Shown: positions 1 to 45,043 of the stretch, one piece after another
How the letters are laid out: each line of letters begins with the position of its first letter
Position numbering within the stretch: the stretch's first letter is position 1
Source of the DNA: Limosilactobacillus fermentum
GTDB lineage: Bacteria; Bacillota; Bacilli; Lactobacillales; Lactobacillaceae
Assembly: GCF_013394085.1 (NCBI RefSeq)
Contig: NZ_CP040910.1
Location: 722,366-767,408 of the forward strand
Length of the DNA stretch: 45,043 nucleotides
Direction: 5' to 3'
The notes under the pieces: generated by a model
The model's input: only the letters and a program-made list of their open reading frames with translations
The model's database searches: none
Told to the model about the DNA's origin: nothing
Made by a program: the position numbers and the translations under genes

Positions 1-1
1 A

Positions 2-312
2 GAACGACTAGAGCTCTTTGCCAGTCAGCTTCAGTTGGGGCCGGAGTACTTAGAGGTCTTAGAGGACATGACCGACCGGGTCAACCGCCCTGACTTAACC
101 CCGAGTGGGCAGATGGCGCGGTTCCGCGGTTCATTAAAGACGGCTCACTGACCGAATTCGGGTTACGCCGGGCCTTGCGTTACCAAAAGAGCGCCCTGCA
201 ATCCCTGACTACGTTTAAGGGGTTTGAAAACATGACCACCCCGCTGTCGGCAGAGGACCTAAAGAAAAACCTCTTCCGGGGCAGTTACGAACCAAGTGGC
301 TTAATTCAATGA
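2..312 (+). pseudogene. 3' end of an unidentified gene, frameshifted by an 8-bp tandem duplication
   Basis: The gene enters from the left edge. One open frame (positions 2-151) stops at TGA 149-151, and a second frame continues to TGA 310-312, ending in SGLIQ. The two frames are separated by a direct tandem copy of CGCGGTTC (117-124 and 125-132). Removing one copy joins them into a continuous C-terminal segment of about 100 residues reading GQMARFIKDGSLTEFG across the junction. I do not recognise the family: the tail is hydrophilic, with no membrane segment or clear motif. An intrinsic terminator follows six bases after the second stop, which fits 310-312 being the ancestral end. A sequencing or assembly error is the main alternative to a real mutation. 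Confidence 0.7.
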
Positions 313-317
313 TAATA

Positions 318-352
318 GACGCCTGTCCGGTGACCCGGGCGGGCGTCTTTAA
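318..352 (+). terminator. Intrinsic terminator behind the left-edge gene
   Basis: A 13-bp stem (318-330 with 335-347, two G-T wobbles) closes a TGAC loop and is followed by TTT and an AT-rich tail. It separates the left-edge gene from rnjB. Confidence 0.8.
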
Positions 353-482
353 CTTTGTCGCCCTAATTTACGATCTGTGGTAAGATGAATAGTAATGATT
401 TGTGAGTGAAAAAAGAGCCCATTAGACAACCGGTCGGGTGGGGCATTTACAAGTAAATATTGAACAAATTAAAGGAGAAGCC

Positions 483-2282
483 ATGAGCAAGATTAAGATT
501 ATTCCTTTTGGCGGGGTCCGCGAAAACGGGAAGAACATGTACGCCGTGGAAGTGGACGGCCAGATTTTTATTCTCGACTGTGGGTTAAAATACCCGGAAA
601 ACGAGCTGATGGGGATCGACGTGGTCATTCCGGACTGGTCGTACCTACAAGACCACGCTGACCAAATTAAGGGGGTCTTTTTAACCCACGGTCACGCCGA
701 CGCCATTGGGGCACTGCCGTACTTTTTAGCCGACTTTAAGGTGCCGGTGTACGGGTCCCAGTTGACGATCGCCCTCGCTAAGTTGGCGGTTAAGGAAAAC
801 AAGCAGGTTAAGAAGTTTAACGATTTCCACGTGGTTGACGAAACTAAGACCATCAAATTTGGTAACGTTACGATCGGCTTTTTCACCACGACCCACATCA
901 TTCCGGATACATTGGGGATTGACGTTCAGACGCCGGAAGGGTCGATCGTTTACACCGGGGACTTTAAGTTTGACCAAACCGCCGTTAAGGGTTACCAGAC
1001 CAACTTGGCTCGGTTAGCCGAAGTTGGAACCGAAGGGGTGCTGGCCTTGCTCAGTGATTCAGCTGGGGCGGGAATTACCGGCGCTTCGACCAGGGAACGT
1101 GACATCCGCGCCTACATCAAAGACACCTTTGAAAACACCAAGGGCCGGATCGTGGTTGCATCGGTGGCTTCCAACATCATGCGGATCCAACAGATTGTTG
1201 ACGCGGCACTGGCCACCGACCGCAAAATCGTGTTGTCCGGCGAGGACCTCGAGCAGATCATCGAGACGGCGGAGGGGCTCAACTTGCTCCAAATTCCGGA
1301 CGATACATTGATCTCCTTTGAAGAGGCCTTGGACCTTGATGACGACCAAGTGGTGATTTTAGTCACCGGACGGATGGGCGAACCCACCAAGTCCTTGCAA
1401 CAGATCGCCAATGGTGACGACCCAGACATCCAGCTGACCAGCACCGACCTGGTTTTTGTGACCACCACGCCGTCGTACGCGATCGAAACAATGGTCCAAA
1501 AGACCAAGGATATGCTTTACCGGGCGGGGGCCGAGGTTAAGTTTATCGCCGATGACTTAAACCCGTCTGGCCAAGCCAGTCAAAATGACGAGCAACTAAT
1601 GCTGAACTTTATGAAGCCGAAGTTCTTTATCCCGATCCAAGGGGAATACCGGCTGCTTGACCGGCACGCCGAACTGGCTGAAGAAGTCGGCATCCCGGCC
1701 GAAAACATCTTCATTACCGCTAAGGGGGACGTTCTCTCCTATGAAGATGGCAAGTTCCACCTGGGGGACCGGGTTGAAGTTGGCAACACGATGATTGACG
1801 GAACCGGAGTTGGCGACATCGGTAACATCGTCTTACGCGACCGGCGGGTCCTTTCCGAAGACGGAATCTTCGTCGTGGTGGCTACGATTGACCGCAAGAA
1901 GAAAAAGATCGTCGCCCGTCCGCAGATCACATCACGGGGCTTTGTCTTCGTGAAGACTAACCGTGAGTTGATGAACCAAGCGGCCGACCTGGTCGAAAAG
2001 GTGGTCCAAGAAGACCTCGACCAAAAGGAATTCGATTGGGGACACCTGAAGCAAAACGTTCGCGACAAACTGAACCGCTTCTTATTCAACCAAACCAAGC
2101 GTCACCCGGTGATCCTGCCGGTGATCATGGAAATCAACCAGCACCCCAAGCGTAAGAACCACACTAAGACGACCAAGGAAGCTACCAAGGCACCGGTGGC
2201 CAAGAAACCGGCCAAAAAGTACCACAATTCCCGTGGTGGTCGGGGGCGGGGCAAGAAGCGTCCGGCGAGCGAAGCAAAGTAA
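483..2282 (+). CDS. rnjB: Ribonuclease J2 (metallo-beta-lactamase/beta-CASP RNase with degenerate active site)
   Basis: This is the RNase J paralogue of Firmicutes mRNA decay and rRNA maturation, which normally acts in complex with RNase J1 in the cytoplasm. The protein is 599 residues, with beta-lactamase and beta-CASP domains and a C-terminal domain ending in a Lys/Arg/Gly-rich tail (about 560-599). It reads as the J2 rather than J1 type because the catalytic histidines are replaced: the HxHxDH motif is HGHADA (69-74), SGHGS is SGQAS, and PVHGEYR is PIQGEYR. J2 enzymes of streptococci and enterococci show the same HGHADAIGALPY form (family knowledge). The start ATG 483 has AAAGGAG just upstream; an in-frame ATG at 438 has no ribosome site. 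A terminator follows, so it is probably monocistronic. Confidence 0.92.
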   Translation: MSKIKIIPFGGVRENGKNMYAVEVDGQIFILDCGLKYPENELMGIDVVIPDWSYLQDHADQIKGVFLTHGHADAIGALPYFLADFKVPVYGSQLTIALAKLAVKENKQVKKFNDFHVVDETKTIKFGNVTIGFFTTTHIIPDTLGIDVQTPEGSIVYTGDFKFDQTAVKGYQTNLARLAEVGTEGVLALLSDSAGAGITGASTRERDIRAYIKDTFENTKGRIVVASVASNIMRIQQIVDAALATDRKIVLSGEDLEQIIETAEGLNLLQIPDDTLISFEEALDLDDDQVVILVTGRMGEPTKSLQQIANGDDPDIQLTSTDLVFVTTTPSYAIETMVQKTKDMLYRAGAEVKFIADDLNPSGQASQNDEQLMLNFMKPKFFIPIQGEYRLLDRHAELAEEVGIPAENIFITAKGDVLSYEDGKFHLGDRVEVGNTMIDGTGVGDIGNIVLRDRRVLSEDGIFVVVATIDRKKKKIVARPQITSRGFVFVKTNRELMNQAADLVEKVVQEDLDQKEFDWGHLKQNVRDKLNRFLFNQTKRHPVILPVIMEINQHPKRKNHTKTTKEATKAPVAKKPAKKYHNSRGGRGRGKKRPASEAK

Positions 2283-2304
2283 TTAAGTAACCAATTAAAC
2301 AGAT

Positions 2305-2352
2305 GGGCTTCTAGTTGTTCAATTACGAACGGTACTAGGAGCCCCTTCTTTA
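2305..2352 (+). terminator. Intrinsic terminator after rnjB
   Basis: GGGCTTCTAGT (2305-2315) pairs with ACTAGGAGCCC (2333-2343), with a small inner GTTC/GAAC hairpin, followed by TTCTTTATCT. Confidence 0.75.
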
Positions 2353-2372
2353 TCTGCAAGAAGGAGGGCACT

Positions 2373-3269
2373 ATGACACCGGAACAAGGAGCACGATTTA
2401 AGCAGGCCACCCAAGCAATCGATCAGGGGCAATTTGGTGAGGGGATTCGGCTGTTGCAAGAGCTTGATTTAGAGGTCGATGACTTTGCCGTCAACCGCCA
2501 GTTAGCCCGGGCACTGTTTGAAGACCAACGCTTTGTCGAGGCCTACCAGGTCGCTGAACGCCACTTGGCCGATTATGACCAATCCCGTCAACTAGCGGAC
2601 TTTTACGTCCAGTTGGCCCTTAAAAACCAACTGTTTATCCCCGCCCGCCAATTCATCAGTTTGGCGACCCACTTAACGGATGCGGAGGGGCGCCTGGTCA
2701 AACGGGCCGAAGAACAATATGACCGGGTGGGGGCGCAGACCTTAGCGAGTCGGCGCCGCCAATTTATCCACATGGGGGATTGTAGCTTTCGTGAACAACA
2801 GCGCCGCTTTAGCGAGGGGCGGATGCTCCCGCTCAGCGATTACTTGGTGGGGGCTAAGTTCTTACTGCGTGACCCGGATACCCACCCGTTGATCAAATCA
2901 TCACTGGTGCAGGTCCTCCAACAGCTACGGCTTAACGAAGAGCTCACGGTGCTCTGGCTTGATGAAAAAGAGCACCCTTTAAACATCAAGGAGCTCAAGC
3001 CGCTGGGTGAACTGACCGTCGTCAAGGAGGGGGAACGGTTAATTGCCGCCCGCTTCGCTGATCAAGACCCGCTCTCGTATCAAACCTACCTGCGAGAATT
3101 CCACCTGCAACTGGCCTTTTTGTACCCCTTTGTGGAGTTAGCAATTGAAGATCCTGACGCTTGGGTGCAGGCCTTGGTGGCGTATTCGGCAAGCGGAAAT
3201 GAGGAGCCAATCTTGCGTGCACACCAGTGGCAGGAGCGGATTAACGCACTAGTGACAAGGCTTAGTTGA
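2373..3269 (+). CDS. TPR-like tetratricopeptide protein, function unknown
   Basis: A 298-residue soluble protein built from helical hairpins. The N-terminal 110 residues contain TPR-like pairs (AIDQGQFGEGIRLLQEL, ALFEDQRFVEAYQVAERHL). It resembles the TPR-type (DUF3196-like) proteins found in lactobacilli between the RNase J and tuf genes. No catalytic motif, signal peptide or membrane segment is visible. Start ATG 2373 follows AAGAAGGAGG. TPRs usually mediate protein-protein contacts, so a scaffold or adaptor role is likely, but no partner can be read from this sequence. Confidence 0.75.
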   Translation: MTPEQGARFKQATQAIDQGQFGEGIRLLQELDLEVDDFAVNRQLARALFEDQRFVEAYQVAERHLADYDQSRQLADFYVQLALKNQLFIPARQFISLATHLTDAEGRLVKRAEEQYDRVGAQTLASRRRQFIHMGDCSFREQQRRFSEGRMLPLSDYLVGAKFLLRDPDTHPLIKSSLVQVLQQLRLNEELTVLWLDEKEHPLNIKELKPLGELTVVKEGERLIAARFADQDPLSYQTYLREFHLQLAFLYPFVELAIEDPDAWVQALVAYSASGNEEPILRAHQWQERINALVTRLS

Positions 3270-3347
3270 ATTTAGCTAAATTCGTTTACAAATGCTAACT
3301 GATCTGATACCATTATTAAGAATTCTTCGCCGGACCTGATTTTATCC

Positions 3348-3376
3348 TTTAAATCGGTTTGGCGGAGTAGTACAAT
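3348..3376 (+). promoter_or_regulatory. Probable tuf promoter
   Basis: TTTAAA (3348-3353), 17-bp spacer, TACAAT (3371-3376). The -10 is good and the -35 weak. The RNA leader before tuf would be about 70 nt. Confidence 0.5.
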
Positions 3377-3449
3377 TAATCTAAAGGTGTGTCAGAACAC
3401 CCCTGGTGGTCTGGCATGTTACTTGTAATTTTTCAGGAGGGTTTCATTA

Positions 3450-4640
3450 ATGGCAGAAAAAGAACATTATGAACGTACTAAGCCCCACGTTAACATCGGT
3501 ACTATTGGCCACGTTGACCACGGGAAGACTACTTTAACCGCAGCTATCACCAAGGTATTGGCCGCTAAGGGCCTTGCCAAGGCAGAAGACTACTCTGATA
3601 TCGATGCTGCTCCAGAAGAAAAGGAACGTGGTATCACTATCAACACTGCCCACGTTGAATACGAAACGGAAAAGCGTCACTACGCTCACATCGACGCTCC
3701 AGGGCACGCCGACTACGTTAAGAACATGATCACTGGGGCCGCTCAAATGGACGGTGCGATCTTAGTTGTTGCCGCAACTGATGGTCCGATGCCACAAACT
3801 CGTGAACACATCCTTCTGGCTCGCCAGGTTGGTGTTGAATACATCGTTGTCTTCCTTAACAAGACTGACCTTGTTGACGATGACGAACTGGTTGACTTAG
3901 TTGAAATGGAAGTTCGTGACCTTCTGTCCGAATACGACTTCCCTGGCGATGATGTTCCGGTTGTTCGTGGGTCCGCTCTTAAGGCCCTCGAAGGTGACCC
4001 AGAACAAGAACAAGTTGTTCTTCACCTTCTGGACGTCGTTGACGAATACATCCCAACTCCAAAGCGTCCTACTGACAAGCCATTCATGATGCCTGTCGAA
4101 GACGTCTTCACTATCACTGGTCGTGGTACTGTTGCTTCTGGTCGTATCGACCGTGGTACTGTTAAGGTCGGTGACGAAGTTGAAATCGTTGGTTTGAAGG
4201 AAGACGTTATCAAGTCCACTGTTACCGGTGTTGAAATGTTCCACAAGACCCTTGATCTTGGGGAAGCCGGGGACAACGTTGGTATCCTTTTACGTGGGGT
4301 TTCTCACGACCAAATCGAACGTGGTCAAGTTCTGGCAGAACCAGGCTCCATCCAAACGCACAAGCAATTCAAGGGTGAAGTCTACGTTATGACCAAGGAA
4401 GAAGGGGGCCGTCACACGCCATTCTTCTCCAACTACCGCCCACAATTCTACTTCCACACTACTGACGTTACTGGTACCATTGAACTCCCAGATGGTGTTG
4501 AAATGGTTATGCCTGGTGACAACGTTACCTTCACTGTTGAACTGCAAAAGCCAGTTGCCCTTGAAAAGGGTCTGAAGTTCACCATCCGTGAAGGTGGTCA
4601 CACTGTTGGTGCCGGTGTGGTATCCGAAGTGCTCGACTAA
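3450..4640 (+). CDS. tuf: Translation elongation factor Tu
   Basis: EF-Tu is the GTPase that delivers aminoacyl-tRNA to the ribosomal A site. At 396 residues it has the normal bacterial length. Visible motifs are G1 GHVDHGKT (20-27), the switch I region [15 protein letters not shown]3 DAPGH and G4 NKTD, followed by two beta-barrel domains ending in [16 protein letters not shown] strong ribosome site (AGGAGGG) precedes ATG 3450. Codon use is strongly biased (GTT, ACT, AAG, CGT), as expected for a very highly expressed gene and unlike its neighbours. It has its own promoter and terminator. Confidence 0.99.
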
Positions 4641-4663
4641 TCTCGGGAATTAACTTCTAAAAG

Positions 4664-4690
4664 AGTCGCGATTTATCGCGGCTTTTTTTA
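4664..4690 (+). terminator. tuf terminator
   Basis: AGTCGCGA/TCGCGGCT stem (4664-4671 with 4676-4683), TTTA loop, and a seven-T run. Confidence 0.88.
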
Positions 4691-4714
4691 TTGGCGGACT
4701 ACCGGGAATTTTAA

Positions 4715-4743
4715 TTGAAATACCCCCCTTTCTAGGGTAGAAT
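4715..4743 (+). promoter_or_regulatory. tig promoter
   Basis: TTGAAA (4715-4720), 17 bp, TAGAAT (4738-4743). The leader carries a small CTCTCG/CGGGAG hairpin before the ribosome site. Confidence 0.78.
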
Positions 4744-4810
4744 TAAAAAGTATGTAGGGCTCTCGCCAATTGACGGGAGGCTAAATAGATATGTTATTGG
4801 AGGAAATGAA

Positions 4811-6118
4811 ATGTCAGTAAAATGGGAACGCGATAGCGACGCTCCAAAGGGGACGTTAACGTTCGATATCGACACTGAAACCATTCAAAAGGGGATTGAC
4901 CACGCCTTTACCCGCACCCAAAAGCGGATTTCGGTTCCTGGCTTCCGTAAGGGCCACGTTCCGCGGACGATCTTCAACCAAATGTACGGGGAAGAATCCC
5001 TCTACCAAGATGCTTTAAACGACGTCTTACCGGATGCTTACGAAGCTGCCATCAAGGAAGCGGGCATCGAACCGGTCGACCAACCACAAGTTAACGTTGA
5101 AAGCATGGAAAAGGGTCAACCTTGGACCTTGACGGCCACTGTGGCGGTTAAGCCAGAAGTAACCTTGGGCGACTACAAGGGGATGGAAGTTCCTGAACAA
5201 GACACTTCCGTTTCCGACGCCGACGTTGACAGCGAATTAGAAAACAAGCGTCAACAACAAGCAGAACTGGTGCTTAAGGAAGACGAAGCAGCTGCCGACG
5301 GCGACACCGTTGTCATCGACTACGAAGGCTCCGTAGACGGGGAAAAGTTTGATGGCGGTTCCGCTGATAACTACTCCTTAGTTCTGGGTTCTGGCTCCTT
5401 TATCCCGGGCTTTGAAGACCAATTAGTTGGCCACAAGGCGGGCGAAGACGTGGACGTTAACGTTACCTTCCCAGAAGACTACCACGCTAAGGACTTAGCT
5501 GGTAAGGACGCCCTCTTCAAGGTTAAGATCCACGAAGTTAAGGAAAAGCAACTTCCGGAACTGGACGATGAATTTGCTAAGGACGTCGACGAAGACGTTG
5601 AAACCCTGGCCGAATTAAAGGACAAGGTTAAAAAGCAACTCCAAGACCAAAAGGAAGCCGCTGCTAAGGCAGCCATCGAAGACGCTGCGATTGAAGCAGC
5701 CGTTGCCAACGCCGAAACGGAAGAAATTCCGCAAGCCATGTTAGACGATGACACTAACCGTCAACTCCAACAATACTTGGCCGGCATGCAACAACAAGGG
5801 ATCAACCCACAAATGTACTTCCAAATCACCAACACGACGGAAGACGACCTGCGCAAGCAATTTGCTGACGACGCAGCTAAGCGGGTGAAGACCAACTTGG
5901 TATTGGAAGCCGTTGTAAAGGATGCTAACCTAAACGCTACTGACGAAGACGTTCAAAACGAAATCGCTGACCTGGCAAAGCAATACGGGATGGACGAAGA
6001 AGCCGTATCCAAGGCTTTGACCCGCGACATGCTGGAACACGATATCGAAATCAAGAAGGCCGTTGACCTGATTGCGGATTCCGCAAAGCAAACTGCCAAG
6101 GCCGCTGACAAGGACTAA
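4811..6118 (+). CDS. tig: Trigger factor, ribosome-associated chaperone and peptidyl-prolyl isomerase
   Basis: Trigger factor binds ribosomal protein L23 at the exit tunnel and shields nascent chains. The protein has 435 residues. The ribosome-docking signature GFRKGHVPR lies at 44-52; the FKBP-type PPIase domain is around 150-245 ([40 protein letters not shown]); the C-terminal helical chaperone arms follow. Start ATG 4811 has GGAGG eight bases upstream. It is flanked by its own promoter and terminator and stands directly before clpX, an order common in Firmicutes. Confidence 0.98.
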
Positions 6119-6146
6119 TCATTTACCGTGATTAATCTTTACCCAA

Positions 6147-6190
6147 AGGGGGAGTCGCAACAGCCATGCTTGTTGCGACCCTCCTTTTTA
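6147..6190 (+). terminator. tig terminator
   Basis: GTCGCAACA/TGTTGCGAC stem extended by GG/CC pairs, with a TTTTTA tail. Confidence 0.85.
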
Positions 6191-6207
6191 ATTGGTAGCT
6201 TAATTAT

Positions 6208-6236
6208 TTTAAAACGCAGCGTACGTCTGTTATGAT
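6208..6236 (+). promoter_or_regulatory. Probable clpX promoter
   Basis: TTTAAA (6208-6213), 17 bp, TATGAT (6231-6236). The leader is short. Confidence 0.55.
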
Positions 6237-6268
6237 TATCCTATCGATTACCATTAGGAGGTAAGTAA

Positions 6269-7519
6269 ATGTTTGAAGATACCACTGGACAAGATGTCCA
6301 CTGTTCTTTTTGTGGGAAGTCCCAGTCGGAAGTGCAAAAGATCGTTGCCGGTCCCGGCGTGTTCATCTGTAATGAATGCGTGGCCCTGTGCCAAGAAATC
6401 ATTGACCAGGAGCTAGCCGAGGACCGCACGGAAGCAGAAACGTTCACCGTTCCGACCCCGCAAGAAATTTTAAATCAATTAGATGACTACGTAATTGGTC
6501 AACAAGACGCTAAGAAGACCCTCGCCGTAGCCGTATACAACCACTACAAGCGGGTTAACGCCATGGTGACCGGTGATAATAACGATACCGAATTACAAAA
6601 GTCTAACATCGCCGTGATCGGGCCGACCGGGTCCGGGAAGACCTACTTGGCCCAATCGCTGGCCCGGATCCTAAACGTACCGTTCGCCATTGCCGACGCC
6701 ACCACCCTGACCGAAGCGGGTTACGTAGGGGAAGACGTTGAAAATATCATCTTAAAGCTCCTCCAAGCTGCCGATTTTGATATCGACCGGGCCGAAAAGG
6801 GGATCATCTACATCGATGAAATCGATAAGATCGCCAAGAAGAGCGAAAATGTTTCAATCACCCGGGACGTCTCCGGGGAAGGGGTTCAACAGGCCCTCTT
6901 AAAGATTCTGGAAGGCACGATCGCCAACGTTCCGCCGCAGGGTGGTCGTAAGCACCCGCAACAAGAGTTCATTCAGGTGGACACCAAGAACATCCTCTTC
7001 ATTGTCGGGGGAGCCTTTGACGGGATTGAAACGATCGTCAAGGAACGCTTAGGGGATAAGACGATCGGGTTTGGGACCGACTCCAAGGAAATTAACGACG
7101 TGACTGAAAAGAATATCTTACAACACGTCATTCCAGAAGATCTACTGAAGTTTGGGCTGATCCCTGAATTTATCGGGCGCCTCCCAGTCATGACCGCCTT
7201 AGAAAAGCTTGATGAAGCCGACTTAGTGCGGATCCTGACGGAACCAAAGAACGCCCTGGTTAAGCAGTACCAAGAACTGATCCGCTTAGACGGGGCGGAA
7301 CTACACTTCACGGCGGGGGCCCTGCAAGCAATGGCTAAGATGGCGATTGACCGGAACACGGGTGCCCGGGGGCTGCGTTCGATCATTGAAGACGTGATGC
7401 GCGACATCATGTTTGACTTACCAAGCCGCCAGGACGTGGTTAAGGTGGTCATCAATAAGGAATGCGTCACCAAGCACACCGCCCCAGAATACGTGTTGCA
7501 AAGCGACCAAGCATCCTAG
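6269..7519 (+). CDS. clpX: ClpX, ATPase subunit of the ClpXP protease
   Basis: This AAA+ unfoldase feeds substrates to ClpP. The protein has 416 residues. The N-terminal C4 zinc domain uses Cys12, Cys15, Cys34 and Cys37. Walker A GPTGSGKT lies at 118-125, Walker B is [11 protein letters not shown], and the ClpP-docking IGF loop reads KTIGFG. Arg finger and sensor 2 regions ([19 protein letters not shown]) are present. The ribosome site TTAGGAGG precedes ATG 6269. The engB start lies only 13 bp after the stop, so clpX, engB and the MazG-like gene probably form one transcript. Confidence 0.98.
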
Positions 7520-7532
7520 GCGAGGAAGACGA

Positions 7533-8126
7533 ATGCAAGTACATGATGTTGAATTAACGATCTCGGCGGTCGAAGAAAACCAGTACCCAGCCACGGCCCT
7601 GCCGGAGTTAGCCCTGGTTGGCCGCTCCAACGTTGGGAAGTCTTCGTTGACCAACGTGTTGATTAACCGGAAAAACTACGCCCACACCTCGAGCCAACCG
7701 GGGAAGACCCAGACCCTGAACTTCTATGAGGTTGAACACAAGCTTTACTTTGTCGACGTGCCCGGTTACGGCTACGCCAAGGTCTCCAAGAAGCAGCGGG
7801 AAAAGTTTGGTAAGATGATCGAAAACTACCTGACCACCCGCGAACAACTGCGCGGAGTCGTCCAATTAGTTGACGGGCGCCACGCCCCGACGGAAGACGA
7901 CCGGATGATGTTTCAGTGGTTAGCCTACTACCACATCCCGACCCTGGTGGTGGCCACCAAGGTTGACAAGGTCAAGCCCAACGCCCATAACCGGATCGTC
8001 AAGGTCGTCAAAGAGGGCCTGGGCGCCGCAAAGGATCAGGACTTAATCCTCTTTTCGGCGACAACTAAAAAGGGCGCCGAGTCGGTTTGGCAGTGGATTG
8101 AAGAACGGACGGGAGTAAGTGACTAA
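7533..8126 (+). CDS. engB: Ribosome biogenesis GTP-binding protein EngB/YsxC
   Basis: An essential GTPase in late 50S subunit assembly. Starting at ATG 7533 (GAGGAAG upstream) gives 197 residues, the usual family length; a longer in-frame extension would run back into clpX. Motifs: G1 GRSNVGKSS, G2 around SQPGKTQTLNFY, G3 DVPGYG, G4 TKVDK, G5 FSATTKKG. The stop overlaps the next start (TAATG), indicating translational coupling. Confidence 0.96.
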   Translation: MQVHDVELTISAVEENQYPATALPELALVGRSNVGKSSLTNVLINRKNYAHTSSQPGKTQTLNFYEVEHKLYFVDVPGYGYAKVSKKQREKFGKMIENYLTTREQLRGVVQLVDGRHAPTEDDRMMFQWLAYYHIPTLVVATKVDKVKPNAHNRIVKVVKEGLGAAKDQDLILFSATTKKGAESVWQWIEERTGVSD

Positions 8127-8425
8127 TGGAGTTTAATGACTATCAAAAAGCGGCCAAAAGAACCCGCTACGGCAACGAACAGGTACTGACTAACTGTGCC
8201 CTGGGCCTAGCGGGCGAGGCCGGTCAGGTGGTTGACCTGGTCAAAAATTACACCTTTAAGGGTCACCCCTTGGATAAGGACCAGTTGACCCACGAGTTAG
8301 GTGATGTCTTATGGTACCTGTCCCAAATTGCCGAATGGGCCGATATTCCCTTCGATCAGGTGGCCAAGGACAATATTGAAACCTTGAACCGCCGTTACCC
8401 AAACGGCTTTAATAAACAGGCCTAG
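8126..8425 (+). CDS. MazG-like nucleotide pyrophosphohydrolase
   Basis: A 99-residue all-alpha protein with the MazG/dUTPase-like metal-binding pattern: GLAGEAGQVVDLVKN (the ExxE half) and HELGDVLWYLSQIAE (the ExxD half). This family hydrolyses non-canonical or surplus NTPs to NMP and pyrophosphate. It is coupled to engB by a TAATG overlap and is the last gene of the clpX-engB transcript. The substrate cannot be told from sequence. Confidence 0.85.
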   Translation: MEFNDYQKAAKRTRYGNEQVLTNCALGLAGEAGQVVDLVKNYTFKGHPLDKDQLTHELGDVLWYLSQIAEWADIPFDQVAKDNIETLNRRYPNGFNKQA

Positions 8426-8470
8426 GGTGGGAAGCCCTACTTTGTGTACGGTACCTTAAAAATGATGAAA

Positions 8471-8504
8471 GGGGCTGGGAGATGTGTTCTCCCAGTCCCT
8501 TTTT
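8471..8504 (+). terminator. Terminator of the clpX-engB-mazG transcript
   Basis: GGGGCTGGGAGA pairs with TCTCCCAGTCCC, followed by TTTTT. Confidence 0.88.
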
Positions 8505-8509
8505 CGATT

Positions 8510-8545
8510 GAGGCCGGGAAAAAACTCCGTTTTTCCCGGCCTCTT
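8510..8545. terminator. Second, perfect 14-bp hairpin behind the terminator
   Basis: GAGGCCGGGAAAAA (8510-8523) is perfectly complementary to 8530-8543. It may work as a back-up terminator or as the end of transcripts from the minus-strand gene at 8692. Confidence 0.6.
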
Positions 8546-8571
8546 GCTGTATTCCCAAATGTTAGACAGAA

Positions 8572-8688
8572 AACGTGGTCAATAACCGCAGGCCTAGTGT
8601 CTAAGCAGGCCGAAGAACGGTGCGTACCGCACCAACCGTTCGTCCTAGCTTAGTCATACGGCCTGCCGAGTAGGTTATTTCCCACCCA
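8572..8688 (-). repeat. Structured intergenic repeat, copy 1 (behind the 48-aa gene)
   Basis: A member of the dispersed palindromic family described in the findings. Core hairpin GGTGCG-TAC-CGCACC, outer pairing GCAGGCC/GGCCTGC, and the CTAAG/CTTAG stem. The GTGGG-type end sits at the stop codon of the minus-strand gene at 8692. One member of a family of about nine full copies in this window. Confidence 0.85.
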
Positions 8689-8691
8689 CTT

Positions 8692-8838
8692 TTACTTGGC
8701 GGAATCTTCTTTTTTAGCGGCGTCTTCTTTGGCGTCCTTTGGTTGGTCGTCCGGTTTTTTAACCGGCTTGAGCGGGTCGCTAGCGAACTTATTGAATAAG
8801 TCGTCCAGCTTATCGCTGCGGCGAGTGACAAGTCCCAT
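8692..8838 (-). CDS. Small highly charged protein (48 aa), unknown
   Basis: A short gene on the minus strand with a strong ribosome site (AAGGAGG, seven bases before ATG at 8838). The product is MGLVTRRSDKLDDLFNKFAS followed by a Pro/Lys/Asp-rich tail ending KKEDSAK. It has no membrane segment or cysteine. The Shine-Dalgarno, the absence of stops and a structured repeat placed directly behind its stop codon (as behind other genes here) support it as real. The function is unknown; it resembles a disordered accessory protein. Confidence 0.65.
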   Translation of the reverse strand: MGLVTRRSDKLDDLFNKFASDPLKPVKKPDDQPKDAKEDAAKKEDSAK

Positions 8839-8856
8839 TAGGCATCCTCCTTTGTG

Positions 8857-8882
8857 GTGCTAAATTAGGGCTATTTTAGCAC
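8857..8882. promoter_or_regulatory. Inverted repeat in the divergent intergenic region
   Basis: GTGCTAAA (8857-8864) and TTTAGCAC (8875-8882) form a perfect 8-bp dyad upstream of the 48-aa gene. It is a candidate operator or leader hairpin. Confidence 0.45.
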
Positions 8883-8896
8883 AGATGCCGGATGAA

Positions 8897-8922
8897 AAAA
8901 AGCAAAGCGGCGCCGCTTTGTT
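8897..8922 (-). promoter_or_regulatory. GC-rich palindrome followed by a T run on the minus strand
   Basis: CAAAGCGGC/GCCGCTTTG is an 18-bp perfect palindrome. On the minus strand it is followed by C and seven T, giving it terminator form, yet it lies upstream of the small gene. It could be an attenuator or a barrier between the divergent transcripts. Confidence 0.45.
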
Positions 8923-8963
8923 ATGCATAAATCGGGAAAAATGGGGATTTATATGCGATTTAC

Positions 8964-8992
8964 TTGCATAATAATTCGTTAGTTAGTATAAT
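8964..8992 (+). promoter_or_regulatory. Promoter of the amino-acid ABC ATPase gene
   Basis: TTGCAT (8964-8969), 17 bp, TATAAT (8987-8992). A strong consensus match. Confidence 0.8.
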
Positions 8993-9025
8993 GGTTTCAT
9001 TATCAACAGAGACGAGGGAGCAACG

Positions 9026-9772
9026 ATGGAAGATAAAACAATGATTGAAATTAAGGACCTCAAGAAGTCCTTCGGTAAAAACATCATCTTAGACGGGGTT
9101 AACGAAGAGGTCAAAAAGGGCCAGGTGATCTGCGTGATTGGGCCGTCCGGGGCCGGGAAGAGTACCTTCTTACGGTGTTTGAACCTGCTAGAAGAACCGA
9201 GTGCGGGCGCCGTGTTATTTGAGGGGCAAAACCTGGTTGAGATGGGGGCCAAGGAAGTTCAAACCGTCCGCGAAAAGATGGGGATGGTTTTCCAAGGCTT
9301 CAACCTCTTTCCTAACATGACCGTGTTAGACAACGTAACCCTCGCCCCAATTAAGGTTAAGGGGATGGACAAGGAACAAGCACAAAAGCTGGGACACCAA
9401 CTGTTAAGCGAAGTGGACATGGACGATAAGGCTGATGCCTACCCACTGTCCTTATCCGGGGGGCAAAAGCAGCGGGTGGCCATCGCCCGGGCGCTGGCGA
9501 TGAACCCGGAAGTGATGCTCTTCGATGAACCAACCAGCGCCCTGGACCCGGAAATGGTGGGGGAAGTGCTCAAAGTAATGCAAGAGCTAGCTAACAATGG
9601 GATGACGATGGTCGTGGTGACCCACGAAATGGGCTTCGCCAAGAACGTGGCCGATGAAATCTGGTTCATGGCCGACGGGAACATCCAAGAGGTGGCCAGC
9701 CCCCAAGAATTCTTTACCAACCCCAAGACTGAGCGGGCCCAGGACTTCTTGGAAAAGATATTGAATGCGTAA
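9026..9772 (+). CDS. Polar amino-acid ABC transporter, ATP-binding protein (GlnQ type)
   Basis: A 248-residue ABC ATPase of the polar amino-acid uptake family. Walker [11 protein letters not shown]-loop [13 protein letters not shown], signature [14 protein letters not shown], Walker [15 protein letters not shown], and the H-switch [10 protein letters not shown] are all intact. Start ATG 9026 follows GAGGGAG; ATG 9041 is a possible alternative. It is an orphan: no permease or binding-protein gene lies next to it, so its partners must be elsewhere. Glutamine or another polar amino acid is the likely substrate by family only. Confidence 0.9.
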
Positions 9773-9778
9773 TTAAAG

Positions 9779-9896
9779 GAAGTGCGGGCCAACCATTAAG
9801 CAGGCCGTGGGCTAAGGAAAGGTCGGGGGTTGATGCGGCACGCATCGTTCTCCGGCCAGACTTAGCCACTAAGCTAGGACAGGGGTAAATTGCACG
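9779..9896 (+). repeat. Structured intergenic repeat, copy 2 (behind the ABC ATPase)
   Basis: Begins with GGAAGTGCG seven bases after the stop codon. Core hairpin GATGCG-GCA-CGCATC. The distal arm (AAGCTAGGACAGGGG) is degenerate compared with other copies. Confidence 0.8.
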
Positions 9897-9908
9897 TTGC
9901 TTTAAATT

Positions 9909-9955
9909 AACATCCGGTCGCTTCGCAAAGTACTTGCGAAGGACCGGATGTTTAT
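9909..9955 (+). terminator. Strong hairpin terminator
   Basis: AACATCCGGTC and CTTCGCAA pair with TTGCGAAG and GACCGGATGTT, giving about 19 bp with one interruption, followed by TTATTT. Confidence 0.82.
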
Positions 9956-10049
9956 TTGCAGGGAGCGGTAGCACGGCCTTTTCTTTGCCCCCGCCCCCAA
10001 AAAGCCGTAAAATAGATTTATCAAACACCTGTTTAAAGGGGGAACGAGA

Positions 10050-11861
10050 TTGGCAAGTGAGTACTTAGAACATAAGCTGGCCCTCTTGCCGGACCAGCCG
10101 GGCTGCTACTTAATGAAAAACGCCAACGCCCAGATCATTTACGTCGGCAAGGCCAAAAACTTAAAGAACCGGGTGCGGTCCTACTTCAAGTCTAGTCACA
10201 CGGGGAAGGTGGCGGCGATGGTCGAAGAAGTGGCCGACTTCGAAACGATCGTCACCTCCTCCAATAAGGAATCCTTTTTGTTGGAGATCACCCTGATTCA
10301 AAAACACCAACCCTACTACAACATTAAGCTTAAGCGGGGGACGGGGTATCCCTACATCAAAATCACCAACGAGCGCGACCCGATCATTAAGATTACCGGC
10401 CAAGTCAAAAAAGACGGCGCCTACTACTTTGGCCCCTACCCCAACGTCTACGCGGCCGAAGAAACGGTTCACTTCATTCAAAAGGTCTTTCCCTTACGCC
10501 GGTGCCATGGCTACCAGGGGCGGCCGTGCCTGTATTACCACCTCGGCCAGTGCCTGGGGTGTTGCTTTAAGGAAGTGCCGGAAGAAGAATACGCCGTTCA
10601 AACTAAGCGGATTAAGTCCTTTTTAAATGGCAATACCGCCCAGGTGAAAAAGCAGTTAACCGCCCGGATGGAGCGGGCTGCCGGGCAGCTCGAATTTGAA
10701 CGGGCGGCCGAGATTCGCGACCAGCTCCACTACATTGAAGTAACGGTCGAAAAACAAAAGATCATTTCAAACGATAAGACCCCCCGCGACCTCTTTAACT
10801 TTTACTTGGACAAGGGCTGGCTAAGTATCCAGGTCTTCTTCATTCGCCAGGCCCGGTTAATGAAGCGTGAAAAACGGCTCTTCCCGGTGGTCGATACGGC
10901 CGAAGAGGAAATGACTTCCTTTATCCTCCAGTTCTACAACCGGCGCAACAAGTTGTTGCCAAAGGAAATCCTCTTGCCGGAGGGATTACCGAACCAAGAA
11001 ATCGAGGAGATCTTAGGGGTGCCGGTGCGGACCCCCCAGCGCGGGGAGAAACGCGACCTGCTGGACATGGCTAAGGAAAACGCCATCCTGTCTTTAAACG
11101 AAAAGTTCCGCCTGCTAGAAATGGACCGCCAGAAAACGACCGGGGCGATGAAAGAGATCACCGACGAACTGGGCCTGCCAACCGGCCACGTGATCGAAGC
11201 CTTCGACCACTCCCACATTCAGGGGGCCGATCCGGTCTCGGCGATGGTGGTCTTTGTCAACGGCGAACCGGCTAAAAAGCTGTACCGCAAGTACAAGCTA
11301 ACCACCGTCGTTGACCACGCCGACGAAGCCGCTTCGACGCGCGAAGTGATCTTTCGGCGCTACTCCCGGCTCCTAAAGGAAGAAAAGCCGATGCCGGACA
11401 TGATCATGATGGACGGGGGACCGATTCAAATGGAGGCGGCCAAGGACGTCTTGGAAAACCAACTCGGCTTAAACATTCCGGTGATCGGGATGGTCAAAAA
11501 CGATAAGCACCAGACTGCCGACCTCTTGTACGGCGACGATGCCCACCACGTCAATTTGGACCCGCGTAGCCAGGGCTTTTACCTGGTGCAACGGATTCAA
11601 GACGAGGTGCACCGCTTCGCCATTACCTACCACCGCAAGGTTCACACCAAGCACTCCCTGTCGTCGCGGCTCGATGAGATTCACGGGGTCGGTCCCCGGA
11701 CCCGGAACAAGCTCTTGAAGGCCTTTGGTTCGATTAATAAGATTGCCGTCGCCCCGGTCGAAGAAATCAGGGCGCTCGGGATTAACCAAACAACCGCCCA
11801 GTTAATCAAGGTTTCTTTGCAGGGGCAAGCCGAGGTCAAGAAGGGGTCCAGTCATGACTAG
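10050..11861 (+). CDS. uvrC: Excinuclease ABC subunit C
   Basis: The nuclease of nucleotide excision repair, making both incisions around lesions marked by UvrA/UvrB. The protein has 603 residues. The GIY-YIG nuclease domain is at the N-terminus (GCYLMKN at 18-24, IYVGKAKNLKNRV from 30), followed by a UVR domain (FERAAEIRDQLHYIE, near 220), the RNase H-like 5' nuclease domain (EAFDHSHIQG, MMDGGPIQM) and helix-hairpin-helix repeats (HGVGPRTRNKLLKAFGS). It uses a TTG start at 10050 with AAAGGGGGA upstream. The obg promoter begins 3 bp past its stop. Confidence 0.97.
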   Translation: MASEYLEHKLALLPDQPGCYLMKNANAQIIYVGKAKNLKNRVRSYFKSSHTGKVAAMVEEVADFETIVTSSNKESFLLEITLIQKHQPYYNIKLKRGTGYPYIKITNERDPIIKITGQVKKDGAYYFGPYPNVYAAEETVHFIQKVFPLRRCHGYQGRPCLYYHLGQCLGCCFKEVPEEEYAVQTKRIKSFLNGNTAQVKKQLTARMERAAGQLEFERAAEIRDQLHYIEVTVEKQKIISNDKTPRDLFNFYLDKGWLSIQVFFIRQARLMKREKRLFPVVDTAEEEMTSFILQFYNRRNKLLPKEILLPEGLPNQEIEEILGVPVRTPQRGEKRDLLDMAKENAILSLNEKFRLLEMDRQKTTGAMKEITDELGLPTGHVIEAFDHSHIQGADPVSAMVVFVNGEPAKKLYRKYKLTTVVDHADEAASTREVIFRRYSRLLKEEKPMPDMIMMDGGPIQMEAAKDVLENQLGLNIPVIGMVKNDKHQTADLLYGDDAHHVNLDPRSQGFYLVQRIQDEVHRFAITYHRKVHTKHSLSSRLDEIHGVGPRTRNKLLKAFGSINKIAVAPVEEIRALGINQTTAQLIKVSLQGQAEVKKGSSHD

Positions 11862-11863
11862 CT

Positions 11864-11892
11864 TTGACCTGACGGGGCTTTTCCCATATACT
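11864..11892 (+). promoter_or_regulatory. obg promoter
   Basis: TTGACC (11864-11869), 17 bp, TATACT (11887-11892), placed immediately behind uvrC. Confidence 0.78.
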
Positions 11893-11925
11893 AGAGAATG
11901 ATTGAATTAAGAACGGAGAAGATAG

Positions 11926-13233
11926 ATGCCAACCTTTGTGGATCAAATTAAAATTGAAGTGCACGCCGGACACGGCGGTAACGGAATGGTGGCCTTCCGC
12001 CGGGAAAAGTACGTTCCCAACGGTGGTCCGGCCGGCGGTGACGGCGGTCGGGGTGGCTCGATCATCTTAAAGGTCGATGAAGGCCTGCGGACCCTGATGG
12101 ATTTTCGCTACCACCGGATTTTTAAGGCCAAGAACGGCCAAAACGGGATGAGTAAGCAAATGACCGGGGCGGCCGCCGATGACACGGTGATCGCCGTTCC
12201 CCAGGGGACCACGGTCCGCGATCTTGACACCGGTCAGATTGTCGGCGACCTGGTTGAACAAGGCCAAGAACTGGTTGTCGCCAAGGGGGGCCGCGGTGGC
12301 CGGGGCAACATTCACTTTGCCTCGCCGAAGAACCCGGCCCCGGAAATCGCCGAAAACGGTGAACCGGGCGAAGACCACTACCTGGAGCTCGAACTGAAGA
12401 TGCTGGCCGACGTCGGTTTAATCGGTTTCCCGTCGGTCGGCAAGTCGACCCTGCTTTCGGTGGTGACCGGCGCCAAGCCAAAGATCGCCGCTTACGAGTT
12501 TACCACCCTAGTGCCGAACCTCGGGATGGTAATGCTACCGGACGGGCGCGACTTCGCCATGGCCGACATGCCGGGATTGATTAACGGCGCCTCCAAGGGG
12601 GTCGGGCTGGGGCTCCAGTTCCTGCGCCACATCGAACGGACCCGGGTGCTCTTACACCTGGTGGACCTGGGGAATCAGGACGCCGAATTGGCGCTCGAGA
12701 AGTTCCACGATATTAACAAGGAACTGGCTTCTTACGACCCGGAACTCCTCAAGCGGCCGCAAATTGTGGTAGCCACCAAGATGGACCTACCGGAAGCTCA
12801 GGAGCACTTGGACGAGTTTAAGAAGCTACTGGAAGCGGACGACACCCTCCCGGAGACGCCGCAAGTCTTTGCGATTTCGGCGGTAACTCACGCCGGGGTT
12901 CAGGAACTGATGCAAACGACGGCCAACCTGATTGAAGAAACGCCGGCCTTTGACGCCAACGCCCACGATGAACAAGAAGCCGTCACTTACAAGGCGCCGC
13001 AAGAAGCGGAACCAGACTTCACGATTAGCCGGGATGACGACGGGACTTGGGTCCTGAGCGGGGCCAAGTTGGAACGGCTCTTCGTGATGACGAACTTGGA
13101 TCACGAAGACAGTCAGCTGCGCTTTGCCCGTCAACTGCGCCACATGGGGGTCGATGACGCCCTACGCGAGGCCGGCATCCAAGACGGCGATTTGGTACGG
13201 ATCGAGGACTTTGTCTTTGAATTCGTCCAATAA
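11926..13233 (+). CDS. obg: GTPase Obg/CgtA
   Basis: An essential GTPase for 50S assembly and stress and (p)ppGpp responses. It has 435 residues: the glycine-rich Obg fold (1-158, with [19 protein letters not shown] and GGRGGRGN), the G domain ([22 protein letters not shown]), and a C-terminal OCT domain (about 350-435) typical of Firmicutes. Start ATG 11926 has GGAGAAG upstream. The short gap to rnz suggests co-transcription. Confidence 0.97.
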
Positions 13234-13259
13234 TTTGATGATTAGAAAGATGGTTTAGA

Positions 13260-14192
13260 ATGCAGATTGAATTTTTAGGAACTGGGGCGGGGTCGCCAAG
13301 TAAGCAACGGAACGTTTCAAGCCTGGCCCTGCGCCTGTTAGAGGAACGCAACGCCATTTGGCTCTTTGACTGCGGGGAGGCGACCCAACACCAGATCCTG
13401 CACACCACCATTCGCCCCCGCAAGGTGGAAAAGATTTTCATCACCCACCTGCACGGCGATCACATCTTTGGTTTGCCCGGCTTCTTGTCGTCGCGCTCCT
13501 TTCAGGGCGGCGACGAACCGCTAACCATTTACGGACCCAAGGGGATTAAAGACTTTGTGCAAACCGCCCTCAAGGTGTCGGAATCGCGCCTGTCTTACCC
13601 GCTCAAGTTCGTGGAGCTGACTGGCGATGGCGAGGTCTTTAAGGACCAAACCTTCACCGTGACCGCCCGGCGGCTGGACCACAAGATTGCCAGCTTTGGC
13701 TACCGGGTGGAAGAGGCGGCCCACCCTGGTGAACTGATGGTTGAAAAGGTACGCCAAGCTGGGATTCCGTCGGGGCCACTGTACGGCCAACTCAAGCGCG
13801 GTGAGGTGGTGACCCTGCCAGACGGCCGCACGGTCGATGGCCACGACTTCATCGGGGCGCCGCAACCGGGCCGGATCGTCGCTATTTTAGGCGATACCCG
13901 GGTGACCGATAACGCCGTTAAGTTAGCTAAGGGCGCCGACGTCCTAGTTCACGAGGCGACCTTTGCCAAAAACGAGCAACGCTTAGCCCACAACTACTAC
14001 CACTCAACCAGCGCCCAGGCGGCCACGGTTGCCAAAAAGGCGGGTGCCCAGCGCTTATTGCTCAACCACATTTCGGCGCGTTACGTCGGCAGGTACGCCA
14101 ATGAGCTGGCCTACCAAGTGCGGGACATTTTTGAGCAAACCCGGGTGGTGAATGATTTAGACGTCATCGAGATTCCTTTTAAGGAAAGGTAA
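13260..14192 (+). CDS. rnz: Ribonuclease Z (tRNA 3' endonuclease)
   Basis: A metallo-beta-lactamase enzyme that cleaves pre-tRNAs lacking an encoded CCA after the discriminator base. The protein has 310 residues. The zinc motif [13 protein letters not shown] (from about 63), the substrate exosite region and the later ligands ([22 protein letters not shown]) are in place. Its presence fits the tRNA-Ser gene of this window, which has no encoded CCA. The ribosome site is weak (AGAAAG). It precedes the SDR and recJ genes, an arrangement common in lactobacilli. Confidence 0.95.
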
Positions 14193-14212
14193 GGAAGCGA
14201 GGGTGAAGGACC

Positions 14213-15052
14213 ATGTTAATGATTAAGCGACTGAAGCAACTGCGTTTTTTGCGTAACAAGGTGGTTTTGATCACCGGGGGTTCGGAGGGGATCGGCAAGG
14301 CGCTGGCCCTAGAAGCCGCCCGGCGCGGGGCCGTCGTGGTGGTGGCCGCCCGCAACCAAGAAAAGCTTCAAGAGGTAGCGGACCGCTGCCTGATCTTAGC
14401 GGGGCGCCCGTCCTTTGCCTTTAAAATGGATGTGACCGATCCCGACCAGGTGGATGAGGTCCTTGACCAGATTCGCCACCAGGTCGGGGAAATTGACGTC
14501 TTGATCAATGCCGCCGGCCTCGGGATGATGGACGCCGTGGTTGACCAAAGCTACGCGACCATGCACAAGATGGTGACGGTCAACTTCTTGGCCGCCATGT
14601 ACCTGAGCCGGTGCGTGGCCAAACAGATGATGAATCAAGGGTACGGCGCCATTATTAACGTCGCTTCGTTGGGCGGCAAGATCCCGACCCCTAACTCGGC
14701 GGTTTACTCGGCCACCAAGGCGGGGGTGATCCAGTTCTCCAACATCTTGCGGATGGAAGTTGCTGACTACGGGGTCCAGGTCCTAACCGTTAATCCGGGA
14801 CCGGTCGCCACCGACTTCTTCAAGAAGGCCGACCCGAGCGGGGAATACATGGCCCACCTACCGCAGTGGTTTGTTATCGCACCGGACGCCTTAGCCCGCC
14901 AGGTCTGGGACAACGTGGGTTACGAAACCCGCGAAATTAACGTACCGGGCTACACGACTGGGCTCGCCTGGGCCTACCAGATCATCCCGGGCCTCGGAGA
15001 CTGGGCGATCAAGAAGTTCTTCAACTTCCAACAAAATAAGCATAACCTCTAA
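14213..15052 (+). CDS. Short-chain dehydrogenase/reductase (YqjQ/DltE-like)
   Basis: A 279-residue classical SDR with an N-terminal basic segment. The cofactor loop is TGGSEGIGKA (about 22-31), NAAG is present (NAAGLG), and the catalytic Ser-Tyr-Lys set is seen in INVASLGG and YSATK. The C-terminal 30 residues are hydrophobic/aromatic (GLAWAYQIIPGLGDWAIKKF), which suggests membrane association. ATG 14213 follows GAGGGTGAAGGA, 20 bp after rnz. The substrate is unknown; the rnz-SDR-recJ-apt order is typical of the group. Confidence 0.88.
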   Translation: MLMIKRLKQLRFLRNKVVLITGGSEGIGKALALEAARRGAVVVVAARNQEKLQEVADRCLILAGRPSFAFKMDVTDPDQVDEVLDQIRHQVGEIDVLINAAGLGMMDAVVDQSYATMHKMVTVNFLAAMYLSRCVAKQMMNQGYGAIINVASLGGKIPTPNSAVYSATKAGVIQFSNILRMEVADYGVQVLTVNPGPVATDFFKKADPSGEYMAHLPQWFVIAPDALARQVWDNVGYETREINVPGYTTGLAWAYQIIPGLGDWAIKKFFNFQQNKHNL

Positions 15053-15059
15053 AGTAAAT

Positions 15060-15095
15060 GACTCCAGCAGTTCGTAACCGGGTGCTGGGGTCTTA
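15060..15095 (+). terminator. Terminator between the SDR gene and recJ
   Basis: GACTCCAGCA (15060-15069) pairs with TGCTGGGGTC (15083-15092), then TTAATA. The T run is weak, so readthrough into recJ is possible. Confidence 0.6.
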
Positions 15096-15124
15096 ATACT
15101 GTTAAGACTTAGAAAGGAACGGGC

Positions 15125-17422
15125 ATGATTGACAGCAAGTACGCCTGGCAAGGGCAAGCAAACGGCGATAAAGAAACGATCCAGGTGGTGGCCGATGCGA
15201 CGGGGCTACCGGCGGAGTTAGCGGCCCTTTTAGTCAACCAGGGGATTAAAAGCGCTGACGCCGCCCAACGGTGGCTCAACCCGCAAGCAGAAGACCTCCA
15301 CACCCCCGACGCGTTGCACGACGTCGACCGGGCCGTTGAGCGGATCATGGCGGCGGTCGAAGCGGGCGAAAAGATCACGGTCTACGGCGATTACGACGCC
15401 GACGGGATCACCGCCACTACTTTGATGTACGAGGCACTGGAAACGCTGGGGGCGCAAGTTGATTATTACGTGCCCGATCGTTTCACTGATGGTTACGGGC
15501 CCAATCAAGCGGTCTACCAGCGGCTGATTGAGGGGGGCACCCAGCTAATCGTCACCGTTGACAACGGGGTGGCCGGTCTGGCGGCGATTGAGTATGCCAA
15601 GGAGCAGGGGGTTGACGTGGTCATTACCGACCACCACGCCCTGCCCGAACAACTCCCGCCGGCCGTGGCGATTGTCCACCCCCAGTACCCGGGTAGCGAG
15701 TATCCCTTTGCCGATCTGTCCGGGGTCGGGGTCGCCTTTGAAGTGGCCTGGGCCCTGCTGGGTGAGTTCCCGGTGGAAATGCTGGACCTGGTGGCGATCG
15801 GGGAGTTGGCCGACCTGGTTTCCCTGGCCGGTGAAAATCACGCCCTAGTGGCACTGGGGTTGCAGCAGCTCCGCCAGGGGAGCCGGCCGGGCTTGCACGC
15901 CCTGCTGAAGTTAGCCGGGGTCAAGGAGGCGACCCTGACCGGGACCGACGTGGGCTTCCAACTAGCGCCGCGCTTAAACGCCCTCGGCCGGATTGAACAG
16001 GCCGGCCCGGGGGTGGTCCTCTTGTCCACCTTTGACGAAGAGGAGGCCGAACGGTTAGCTAAAGAAGTCGATCAAACCAACGAGGAGCGTAAGCAACTGG
16101 TGGAGCAGATCACTAAAGAAGCCCTCGCAATGGCGGCTAACCAACAGGTGCCCGCCCTGGTCTTGGTGGGCCACGGCTGGCACCAGGGGGTGTTAGGGAT
16201 CGTGGCGGCCCACGTGGTTCAAGCAACCGGTAAGCCAACCATCGTCGCTTCCGCCAACGAGGGTGAGACGATCGCGAAGGGCTCCGGCCGCTCGGTGGAG
16301 GGCCTCGATTTGTTCGCCGCCCTGGATCAGCACCGCGACTTGATGACGGCCTTCGGGGGTCACGCAATGGCCTGCGGGATGTCCTTTGAATTAACTGCGG
16401 CGGCGCCCCTACAAGCGGCCTTAAACGAAGAGGTCACGGCGCAGGGCTTTAACCAGCAGCAAAAACCGCCGTTAAAAATTACCCTGACCTTGGCACCAGA
16501 CCGGCTCACCCAGGACCTGTACACGCAAATCCAGCGGTTGGCACCCTTTGGCCCGGGCAACGAGGAGCCCCAAATCGAACTCGACGTCAAGGGACCGGTG
16601 GCGACCCAGGTGATGGGCAAGGACAAGTCCCACCTTAAACTAAAGGTCGGTCAACCGCCGTTAGACGTGGTCGCCTTTGGCAAGGCTAGCCTAGCACCGG
16701 CCCTGGCCGAGGCGGAAGAAGTCAAACTGGTCGGCACCCTCAGCTTAAACGAGTGGCGGGGCAAGACCAGCTGCCAGCTGATGCTAACCGACGTGGCGGC
16801 CACCGGAGTCACCGTGCTCGACCAACGGACGGCCCGGCTGTTGCCGCCGATGTTTGAACCGGCTGCGGTTTACCTGGCCTTCGATGAGCGGCTGCGCAAT
16901 AACATTAATGGCCACGCTAACGGGCCGGTGGTCGGCCCTAAGGACCTCACCGCCGACCTGGTAGCCAACCAGGAACTGGTAGTGGTTGATTGCCCGCCGA
17001 TCATTAGCCAGCTGACCACAAGCTTGGCTAAGTGCGCGGCGGCTAGTTCGATCCGACTCCTGTGCTACTTCAACCAGGCCCCCCTGACCGGGATGCCAGC
17101 CTACCAGGCCTTTGCCAAACTGTACCGCCTGCTAGGCCAAAACCCCAACATAAACATCAACCAGCAGGTCAACCCAATTAGTAACTACCTGCGCTTGCCA
17201 GCGGATCAGTTAATTTTCATGATAAATGTGTTTTTTGAGGCTGGATTTGTTACAATGAAAGATGGTGTTTTAAATCTCGTCCCGCAGGCTCAGCGGCGGG
17301 ACCTTAAAGAAACAACGAGTTATCGTCGCCGCCAGGCGCAATTAGAAGTTGAACGGGCCCTGGTCCATTCGTCTCACCCCGATCTAGTGGCGTGGGTCAA
17401 GCGGCTGGTTGGCGCGCGCTAA
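15125..17422 (+). CDS. recJ: Single-stranded-DNA-specific exonuclease RecJ
   Basis: The 5'-3' ssDNA exonuclease of recombination and mismatch repair. At 765 residues it is the long Firmicutes form. DHH-family motifs: [15 protein letters not shown] (about 79-93), [16 protein letters not shown]. The DHHA1 domain has [16 protein letters not shown] and [11 protein letters not shown]. An OB-fold domain and a C-terminal extension of about 200 residues follow. Start ATG 15125 has AGAAAGG upstream. Apt begins 14 bp after its stop with its own ribosome site, so they are likely co-transcribed. Confidence 0.96.
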
Positions 17423-17435
17423 AGGAGAAATTTTT

Positions 17436-17963
17436 ATGGCTATTAATCTTTACGATTACGTCGCTAGCATTCCGGATTACCCCGAAAAAGGGATCGTTTT
17501 CCGCGACATCTTGCCGCTGATGGCAAACGGGGAGGCCTTCAAGCAGGCCACCGATGAAATTGCCAACTACGCTCGCGACAAGCACGTTGACATGGTGGTC
17601 GGTCCAGAGGCCCGGGGCTTCATTGTTGGTTGCCCGGTTGCTTACGAACTCGGGGTCGGCTTTGCCCCGGCCCGTAAGAAGGGGAAACTGCCCCGGCCGG
17701 CAGTCTCTTCGACTTACGACCTGGAATACGGGTCGGCAACCCTGCAAATGGAAAATGATTCCATCAAGCCGGGCCAACGGGTGCTAGTCGTTGATGACCT
17801 CTTGGCTACCGGGGGCACGATTTCGGCCACCATCGACATGGTTGAACAAATGGGCGGGATCGTGGTCGGTTGTGCCTTCTTGATCGACTTAAAGGACCTA
17901 AACGGCCGCGAAAAGCTGAAGGGTTATGACGTTAAGACCCTGATGGAATTCGAGGGAGAATAG
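17436..17963 (+). CDS. apt: Adenine phosphoribosyltransferase
   Basis: Converts adenine and PRPP to AMP in purine salvage. Starting at ATG 17436 (AAAGGAG upstream) gives 175 residues, close to the family's 170-175; longer in-frame readings run back into recJ. Motifs: [14 protein letters not shown] at the N-terminus, the hood residues GPEARGF, and the PRPP loop [13 protein letters not shown]. The recJ-apt order is widespread in Firmicutes. Confidence 0.96.
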
Positions 17964-17965
17964 TT

Positions 17966-18081
17966 GAGTGCGATCCAGCCATCAGGCAGACCGTGGGCTA
18001 AGGATAGGACGGGGGTTGATGCGGTACGCATCGTTCTCCGGCCAGACTTAGCCACTAGGTCTGCGGCTGGGAGCACGTTAT
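17966..18081 (+). repeat. Structured intergenic repeat, copy 3 (behind apt)
   Basis: GAGTGCGATCC begins within 5 bases of the apt stop. Core GATGCG-GTA-CGCATC; outer CAGACC/GGTCTG, a compensatory variant of CAGGCC/GGCCTG elsewhere. A further fragment (GTTGCGACCCAACC) follows near 18093. Confidence 0.85.
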
Positions 18082-18140
18082 CAGTGCTGCCGTTGCGACC
18101 CAACCATTGGCTAGGCACGCATCCCATGTAAAACTTAACC

Positions 18141-18182
18141 AGCGCCGAGGAGAAAAGTCGTTTTTTCCCTCGGCGCTTTTTG
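18141..18182 (+). terminator. Terminator after apt and the repeat
   Basis: AGCGCCGAGG (18141-18150) pairs perfectly with CCTCGGCGCT (18168-18177), followed by TTTT. Confidence 0.85.
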
Positions 18183-18232
18183 CATTCAAGTAATTGATCA
18201 CCAAAACTGATCAATTCGATCGCCAACCGGAA

Positions 18233-18261
18233 TTGGCAAGTGACCGTCCAACAGCGATAAT
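18233..18261 (+). promoter_or_regulatory. Promoter of the NTF2-like gene
   Basis: TTGGCA (18233-18238), 17 bp, GATAAT (18256-18261). Confidence 0.7.
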
Positions 18262-18294
18262 GGGGGAAAGTCATTTTGATTAAGGAGGAGCGCC

Positions 18295-18672
18295 ATGACG
18301 AGAAGCGATGAAGAAGCGGTGGTGGAAATTTACCGGGCCGAAAACCGGGCGATGGTTGAACGCGACCAGGCCACCCTCGAACGGATCCTGGCGGAAACGA
18401 TGACCTTGACCCACATGACCGGTTACGTCCAGCCCCGCCAGGAGTGGATCGCCCAGATAATGGACGGGAAAATGAAGTATTATTCTTCAACCGAGGAGCG
18501 AGTCTTTGACGTGGTGGTTGAAGGGGACCAGGCCAGCCTAGTGGGCCAAAACCGGGTCAAAGCAAGTGTTTGGGGCGGCGGGGTTAGTACCTGGCCCCTG
18601 CAAATGCGAGTCAACTTGAAACGTCAGGCTGGGCGTTGTCAGATTGTCAGCCAGGTGGCCAGTACTTACTAA
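18295..18672 (+). CDS. NTF2-like (SnoaL/DUF4440-type) protein
   Basis: A 125-residue cone-fold protein. The N-terminal helix region (EEAVVEIYRAENRAMVERDQ), the TLTHMTGYVQPRQEWIAQI segment and alternating beta strands match small nuclear-transport-factor-2-like proteins. These bind small hydrophobic ligands or act as isomerases or hydrolases, and no specific reaction can be inferred. ATG 18295 follows AAGGAGGAGCGCC. Monocistronic: it has its own promoter and shares a bidirectional terminator with the convergent D-LDH gene. Confidence 0.75.
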   Translation: MTRSDEEAVVEIYRAENRAMVERDQATLERILAETMTLTHMTGYVQPRQEWIAQIMDGKMKYYSSTEERVFDVVVEGDQASLVGQNRVKASVWGGGVSTWPLQMRVNLKRQAGRCQIVSQVASTY

Positions 18673-18703
18673 TCTGAACCGGTAATGCTCAGTCCGAAAC
18701 CAT

Positions 18704-18739
18704 AAAAAAGCACCGCTCACGAATGGGCGGTGCTTTTTT
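18704..18739. terminator. Bidirectional terminator
   Basis: GCACCGC/GCGGTGC stem with six A before and six T after, serving both convergent genes. Confidence 0.9.
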
Positions 18740-18751
18740 GCTAGGCTATTA

Positions 18752-19846
<1,095 letters not shown>

Positions 19847-19893
19847 TTACCTAACAAATCGATTAAACTAATTAGTGTTTTTTAATTATTTTA

Positions 19894-19922
19894 TTGACGA
19901 ACGACGAAAACGCCCTTATACT
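19894..19922 (+). promoter_or_regulatory. Promoter of the T-box leader
   Basis: TTGACG (19894-19899), 17 bp, TATACT (19917-19922). Transcription would start near 19929. Confidence 0.8.
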
Positions 19923-19928
19923 AACATC

Positions 19929-20200
19929 AAGAATTAGATAGAGATTAAAAAGCTGTGACGGAACTACTGTCGGAACTTCGTGAAAAAGAGAACTAGCGGC
20001 TGGTGGAAGCTAGGTACGAAACCCGAATAAGTGATCATTCCCGAGCTACTGGCTGAACAAAGTAAGCTAAGTTGGTTACCACCCATTATCCTGGTCGCGA
20101 ATGAAAGTTCGTGCTAAGTGGCTCACTTTTGAGCAAGTAGGATGGTACCACGTGAAAGCGCTCCTGCTCCCTAATGACGGGGAGGAGGGGCGTTTTTGAT
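19929..20200 (+). promoter_or_regulatory. T-box riboswitch, probable Ile specifier (ATC)
   Basis: The conserved T-box TAGGATGGTACCACG (20138-20152) is followed by a terminator (stem 20158-20171 with the GGGGAGGAGGGGCG arm to 20192, then five T). Upstream is a long stem I region with GGCTGGTGGAAGCTAG. In the specifier-loop position the leader reads GTG-ATC-ATTCCCGAGC. The asnB T-box in this window has AAC-ACTTTCGAAG in the matching place, so ATC (20034-20036, Ile) is the best specifier. Uncharged tRNA should favour the antiterminator and expression of the gene at 20252. Confidence 0.85.
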
Positions 20201-20251
20201 CTCGTCAATTCCAATACATAGTGCGCTACCAGAGTTAAAGGAGGAAGAATT

Positions 20252-21061
20252 ATGACTGAACTAAACCAACGCCAAGCAGAATTTGCCCAGGCTCTCTACC
20301 AAAGTTACGTGACCAACGTTGCCCTCAACGAAGACGATTGGCAGGGCGTGGTCCAAGACTTTGAGACCGCCTACGCCGTCCAGGAACGGGTGATGACACT
20401 CAAGGGTCAACCGACCGCCGGCTATAAAGTTTCTCTGACCAGCGAAGAGACCCAGAAGATGTTTGACACCGATGCCCCCCTCTTTGGTCAACAGGTCGCC
20501 GAGCGTTTCTTAAAAGGCCCGGCTGGGGTCAACCTCGACCACCTCAATGAACCACTGGTCGAAGTCGAACTCGCCTTCCGGGCCAAGGAAACCCTCCAGC
20601 CGACTGATTCACTAGAGGACCTTTTGCATAAGACCACCGTAGCGGGTGCCGTTGAAGTGCCCGACGCCCGCTTCGTTGACTGGTTCCCGAGCCTGGGTAA
20701 GTACAACGTCTTGTCAGACTGCGCCGTGGGGGGATTAGTGGTTTATGGCGAGGAGCGTGACAGCGACCAGGCCTTTTCCTCGGTTGAAGACGCCGCCACC
20801 GTTCACGTCGACCTCTACCAAAACGGGCAACAGGTCGGCGAAGGGGACTCCAGCGAAGTGTTGGGGAACCCGCTCAAGTCCTTGCAGTGGTTGGTTAAGA
20901 AGCTTGATGAACAAGGCAAGCAGTTCGCCCGCGGGCAGGTGGTATCTTCCGGGACCTTCCTCTTGCCGCCACACTTGACGGCCGGGCGCTGGGAGGCCCG
21001 CTTCAACCACGACTTCGGCAACGTTTTGGTCTTGGCACGGCCGACGCTGGCGGAATTTTAG
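20252..21061 (+). CDS. 2-keto-4-pentenoate hydratase-like protein (HpcG/MhpD, FAH-like fold)
   Basis: A 269-residue protein similar to 2-oxo-hydratases and decarboxylases of aromatic meta-cleavage pathways. YKVSLTS, PLVEVELAFR (the metal-binding E-x-E) and the C-terminal SSGTFLLPPHLTAGRWEARF are conserved. Start ATG 20252 follows AAAGGAGG. No other meta-cleavage genes are nearby, and the gene is controlled by a T-box, so a role in amino-acid-linked 2-oxoacid metabolism is more likely than aromatic degradation (inference). It is monocistronic, followed by two structured repeats and a terminator. Confidence 0.8.
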   Translation: MTELNQRQAEFAQALYQSYVTNVALNEDDWQGVVQDFETAYAVQERVMTLKGQPTAGYKVSLTSEETQKMFDTDAPLFGQQVAERFLKGPAGVNLDHLNEPLVEVELAFRAKETLQPTDSLEDLLHKTTVAGAVEVPDARFVDWFPSLGKYNVLSDCAVGGLVVYGEERDSDQAFSSVEDAATVHVDLYQNGQQVGEGDSSEVLGNPLKSLQWLVKKLDEQGKQFARGQVVSSGTFLLPPHLTAGRWEARFNHDFGNVLVLARPTLAEF

Positions 21062-21184
21062 AAAGTGAGTGCGACCCAACCTCCTCGACGGGCCGTTGGA
21101 CTAAGCTAGGACGGGGGTTGGTGCGGAACGCACCGTTCTCCGGCCGTACTTAGGCACTAGGCCCGTGGTTGGGAGCACGATATT
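21062..21184 (+). repeat. Structured intergenic repeat, copy 4
   Basis: GAAAGTGAGTGCGACCCAACC begins directly at the stop codon of the hydratase gene. Core GGTGCG-GAA-CGCACC; outer ACGGGCC/GGCCCGT. Confidence 0.85.
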
Positions 21185-21298
21185 GGTGAGTGCGACCCAG
21201 CCAATCAAGTAGGCCGTGGGCTAAGGACAAGACACGGGTTAGCGCGTCAGCGGTGTTCTGTGGCTGGACTTAGCCACTAGGCCGACAGTGTAACCATA
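21185..21298 (+). repeat. Structured intergenic repeat, copy 5 (tandem to copy 4)
   Basis: GGTGAGTGCGACCCAGCC start, GGGCTAAG/CTTAGCC stem, and a different core (AGCGCGTCAGCG). Its inner stem belongs to the GAACAC/GTGTTC type also seen in copy 7. Confidence 0.8.
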
Positions 21299-21302
21299 AG
21301 AG

Positions 21303-21332
21303 AGACCGTTCTTAAGGGGCGGTCTTTTTTTG
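21303..21332 (+). terminator. Terminator after the tandem repeats
   Basis: AGACCG(T)TC pairs with GGG-CGGTCT, followed by seven T. Confidence 0.85.
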
Positions 21333-21354
21333 AGTAAATTTCTGGCGGAAACCC

Positions 21355-21385
21355 TTGACTTGGAGTTAACTCAAAGTAGTAAATT
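21355..21385 (+). promoter_or_regulatory. MerR-type promoter/operator with 19-bp spacer
   Basis: TTGACT (21355-21360), a 19-bp spacer, TAAATT (21380-21385). The dyad CTTGGAGTTAACTCAAAG (21359-21376) fills the spacer. Over-long spacers with a dyad are the hallmark of promoters untwisted by MerR-family activators. Confidence 0.85.
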
Positions 21386-21408
21386 AAGGTCATCAGGAGG
21401 AAAATGAC

Positions 21409-21831
21409 ATGGCGAATTTAACGATTACCCAGGTGGCCAGCAAGTACGGCCTGACGCCGGACACCTTGCGCTACTACGAAAAAATTGACCTACTACCGCC
21501 GATCCCCCGGACGCCAGGGGGGCGCCGCTATTATCCCCAGGGGGTCCAAGACTGGATCGAGATGATCGTTTGCCTGCGCCACTCGGGGGTGCCGGTCGAC
21601 GTTTTGCAAACTTACGCTAAGCTACTAGAGCAGGGCGATGCGACGTTAACCAAACGCCGGGAGCTGTTGGCTGACCAACTCGAAGTTTTGTTAAACAAGC
21701 GCCACAACCTGGACCGCTCAATCAATCGTTTGGAGCACAAGATCGCTTTGTACGATAGCGGTGAGATTCGGGCCAGGAAGAGTTACTTTGAAGAATACCA
21801 AATTTTAGATGACCAAAAGGAGACACTTTAA
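21409..21831 (+). CDS. MerR family transcriptional regulator
   Basis: A 140-residue protein with the winged-helix MerR domain (ITQVASKYGLTPDTLRYYEK, GGRRYYPQGVQDWIEMI), followed by a long dimerisation coiled coil (about 85-125). No cysteine pair typical of metal sensors is seen; it looks like the aldehyde/quinone-stress or orphan class. It heads an operon with a flavodoxin-fold reductase, a YciI protein and an ABM monooxygenase, and probably activates its own promoter (dyad 21359-21376). AGGAGG precedes the ATG. Confidence 0.92.
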   Translation: MANLTITQVASKYGLTPDTLRYYEKIDLLPPIPRTPGGRRYYPQGVQDWIEMIVCLRHSGVPVDVLQTYAKLLEQGDATLTKRRELLADQLEVLLNKRHNLDRSINRLEHKIALYDSGEIRARKSYFEEYQILDDQKETL

Positions 21832-21833
21832 TT

Positions 21834-22370
21834 ATGAAAACAACCGTCTTTTTATTCCACCCCAACTTCGCCAACTCCCGCGTCAACAAGGCCTTAGCCG
21901 CCGGTTTACCGGGCGACATCGAGGTCCGCAACATGTACGCTTTGTACCCGGACTTTCAAATTGACGTCGCCAAGGAACAAGCCGTGATGGAGGAAAGCGA
22001 CCGGATCGTCTTGCAAACGCCGATGTACTGGTACTCCGGGACGCCGCTGTTAAAGAAGTGGGAAGACGACGTGCTGACTTACGGCTGGGCCTACGGGAGC
22101 GACGGTAACGCCCTGCACGGCAAGGAACTACTGGTGGCGATCACGCCGGGGGCCGACAACTACGGCGCCGGAAAGTTCGTCCCGTACACGGTTTACGAAT
22201 TGTTACGGCCGTTCCAAGCGATGAGCAACCTGATCGGGACTAAGTTTGTTACCCCGTTTGTGACGACCGGCGCTAGCTCGATCAGCGACGAGGACTTGGC
22301 CAAGCGGGTAAAAGAGTACGCCGACTACCTGAGCCAAGACGAGTTAAAGGTGCTCGGCGCCTTTGAATAG
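21834..22370 (+). CDS. NAD(P)H quinone oxidoreductase, flavodoxin-like fold (KefF/MdaB family)
   Basis: A 178-residue flavoprotein. The TTVFLFHPNFANSRVNKAL phosphate-binding start, QTPMYWYSGTPLLKKWEDDV (FMN/FAD site) and ITPGADNYGAG are typical of modulators of drug activity and KefF-type reductases that reduce quinones by two electrons. It starts 2 bp after the MerR stop, with AAAAGGAGACAC upstream, so the two are tightly coupled. It probably detoxifies quinones or reactive carbonyls when induced by the MerR regulator. Confidence 0.85.
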   Translation: MKTTVFLFHPNFANSRVNKALAAGLPGDIEVRNMYALYPDFQIDVAKEQAVMEESDRIVLQTPMYWYSGTPLLKKWEDDVLTYGWAYGSDGNALHGKELLVAITPGADNYGAGKFVPYTVYELLRPFQAMSNLIGTKFVTPFVTTGASSISDEDLAKRVKEYADYLSQDELKVLGAFE

Positions 22371-22380
22371 GGGGATTGAA

Positions 22381-22662
22381 ATGTATTTAATTGACATTCG
22401 TTTGAAGGGTGATCAGGTCACGGAAGACCAACTGACCGCCCACCGCCAGTGGTTTAGCCGCCACTTTGAAGCGGGCGACTTTTTGATCGTCGGTCCGTCC
22501 AAGAGTCGTGCCCAGTCCGGGTTGATTTTGGCCCGGCAGATGGCCCGCAAAGACCTGGACCAAATCATTACCGAGGATGCCTTTTACCCGGCCGGGGCGG
22601 ATTACTTAGTCAACGAATTTGAAGCCAAGCTGGTAGCCGACCAGATTAAGGGGGATGCGTAA
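22381..22662 (+). CDS. YciI family protein
   Basis: A 93-residue ferredoxin-like-fold protein (MYLIDIRLKG, HRQWFSRHFEAGDFLIVGPS, EDAFYPAGADYLVNEF). YciI-like domains have a His/Asp pair and bind small ligands, and some act as dehalogenases or lactonases. ATG 22381 with GGGGG upstream is preferred over TTG 22363, which would overlap the reductase gene. Its stop overlaps the next start (TAATG). Confidence 0.8.
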   Translation: MYLIDIRLKGDQVTEDQLTAHRQWFSRHFEAGDFLIVGPSKSRAQSGLILARQMARKDLDQIITEDAFYPAGADYLVNEFEAKLVADQIKGDA

Positions 22663-22991
22663 TGGCACTAACAGTCAACCTTTATTACACGGGGAAAAAC
22701 GGCAGCGCCCAGCAATTTGCTAAGGAAATGATCGACCAGGGGGTGGTGGCCGCCATTAAGGCCGAGCCGGGCAACCTTAAGTACGATTATTTCATTCCCT
22801 ACGACGACCCGGAGACCCTGCTGTTGATCGATAGCTGGGCCGACCAAGCCTCCCTGGATGCCCACCATGCTTCGCCAATGATGAAGCAGTTGGCCGAGTT
22901 GCGGGAGAAGTACGATTTGCACATGCGTGTTGAACGTTACGTCAGCGATGACCGCGGCGATGACGTCGACGAACAGTTTATTCGAAAGTAA
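22662..22991 (+). CDS. Antibiotic biosynthesis monooxygenase (ABM) domain protein
   Basis: A 109-residue dimeric alpha/beta-barrel protein. KYDYFIPYDDPETLLLIDSW and HHASPMMKQLAELREKYDL match YgiN-type quinol monooxygenases. Coupled to the YciI gene by TAATG, it closes the MerR operon. Together with the quinone reductase it suggests a quinone/quinol redox-cycling or detoxification set. Confidence 0.85.
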   Translation: MALTVNLYYTGKNGSAQQFAKEMIDQGVVAAIKAEPGNLKYDYFIPYDDPETLLLIDSWADQASLDAHHASPMMKQLAELREKYDLHMRVERYVSDDRGDDVDEQFIRK

Positions 22992-23020
22992 GAGAGTGGC
23001 AACCAACCTGGTCCCAAATT

Positions 23021-23068
23021 AAAATGCGGCCGCTTCGCAAGATTGATCTTGCGAAGCGGCCGCATTTT
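23021..23068. terminator. Perfect 23-bp hairpin, bidirectional terminator
   Basis: Positions 23021-23043 are the exact reverse complement of 23046-23068 with a 2-base turn. The ends are AAAA and TTTT, so it can act in both directions between convergent genes. Confidence 0.88.
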
Positions 23069-23094
23069 GTGTAGGCAAAAGTTGGATTGCACTT

Positions 23095-23215
23095 TCGATA
23101 ACGTGGAAAATGACCACAGACCTAGTGCCTAAGTACGGGCGAAGAACGGTACCAAGGCATCAACCTTCGCCCTATCCTTAGCCCACGGCCTACTGGATAG
23201 GTTGGGTCGCACTTC
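23095..23215 (-). repeat. Structured intergenic repeat, copy 6
   Basis: In minus orientation: GTGCGACCCAACC end near 23210, GGCTAAG stem. The core here (GGTACCAAGGCATCAACC) pairs poorly, a decayed variant. A fragment of another copy end (GTTGGATTGCAC) lies at 23080-23093. Confidence 0.75.
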
Positions 23216-23336
23216 CGATAACGTGCTCCCCAGCCGCAGGCCTAGTGGCTAAGTCTGACCACAGAACACCGCTGATGCGCTAACCTGTGTTCTATCCTTA
23301 GCCCACGGCCTGCTTGATTGGCTGGGTCGCACTTCC
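23216..23336 (-). repeat. Structured intergenic repeat, copy 7 (behind the SemiSWEET gene)
   Basis: Its GGAAGTGCGACCCAGCC end directly follows the stop codon of the minus-strand gene at 23339. The inner stem is AGAACAC/GTGTTCT; outer GCAGGCC/GGCCTGC. Confidence 0.85.
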
Positions 23337-23338
23337 CT

Positions 23339-23629
23339 TTAGAAGTGGAAGCAAGTAATGAAAGTAGCGAAGGAGAAGAAGACCCCTGGGAAGTTAGCCC
23401 AGAAAACGGGCCAGTCACGGTCCTTCTTGAAGTAGGCGTAGATTGACCACAAAGAACAGTTGACCCCGGCCACGAACGGTTGCAGTGGGGCACCATATTG
23501 GCCGTGTAGGTTATTGATGATTTGAGCGATGTAGGAAACGTACATCAGGATGGCGATGACACTGGCGAAGCGGCCAAGCCAGGAGATGAACTTTTCAGAG
23601 TCAAATGAGTGTTCCTTTGGTTGTTGCAT
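23339..23629 (-). CDS. SemiSWEET/PQ-loop family sugar transporter
   Basis: A 96-residue membrane protein with one triple-helix bundle: TM1 (KFISWLGRFASVIAILMYVS), TM2 (AGVNCSLWSIYAYF), TM3 (FWANFPGVFFSFATFITCF). SYIAQIINNLHGQYG occupies the PQ-loop position, with Ala in place of the usual Pro. SemiSWEETs work as dimers that move mono- or disaccharides. The ATG at 23629 has AAAGGA suitably placed; the upstream ATG at 23647 has none. A promoter about 220 bp upstream implies a long leader. Confidence 0.85.
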   Translation of the reverse strand: MQQPKEHSFDSEKFISWLGRFASVIAILMYVSYIAQIINNLHGQYGAPLQPFVAGVNCSLWSIYAYFKKDRDWPVFWANFPGVFFSFATFITCFHF

Positions 23630-23847
23630 AATGAAGATCCTTTCCATAAGTAAATCCTGGATTCAAGTGCTTCCGCCAGCATGATTGTAGATTAATGAAC
23701 AATTGCAGTATGTGAAAGTCAAAAGTAGGATGGCGATTGTGCTTAGAACCACCGCCCAGTTTGGTGGGGTGAACTTTGTGACCTTCGGCAACCAAGCGCA
23801 GGGAATCGCTTGCATCGTGAAGTAGTTACCTTCTTGTTAACGGTTAC

Positions 23848-23876
23848 ATAATAACGCCGGTTATAATAACTGTCAA
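23848..23876 (-). promoter_or_regulatory. SemiSWEET gene promoter
   Basis: On the minus strand TTGACA (23871-23876), 17 bp, TATTAT (23848-23853). Direct repeats GGTTACATA at 23843 and 23879 flank it and could be regulator sites. Confidence 0.8.
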
Positions 23877-24039
23877 CAGGTTACATATAGAAAAAATTAA
23901 AATTTATTACTCATAAAATACAAATTTGACATATATAAACTAATTTAATAGGGGCGTCACCGTTGTTATTTAATATAAACCGGTTTACACAAATTCTTAG
24001 ATAATTGGGACGGACGAAAAAAATTAAGTCGGATTTTCT
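23877..24039. other. AT-rich non-coding stretch
   Basis: Between the SemiSWEET promoter and the next repeat array I see no gene. It is strongly AT-rich and carries an ACCGGTTTACAC motif near 23980. Confidence 0.5.
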
Positions 24040-24080
24040 AGTTTAGCCCACGGTCCGTCGAGGAGGTTGGTACGCACTTC
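24040..24080 (-). repeat. Half copy of the structured repeat
   Basis: Starts TAGTTTAGCCCACGG and runs through GTTGG to GCACTTCC. Only one arm is present, with almost the same left boundary as the half copy at 31302. Confidence 0.75.
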
Positions 24081-24200
24081 CAATAACGTGCTCCCCAACC
24101 ACGTGCCTAGTGCCTAAGTACGAGCGGAGAATGACGTCAGGGCGTCAACCCCCGCTCTAGCTTGGTCATACGGCCCGTCGAGGAGGGTGGGTCGCACTTC
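24081..24200 (-). repeat. Structured intergenic repeat, copy 8
   Basis: Core TGACG-TCAGG-GCGTCA, a third sequence version of the core hairpin that still pairs. The flanks are the family's ATAACGTGCTCC and GCACTTCC. Confidence 0.82.
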
Positions 24201-24320
24201 CAATAACGTGCTCCCCAACCGCAGGCCTAGTGGCTAAGTCTGGCCGAAGAACGGTGCGTGCCGCACCAACCGTTCGCCCTATCCTTAGCCCACGGCCTGC
24301 CAATGGTTGGTACGCACTTC
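24201..24320 (-). repeat. Structured intergenic repeat, copy 9 (behind the XRE gene)
   Basis: The best-formed copy: GCAGGCC/GGCCTGC, GGCTAAG/CTTAGCC, CGAACGG/CCGTTC and GGTGCG-TGC-CGCACC stems nested in order. Confidence 0.88.
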
Positions 24321-24326
24321 CAAAAC

Positions 24327-24356
24327 AAAAAAGACCAGGAGCAAGCTCCTAGTCTT
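24327..24356 (-). terminator. XRE gene terminator overlapping its stop codon
   Basis: On the minus strand AGACTAGGAGC pairs with GCTCCTGGTCT, followed by six T. The TAG stop lies inside the first arm. Confidence 0.88.
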
Positions 24357-24660
24357 CCATCAGCCGGTAAATAATATTCCGGTCGTTCTTCGAGAGGGGA
24401 CGCCCCCGGTAGGTTAAATTGACGTTTTCATCGGCCAGGTCGACCGTCACTGGTTGCCGAATTGACCGTTCATGGTCTAAAAGGTAATCAGTTGATACCT
24501 CAAACAATTCTGCTAGTTTCGTGACATATGTACTGGAGGGTTCTGTCCGGTTCGTTTCCCACGCTGTGACCGTGGTTTGCGAAACGCCAATGTATTTACC
24601 AAGCATCGCCTGGGACAGGTTCCGCCCCTTTCGAAGATGTTTGATTCTAGCACCGATCAT
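24349..24660 (-). CDS. XRE family (Cro/CI-type) DNA-binding regulator
   Basis: A 103-residue protein. The HTH_3 domain spans 1-62 (IKHLRKGRNLSQAMLGKYIG, VSQTTVTAWETNRTEPS, LAELFEVSTDYLL), and a short C-terminal region ends in RPLSKNDRNIIYRLMED. The start at 24660 has GGGG at a usable distance, while an in-frame ATG 36 bases upstream has no ribosome site. No partner gene is adjacent; it probably controls itself through the dyad at 24691-24710. Confidence 0.88.
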   Translation of the reverse strand: MIGARIKHLRKGRNLSQAMLGKYIGVSQTTVTAWETNRTEPSSTYVTKLAELFEVSTDYLLDHERSIRQPVTVDLADENVNLTYRGRPLSKNDRNIIYRLMED

Positions 24661-24690
24661 TACTATACCCCAATAATAAGAATGATTATC

Positions 24691-24710
24691 TTCCATGATA
24701 ACCCATGGAA
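24691..24710. promoter_or_regulatory. Candidate XRE operator
   Basis: TTCCATG-N6-CATGGAA, a perfect 7-bp inverted repeat just upstream of the XRE start and next to a GATAAT -10-like element. Confidence 0.55.
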
Positions 24711-24785
24711 AACCTAAAAGCGCTAATTATTGAAAAGTTTAATAGACTTTCTGGACTCTATTAAGCTAATTTAATAAAAATGAGC

Positions 24786-24830
24786 AAAAAAGACCACCCA
24801 GTAGACTAAATGCAACATCTGCTGGGTGGT
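24786..24830 (-). terminator. Glycerol dehydrogenase terminator
   Basis: On the minus strand ACCACCCAG pairs with CTGGGTGGT, followed by CTTTTTT. Confidence 0.88.
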
Positions 24831-24847
24831 TGAATTAGGAAGGTTGA

Positions 24848-25939
24848 TTAGAGGATTTGTTTGGAGTAGGCGTCGACGGCCCGGAAGGCTTGGGCAACGT
24901 CACCCGGTTCAACTTCAAACGGCAGGCGGTGAAGGGTATCGGTCGGGGCACAGGCGACCTTACCAGCTTCTAAGAGGGCTTCGTCGGAAACGTCGGCTAA
25001 GTGGAGGTCGGCCAAGGTGGTCGGCAGCCCGAGCGACTTGATCAGGCGCAAGTACTTGTTGTAGCGCTCTTCATCGGCGCCTTCTAGCATCAGCTGGGTC
25101 AGGGTACCATAGGCGACCTTTTCCCCGTGGGTCAGGGCATGGGTCTCTTCAAAGATGCACAGGCCGTTGTGGATGGCGTGGGCCCCGGACAGGCCACCGC
25201 TTTCGAAACCGAGCCCGCTCATCAGGGTGTTGGCTTCGATGATCTTTTCCAGGGCGCTGGAAACCACGTTTTGTTCGACGGCGGCCACGGCTTGGTGAGC
25301 GTATTTGAAGAGGGTTTCCTCACACTTTTCGGCGATTGCGATCCCGACCAGGGTTTGCTTGGCATCTAGCATCGTGTCGGCGCCGGATTGGGTGACGGCT
25401 TGGGCCTCCACGTTGGTGGCCAGGGCGTCCGCGATCCCGGCGACCAAGAGGCGGGCCGGGGCGTTGGCGATCACTTGGCTGTCCACCAGCACCAGTTCCG
25501 GGTTATGGTCGTAGAAGCGGTAGTTTTCGACCGTGCCATCTTCCTTATAGATGACCGACAGACGCGAGCACGGGGCGTCGGTGGAAGCCAGCGTTGGCAT
25601 GATCACGACCGGCAGCTTAGCGGTATCGGCGACCGCCTTGGCCGTATCGCTGGTCTTCCCGCCACCGAGACCGTAGATGGCCGTGGCACCTTGGTCCTTG
25701 GCGATCGCGGCGATCCGGTCGATTTCCTTGGTCGAAGATTCACCATTAAAGTTGACCAAAATGACGTCGAAGCCCTGCTTTGTTAAGTAAGCTTCAAAGT
25801 CCTTGCCGACGGCTTCGTAGACGTGGCCGCCGGTAATTAAGAGGGGCTTGGTGCCGAAGCTTTCCAGGTAGGGCTTGGATTCAAAGAGCACACCCTTACC
25901 TTGAACGTAAGAAGATGGGGAAGCAAAAGCTTTAATCAT
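24848..25939 (-). CDS. gldA: Glycerol dehydrogenase (iron-containing ADH superfamily)
   Basis: Oxidises glycerol to dihydroxyacetone with NAD, or reduces dihydroxyacetone/diketones in reverse. The protein has 363 residues. NAD-binding GLGGGKTSDTAKAVAD (about 93-108), TLASTDAPCSRLSVIY, and the metal ligands Asp in GIADALATNVEA and the two His in GLSGAHAIHNGL and EETHALTHGE. ATG 25939 has GGAGG upstream; an in-frame ATG 39 bases earlier lies over the promoter. Transcription is from a promoter overlapped by an inverted repeat (25982-26015), so it is likely repressed by an unlinked regulator. Confidence 0.92.
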   Translation of the reverse strand: MIKAFASPSSYVQGKGVLFESKPYLESFGTKPLLITGGHVYEAVGKDFEAYLTKQGFDVILVNFNGESSTKEIDRIAAIAKDQGATAIYGLGGGKTSDTAKAVADTAKLPVVIMPTLASTDAPCSRLSVIYKEDGTVENYRFYDHNPELVLVDSQVIANAPARLLVAGIADALATNVEAQAVTQSGADTMLDAKQTLVGIAIAEKCEETLFKYAHQAVAAVEQNVVSSALEKIIEANTLMSGLGFESGGLSGAHAIHNGLCIFEETHALTHGEKVAYGTLTQLMLEGADEERYNKYLRLIKSLGLPTTLADLHLADVSDEALLEAGKVACAPTDTLHRLPFEVEPGDVAQAFRAVDAYSKQIL

Positions 25940-25974
25940 GTCAATTCCTCCAATTAGATATTGTGTATGTTTTA

Positions 25975-26003
25975 ACAATATCGATAAGGGCGGGGGATGT
26001 CAA
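25975..26003 (-). promoter_or_regulatory. gldA promoter
   Basis: On the minus strand TTGACA (25998-26003), 17 bp, TATTGT (25975-25980). The leader is about 30 nt. Confidence 0.82.
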
Positions 26004-26022
26004 GCACCCTTATCGGTTTTTT
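25982..26022. promoter_or_regulatory. Candidate operator overlapping the gldA promoter
   Basis: CGATAAGGG (25982-25990) and CCCTTATCG (26007-26015) form a perfect 9-bp dyad flanking the -35. A T run follows on the + strand, so a terminator for rightward transcripts is the alternative. Confidence 0.55.
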
Positions 26023-26197
26023 AGTAGGGGGAGAATAATAATAAACGCTTTTCTTACACCCCGGCGTAATTCTAAAACTTCCTCCAACTTTCCCTGTTCC
26101 TAGGCAATAGTGCTTTCGTTTGCCATGACTGTTCCGTGTAACATTCGGGTGGGCGGATCAAATAAGGGTAAATGGGAAATGGATACCTATCGTGACA

Positions 26198-26377
26198 ATG
26201 AAAAATTTTGAGAATGCTAGTAGCAATAAGTCCAACCGTGGTTTCTCGCTGAACGATTTTGAAGAACTCCCAAAAGAAGTTGAGCAGGCGATGAAACTGG
26301 TAAAAGCGGAGGAGTTGGGTCTAGTAAAGGACCAGAGTGAGCTAGGGGCTGGCCTTGAAGCGTTACGTCAGCGGTGA
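26198..26377 (+). CDS. Possible small protein (59 aa), unknown
   Basis: Open frame starting MKNFENASSNKSNRGFSLND and ending GLEALRQR. It is acidic with a helical C-terminal half and no membrane segment. No convincing ribosome site precedes ATG 26198 (or GTG 26192), and I do not recognise it. It may be a gene remnant; the surrounding 500 bp has no other coding signal. Confidence 0.3.
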   Translation: MKNFENASSNKSNRGFSLNDFEELPKEVEQAMKLVKAEELGLVKDQSELGAGLEALRQR

Positions 26378-26445
26378 TCGTGAGGAAAGCATACAGGACA
26401 AATCTAAAATTGGGCGCAAAGATTAGTGTTTTGAAAGTTTACACA

Positions 26446-26565
26446 GATAACGTGCTCCCCAACCACAGGCCTAGTGGCTAAGCAGGTCTGAGAACAGTGC
26501 GTGTCGCACTACCCCCCGGCCAAGCTTAGCCCAACGGCCTGTCGAGGAGGTTGGTTCGCACTTCC
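26446..26565 (-). repeat. Structured intergenic repeat, copy 10
   Basis: ATAACGTGCTCCCCAACC to GCACTTCC. Core AGTGCG-TGT-CGCACT, yet another self-pairing version. Unlike the others it does not follow a recognisable gene in its own orientation. Confidence 0.82.
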
Positions 26566-26661
26566 ATTTTGCGCAAATCTAAATATTTGTCCGGTGGGGG
26601 TGGCAGGTTAAGAGAAGGGCGATCCCCTGTTTAATTATTAATCAGATTAACTTATGGATCA

Positions 26662-26700
26662 CTCCCCAAACGCGAATTGATCGTGGCGGGGAGCTTTTTT
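26662..26700 (+). terminator. Terminator 40 bp upstream of the SDR gene
   Basis: CTCCCC (26662-26667) pairs with GGGGAG (26688-26693), followed by C and six T. It either ends transcription from the small frame at 26198 or attenuates the SDR operon. Confidence 0.7.
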
Positions 26701-26739
26701 ACAATTAAGCCATCAAGTAAACGAAAGGTGGCAACACAA

Positions 26740-27600
26740 ATGGCAAAAGAAGTAATGATCGTAGTCGGGGCGGGACAAATCTTGCTGGCAATCGCACGGC
26801 GGATGGGCTACGGTAAGCAAATTCTGCTCGGCGACAAGAGCGAGGGAAACGCCAAGGCGATCGGCAAGGTCTTAGAAGAGGCCGGTTTTGACGTCACGAC
26901 CACGGTGATGGACCTGTCCGACCGGGCTTCGATCCAGGCGATGGTTAAAAAGGCCACGAGCATGGGGCCGGTCAAGTACCTGGTTAACGGGGCCGGTGTG
27001 TCGCCGTCGCAGGCTTCAATCGAAACGATTTTGAAGGTTGATTTATACGGGACCGCCGTTTTGCTAGAGGAGGGCGGTAAGGTGATTGAAGAAGGCGGCG
27101 CCGGGATCGTTATCTCTTCGCAATCCGGCTTCCGGATGAAGCAGCTGACCCCAGAAGAGGACCGGCAACTGGCGCTGCCCCCGACCGAAGAGCTCTTGGA
27201 CCTGCCCCTTCTAGCCGAGGAAAACATCGAAACCACCCTGCAAGCTTACCAACTGGCTAAGTGGTGCAACGAAAAGCGGGTGATGGGCGAGTCTGTTAAG
27301 TGGGGTGCACGCGGGGCCCGGCTTAACGACATTACCCCGGGGATCATCGTCACCCCGCTGGCCCTCGACGAATTCAACGGGATCCGGGGCGACTTTTACA
27401 AGAACATGTTTGCCAAGAGTCCGGCGGGGCGGCCTGGGACTGCCGATGAAGTGGCCGACGTGGCCGAACTCTTGATGAGCGACCGGGCCCAATTCATCAC
27501 CGGGGCTACCTTCCTCGTCGACGGGGGCGCCACGGCGTCATACTACTACGGCCCGCTACAACCGGGTCTGGTGACCGGGATGGCAGAGGGGAAGAAGTAA
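26740..27600 (+). CDS. SDR family NAD(P)-dependent oxidoreductase
   Basis: A 286-residue short-chain dehydrogenase with a divergent N-terminal cofactor loop (VVGAGQILLAIARRMGYG instead of TGxxxGIG). NGAGVSPSQ (NAG) is present, the catalytic Ser is in VISSQSGF, and Tyr-Lys comes as YQLAKW. The insert between them (FRMKQLTPEEDRQLALPP) is longer than usual. The C-terminus has FITGATFLVDGGAT. Such SDRs are annotated in lactobacilli as oxidoreductases of unknown substrate. Start ATG 26740 (AAAGGTGG upstream) is preferred over an upstream in-frame codon inside the terminator. It is coupled to the next gene by TAATG. Confidence 0.88.
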   Translation: MAKEVMIVVGAGQILLAIARRMGYGKQILLGDKSEGNAKAIGKVLEEAGFDVTTTVMDLSDRASIQAMVKKATSMGPVKYLVNGAGVSPSQASIETILKVDLYGTAVLLEEGGKVIEEGGAGIVISSQSGFRMKQLTPEEDRQLALPPTEELLDLPLLAEENIETTLQAYQLAKWCNEKRVMGESVKWGARGARLNDITPGIIVTPLALDEFNGIRGDFYKNMFAKSPAGRPGTADEVADVAELLMSDRAQFITGATFLVDGGATASYYYGPLQPGLVTGMAEGKK

Positions 27601-28160
27601 TGACCGTCTTTGACCGCCTCCACCAGGGCGAACACATTGACATTCGGGATGCCGACTACCAGCGTGAGGTCCACGGCGAAATCGATCGTTGCGACCACCT
27701 CTGCTGGCAGCTGCGGCAAACTGATCCGGCTGCTAAGCAACGGCTGGTGGAGCTTGAAAACGAGCTCTTTAACGGCCAGATCAAGGATGGCACTTACCTG
27801 ACGCCGCCAATGAGCGTTGACTGTGCCAGTCAGGTGACGCTGGGCAAAAACGTCTACATCAACCACCACGTCACGATGATGTCTCTAGGCGGGGTGCAGA
27901 TCGACGATGGGGCCATGCTGGGGCCGGAAGTGGGGCTCTTCACCGTTAACCACGAGCCCAGTAACTTGCACACGATCATGACCAAGCCGATTCACATCGA
28001 AAAGGGCGCCTGGCTGGGCGCCCGGGTCAGCGTTTTACCGGGGGTGACGATCGGCCAAGGCGCGATTGTCGGCACCAAGTCGGTGGTCACCAAGGATATC
28101 CCACCCTACACGGTTGCGGTGGGTAACCCGGCGCGGGTGATTCGACAATTGGAACACTAA
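27600..28160 (+). CDS. Sugar O-acetyltransferase (maltose/galactoside acetyltransferase family)
   Basis: A 186-residue left-handed beta-helix protein. The N-terminal MAC domain (YQREVHGEIDRCDHLCWQLR) is followed by hexapeptide repeats (IDDGAMLGPEVGLFTVNHEP, GAWLGARVSVLPGVTIGQGA, IVGTKSVVTKDIPPYTVAVG). The catalytic His is in VNHEP. It transfers acetyl from acetyl-CoA to a sugar hydroxyl. Its start overlaps the SDR stop (TAATG), so the two enzymes are made together; the combined pathway is not evident. Confidence 0.92.
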   Translation: MTVFDRLHQGEHIDIRDADYQREVHGEIDRCDHLCWQLRQTDPAAKQRLVELENELFNGQIKDGTYLTPPMSVDCASQVTLGKNVYINHHVTMMSLGGVQIDDGAMLGPEVGLFTVNHEPSNLHTIMTKPIHIEKGAWLGARVSVLPGVTIGQGAIVGTKSVVTKDIPPYTVAVGNPARVIRQLEH

Positions 28161-28165
28161 ACGAC

Positions 28166-28209
28166 AAGGGGCAGGGGAACACGGCGTTCTCCCTGCCTCT
28201 TGCTGTCTT
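28166..28209 (+). terminator. Terminator of the SDR-acetyltransferase operon
   Basis: GGGGCAGGGGAAC pairs with GTTCTCCCTGCCTC, then TTGCTGTCTTT. Confidence 0.75.
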
Positions 28210-28392
28210 TCTCAATTCCTTTCTTGATTTAAATCAAGCCCATGTGATCAGTGGATCAAAAAAGATTGGCGCCGCTCTCATTTTTAAAATGGCAACCCGA
28301 TTAGTATTTTTATTTTCGAAATATTTGATCGTAGAACTCGTTTGCCGGTCATCTTACTCCTTAGCACCGATAAATAAGGGATGGCAAGGGTC

Positions 28393-28407
28393 CCTTATCA
28401 GCGTTAA
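28393..28407 (+). promoter_or_regulatory. Shared upstream motif, first copy
   Basis: CCTTATCAGCGTTAA ends 112 bp before the start at 28519. The identical 15-mer ends 113 bp before the start of the paralogue at 29155. Similarity continues for about 15 bp (ATGAGA, then a GATAAC/GATGAC block). Confidence 0.6.
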
Positions 28408-28454
28408 ATTGATGAGATTTCCCTTATTTTGATAACAAAAATAATCTACCGGTT

Positions 28455-28483
28455 GATTGACAACGCCCGTATATTTGCCCAAA
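28455..28483 (+). promoter_or_regulatory. Probable promoter of the first paralogue
   Basis: TTGACA followed by about 17 bp and CAAAAT, upstream of a short leader with GGAGAG. Confidence 0.55.
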
Positions 28484-28518
28484 ATATAAATAGAACTTAT
28501 TAATTTGGAGAGATTGAT

Positions 28519-28884
28519 ATGACCACAGAACAATCGATTGCCGTTGATTACTTTATTGAGTTAATGGAAAAGCACCGCGTTCGGGCGTTGGTGATTCAAA
28601 AGGGGGAGCACATTTATGGGGTCGTTAAAGCCAAGCACGAAGCCCTGGAAGTACCCTTCAACGCCGACCGCTTAAGCTGGGTAAGCGAACGAAACGCCAC
28701 CGACGTCGGAAAGGCGATTCGCGTGGACGTTTTGACCTGCCTAAAGGAACTCCTGGTCGCCAAGGCCAACCGGGATTACAAGTACTTCTCTCGCCTCGCC
28801 CAACAGCTACAAGATGACCTCGACCAATTCTTTGGCTTCTCCAAGTTGGGCGATGAAGAGGTGCTGTGGAAGGGAAATCACTAA
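28519..28884 (+). CDS. Tandem paralogue A (121 aa), unknown function
   Basis: A soluble alpha/beta protein: N-terminal helix (TTEQSIAVDYFIELMEKH), a beta-hairpin (ALVIQKGEHIYGVVKA, VPFNADRLSWV), then a helical half (RVDVLTCLKELLVA, YFSRLAQQLQDDLDQFFGF) ending DEEVLWKGNH. Clearly homologous to the gene at 29155 over its whole length. No signal peptide or catalytic motif. GGAGAG precedes the ATG. I do not recognise the family. The conserved motif 112 bp upstream suggests both copies answer to the same signal. Confidence 0.75.
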   Translation: MTTEQSIAVDYFIELMEKHRVRALVIQKGEHIYGVVKAKHEALEVPFNADRLSWVSERNATDVGKAIRVDVLTCLKELLVAKANRDYKYFSRLAQQLQDDLDQFFGFSKLGDEEVLWKGNH

Positions 28885-29027
28885 AATTAATTTTTATAAC
28901 TAATGTGAAACGGCGGGCTTTAGATTATCAAATGATGAGAATCGCGGCTGGGAAGTTCCTCGTCTGGGAGTGCGATCGTGACGCCAAAGAAGTTGTTTAA
29001 GTTGATAAAACCGAATTGTTGACTACT

Positions 29028-29042
29028 CCTTATCAGCGTTAA
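29028..29042 (+). promoter_or_regulatory. Shared upstream motif, second copy
   Basis: CCTTATCAGCGTTAA, identical to 28393-28407 and at the same distance (113 bp) from the start of the second paralogue. Confidence 0.6.
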
Positions 29043-29154
29043 GTGAATGAGAAATCAATTAGGGTGATGACGAAATTAATAGGGGTTGTAGTTAACAATT
29101 ATAGTTATTGATCAGAAAATATAATCATGACTTTTTATTATTGGGAGAGAAGTT

Positions 29155-29523
29155 ATGACAAACGAACAAAAAATTGTTATCGAATACTTCATTGCATTAG
29201 TTCAAAAGTATGAACTGGCAGGCAGCGTTGTTCAGCGTGGCCGCCACCCGTACGGGATCATCAAGTCCGAAAATGATCAGGTGGAAATGCAGTTTAATGC
29301 CGAACGGCTTCGTTGGGTTGTCAATTCTTCGATTGAAGATTCGGTTCAGTCCATTAAGGTGGATGTCGTCAACAACTTGCGGTCGGCGTTGTTGGCCGCG
29401 CAATCCGTTGACCAGCTGTACTTCGACCGTTTGGCCCAGCGCCTGCAAGGAGAGCTAGACCGCTTCTTCAGTTTCATGGACCTCGGTAAAGAAGAGGTTT
29501 TGTGGGACGGAACCAATTCATAA
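29155..29523 (+). CDS. Tandem paralogue B (122 aa), unknown function
   Basis: A homologue of the gene at 28519: TNEQKIVIEYFIALVQKYEL, YGIIKSENDQVEMQFNAERL, IKVDVVNNLRSALLAAQ, LYFDRLAQRLQGELDRFFSF, EEVLWDGTNS. Conserved positions include the NA-[DE]-RL-x-WV segment and the terminal EEVLW. A TATAAT element at 29120-29125 and GGGAGAG before the ATG support expression. The two copies have diverged well past recent duplication, which suggests selection for both. Confidence 0.75.
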   Translation: MTNEQKIVIEYFIALVQKYELAGSVVQRGRHPYGIIKSENDQVEMQFNAERLRWVVNSSIEDSVQSIKVDVVNNLRSALLAAQSVDQLYFDRLAQRLQGELDRFFSFMDLGKEEVLWDGTNS

Positions 29524-29529
29524 TAAAAA

Positions 29530-29565
29530 GGGCGTTGCTTCCGGTTAACGGAGCAGCGCCCTGAT
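29530..29565 (+). terminator. Hairpin after paralogue B
   Basis: GGGCGTTGCTTCCG (29530-29543) pairs with CGGAGCAGCGCCC (29549-29561). The T run is poor. Confidence 0.65.
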
Positions 29566-29587
29566 TGTAATGTTTAAAAATGGCACA

Positions 29588-29627
29588 AAAAAAACGCCTT
29601 AGCTCTGACCAGCTAGCGGTTATTTTT
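29588..29627. terminator. Bidirectional terminator
   Basis: CGCCTTAGC pairs with GCTAGCGG, with A and T runs on either side. Nearly the same hairpin recurs at 31088-31123. Confidence 0.78.
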
Positions 29628-29649
29628 TAAGGGTCAATCAATTCATTTC

Positions 29650-30847
29650 CTAGCCCCGCATAGCCTCGCGGTCCGTCATCCGGACCAGGGTTAGCAAGAC
29701 TAGTAGGGCGACCGCACAGTAGACCAGGGAGTTCCAGCCGAGGTCGGGGAGGCCGGCCACCTTGAGGGTTTGGGTGGCGGTAAAGGAGCTTACCGCGACC
29801 CCAACGTTGTAGAAGATGGCGTTTAACGTGGACGCCAGCGTGGTGGCCTGGGGGTAATCGTGGCTGGCGACGTCTAAGACAAAGATCTGAATCGGGGAGC
29901 CAAACAGGGCAAAGAAAAAGACGAGTGCGCACAGCAGCAACAGCCCAGTCCAGGCGTTTTGCATGCTGAATTGGAAGAGCGCTAATAGCACCAGGTCAAG
30001 AACGTAGAAGGGGCGCAGCCGTTTTATCCCATTTTTGGCGGCGAGGCGTCCCGATAATTGGTTGGCAAAAACGTCCAACACCCCTAGTAACAAGAGGACC
30101 AGCGACAGGGCAGTGAGCGAAAAGCCGAGGGTTTGGTGTATCAACGAGCGGATGTAGGTGTAGTAACCAAAGATCATCCCGGCCGAGCAAATGGCAAAGA
30201 CGATCGCTAGTTGGATCCGGCGGTCGGAGAAGAGTACCAACTGCTCTTTAAAGAAAGCTGGTTCGTTGACCAGGTCTTTGGGGATCAAGTTGGTGGCCAC
30301 TACGGTCGCCAACACCGTTATAATGGCGACCATAATGAAGGCGTCTTGCCAGCGCCAGAGGTTGGCGATGAAGGTCCCCAGGGGATTGCCGACCACCGAA
30401 GCGATGCTAAAGCCGGTGTAGATCCAGGCGACCAGCATGGACCGTTGCTGATCGGTGGTGGCGAGTTGGTAGGCGATCACCGACATCAAGGACTCCATCA
30501 AGCCCGCTACCGAGGTGGTCATCACCCGCGAAAATAAGAAGATCGGTAGGCTGGGGGCAAAGGCGCTCAAGAGGGTGCCGGCTAAAAAGACCGCCAGCAG
30601 GGTCAAGAACAAGGAGCGCTTATTGAAGCGGTTGGTCGACAGCGCCAGGAGCGGGGTCGCAATCGCGTAGGTCCAGGCAAAGACCGAGACGATCGAAGCG
30701 CTTTGGCTCAGGGTCTGGTGGTAGGTGTGGGCAATCAAGGAAAGGTTGCCGACGACCATGAATTCGTTACACCCCCAACATAAAGGAGATCAAGACAAAC
30801 ATCGCCGCTAAGACGTACAAACGGGTGTGGTTAGTTTTGGTGACCAT
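29650..30847 (-). pseudogene. MFS transporter, frameshifted near the N-terminus
   Basis: A twelve-TM major facilitator of the drug/sugar-efflux (DHA1-like) type. The true start is ATG 30847, with GAGG upstream, encoding a basic start and TM1 (YVLAAMFVLISFMLG). That frame stops at 30767-30769. Removing one G of the G5 run (30772-30776 on the + strand) joins it to NEFMVVGNLSLIAHTYH and the remaining 370 residues, a sequence typical of this family. Without that base the protein would have about 398 residues. The internal ATG 30759 lacks a ribosome site. A real mutation, slippage or a sequencing error are all possible. It is the last gene before a bidirectional terminator. Confidence 0.82.
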
Positions 30848-30928
30848 AGTATCCTCAATTCCATTTCGATTTGCCGACAGGCGTTTCTTTCATTGTAACC
30901 GCTACCGAAAAGGTTGGGAAGATGAAAA

Positions 30929-30960
30929 AAGACCCCAGCAGTTCACGTGTGAACTGCTGG
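30929..30960 (-). terminator. Minus-strand hairpin with T run upstream of the MFS gene
   Basis: CCAGCAGTTCAC/GTGAACTGCTGG, a 12-bp stem, followed on the minus strand by GTCTTTTTT. On the + strand the same hairpin lies next to the ribosome site (GGAG) of the toxin-like gene and could limit its translation. Confidence 0.75.
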
Positions 30961-30969
30961 AGCCGATTG

Positions 30970-31092
30970 ATGCAAGTTGGAAGAAAGGACGCCCTCTTGA
31001 TTGAGTTGACCCTCGTTGTTATTTTTGACGATTTTGACATTTGCCTGCTGATGCTGATCGTTGCGCTAATCAAACTTAGCGTAAAAAAATAA
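30970..31092 (+). CDS. Candidate type I toxin, small single-TM (holin-like/Fst-TxpA type) peptide
   Basis: A 40-residue peptide, MQVGRKDALLIELTLVV followed by a hydrophobic segment ending LIVALIKLSVKK. The KDALL start, one membrane helix and the ending LIVALIKL-x-KK resemble the putative holin-like toxins common in lactobacilli. An acidic DDFD in the middle of the helix is unusual. GGAG seven bases before ATG 30970, next to a stable hairpin, fits translational control. A strong minus-strand promoter just downstream would make an RNA ending in the shared terminator at the toxin's 3' end. An upstream in-frame start at 30871 seems unlikely. Confidence 0.6.
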   Translation: MQVGRKDALLIELTLVVIFDDFDICLLMLIVALIKLSVKK

Positions 31093-31192
31093 CCGCCTTA
31101 GCTTGCACCGGCTAGCGGTTATTAAATAACTAAAAGTTGGCCACCGAAATATCGGCTCTACCCAGGGAGGCTTCCGACAGCCTCCCGTTTAT
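31083..31192 (-). ncRNA. Candidate antisense antitoxin RNA
   Basis: Predicted from the promoter at 31199-31226 (minus) and a terminator 31088-31123 whose minus-strand tail (TTTTTTT) lies in the last codons of the toxin-like gene. The RNA would be about 110 nt, with an internal GGGAGGCT/AGCCTCCC hairpin (31165-31186), and would overlap the toxin mRNA at its 3' end. Confidence 0.55.
31088..31123. terminator. Bidirectional terminator shared by the toxin and antisense RNA
   Basis: AATAACCGC (31088-31096) pairs with GCGGTTATT (31115-31123), extended by TAGC/GCTA. The toxin stop codon TAA is in the first arm. Confidence 0.82.
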
Positions 31193-31198
31193 ATCGTT

Positions 31199-31226
31199 AT
31201 TATAGCATGACGACCATGATGGTCAA
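31199..31226 (-). promoter_or_regulatory. Promoter of the candidate antisense RNA
   Basis: On the minus strand TTGACC (31221-31226), 16 bp, TATAAT (31199-31204). The spacer contains the palindrome GACCAT-GATGGTC. There is no minus-strand coding frame behind it before the terminator. Confidence 0.75.
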
Positions 31227-31243
31227 ATAAAAGAACAGTTACA

Positions 31244-31290
31244 AAAGGGCGCCACCAGTTCGCATAAGAATATGGTTGGAGCCCTTTGTT
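31244..31290. terminator. Hairpin between the antisense promoter and asnB
   Basis: AAAGGGC (31244-31250) pairs with GCCCTTT (31281-31287), with an inner ACCA/TGGT stem. Likely insulates the antisense promoter from asnB transcription. Confidence 0.55.
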
Positions 31291-31301
31291 TAATCTTCAA
31301 T

Positions 31302-31343
31302 GTAGTTTAAGCCCACGACCTGCCTTATGGTTGGTCCGCACTC
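31302..31343 (-). repeat. Half copy of the structured repeat (behind asnB)
   Basis: TAGTTTAAGCCCACG through GGTTGGTCCGCACTC, abutting the asnB stop codon (31345-31347). It lacks the other arm, like the half copy at 24040. Confidence 0.78.
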
Positions 31344-31344
31344 A

Positions 31345-32934
31345 CTACTTGCCCGAGTCCCCGTAGTTGGATAGGACGCGAGCGGACGGGTCGTCAACGT
31401 CGCAACCTTCCCAGTCGCTGTTTGGCATCCAGTAGTCCTTGATCCATTCGGCCTTGCCCGGGAAGAATTCCTCAAAGATGTCGCGGTAGAGCAGGGATTC
31501 CTTGGTAAACGGCGTCTTGTAGGCGTACTTTTCGCTGGCCTTGGCCACGTCTTCATCCGTGTACTTGGCGTCGGCGTATTCCTTTAAGTCGTCGACCAGG
31601 GAGTGGCCAACGGCGTCGGAGAAGGCCGCCTTTTCCCGCATCAGGATGTCGTCTGGCAAGTAGTCTTGTCCGGCAAAGGCCATCCGCAACAGGTACTTCC
31701 CCTTGTCGTAGTGGTTCATCTTCATGTCCGGGTCTAAGGACATCACGTATTCCACGAAGTCGAGGTCGGCAAACGGCACCCGGCCTTCAAGCGAGTTAGC
31801 CGAGATGCAGCGGTCGGCCCGCAGCACGTCGTACATGTAGAGTTCGCGGACCCGCTTCATCGATTCGCTTTGGAAGGCTTCGGCGTTCGGGGCGTAGTCG
31901 GTGTACTTGTAGCCGAACATTTCGTCGGAGCATTCCCCGGTCAGGATCACCTTCAGGTCGGTCGTTTCGTGGATCTTCTTGCACAAGAGGTACATCCCGA
32001 TCGAGGCCCGGATGGTCGTAATGTCCCAGGTTTCCAGGGTATAAATGACCTCACGTAGCGCCCCTAAAACATCGTCGCGAGTCATGATGAATTCGGTGTG
32101 GTCAGTGCCTAAGTAGTCGGCAACTTCACGGGCGTACTTGAGATCGATCGGGTTGCGGTCCATCCCGATCGCAAAGGTCCGTAACTTCTTGCCCGGCATT
32201 AACTTAGATGCGATCGAGCAAACGAGGGAAGAATCCAGCCCCCCGGACAACAGGTAGCCGACCGGAGCGTCAGCGTGGAGCCGTTTTTCCACCCCCTTGA
32301 CCAGGTAATCACGGATGCCGGTCGTGGCTTCTGCAAAACTTGGCGTGTGCATCCGGGTAACCATGGCTGGGTCGCGGTAGGTAACGAACTTTTCGCCGTC
32401 GTAGTAGTGGCCCGGTGGGAACGGGAAGATTTGGTCGCACAAGTCCATCAGGGTCTTGGCCGTGGAACCAAAGGCGATTTCGCCCCTCTCCTTGGTGTAG
32501 CCGTAAAACATTGGCCGGATCCCGATCGGGTCACGCCCGGCCACGACCTTCTTGGCCACCTTGTCGTATAAGACGAAGGCGAACTCGGCGTCGAGCATCT
32601 TGCACATGGTGTCCAACCCGTACTTACGGTAGAGCGGGATCAAAACTTCGCAGTCACTAGAGCTTTGGAAGCTGAAGCCGTCTTTTAAGTTCTCCTTGAG
32701 CTGTAAGAAGTTGTAGATTTCTCCGTTGCAGACCAGGGTGCAATCTTCGCCCTTGAAGGGTTGCATCCCGTCATCGGACAGGTCCATGATCGACAGGCGG
32801 TTAAAACCAAACATCACCGCGTCTTCTTCGACGGTTTCGGTCATGTCCGGGCCGCGGTCAACGTTTTTCTCCAGTGCGTCGCAAAAGGTCGTTAAATCAA
32901 ATTCCTTAGAATCAACAGCTAAAAATCCGCACAT
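31345..32934 (-). CDS. asnB: Asparagine synthase (glutamine-hydrolysing)
   Basis: Makes asparagine from aspartate, ATP and glutamine. At 529 residues it is the short E. coli AsnB-like class. The N-terminal glutaminase has the nucleophile Cys2 (MCGFLA), NRLSIMDLSDDGMQPF and NGEIYN; the synthetase domain has the PP-loop LSGGLDSSL (about 228-236) and GECSDEMFGYKY. AAAGGAG precedes ATG 32934. Expression is governed by a T-box leader with an Asn (AAC) specifier, so the gene should be induced when tRNA-Asn is uncharged. Confidence 0.97.
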   Translation of the reverse strand: MCGFLAVDSKEFDLTTFCDALEKNVDRGPDMTETVEEDAVMFGFNRLSIMDLSDDGMQPFKGEDCTLVCNGEIYNFLQLKENLKDGFSFQSSSDCEVLIPLYRKYGLDTMCKMLDAEFAFVLYDKVAKKVVAGRDPIGIRPMFYGYTKERGEIAFGSTAKTLMDLCDQIFPFPPGHYYDGEKFVTYRDPAMVTRMHTPSFAEATTGIRDYLVKGVEKRLHADAPVGYLLSGGLDSSLVCSIASKLMPGKKLRTFAIGMDRNPIDLKYAREVADYLGTDHTEFIMTRDDVLGALREVIYTLETWDITTIRASIGMYLLCKKIHETTDLKVILTGECSDEMFGYKYTDYAPNAEAFQSESMKRVRELYMYDVLRADRCISANSLEGRVPFADLDFVEYVMSLDPDMKMNHYDKGKYLLRMAFAGQDYLPDDILMREKAAFSDAVGHSLVDDLKEYADAKYTDEDVAKASEKYAYKTPFTKESLLYRDIFEEFFPGKAEWIKDYWMPNSDWEGCDVDDPSARVLSNYGDSGK

Positions 32935-32967
32935 TGTAAAGTCTCCTTTGTGGTTAAACCGTGGATG

Positions 32968-33256
32968 AAAAAAATAAGCCTTTCACCCCTTGCTTTTGAC
33001 AAGGGACGAAAGGCTTATTTCCGCGGTACCACCCAAGTTGGCTAGGGTATTACTAGCCCACTTTTCATTGAGTACAAACATACTCATCCGGTGGTAACGT
33101 TCCGGTCACGACTAAGCCTACTTTGCAATGCATTTGGGTTAGTAATCTTCGAAAGTGTTATTCAATCGCAGAGGGTTGGTCAGGTTTCCACTAGCCCTGA
33201 CTCACTGGACAAATCAACGACCTACTCGTCTTTCTCATTTTTCTCTTATTTAATTT
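32968..33256 (-). promoter_or_regulatory. T-box riboswitch, Asn specifier (AAC)
   Basis: On the minus strand the T-box GGGTGGTACCGCGG (33021-33034) is followed by a terminator with arms AAATAAGCCTTTCG and its complement and a run of seven T (to 32968). In the specifier loop the leader reads GAAT-AAC-ACTTTCGAAG, with AAC at 33157-33159. The codon agrees with the downstream asnB. Confidence 0.93.
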
Positions 33257-33262
33257 TTTCCA

Positions 33263-33291
33263 ATTCTAGCGAACTTTATTTAAGTTGGCAA
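33263..33291 (-). promoter_or_regulatory. Promoter of the asnB T-box leader
   Basis: On the minus strand TTGCCA (33286-33291), 17 bp, TAGAAT (33263-33268). Confidence 0.8.
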
Positions 33292-33322
33292 GCCCCTGAA
33301 GCGATTTTTTTGAAAAAAGTGT

Positions 33323-33728
33323 AACGCCCCGACCAAAAAAGGGGCCAAAATGGGGTGAAGAACGAACTTCTTAAATTGGGGTGCAGATCCGGTTCGGAAG
33401 TGCAAAAGCGCACCCAAAGAAGCTTATTAACCCTTTCTAATAAATCGGCTAATAATTGATTCTATAATAAAGTATGGGTAAAGAAAGCAAGTAGGGAAGG
33501 TTAATTCACCCATTGGGGGCGAGAAGTGGACGAAAAACGCACCAATGTAATTGAATTATGGTGATTATTTATACGCTCAAGCATCAGTAGACAATATATA
33601 GGTCGCAAGTCTGATATAATTTTAGGAAATAAATTAATTTCCGGGTGAGCAACTCTTGGGGTCTGGCGCTGACGTTCGCGTGGCAATCCGATCAATAAGA
33701 TTTTAATTCATAAATCAATCGAATCTAA
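33323..33728. other. Non-coding stretch upstream of the HTH-repeat gene
   Basis: No gene is supported. It holds GCCCC/GGGGC and GTGC/GCAC mini-hairpins and an isolated TATAAT at 33615-33620. Confidence 0.5.
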
Positions 33729-33758
33729 TTGACAGCGTTTGCTTATCGTCAATAAAAT
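33729..33758 (+). promoter_or_regulatory. Promoter of the HTH-repeat gene
   Basis: TTGACA (33729-33734), 18 bp, TAAAAT (33753-33758). TTGAC/GTCAA also forms a small dyad. Start of transcription is expected near 33765. Confidence 0.65.
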
Positions 33759-33812
33759 GTGAACGGATGCCAAACTAAAAGTTGACACAAAAGGGGGATC
33801 GGACGATGCTAT

Positions 33813-33862
33813 GAGCAGAGTAGAGCAGAGCAGAGTAGAGCAGAGCAGAGCAGAGCAGAGCG
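33813..33862 (+). repeat. Pentanucleotide tandem repeat (GAGCA)10
   Basis: Ten 5-bp units: seven GAGCA, two GAGTA (33818 and 33833) and a last GAGCG. It begins within the second codon of the frame starting at ATG 33811. Because 5 is not a multiple of 3, unit gain or loss shifts the reading frame into or out of the downstream gene. Confidence 0.95.
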
Positions 33863-33887
33863 CCTCAGTTATCTAATCGGCCATTCC

Positions 33888-35144
33888 TTGGTGGGGATGT
33901 CGGCGCGGGCGGTGATTGCCATGGCTGACTTGCGCGGGCTAGAAAAGGGACTGTGGGTCAATGGGGGTGGGCCCCTCTATGGCCAGTTGTATTTCAACCC
34001 ACTGTCGATAACCGGCCAGCTTAGGCGAGCGCAGTCGTTAACCACGGCGCACCACGCCAAATGGATTCGTTACCACCACCGCTTGCTGACCTACCAAGAA
34101 CTGGGCGACATTGCCGGCTTATCGGCAACGGTGATTGCCAACTGTTACCGGCACGGCAAGCGAGAGGACCAGTTGGTCGCCCCGCTTAAAAAGGGCCGCC
34201 GGGCGCGCCAAATCGAGATCGACGGTGAACAATTAACGATCGCCGAAATTGCCAAGCGGGCCCACGTAACCACCCGGACAATCCGGGATCGCTACGAAAA
34301 GGGGCTACGGGGCAAGGACCTCCTCGTCAGCCACGTCAAAACCAGGAAGGGCAAGCTGATCACCTTTAAAGGCGAGGAGCTGACGGCTGGGGAACTGGCT
34401 GAGCGTTACCCGAAGTTGAGCGCCGACTAAATCCAGGCTCGTTACCGGCGGGGGAAGCGTGACGACCAGCTGGCGGCGCCAATCCGCAAGCAACAAAAGC
34501 CGACCCGGATCGTCCAGTGGGTGAACGGTGAAAAATTGTCGCTGAGCCAAATTGCCTGCCGGTATGGGTTTGCGGTCGGGACGATTTACTAACGCTACCA
34601 CAGTGGGTGCCGGGGCGAAGAGCTGATTGAGCCGGTCAAACACGAGGCCGGGCGCAAAAACGACCTTTTAATTGACGATCACGGTCACTTCGTTAGCATT
34701 TCTTGTTACTCTTTGACGCACCAACGTAACGAGGTGTCGGTCCGCAACGCCTTTAACCACTTGGCTAAGAACCGCAGTGAGGTCGTCAAGGCGGCGGCGA
34801 TCGAAAAGTACCTCGGGGAGGTGGCCGAAGATTTCAAAGCCCACATGCCAAGCAAGGAATTGATCGTCGACAACCAGCGGCTGACCCGCCACGAACTGTC
34901 CAAGCAGCTGGGCGTGGAAATCGATTTGATCCGCAACCGGACGCCCCGGGATGGCCAAGTCGAAGTCGCCAAAGAACGGCTCGTCAAGGAGAAGTGCCCG
35001 GTCAACCACCGCGTCGAAATTAACGGCGAACGGCTGAGCCTGCCGGAGTTAGCTGAGTGCTACCACTTGTCGGTTGAAACGGTCTACAGCCGCTGGAAAC
35101 GAGGAAAGCGGGGCGTTGAATTGATTAAACCAGTACAAAAATAG
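33888..35144 (+). pseudogene. Multi-HTH-repeat DNA-binding-like protein with two in-frame TAA codons
   Basis: One reading frame runs through this region, interrupted only by TAA at 34428-34430 and 34588-34590. Across the stops the protein pattern is continuous: about six tandem modules of 45-50 residues, each with an HTH-like core and a basic tail (LTYQELGDIAGLSATVIANC..YRHGKRE; LTIAEIAKRAHVTTRTIRDR; LTAGELAERYP..RYRRGKRDD; LSLSQIACRYGFAVGTIY; LTRHELSKQLGVEIDLIRNR; LSLPELAECYHLSVETVYSR). The stops fall inside conserved module positions. The real start is probably ATG 33811 (GGGGG upstream), currently out of frame because of the pentanucleotide repeat; TTG 33888 and ATG 33897 are internal alternatives. 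The CHY zinc-finger gene follows 18 bp later. Confidence 0.72.
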
Positions 35145-35162
35145 CGAGATTGGGAGTTTAAA

Positions 35163-35467
35163 ATGATTGAGATTCACGGAATTGATACCGATGAGGCGGG
35201 GCGGTGCACCCATTACCACCAGGAAGTTGACGTGGCCGCCCTCAAGTGCGCCCGGTGTCAAAAATACTACGCCTGTTACCAGTGCCACGATTAATTGGAA
35301 GATCACCCCTTTGCCGCCTGCGGCAAGGAAGAACTCGCCGTGGTGTGCGGGGAATGCGGGCAGGGCAGTAGATGAACTTTGCCCAGTACGCTACTGGCAC
35401 TTGTTTAAACTGCCAGCACCCCTTCAATCCCGGTTGTAAGCTGCATTATGACATTTACTTCAAGTAA
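35163..35467 (+). pseudogene. CHY zinc-finger protein, broken
   Basis: An intact homologue would be a protein of about 100 residues with Cys/His zinc sites. CTHYH, CARCQKYYACYQCHD, DHPF, CGECG and CLNCQHPFNPGC are all present, in family order. The frame is interrupted by TAA 35292-35294 (where the family has Glu: CHE-LxDHP) and by a shift near 35365-35375, after which FAQYATGTCLNCQ continues to TAA 35465-35467. ATG 35163 has GGGAG upstream. A terminator follows at once, so this is the end of the module. Confidence 0.8.
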
Positions 35468-35470
35468 GGA

Positions 35471-35506
35471 AAACGTTACCGAACCCCACGGTAATGTTTT
35501 TATTTT
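35471..35506 (+). terminator. Terminator after the CHY gene remnant
   Basis: AACGTTACCG pairs with CGGTAATGTT (one mismatch), followed by TTTTATTTT. Confidence 0.8.
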
Positions 35507-35833
35507 GTCCTTAATTTATAACGAAACACCCCTCAAAAAGACAGTAGGGCGCCTTTGTGTGCTTAAAAACCGAACGATCGTCAGGAGTGATTATGATGGA
35601 ATGATGGGGCGGAAATGGAGGTTAATGGACGAATGCACCAAGTTGGCTCCCTGGCGTTGAAATGCGCTAAGTTGATCCTAACCAGTGCTAAAGCTGGGCT
35701 AATGGTGATTAGTGAGTTCTTTTTCTGAATTACGTTAAAGCGGGACCCGATCCTAACGTTTAATTTACAAATTGAGGCAAAAAGGATATTAAAATCCCGA
35801 ACAATAATGTTTATTAGGTGATTAATTGATGAG
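35507..35833. other. Non-coding stretch upstream of the surface-protein gene
   Basis: I see no supported gene. It becomes increasingly AT-rich toward the promoter at 35834. Confidence 0.45.
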
Positions 35834-35862
35834 TTGACCTAATTAATCTATTGATATATGAT
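35834..35862 (+). promoter_or_regulatory. Promoter of the surface-protein gene
   Basis: TTGACC (35834-35839), 17 bp, TATGAT (35857-35862). The leader is about 150 nt. Confidence 0.78.
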
Positions 35863-36018
35863 GTGATAAATCAAATTGATCAAAAACCACGGGTGGCACC
35901 GAACGCCGACTTTCTCAATTACGGGGAAAAGGTGTTTTTTAAACCAGTTCGTTTTATCGCTGGATAGTTTATGCGGGCGCTCGTGGCGGATAGACATCTC
36001 AAGGAGAAGATTACGATT

Positions 36019-37335
36019 ATGGTTGGGAAAAACAATCAAAACTTACTTGAGCAGAAGATGGGCCAACGCTACACCCGTTGGTCGATTTGGCGCCTAAGCA
36101 TCGGGGTCTTTTCCGTTGCGGTCGCCTCGGGGGTCTTCTTGTTCTCGAGCGTGGCCTTAGGGCCAACTGCCCACGCCGCTACTAACCCCGAAGAAGTCGG
36201 GGCGCTCAGCTCGTCAACCAGCGCCACCAGTGGGGAAGCCAATGCCACGATTGCGGTGGCTTCTGGGCAAAGCCAAGCCGCCGCTGCTTCCAGCGCCGCC
36301 GCGACGAGTGACAGCGCCGTTGCTAGCCAGGCCAGCGCCACCAGTGATGCAGCCAGCGCCGCCAGTACCAGTTCCGCTAGCGCTATGCCTGCTCGCCGGG
36401 CCGTCCGTCGGATGTTAGCAACCGCGACGAGTGAGTACGAAAACGTGCCGTCGACTGGGGAGACGACGATTACCAAAAGCGACCCGGGGAACATGCCGGC
36501 TGGGGTGTATAAGAATGTACCAGCCGATCAATACGTGTTTGAAGCGTTGATTGTTAATGGTGGTGAGTATGAAGACGTTGGTCACACGATCACCTTTGCA
36601 ACTGATCGGGCGGGGAAGGGGATTCTCTATGTATATGAAGAGGATGCCAACCACCATTTGGTAAACAGTTACACGCTAGGCAAGGACCAGTCAGAGTTAT
36701 CGCAGAGTTTATACGGGGACTTAACATACTACAATGGTGACGGGACGATGGTTGTTGATTCGTACATGTCGAATTCAATGTACGCCAGGCCTTCGATGAA
36801 CTACCTGTGGTTCTTTGGGCGGCCAACTAGTTCCCAATACCTTAACACCTCAAAGTACTACAATTTGACGGATATTGTTCCGAAGTTGTTGACGCAGAAG
36901 GTATACTACGTTGACATCGACACTGGTCAACAATTAGCGGCTCCGTTTGAAACGCGGTCACTGACGGGGCAAACGTATAAGATTTCTAACACCAAAGAGT
37001 TTGAGCACTTCAAGTTAGTTAAGTCACCGGCAGAAATAAATGGTTCAGTTTCTCAATTTGTTAACGATGGTACGACTGTGTACCCATATAAGGGCTACAA
37101 TTGGCGGGGCATTTCGTGGCAATACATCTTTGAAAAGTTGACCACCTACCTATACCAAGACCTAGTAAACGGCACCGGGGAAGATCCGCTCTTAAAGAAA
37201 AAGGTGGACGCGAACGAACTTGGCTTAAAGACCGGGCGTGGCTTTTTCGACTTAGAAGGGGACGCCGGTAAGCAGATCGTGGCTGACCGGGATAAGGCCC
37301 TTTTGGAACTGTTGAAAAAAGACCAGGAGCAGTAA
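36019..37335 (+). CDS. YSIRK-like signal secreted surface protein without LPxTG anchor
   Basis: A 438-residue exported protein. A long signal peptide with a degenerate YSIRK-type motif (YTRWSIWRLSIGVFSVAVA) ends near AHA. It is followed by an Ala/Ser/Thr-rich low-complexity region (about 60-130), a unique domain (about 140-290), and a MucBP-like segment (VYYVDIDTGQQL, FETRSLTGQTYKI). The C-terminus is charged (LLELLKKDQEQ), with no LPxTG, hydrophobic tail or LysM. YSIRK proteins are normally sortase-anchored adhesins, so this one may be truncated or released. ATG 36019 with AAGGAGAAG is preferred over ATG 35971. Confidence 0.82.
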   Translation: MVGKNNQNLLEQKMGQRYTRWSIWRLSIGVFSVAVASGVFLFSSVALGPTAHAATNPEEVGALSSSTSATSGEANATIAVASGQSQAAAASSAAATSDSAVASQASATSDAASAASTSSASAMPARRAVRRMLATATSEYENVPSTGETTITKSDPGNMPAGVYKNVPADQYVFEALIVNGGEYEDVGHTITFATDRAGKGILYVYEEDANHHLVNSYTLGKDQSELSQSLYGDLTYYNGDGTMVVDSYMSNSMYARPSMNYLWFFGRPTSSQYLNTSKYYNLTDIVPKLLTQKVYYVDIDTGQQLAAPFETRSLTGQTYKISNTKEFEHFKLVKSPAEINGSVSQFVNDGTTVYPYKGYNWRGISWQYIFEKLTTYLYQDLVNGTGEDPLLKKKVDANELGLKTGRGFFDLEGDAGKQIVADRDKALLELLKKDQEQ

Positions 37336-37376
37336 TCAGGGTTGCGGCACCCATTGAGCATACTGAAATACAACAA

Positions 37377-37412
37377 GGGGCTGGAAGAAAACGGTGTTCT
37401 TCCAGCCCCTTG
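37377..37412. terminator. Terminator between convergent genes
   Basis: GGGGCTGGAAGAA (37377-37389) is the exact complement of 37397-37409, with TTGTTTCTT after it. Confidence 0.82.
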
Positions 37413-37416
37413 TTTC

Positions 37417-37857
37417 TTATATTCGCTGTAACTCTTTATCTAACCGGTAATCCTTTTGGGGACCGTTTACCCAGGTGTGTTGGGCGAAGTGAGCATTGTC
37501 CAGTTCAAAACGGGCGTCGTAAGTGTCGAGGGCACACAGGTAGGTGTTGTCCGGGACGAGGAGGTGACCGTTCTCGTCCAAGCGGTAGGCCTGGTAAAGT
37601 TCATAGTTACCAGACGGTTGGTCGTGAAAGTAGACCAGCACCCGGTCACCCGCAAATTGGTAGCGGTATTCCCGCCAAAAGGAGAGGGGCGCCGCCGTTT
37701 TACCCATGATCATTTCGCCGTTCTCCGTCAACAGGAGGCTATCGGGAGAGAGCGGAGAAAAACGCCAGGTGCCGTGCATGGTGGTGGCGTGCCCCGTTAA
37801 GATGCGGGACGTCCCGGTCAATTGCCAGTCACCCAAAAAATAATCGTAGAGCTTCAA
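37417..37857 (-). CDS. DUF6314 family protein
   Basis: A 146-residue lipocalin-like beta-barrel protein. The GDWQLTGTSRI start, VLVYFHDQP, CALDTYDARFEL and the terminal TWVNGPQKDYRLDKELQR match the DUF6314 pattern. Molecular function is unknown. It is the third gene of the ndt-lacI-DUF6314 transcript, 10 bp after the regulator. Confidence 0.75.
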   Translation of the reverse strand: MKLYDYFLGDWQLTGTSRILTGHATTMHGTWRFSPLSPDSLLLTENGEMIMGKTAAPLSFWREYRYQFAGDRVLVYFHDQPSGNYELYQAYRLDENGHLLVPDNTYLCALDTYDARFELDNAHFAQHTWVNGPQKDYRLDKELQRI

Positions 37858-37867
37858 ACCGCGCCTC

Positions 37868-38857
37868 CTAGCCCGTGGTGCCTTCCAAAAGGGTTACCGG
37901 CAGGGTCACGGATTCGACGTTGGTTTGGCCGGCAATCTGTTGTTCTAACAGGTTAACGGCGACCGCCGCCATTTGGTCGATCGACTGTTGGACGGTCGTC
38001 AGTTCCGGGAACAGGATCCGGGTGCCGTCCGCGCCGTCGAAGCCGACCACCTTGAGGTCCTCGGGGACCCGGCGGCCACGGGCCTTGGCCACTTGGATGA
38101 TCAGCCCGGCGTTGGTGTCGTTGTCGGCAAAGATGCCATCGACTTCGGGGTATTCGTCAAAGAGGCGGGCGAAAATGGCCTTTTTTTCCTCCATCGGGGT
38201 GTCGTAATTAACCTCGTAGGTAATGGCGGGGTAACCGGCCTGGCTCATCAGATCCTCGTAGGCCTTGCGGCGGTCCTGGTTGGTGGTCATGACGTCCTTA
38301 GGGTAATTGGTGTGGATAATGTGTTGGCAACCGGCATCTAGCAGCCGCTGGGTCGCCAGCTGGCCACCGCGGTAGTTATCCGAGGCGACGACCGGAATTT
38401 GCGGGGCGACCGCGCGTTCAATCGAAACGATCGGTAAGTTGGTCTGCAAGTAATCCGGCATCGCCTGGTTGTGGGCGCCGACGATCAGGCCGTCAATCTG
38501 GTGGTTTAAGAGCAATTGTAAGTACTGCTCTTCTTTTTGCGGGTTGTTTTGGCTGTTACCCATCAGGGTCCGGTAGCCGTTCTCGTACAGGCACTCGTCC
38601 AACCCGGCTTCAAGCTGGCCAAAGAAGGGGTCGTTGACGGTCGGGAAGACCAGGCCGACCAGGTTGGTCTTTTGGGTAAAGAGCTGGCGGGCGATTGCGT
38701 TGGGGCGGTAATGGAGCTGTTCCATTGCCTCGTGGACCCGTTGCTTGGTGGCTTCGCTCAGGTAGCCACGGTTGTTGAGGACCCGGGAAACCGTTGTTTT
38801 GGAGACCCCGGCCAGGGCCGCCACGTCTTCTAACTTAACTTGTCTGCGTTTTTCCAA
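37868..38857 (-). CDS. LacI family transcriptional regulator
   Basis: A 329-residue repressor. The N-terminal HTH (KLEDVAALAGVSKTTVSRVL) and hinge (HYRPNAIARQL) precede a periplasmic-binding-like sugar domain (LVGLVFPTVNDPFFGQL, DGIFADNDTNAG, VVGFDGADGTRI). It uses a TTG start at 38857 with GAGG upstream. The effector is unknown. Lying between ndt and DUF6314, it may control its own operon; LacI-type operators are also seen before the maltose operon at 41414-41450, but nothing links them directly. Confidence 0.93.
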   Translation of the reverse strand: MEKRRQVKLEDVAALAGVSKTTVSRVLNNRGYLSEATKQRVHEAMEQLHYRPNAIARQLFTQKTNLVGLVFPTVNDPFFGQLEAGLDECLYENGYRTLMGNSQNNPQKEEQYLQLLLNHQIDGLIVGAHNQAMPDYLQTNLPIVSIERAVAPQIPVVASDNYRGGQLATQRLLDAGCQHIIHTNYPKDVMTTNQDRRKAYEDLMSQAGYPAITYEVNYDTPMEEKKAIFARLFDEYPEVDGIFADNDTNAGLIIQVAKARGRRVPEDLKVVGFDGADGTRILFPELTTVQQSIDQMAAVAVNLLEQQIAGQTNVESVTLPVTLLEGTTG

Positions 38858-38878
38858 GATAGCACCTCGACTGCACTG

Positions 38879-39325
38879 CTAAAATGTCTGGCCACTGTAG
38901 GGGTGGTTGGGTAAATTGGTGAAGTCAAGCGTGGCGAGGTCGGCAACGGAAGTGGTGTAGTGGGTCAGCGCTTGGCCAAGCATTAAGTTCAAAGGCTCGT
39001 CCAGCTCTTGCACAATCACGATCGGCTTGTTAGAGTGATAAGCGTAGCCAACTTCAAAGGCGGTTCCGGAATCGACGTTGGCGTGGACAAAATCGGCCAC
39101 GGCCACCACTAGGTCGGCGTCGTCAATTTCTTCGACGTCCTTTTTGAAAATCATCTGCGCCCATTCCGGCGTACCTTCCTTGAGTAAGGGTGTGCTATTT
39201 TCATCCGACAGGCGGGGGGAGAAGAAACTGTCGACCGTTTGGTTTTGGGTGAGGGCTTGTTCGGCCCGGGCGATGCGGTCAATTTGTTCATCGCTAAAAA
39301 AAGGCCCTGCTAAGTAAATGCGCAT
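38879..39325 (-). CDS. ndt: Nucleoside 2-deoxyribosyltransferase
   Basis: Transfers 2-deoxyribose between nucleobases in lactobacilli that salvage deoxynucleosides. The protein has 148 residues. MRIYLAGPFF start, the substrate Asp in EIDDADLVVAVAD, and the nucleophile Glu91 in DSGTAFEVGYA; the usual length is about 150-160. AAAGGAG precedes ATG 39325. First gene of the minus-strand transcript, with a 17-bp tandem repeat in its leader. Confidence 0.94.
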   Translation of the reverse strand: MRIYLAGPFFSDEQIDRIARAEQALTQNQTVDSFFSPRLSDENSTPLLKEGTPEWAQMIFKKDVEEIDDADLVVAVADFVHANVDSGTAFEVGYAYHSNKPIVIVQELDEPLNLMLGQALTHYTTSVADLATLDFTNLPNHPYSGQTF

Positions 39326-39338
39326 AAGCTGTTCTCCT

Positions 39339-39372
39339 TTAATGATTAATATAATTTAATGGTTAATATAAT
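39339..39372. repeat. Two 17-bp tandem repeats in the ndt leader
   Basis: TTAATGATTAATATAAT then TTAATGGTTAATATAAT, one mismatch. They lie between the ndt -10 and its ribosome site and may be a regulator site. Confidence 0.8.
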
Positions 39373-39373
39373 T

Positions 39374-39402
39374 ATTGTAGCGAATTGAGCAAGGCGACAC
39401 AA
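39374..39402 (-). promoter_or_regulatory. Probable ndt promoter
   Basis: On the minus strand TTGTGT (39397-39402), 17 bp, TACAAT (39374-39379). Confidence 0.55.
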
Positions 39403-39442
39403 TTGAGATTAAGACAAAATATTTGAAAGGTTGAATTCAATC

Positions 39443-40063
39443 ATGATACTTTTAGTGGTTTTCGGTGGGTTAATTTTTGTGTTGGGGTGCTTTTACCTGG
39501 TTAATTCCTGGCAACAGTACCACCAGTGGAAGTTTGCCACCCTCTTGGTGCTGGTGAGCTTGGCGGTAACGGTGTACGGGGTTATCAACCTGCCTTATTG
39601 GCATAAAAACAGCAGCGCCCAGACTAGCAGTCAGACCAGTGCCAAGAGTTCGTCGTCGGGCACCAGTAGCAACAGCATCAGCGGCTATTCTAACAACCCC
39701 GCTTTGTCCTCTTCGACGGCCAACATGACCCAGGAACAAAAAGAAGCCGCCGTTTTAAAGCAGCTCCAATCTTCCTATTCTAAGTTCGGCAGCGTGGCCT
39801 TTGATTCGGGCTCCAAGACCTTTCAAATCGACCCGTCCAGCGGCGACGAGGCCGACTCGCTCAAGTACCTGGCCCAAAACCCAACCCAAGCCAGCAGCAT
39901 GGGCTGGTCTTCTCTGACCGATTCGCTGGATAAGACGTCGACGCAAGTGTCCAAGCTCTTGGGCAGCGACTACTCGATCAGCTTGATGAACCCCAACGAC
40001 ACCAGCCAAGCAATGTACACAACCAAGAACGGGAGCAAAACTTACGACATTGCTGACCAATAA
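39443..40063 (+). CDS. Two-TM envelope protein with Ser-rich linker, unknown
   Basis: About 206 residues from ATG 39443 (an in-frame TTG at 39431 is possible). Two membrane helices (LLVVFGGLIFVLGCFYLV; FATLLVLVSLAVTVYGVI) are followed by a Ser/Thr/Gln linker (about 60-95) and an exposed C-terminal domain ending GSKTYDIADQ. It resembles Lactobacillus envelope proteins of unknown role. The ribosome site (AAAGG) is far from the ATG, so the start is uncertain. A strong tRNA promoter begins just behind the stop. Confidence 0.65.
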   Translation: MILLVVFGGLIFVLGCFYLVNSWQQYHQWKFATLLVLVSLAVTVYGVINLPYWHKNSSAQTSSQTSAKSSSSGTSSNSISGYSNNPALSSSTANMTQEQKEAAVLKQLQSSYSKFGSVAFDSGSKTFQIDPSSGDEADSLKYLAQNPTQASSMGWSSLTDSLDKTSTQVSKLLGSDYSISLMNPNDTSQAMYTTKNGSKTYDIADQ

Positions 40064-40067
40064 TCGC

Positions 40068-40096
40068 TTGCACGTCTATGTAAGTAATGCTATACT
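40068..40096 (+). promoter_or_regulatory. tRNA-Ser promoter with overlapping inverted repeat
   Basis: TTGCAC (40068-40073), 17 bp, TATACT (40091-40096). A perfect 10-bp inverted repeat TATGTAAGTA/TACTTACATA (40077-40086 and 40093-40102) overlaps the spacer and the -10. Confidence 0.82.
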
Positions 40097-40110
40097 TACA
40101 TAGTTGTTAC

Positions 40111-40199
40111 GGAGAGTTGGCAGAGTGGTAATGCACCGGACTCGAAATCCGGCGAACCCATGTTGAATGGGCGCGCAGGTTCAAATCCTGTACTCTCCT
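40111..40199 (+). tRNA. tRNA-Ser (anticodon CGA)
   Basis: Class II tRNA. The acceptor GGAGAGT pairs with ACTCTCC; anticodon stem CCGGA/TCCGG with loop CTCGAAA (anticodon CGA, reads UCG). The variable arm CCCAT-GTTGA-ATGGG marks it as Ser, and the T arm is GCAGG-TTCAAAT-CCTGT. No CCA is encoded. The discriminator base is T, whereas bacterial tRNA-Ser normally has G. Confidence 0.92.
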
Positions 40200-40240
40200 T
40201 TCATGTTTAATTTAACTCCGTCAAGTTATCTGAGCATGGT

Positions 40241-40283
40241 GAGTCTAGAATGTTGTTAAATCAACGTTCTAGGCTCTTTTTGT
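40241..40283 (+). terminator. Terminator after tRNA-Ser
   Basis: GAGTCTAGAATGTTG pairs with CAACGTTCTAGGCTC (wobbles/mismatches at two positions), then TTTTT. Confidence 0.85.
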
Positions 40284-40303
40284 TACTATTTGCTTTTGTT
40301 GGG

Positions 40304-41358
40304 GGTAGATTGCAAGAAATAACTTGAACAAATTTAGTAACGCAGATTACGCAAAAAGATCTCAATCGGTGTTCGCCAATTTAAACATTTGAGTGGTCGG
40401 GAATTCAAATACCAGTTAATTTGAATTAATTCATCATCGGTAATCTCATCAATCGGTTGACCTTTGGGAATGAAGCGGCGTAGTACTCAGTTGCGATTTT
40501 TATTACTGCCTCGTTCATGTGGCGAATAAGCGTGCGCAAAGTACAGCGGAACACCGGTCTGTTCTTCAATCAAATTGTAGTTGGCGAATTCTTTCCCATG
40601 GTCAACAGTAAGGGTCTTGAGATTATCTCCTAACTGGTTAGCCAATTCTAAAATAGCCTTGGACATTGAAGTACTATCTCGTCCATTAAGCCGTTTAACG
40701 ATGGTAAGCCGACTCTTACGCTCGACAAACGTAGCTACTGCTTGACCTTTACGTTTTCCAGATAAAACTGTATCAGCTTCGAAGTGACCTGAAGTATTAC
40801 GATCAGAAATTTCAGCTGGACGATCTTCGATGGAACGTCCATGACTAAAAGTACCACGGGTTTCTTTAGCTCGTTTGCGACGAATACCATGGTTAGGTAA
40901 ATCAGTCACATTAATATCCAGTAGTCCCTGATCAATCCAGTTATAGATGGTTTTGTAGGCAATTCTAACTACATGAGCCACTTGTTCAATTGACCATTTT
41001 TGGATCTTGATTTTTTCTTCAATCAATCGCTTTAGGTTAGTCGTTAAGATGGTTTTACGACCACGATGACTAAGTTTAACTTCATGGTTAGTTTGAGCCT
41101 TAACTGCGTGATACTCACCAGCTAAGCGATAAACCTCATTAAAGATAGTGGTTTTACTAAAGCCTAAATAATCGGCAATATATTGAAGTGAGTGCTTTTC
41201 ATGATGAAGTGTTTCGATGACAACGCGGTCTTCAAATGATAAAATAGTGGTGCCCATAAAGGTCCTTCTTTCTAATGGAATGTTGTGGTGACACCATTAA
41301 AGACCTTTATGGGTTTTTCTGTCCACTAATATGTTCAACTTAAATTTTACAATCTGCC
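40304..41358 (-). mobile_element. IS30-family insertion sequence, inactive
   Basis: About 1.05 kb, with one transposase frame on the minus strand and imperfect terminal inverted repeats. The left end GGTAGATTG..TTGAACAAATT matches the complement of the right end, GGCAGATTG..TTGAACATATT. I do not see a clear target-site duplication. It separates the tRNA-Ser region from the AT-rich maltose operon. Confidence 0.8.
40334..41257 (-). pseudogene. IS30-family transposase with premature TGA
   Basis: A 307-codon frame with an N-terminal HTH (LQYIADYLGFSKTTIFNEVY), the DDE catalytic core (GHFEADTVLSGKRKG, LTVDHGKEF, the Glu-containing AYSPHERGSNKNRN), and the C-terminal VLRRFIPKGQPIDEI and NSRPLKCLNWRTP. 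TGA at 40487-40489 replaces what is usually Arg (CGA) between NRN and VLRRF, cutting off the last 51 residues. The catalytic triad lies upstream of the stop, but the conserved tail is lost, so activity is doubtful. Confidence 0.88.
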
Positions 41359-41413
41359 TTTTAAAAAGATTTACTATGATTTATTACTAGTTGTTCATCA
41401 ATCGACAAAATTT

Positions 41414-41450
41414 TTGCAATCGTTTACAAAAAAATGTGCAAACGCTTGCA
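41414..41450. promoter_or_regulatory. Two LacI-family (MalR/cre-like) operators
   Basis: TTGCAATCGTTTACAA (41414-41429) and TGCAAACGCTTGCA (41437-41450), both centred on CG with TGCAA-type half-sites. They overlap the -35 of the maltose operon. Confidence 0.75.
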
Positions 41451-41473
41451 AAAATGAAAAATGATGCTATTAT
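41446..41473 (+). promoter_or_regulatory. Maltose operon promoter
   Basis: TTGCAA (41446-41451), 16 bp, TATTAT (41468-41473). The -35 lies within the second operator, which fits repression. Confidence 0.7.
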
Positions 41474-41496
41474 TTTAATTGAATTTCAATAAATTC

Positions 41497-41597
41497 ACTA
41501 GGGTGTGTCTTCAAATTATTTAATCAGTAAAAAATGGCACCAAACTGGATACCATGCAGAAAAGTTTAACGCCTGTAGTTTGAAGACACTACCTAGT
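41497..41597 (+). promoter_or_regulatory. Long leader stem in front of the maltose transporter gene
   Basis: ACTAGG-GT-GTGTCTTCAAA (41497-41515) pairs with TTTGAAGACAC-TA-CCTAGT (41579-41597): 6 plus 11 bp around a 2x2 bulge, enclosing 63 nt. It ends 10 bp before the ribosome site. Confidence 0.65.
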
Positions 41598-41620
41598 AAT
41601 TATTCATGGAGGTCTTTTGT

Positions 41621-42967
41621 ATGGACAAAGAAAAAGGAAAGAAGATGCTACCAACATTAGCCTTTTCGACTTTAATGCTGATGACATTTGGTAACTTAGG
41701 AACTTCGATGGCATTTGCTTTACAAAGCTCAAATATGGGTCGTATTTTTCAGACCCTCGGTGCAGACCCTACTAAATTAGGATTCTTTTTCATCTTACCG
41801 CCACTTGCAGGGATGATCGTTCAACCACTTGTTGGCTATTTTTCTGATCGGACTTGGATTCCTAAAATTGGACGACGGCTCCCATACTTAATTATTGGGA
41901 CAATTGTTGCAGTTGTTGTGATGTGTTTACTGCCCAACTCTGGTTCATTTGGTTTCAAGACGAGTACTGCCCTGTGGTTCGGTGCAATCTCCATTTTATT
42001 CATGGATCTTTCCTCTAACATGTCTATGCAACCATTCAAGATGATGATTTCTGATATGGTTAATGATGAACAAAAGGATATCGCTTGGTCTTGGCAGACT
42101 ATCTGGGGTAACATTGGCTCCGTTGCTGCCGATTTGTTTCCCTTTCTCTTAACCTGGATTGGTGTCACTAACGTTGCGGCCAAGGGCGAATTGCCTGATT
42201 CAGTTAAATTTTCATTCTACCTCGGTGCTTTAATTCTTGTCGTTTCATCTATCTTCACCATTTGGAAGGTTGATGAATATGATCCTGAAACCTATGCTAA
42301 GTATCATGGTTTAAGTGAAGAAGATCATATTGGTGAAAACTTCTTTACCATTGTAAAGAATGCACCAAAAGTCTTCTGGACGTTAGGACTTGTTGAATTC
42401 TTTGCTTGGGCTGCCTTCCAATACCTGTGGACCTATGGAACAGGGACGGTTGCAAAGAATATCTGGCATACAACTAACGCTGCCAGTGCTGCTTATCAGG
42501 CCGCTGGTAACTGGTTTGGTGTTTTATCAGCAATCGAAGTTGTCGTCGCTATCATTTGGGGCTTAGTTTTGACAAAGTTGAATGATAAGATCCGTAAGCC
42601 AGCCTACTCATTTGGAATGTTAGTTGGTGCTCTCGGTTTCTGGGGCTTGTCAGTTGCTCCTACACGGTTCGTATCTGTTATTGCTTTTATTGGTATTGGG
42701 ATTTCCTGGGTAACAATTAACTCAATCCCATTTACTATTTTGACTAACGCCCTTGATGGTAAGCATGATGGTACTTACATGGGCCTGTTCAATTGTTGGA
42801 TTTGTCTTCCACAAATCGTTGCTTCGATTGCCTCGTTTGCTCTTTTCCCGTTATTAGGCAATGATATTCCACACATGTTAACTGTGGCTGGTGTTCTTTG
42901 CTTTATCGGTATCTTTGCGGTTCACGTTGTTAAGGAAACCTCTGTTGAAAAAGGAGATATTGATTAG
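41621..42967 (+). CDS. MFS/GPH-type sugar (probably maltose) transporter
   Basis: A 448-residue, twelve-TM cation-sugar symporter. PLVGYFSDRTWIPKIGRRLP is the cytoplasmic loop signature after TM2; other signs are FNCWICLPQIVASIASF and the end VVKETSVEKGDID. It resembles the lactobacillus maltose permeases encoded next to GH13 enzymes or maltose phosphorylase. ATG 41621 has GGAGG upstream; the in-frame ATG 41606 has none. It is translationally coupled to the GH13 gene. The codon use is visibly AT-richer than in the genes before 40,000, which suggests transfer. Confidence 0.88.
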   Translation: MDKEKGKKMLPTLAFSTLMLMTFGNLGTSMAFALQSSNMGRIFQTLGADPTKLGFFFILPPLAGMIVQPLVGYFSDRTWIPKIGRRLPYLIIGTIVAVVVMCLLPNSGSFGFKTSTALWFGAISILFMDLSSNMSMQPFKMMISDMVNDEQKDIAWSWQTIWGNIGSVAADLFPFLLTWIGVTNVAAKGELPDSVKFSFYLGALILVVSSIFTIWKVDEYDPETYAKYHGLSEEDHIGENFFTIVKNAPKVFWTLGLVEFFAWAAFQYLWTYGTGTVAKNIWHTTNAASAAYQAAGNWFGVLSAIEVVVAIIWGLVLTKLNDKIRKPAYSFGMLVGALGFWGLSVAPTRFVSVIAFIGIGISWVTINSIPFTILTNALDGKHDGTYMGLFNCWICLPQIVASIASFALFPLLGNDIPHMLTVAGVLCFIGIFAVHVVKETSVEKGDID

Positions 42968-44733
42968 TGAATTATGCAGCAATTTATCACCGACCCGAAA
43001 GTGAAATGGCGTTCTTATATGATGCCAAAACGATGCGTATTCGCTTACGAACAGCAAAGGATGATGTAGAGAAAGTAGAACTTCTTCACGGTGATCCCTA
43101 TAGTTTACGGAGCCTTGCTGGAATTAGGCCGCCGTTTTATACTCAACCAACAGCGATGAAGAAAATCTTGAGTGATGATCTATTTGATTACTGGCAAATT
43201 GCTGTTACAGAACCCAAGAAACGGTTAGCATACGCCTTTACAATCATAGGAGTAGATGGTACGCATATTATTTATACTGATCGTGGTTTCATTGATCCTG
43301 ATGATAAGAAACAGTTGGAGGACATGAATACTTACTTCCGAATGCCCTTCTTCCAAGGAATTGATGCCTTTTATGCTCCTGAGTGGGTCAAGAAAACAAT
43401 TTGGTATCAGATTTTTCCTGAAAGATTTGCTAACGGTGATAAGACAAACGATCCTGCTAGTACAAAAGCATGGGATCCAGATACTAGGCCTGGACGGCAA
43501 GACTTTTACGGTGGTGACCTTCAAGGAGTACTTGACCACCTCGATCATCTACAGAAGCTAGGAGTTAATGGAATTTACTTTAATCCGCTATTTAAGGCAC
43601 CGTCAAATCATAAGTACGATACGGAAGACTATTACCAAATTGATCCTCATTTTGGTGATGCTAGGCTTTTCAAAAAAGTCGTTAGGGAGGCTCATAAAAG
43701 AGGAATCCGGGTGATGCTTGATGCAGTCTTTAACCACATTGGCGATAAGTCGCCGCAGTGGCAAGATGTCCTCAAAAACGGTAAGGATTCAAGGTACAGT
43801 GGCTGGTTTCACATAAATAAGTTTCCAGCTACTTATACCCAGACGGATAATTTTGAGTTTACACCAGATGCAACATATGATACGTTTGACTATACGCCTC
43901 ATATGCCAAAATTGAATACAGCTAGTCAAGAATTTCAAGACTACCTGTTAGGAATTGCAAAGTATTGGGTAGAGAATTTTGATATCGATGCTTGGCGATT
44001 AGATGTTGCAAATGAGATTGACCACCACTTCTGGCGGCGGTTCCACCAAGAAATGGTTGCCCTGAAACCGGATTTCTATATTCTTGGTGAGATTTGGCAC
44101 ACTTCACAGGCTTGGCTTAATGGGGATGAATTTAGTGGGGTTATGAATTACAGCTATACTACGGCGATTTTGCACCACTTCATTAATCATGAACTGAGCA
44201 GTAATCAGATGATTGAACAGTTGAGCACGCAACTGATGAAGTATCGTGATCAAACTAATCAGATGATGTTTAATGTTCTTGATTCACACGATACAGCACG
44301 GATAATGACTCTAGCCCATAATAATGTTGACCTAGTTCAACAGACCTTTGCATTTACTTTTCTGCAGCCTGGTGTCCCATCCATTTATTATGGAACCGAA
44401 TACGGAATGACTGGTGAAAATGATCCTGACTGTCGTAAACCGATGAACTGGCACCCCGATGGTAAGGCAAAGCAAATTTTTGCCTTCTTCCAGCAGTTAA
44501 ACGAGTTACGTCGCCAAAACTGGCAATTACTTTCTGAGGGGGAATTAAGCTTACAGGTACTTAAAAATGGCTTGATTGAGGTTCGACGACAGTTTAATGG
44601 CCGTGAACTGGTTGGACTGTTTAATACAAGCAATCAAACTGTTACAATTGATGGTAACGGACAAGAAGTCCTCAGTCAAAATTATGAGGGTCGACAGCTT
44701 ACTCAGGATGGTTTCTTAATTTATCGGAAATAA
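42967..44733 (+). CDS. GH13 alpha-glycosidase (cyclomaltodextrinase/neopullulanase type)
   Basis: A 588-residue intracellular enzyme that hydrolyses maltodextrins and cyclodextrins. The N-terminal CBM34-like domain (1-125) is followed by the (beta/alpha)8 barrel: FPERFANGD, GGDLQGVLDHLDHLQKLGVN, DAVFNHIG, nucleophile Asp346 in WRLDVANE, acid/base Glu375 in ILGEIWH, Asp442 in LDSHD, then a C-terminal beta domain. No signal peptide. GTG start at 42967 overlaps the transporter stop, with AAAAGGAG upstream. Imported maltodextrin is the likely substrate, given the co-transcribed permease. Confidence 0.93.
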   Translation: MNYAAIYHRPESEMAFLYDAKTMRIRLRTAKDDVEKVELLHGDPYSLRSLAGIRPPFYTQPTAMKKILSDDLFDYWQIAVTEPKKRLAYAFTIIGVDGTHIIYTDRGFIDPDDKKQLEDMNTYFRMPFFQGIDAFYAPEWVKKTIWYQIFPERFANGDKTNDPASTKAWDPDTRPGRQDFYGGDLQGVLDHLDHLQKLGVNGIYFNPLFKAPSNHKYDTEDYYQIDPHFGDARLFKKVVREAHKRGIRVMLDAVFNHIGDKSPQWQDVLKNGKDSRYSGWFHINKFPATYTQTDNFEFTPDATYDTFDYTPHMPKLNTASQEFQDYLLGIAKYWVENFDIDAWRLDVANEIDHHFWRRFHQEMVALKPDFYILGEIWHTSQAWLNGDEFSGVMNYSYTTAILHHFINHELSSNQMIEQLSTQLMKYRDQTNQMMFNVLDSHDTARIMTLAHNNVDLVQQTFAFTFLQPGVPSIYYGTEYGMTGENDPDCRKPMNWHPDGKAKQIFAFFQQLNELRRQNWQLLSEGELSLQVLKNGLIEVRRQFNGRELVGLFNTSNQTVTIDGNGQEVLSQNYEGRQLTQDGFLIYRK

Positions 44734-44738
44734 AACTA

Positions 44739-44776
44739 GAGGCTGAGAAGAAACTTTGTTTTTTCTCAGCCTCTTA
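44739..44776 (+). terminator. Maltose operon terminator
   Basis: GAGGCTGAGAA pairs with TTCTCAGCCTC, with further A/T pairs in the loop. Confidence 0.82.
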
Positions 44777-44873
44777 GCTTTATTTTGGATATTGTCTGAA
44801 ACTTGAAAGCTGATAACCATGTCAAACAGGCGGGTACTGTACCCTGTCAAGTTGACACATTAAATAATAAAAA

Positions 44874-45043
44874 CTAGTTGGCCTTGCCAAAGCGGTATTC
44901 TGCTGCGGTAAGGTCATTTCTTTTGCCTGAAATAAAGGAATGCGTAAAGTAATCGATACCTTCTGTCACCAGCTGTTCTAAGTCTTCAAACGTTTGTGGT
45001 TGTGGTGAGTGTGCTAACCAGATAGATTTAAAATCAGCCCATC
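44874..45043 (-). CDS. C-terminal part of an unidentified gene (runs off the right edge)
   Basis: The minus-strand frame is open from the edge to TAG 44874-44876: WADFKSIWLAHS, TFEDLEQLVTEGIDYF, ending DLTAAEYRFGKAN. The 56 residues are too few to name a family. It is convergent with the maltose operon. Composition is AT-rich like the operon, so it may belong to the same acquired block. Confidence 0.65.
   Translation of the reverse strand, partial: WADFKSIWLAHSPQPQTFEDLEQLVTEGIDYFTHSFISGKRNDLTAAEYRFGKAN

Follow-up and report, generated by a model that had tools for sequence, protein, structure and literature searches.

A dispersed, structured element of about 120 nt lies mostly in sense between stop codons and terminators in Limosilactobacillus fermentum

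The window analysed here, a stretch of 45,043 nt of Limosilactobacillus fermentum DNA, contains ten copies of an element of about 120 nt (boundaries from a covariance model), which is directional and reads 5′ GGAAGTGCGACCCAACC ... GGTTGGGGAGCACGTTATC 3′. On the plus strand, a copy with a decayed 3′ arm (9778..9901) begins 5 nt past the stop of the ORF at 9026-9772, and a full copy (17964..18082) abuts the stop of the ORF at 17409-17963 and is followed by the 5′ part of a second unit. A plus-strand tandem pair comes next, with its first unit (21065..21184) 3 nt past the stop of the ORF at 20252-21061 and its second (21186..21303, from the covariance model) decayed at the 3′ end; 9778 and 21186 are the two of the ten window copies decayed there. 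On the minus strand, a full element (8569..8689) lies 2 nt past the stop of a 48-aa ORF (8692-8838, minus strand) and is followed on its 3′ side by the tail TGTCTAACATTTGGGAATACAGCAAGAGGCCGGG and a terminator-like hairpin (both within about 8500-8568). In the minus-strand array 23097-23336, unit 1 (23217..23336) lies 2 nt past the stop of the ORF at 23339-23647, and unit 2 (23097..23216) is a mosaic whose 5′ and 3′ arms differ in subtype. A second minus-strand array has its unit 1 (24202..24321) 27 nt from an ORF ending at 24349, followed by unit 2 (24082..24201, from the covariance model). The single full minus-strand element at 26446..26565 is one of seven copies that have parts of a second inverted repeat next to them.

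Fragments of the 5′ end are also present: at 22992..23008 (plus strand), abutting the stop of the ORF at 22662-22991; at 23080..23096 (minus), after unit 23097..23216; at about 24047..24081 (minus), as the 5′ part of a third unit after 24082..24201; and at 31310..31345 (minus), where 36 nt remain at the stop codon of an asnB-like gene (31345-32934, minus strand). An asnB gene on a plasmid elsewhere carries a full element in the place of this 36-nt fragment. The original prediction had named ten places, and all ten hold the element; the four fragments were absent from it, as were the sense orientation, the placement at stop codons, the tail with its terminator and the spread across the family.

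Units run from GGAAGTG to GTTATC over 120 nt, as judged by eye. The 5′ motif RRRAGTGCGACCCAACC, allowing up to 3 mismatches, occurs 12 times in the window versus a mean of 0.69 in shuffles. End sequences common to all copies had been predicted, but not every copy has them: the arms of 8569 are of the GTGG/CCAC subtype (GTGG..AAATAACC / GGTTATT..CCAC), and those of 23097 are of mixed type. Terminal inverted repeats of the kind found in MITEs are present (GTGC..CCCAACC versus GGTTGGG..GCAC, plus covarying variants), and arm variants include GACC/GGTC, AGCC/GGCT and AATC/GATT. Within the rod, internal loops appear fixed by eye (CTA/GTA, and a CACTAG side), and a CACTA stretch, unpaired according to RNAalifold, shows no variation among the ten copies of the window.

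Base pairing is conserved, and it is strongly biased towards the sense strand. An alignment of copies from the genome that carries the window has 147 distinct rows; paired cells make up 94.8% of it, versus 87.6% in shuffles. Covariation scores reach 0.316 in this genome (0.177 shuffled), 0.572 in congeners (0.233 shuffled) and 0.643 across genera (0.250 shuffled), with 0 of 500 shuffles as high in each case; the alignments A2, A4 and A5 were fitted to the structure of a model (R1) built from the window copies, and A3, which contains reverse-strand matches of the palindrome, was excluded from the counts. The co-varying stems of the original prediction are therefore real, and in congeners 29 of 34 rod pairs show changes on both sides. 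On the sense strand of congeners, G-U pairs outnumber A-C pairs 75 to 4, a ratio that the underlying model, made from sense copies, may shift somewhat towards G-U; in the genome carrying the window the counts are 261 and 67, with 139 of the 261 G-U cells coming from three columns of A2. One G-U and one U-G pair are retained in 142 and 144 of the 147 copies. We take the excess of G-U over A-C to point to RNA, or to a single DNA strand, as opposed to double-stranded palindromes. Together with the kept wobble pairs, it requires selection on one strand.

These observations bear on whether covariation could be a by-product of intrastrand template switching (quasi-palindrome correction), with no selection involved. 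Two differences from strain DR9 do look like such correction. At 1704409 the right arm in DR9 is an inverted copy of the left arm, and at 1647576 a shorter stretch of the same arm-correction type distinguishes the strains. Template switching would, however, erase internal loops and wobbles, whereas CACTA is invariant and the two wobble pairs persist; it is also strand-neutral and should not yield the G-U excess seen in congeners. As an account of the covariation as a whole we consider it improbable. The original prediction had left a choice between selection on structure and repeated copying of palindromic DNA. Both processes seem to be at work, the latter in the two strain differences that resemble arm correction.

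The unit lies mostly in sense between a stop codon and a terminator, sometimes as several units head-to-tail. In the genome carrying the window, where genes were called as longest ORFs with a 60-aa minimum and not by a gene finder (so that small genes are missed, such as the 48-aa ORF before 8569), 67 of 125 arrays start -20 to +8 nt from a sense stop, versus 1 of 125 in a mirrored test. With these crude gene calls, 36 of the 125 arrays have no sense ORF within 300 nt. Congeners give 16 of 27 in sense versus 1 of 27. Among the arrays with an informative neighbour in L. fermentum DR9, which is annotated and was read by hand, 24 of 29 are behind a sense gene, and 19 of those 24 stand at -15 to +8 nt. 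The bias is weaker at loci found with a broadened model (n = 17; 7 sense, 3 antisense). On its 3′ side the element is followed by a short tail or by a piece of a further unit, and then often by a terminator: a terminator-like hairpin occurs within 160 nt downstream of 95 of 124 arrays, versus 24 of 124 in the control. The direction of these terminators is uninformative, as in 91 of 124 cases a terminator can be read on the opposite strand, too. Covarying structure, sense-strand bias and stop-to-terminator placement, the features expected of a structured 3′-UTR RNA, are thus all found.

Copies are numerous, in line with the expectation of many per genome. The genome carrying the window has at least 157 copies in 125 arrays, that is, 150 copies listed plus 7 above 45 bits from extra stretches, with one 47.7-bit match excluded. 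Where two of the 150 listed are neighbours with a spacing of -1 to 4 nt, they share a strand in all 28 cases. An alternative reading is a selfish MITE- or REP-like element of no benefit to the host, which prefers or best survives in the gap between stop and terminator and whose hairpin is needed for its replication as single-stranded DNA or RNA of the sense strand. Dispersed copies reach 97.5% identity between flanks that look unrelated, incomplete units are frequent, presence and absence vary relative to the sister species, and the one-strand G-T pairs would fit a single-stranded DNA intermediate as well. At 1354518 the element is missing from the sister genome, which has the same terminator stem directly past the stop. 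This is a clean empty site, and it also counts in favour of the 3′-UTR reading given below; ATTAA stands on both sides of it, AT-rich and ambiguous as a target-site duplication. Between strains, in contrast, 32 loci could be located in a second strain, with flanks 95.8-100% identical, and neither a new insertion nor a clean empty site was seen among them; what differs there is the number of units, along with correction of arms. Identities of 76-84% had at first suggested a species other than L. fermentum. That reading was wrong: the window region itself is absent from the DR9 records compared, and 14 of 14 upstream protein ends are 98.7-100% identical to those of DR9. Neutral survival would also leave the 1 of 125 antisense at a stop unexplained, and the structure is kept across 19 genera. 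We regard the selfish reading as a serious possibility that falls short of being probable.

A partner enzyme for such an element was sought among RAYTs, reverse transcriptases and IS200/IS605 ends, and none was found in these families. The genome has 15 Y1_Tnp matches of four protein lengths; one protein per length was examined, and each of these four belongs to IS200/IS605 (NF033573) and falls below the RAYT model cut-off. Model R1 gave two matches at 13 of the transposase loci, one about 1.6 kb away and one insignificant, and a single copy at the other two loci, beyond the IS's own right end. The element forms no transposase end at any of the 15 Y1 loci, which removes IS200/IS605 ends as its source. 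The nearby REP-associated tyrosine transposases that the original prediction proposed to look for did not turn up among these matches, and we rejected membership of the REP/RAYT system, in which a cognate RAYT gene is flanked by two inverted REPs. Spread through a reverse transcriptase of the same genome was likewise rejected, as the genome has no PF00078 match. Phage carriage fared no better: window positions 21060-21310 had no match in 50,697 phage records, and the sole exact-pattern match in viral contigs has the flanks of window 26446. Against Rfam 15 (4227 families, gathering cut-offs) only a T-box and a tRNA were found in the window, and at the elements within 21000-24400 even permissive searching brought up no credible match, so that the family is still without an Rfam name, as had been supposed.

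With a broadened model, the element was found in at least 91 of 396 Lactobacillaceae genomes and at least 19 of 40 genera. Of 398 genomes sampled from the whole class, whose membership of the element's own family is listed in part, the genome carrying the window alone gave matches, apart from one weak partial place. The counts from these scans of about 400 genomes are lower bounds, since at most nine candidates per genome were scored and filters were stricter. Given its presence in at least 19 of 40 genera, the family is old. No copy could be detected in the closest relative as judged by asnB, and in the part of that genome that was examined 16 of 16 best-match gene ends are without the element, which is therefore dispensable. 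In other lactobacilli, asnB with its element is found both on plasmids and in genomes. This would also suit integron-like (attC-like) recombination sites that move genes as cassettes; attC sites, too, share the element's position and orientation with respect to the gene. attC sites are marked by AAC/GTT triplets, however, whereas the arms of the element vary freely even there (GACC/GGTC and AGCC/GGCT are examples), and its genes lie on both strands and not in cassette arrays. We consider this reading highly implausible.

With moderate confidence, we favour a portable REP-like 3′-UTR RNA element, a family of rods of about 120 nt that belong to the 3′ ends of mRNAs in Lactobacillaceae. The element would be transcribed with the upstream gene and fold right past the stop codon, where the rod may meet the terminating ribosome and/or block 3′-to-5′ exonucleases, much as E. 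coli REPs located close to stop codons are reported to do. In this way it would tune both the output of the upstream message and its lifetime. Units would once have spread as a mobile or copied 3′-UTR cassette; between the two strains compared they change by tandem gain or loss and by correction of palindrome arms. We counted against the RNA-element reading its dispensability, the weaker sense bias under the broad model, the arrays without a sense ORF within 300 nt, the uninformative direction of the terminators, and the common incomplete units, which are as expected for a parasite. A bolder version is tentative and, in our judgement, rather doubtful: a family-wide RNA module docking behind stop codons which, with tail and terminator, would make a portable 3′-UTR and set output jointly for about 80 or more genes of L. 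fermentum. It would act via one protein or the terminating ribosome, and the strain-specific unit number could serve as a dial on single genes.

The element is an abundant structure in a food and probiotic bacterium, and neither it nor its description was found in Rfam or in the literature searched (open-licence papers). If it acts as RNA, it would provide a shared layer of 3′-end control for many Lactobacillaceae genes and a Gram-positive test of the E. coli REP proposal that translation is controlled by a hairpin at the stop codon. Strains that differ in unit number offer natural experiments, and such differences may be of use in strain typing.

Among known repeats, the MIRUs of Mycobacterium tuberculosis are interspersed direct repeats that adjoin stop codons, point the same way as the gene before them and vary in unit number between strains, and the element resembles them in its orientation, its position at stop codons and its strain-variable unit number. 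To our knowledge, MIRUs have no long covarying rod with a one-strand wobble bias and no attached terminator, and we know of no stop-codon rule for the bcr1 repeats of the Bacillus cereus group. In the available part of its description, bcr1 is a structured dispersed repeat of about 150 bp with mobile features (PMC2267715); compared by description, not by sequence, the element is likewise a structured dispersed repeat, in a different lineage. The BOX elements of Streptococcus pneumoniae are described, in the portion of the source at hand, as structured and modular, with variable tandem parts, strain-variable length and enrichment between convergent genes (PMC3049150). The element shares the structure, the modularity and the strain-variable tandem number and length; BOX is a boxA-boxBn-boxC mosaic, whereas the element repeats the whole rod, again compared by description and not by sequence. 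Unlike REPs, which according to excerpts of the sources measure 20–40 bp (PMC3733652) and alternate in orientation (PMC2817692), the element is 120 nt long, its units lie head-to-tail on the same strand, it has no GTAG or CGTC tag by eye and no RAYT was found with it, and a tail and terminator often follow. Like E. coli REP/BIME sequences, it is a high-copy extragenic palindrome, part of whose copies stand close behind stop codons (67 of 125 arrays), and REPs, some of which are found no more than 15 nt from a stop codon, are reported there to stall ribosomes and lower translation (PMC12306157, in the part available, citing the original study).

All ten copies named in the original prediction are present in the window, and the unit they share is a directional sequence of about 120 nt, 5′ GGAAGTGCGACCCAACC ... 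GGTTGGGGAGCACGTTATC 3′. Minimum-energy folding of the sense strand predicts, for most window copies, a single long rod with small internal loops between helices; the folds of the copies starting at 21186 and 23097 partly deviate from this common form. Matched variants are found at the base of the rod (GTGC with GCAC, GTGT with GCAC, and GTGG with CCAC). By rough typing, 140 of 157 copies in the source genome are matched (96 C-G, 14 T-G and 30 G-C), 5 are mismatched and 12 cannot be typed.

In the source genome, a blastn-type search located the element at 61 places, while R1, a covariance model built from the ten window copies, detected at least 150 copies. Rescanning the fetched neighbourhoods with R1 yielded at least 157 sense-strand copies above 45 bits; 157 copies resolve into 125 arrays, of which 99 are single, 20 double and 6 triple. 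Among the 150 copies listed, all 28 neighbouring pairs separated by −1 to 4 nt lie on the same strand. When up to 3 mismatches are allowed, the 5′ motif by itself is found at 217 places, compared with 30 for the reversed control, indicating that fragments exist beside full copies. A second inverted repeat, whose arms resemble GACAGGACAAATNTTTAGATTTGCGCAA ... TTGCGCAAATNTAAATATTTGTCCTGTC, encloses or adjoins seven copies (window 26375-26610; source genome 111378, 587713, 1518472, 1704178, 1765744 and 1855348). This repeat, of which 16 arm motifs occur in 384 kb, is possibly another small mobile family. The window locus at 26446 also occurs in a viral-contig record (IMG/VR; L221 13000-13300), which means that host-like DNA forms part of the record or that a prophage adjoins the window.

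We examined pairing in three alignments. Two-sided changes were found in 20 of 34 pairs within the source genome (147 distinct rows), 29 of 34 among congeners and 31 of 34 across genera, with 94.8%, 93.7% and 91.7% of cells paired, respectively. Covariation was 0.316, 0.572 and 0.643 against 0.177, 0.233 and 0.250 after shuffling, and none of 500 shuffles reached the observed value in any alignment; since shuffling takes no account of relatedness and each alignment was made to fit the structure, these tests are strong though not tree-corrected. Sliding the partner columns by 1–3 destroyed the signal. RNAalifold, applied to the source-genome rows, predicted 21 pairs, 15 of them with two-sided change.

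A G-U pair reads as an A-C mismatch on the complementary strand, so that comparing the two kinds of cell separates the strands. With wobble-majority pairs excluded, we counted 75 G-U versus 4 A-C cells among congeners, and 261 versus 67 within the source genome, where three columns supply 139 of the G-U cells. Two wobble pairs are retained in 142 and 144 of the 147 source-genome copies. This asymmetry fits RNA or one strand of single-stranded DNA, and would not be expected for a double-stranded cruciform. The main rival to a role in RNA is a parasite that needs the sense-strand hairpin for its own copying; against it, no engine was found in the source genome among those sought, as neither a RAYT nor a reverse transcriptase was detected and no copy forms an IS200/IS605 end.

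Arrays are positioned at gene ends. In the source genome, 67 of 125 have their start at −20 to +8 nt relative to the stop of a same-strand ORF, mostly at −4 to +7, and 9 more start 9–40 nt behind such a stop; for 36, no same-strand ORF ends within 300 nt. One of the 125 shows the mirrored arrangement, in which the 3′ end of the element comes within 40 nt of a stop codon on the opposite strand. Among 27 congener elements (locus L051 excluded), a sense ORF (minimum length 240 nt) ends at −4 to +19 nt in 16 and an antisense ORF in 1. We also read 41 arrays by hand against the deposited, incomplete annotation table of another L. fermentum strain, DR9. A sense gene precedes 24, 19 of them at −15 to +8 nt and one at 60 nt, the last being an IS200 gene inserted ahead of the element; 5 have no sense gene in front, and the other 12 have no informative neighbour (11 without an annotated sense gene within 100 nt, 1 behind another array). 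At leuS in DR9, the last base of the gene is the start of three units. The DR9 records CP033372.1 (760 kb; ribosomal proteins, RNA polymerase beta, leuS) and CP033373.1 (252 kb; rpsA, pyk) are labelled plasmids, carry these core genes and look like chromosome pieces.

Crude sorting of what follows the last unit gave a short tail resembling TGTSTAAYATTCGNGAATACAACAAGAGG in 46 of 124 arrays, a partial further unit in 39 and other sequence in 39. In 95 of 124 arrays a terminator-like hairpin follows within 160 nt, compared with 24 of 124 control stretches, and 91 of 124 arrays also read as terminator-like on the opposite strand. In the GTGG subtype, tail and terminator (GAGGCTGGGAGAAAAC..GTTTTCTCCCAGCCTC) are related among many copies, and by eye similar tails can be recognised behind certain elements of other species and genera. 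A long inverted repeat around AAAATGCGGCCGCTTCGCAAGAT/ATCTTGCGAAGCGGCCGCATTTT at 22999-23090 of the window resembles a two-way terminator. At 1354518, the same terminator stem is present in the sister genome G008 only a few bases from the stop codon; rod and tail thus fill exactly that gap.

Both flanks placed 32 of the 125 arrays in 600 kb of DR9, at 95.8–100% flank identity. Array length agrees within 12 nt in 21; of the 11 that differ, 7 rows (6 sites) do so by unit number, 3 have other insertions in DR9, and at 1514864 only a short element fragment is left there. No clean empty site was seen among the 32. Identical tandem neighbours fit recent local duplication. At 1122842, an IS200/IS605 element is inserted in DR9 between stop codon and rod (L213 34100-34330), leaving the rod intact. 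At 1704409 (DR9: L202 about 14999-15120) and 1647576 (L210), one DR9 arm is wholly or partly an inverted copy of the other, matching intrastrand template switching; natural quasi-palindrome correction seems to occur. The original prediction had attributed paired changes to selection on structure or to repeated copying of palindromic DNA. One-strand bias and kept wobble pairs speak for the former; arm correction lends the latter some substance, and does not explain the conserved loops, kept wobble pairs or strand bias.

At the stop of the window's asnB-like gene (31345-32934, minus strand), only a 36-nt element fragment is present. In asnB of a Latilactobacillus sakei plasmid (L145 2502-2840), a full unit and a partial second one stand at the same base, behind identical last coding bases. 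This form also follows asnB in two genomes of other genera, and in a third the units are ordered differently. Of 36 matching plasmid records, 29 have the match touching an annotated asnB gene. Carriers of asnB with a 3′ element include plasmids of Latilactobacillus sakei, Lactiplantibacillus plantarum and others, and genomes of other genera (L234, L235, L236); the 3′ element marks asnB transfer. Upstream of the window gene lies a T-box leader (RF00230, 110.6 bits, 32999-33247, minus strand), through which an uncharged tRNA probably tunes expression of the gene. G008 is the nearest by asnB of 50 genomes of the genus (92% of residues). R1 detected no copy in it, and in its fetched part all 16 best-hit gene ends lack the element (76 genes queried, 66–98% residue identity).

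R1 matched at least 26 of 396 family genomes (8 of 40 genera), and R2, a model built from 49 diverse copies, matched at least 91 (19 of 40 genera). A class-wide sample of 398 genomes gave matches only in the source genome, plus one weak match of about 50 positions elsewhere. An exact-pattern scan named Limosilactobacillus oris and L. kribbianus as carriers. At 17 loci found with R2, a sense gene end adjoins the element in 7 and an antisense one in 3; sense bias is weaker in this set, which is only partly independent, 3 loci being R2 sources and 3 more coming from contributing genomes.

The original prediction did not recognise the element as a named family, and no Rfam family matches it. No description of it turned up in literature searches on REP, BIME, MITE and repeats in Lactobacillus and L. 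fermentum; an L. fermentum genome paper mentions CRISPR repeats (PMC7191730), and a survey of stem-loop families includes L. johnsonii (PMC2267715). The element fails the defining tests of both REP/RAYT and attC sequences. It may be a MITE; the candidate target duplication at 1354518, ATTAA on both sides, is AT-rich and ambiguous. We file it among the small dispersed structured repeats, from which three features distinguish it: it stands in sense at stop codons, a tail and terminator are attached to it, and its structural signal is that of one strand. Directly observed are the sense position between stop and terminator, the one-strand structure, the tandem dynamics and the age of the element. 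We infer that it is part of the upstream gene's message. The base of the rod would lie within reach of the terminating ribosome, and the rod would most likely slow ribosome release or block exonucleases. A precedent for such an action on the ribosome is provided by E. coli, where REPs no more than 15 nt from the stop codon are reported to stall ribosomes (PMC12306157).
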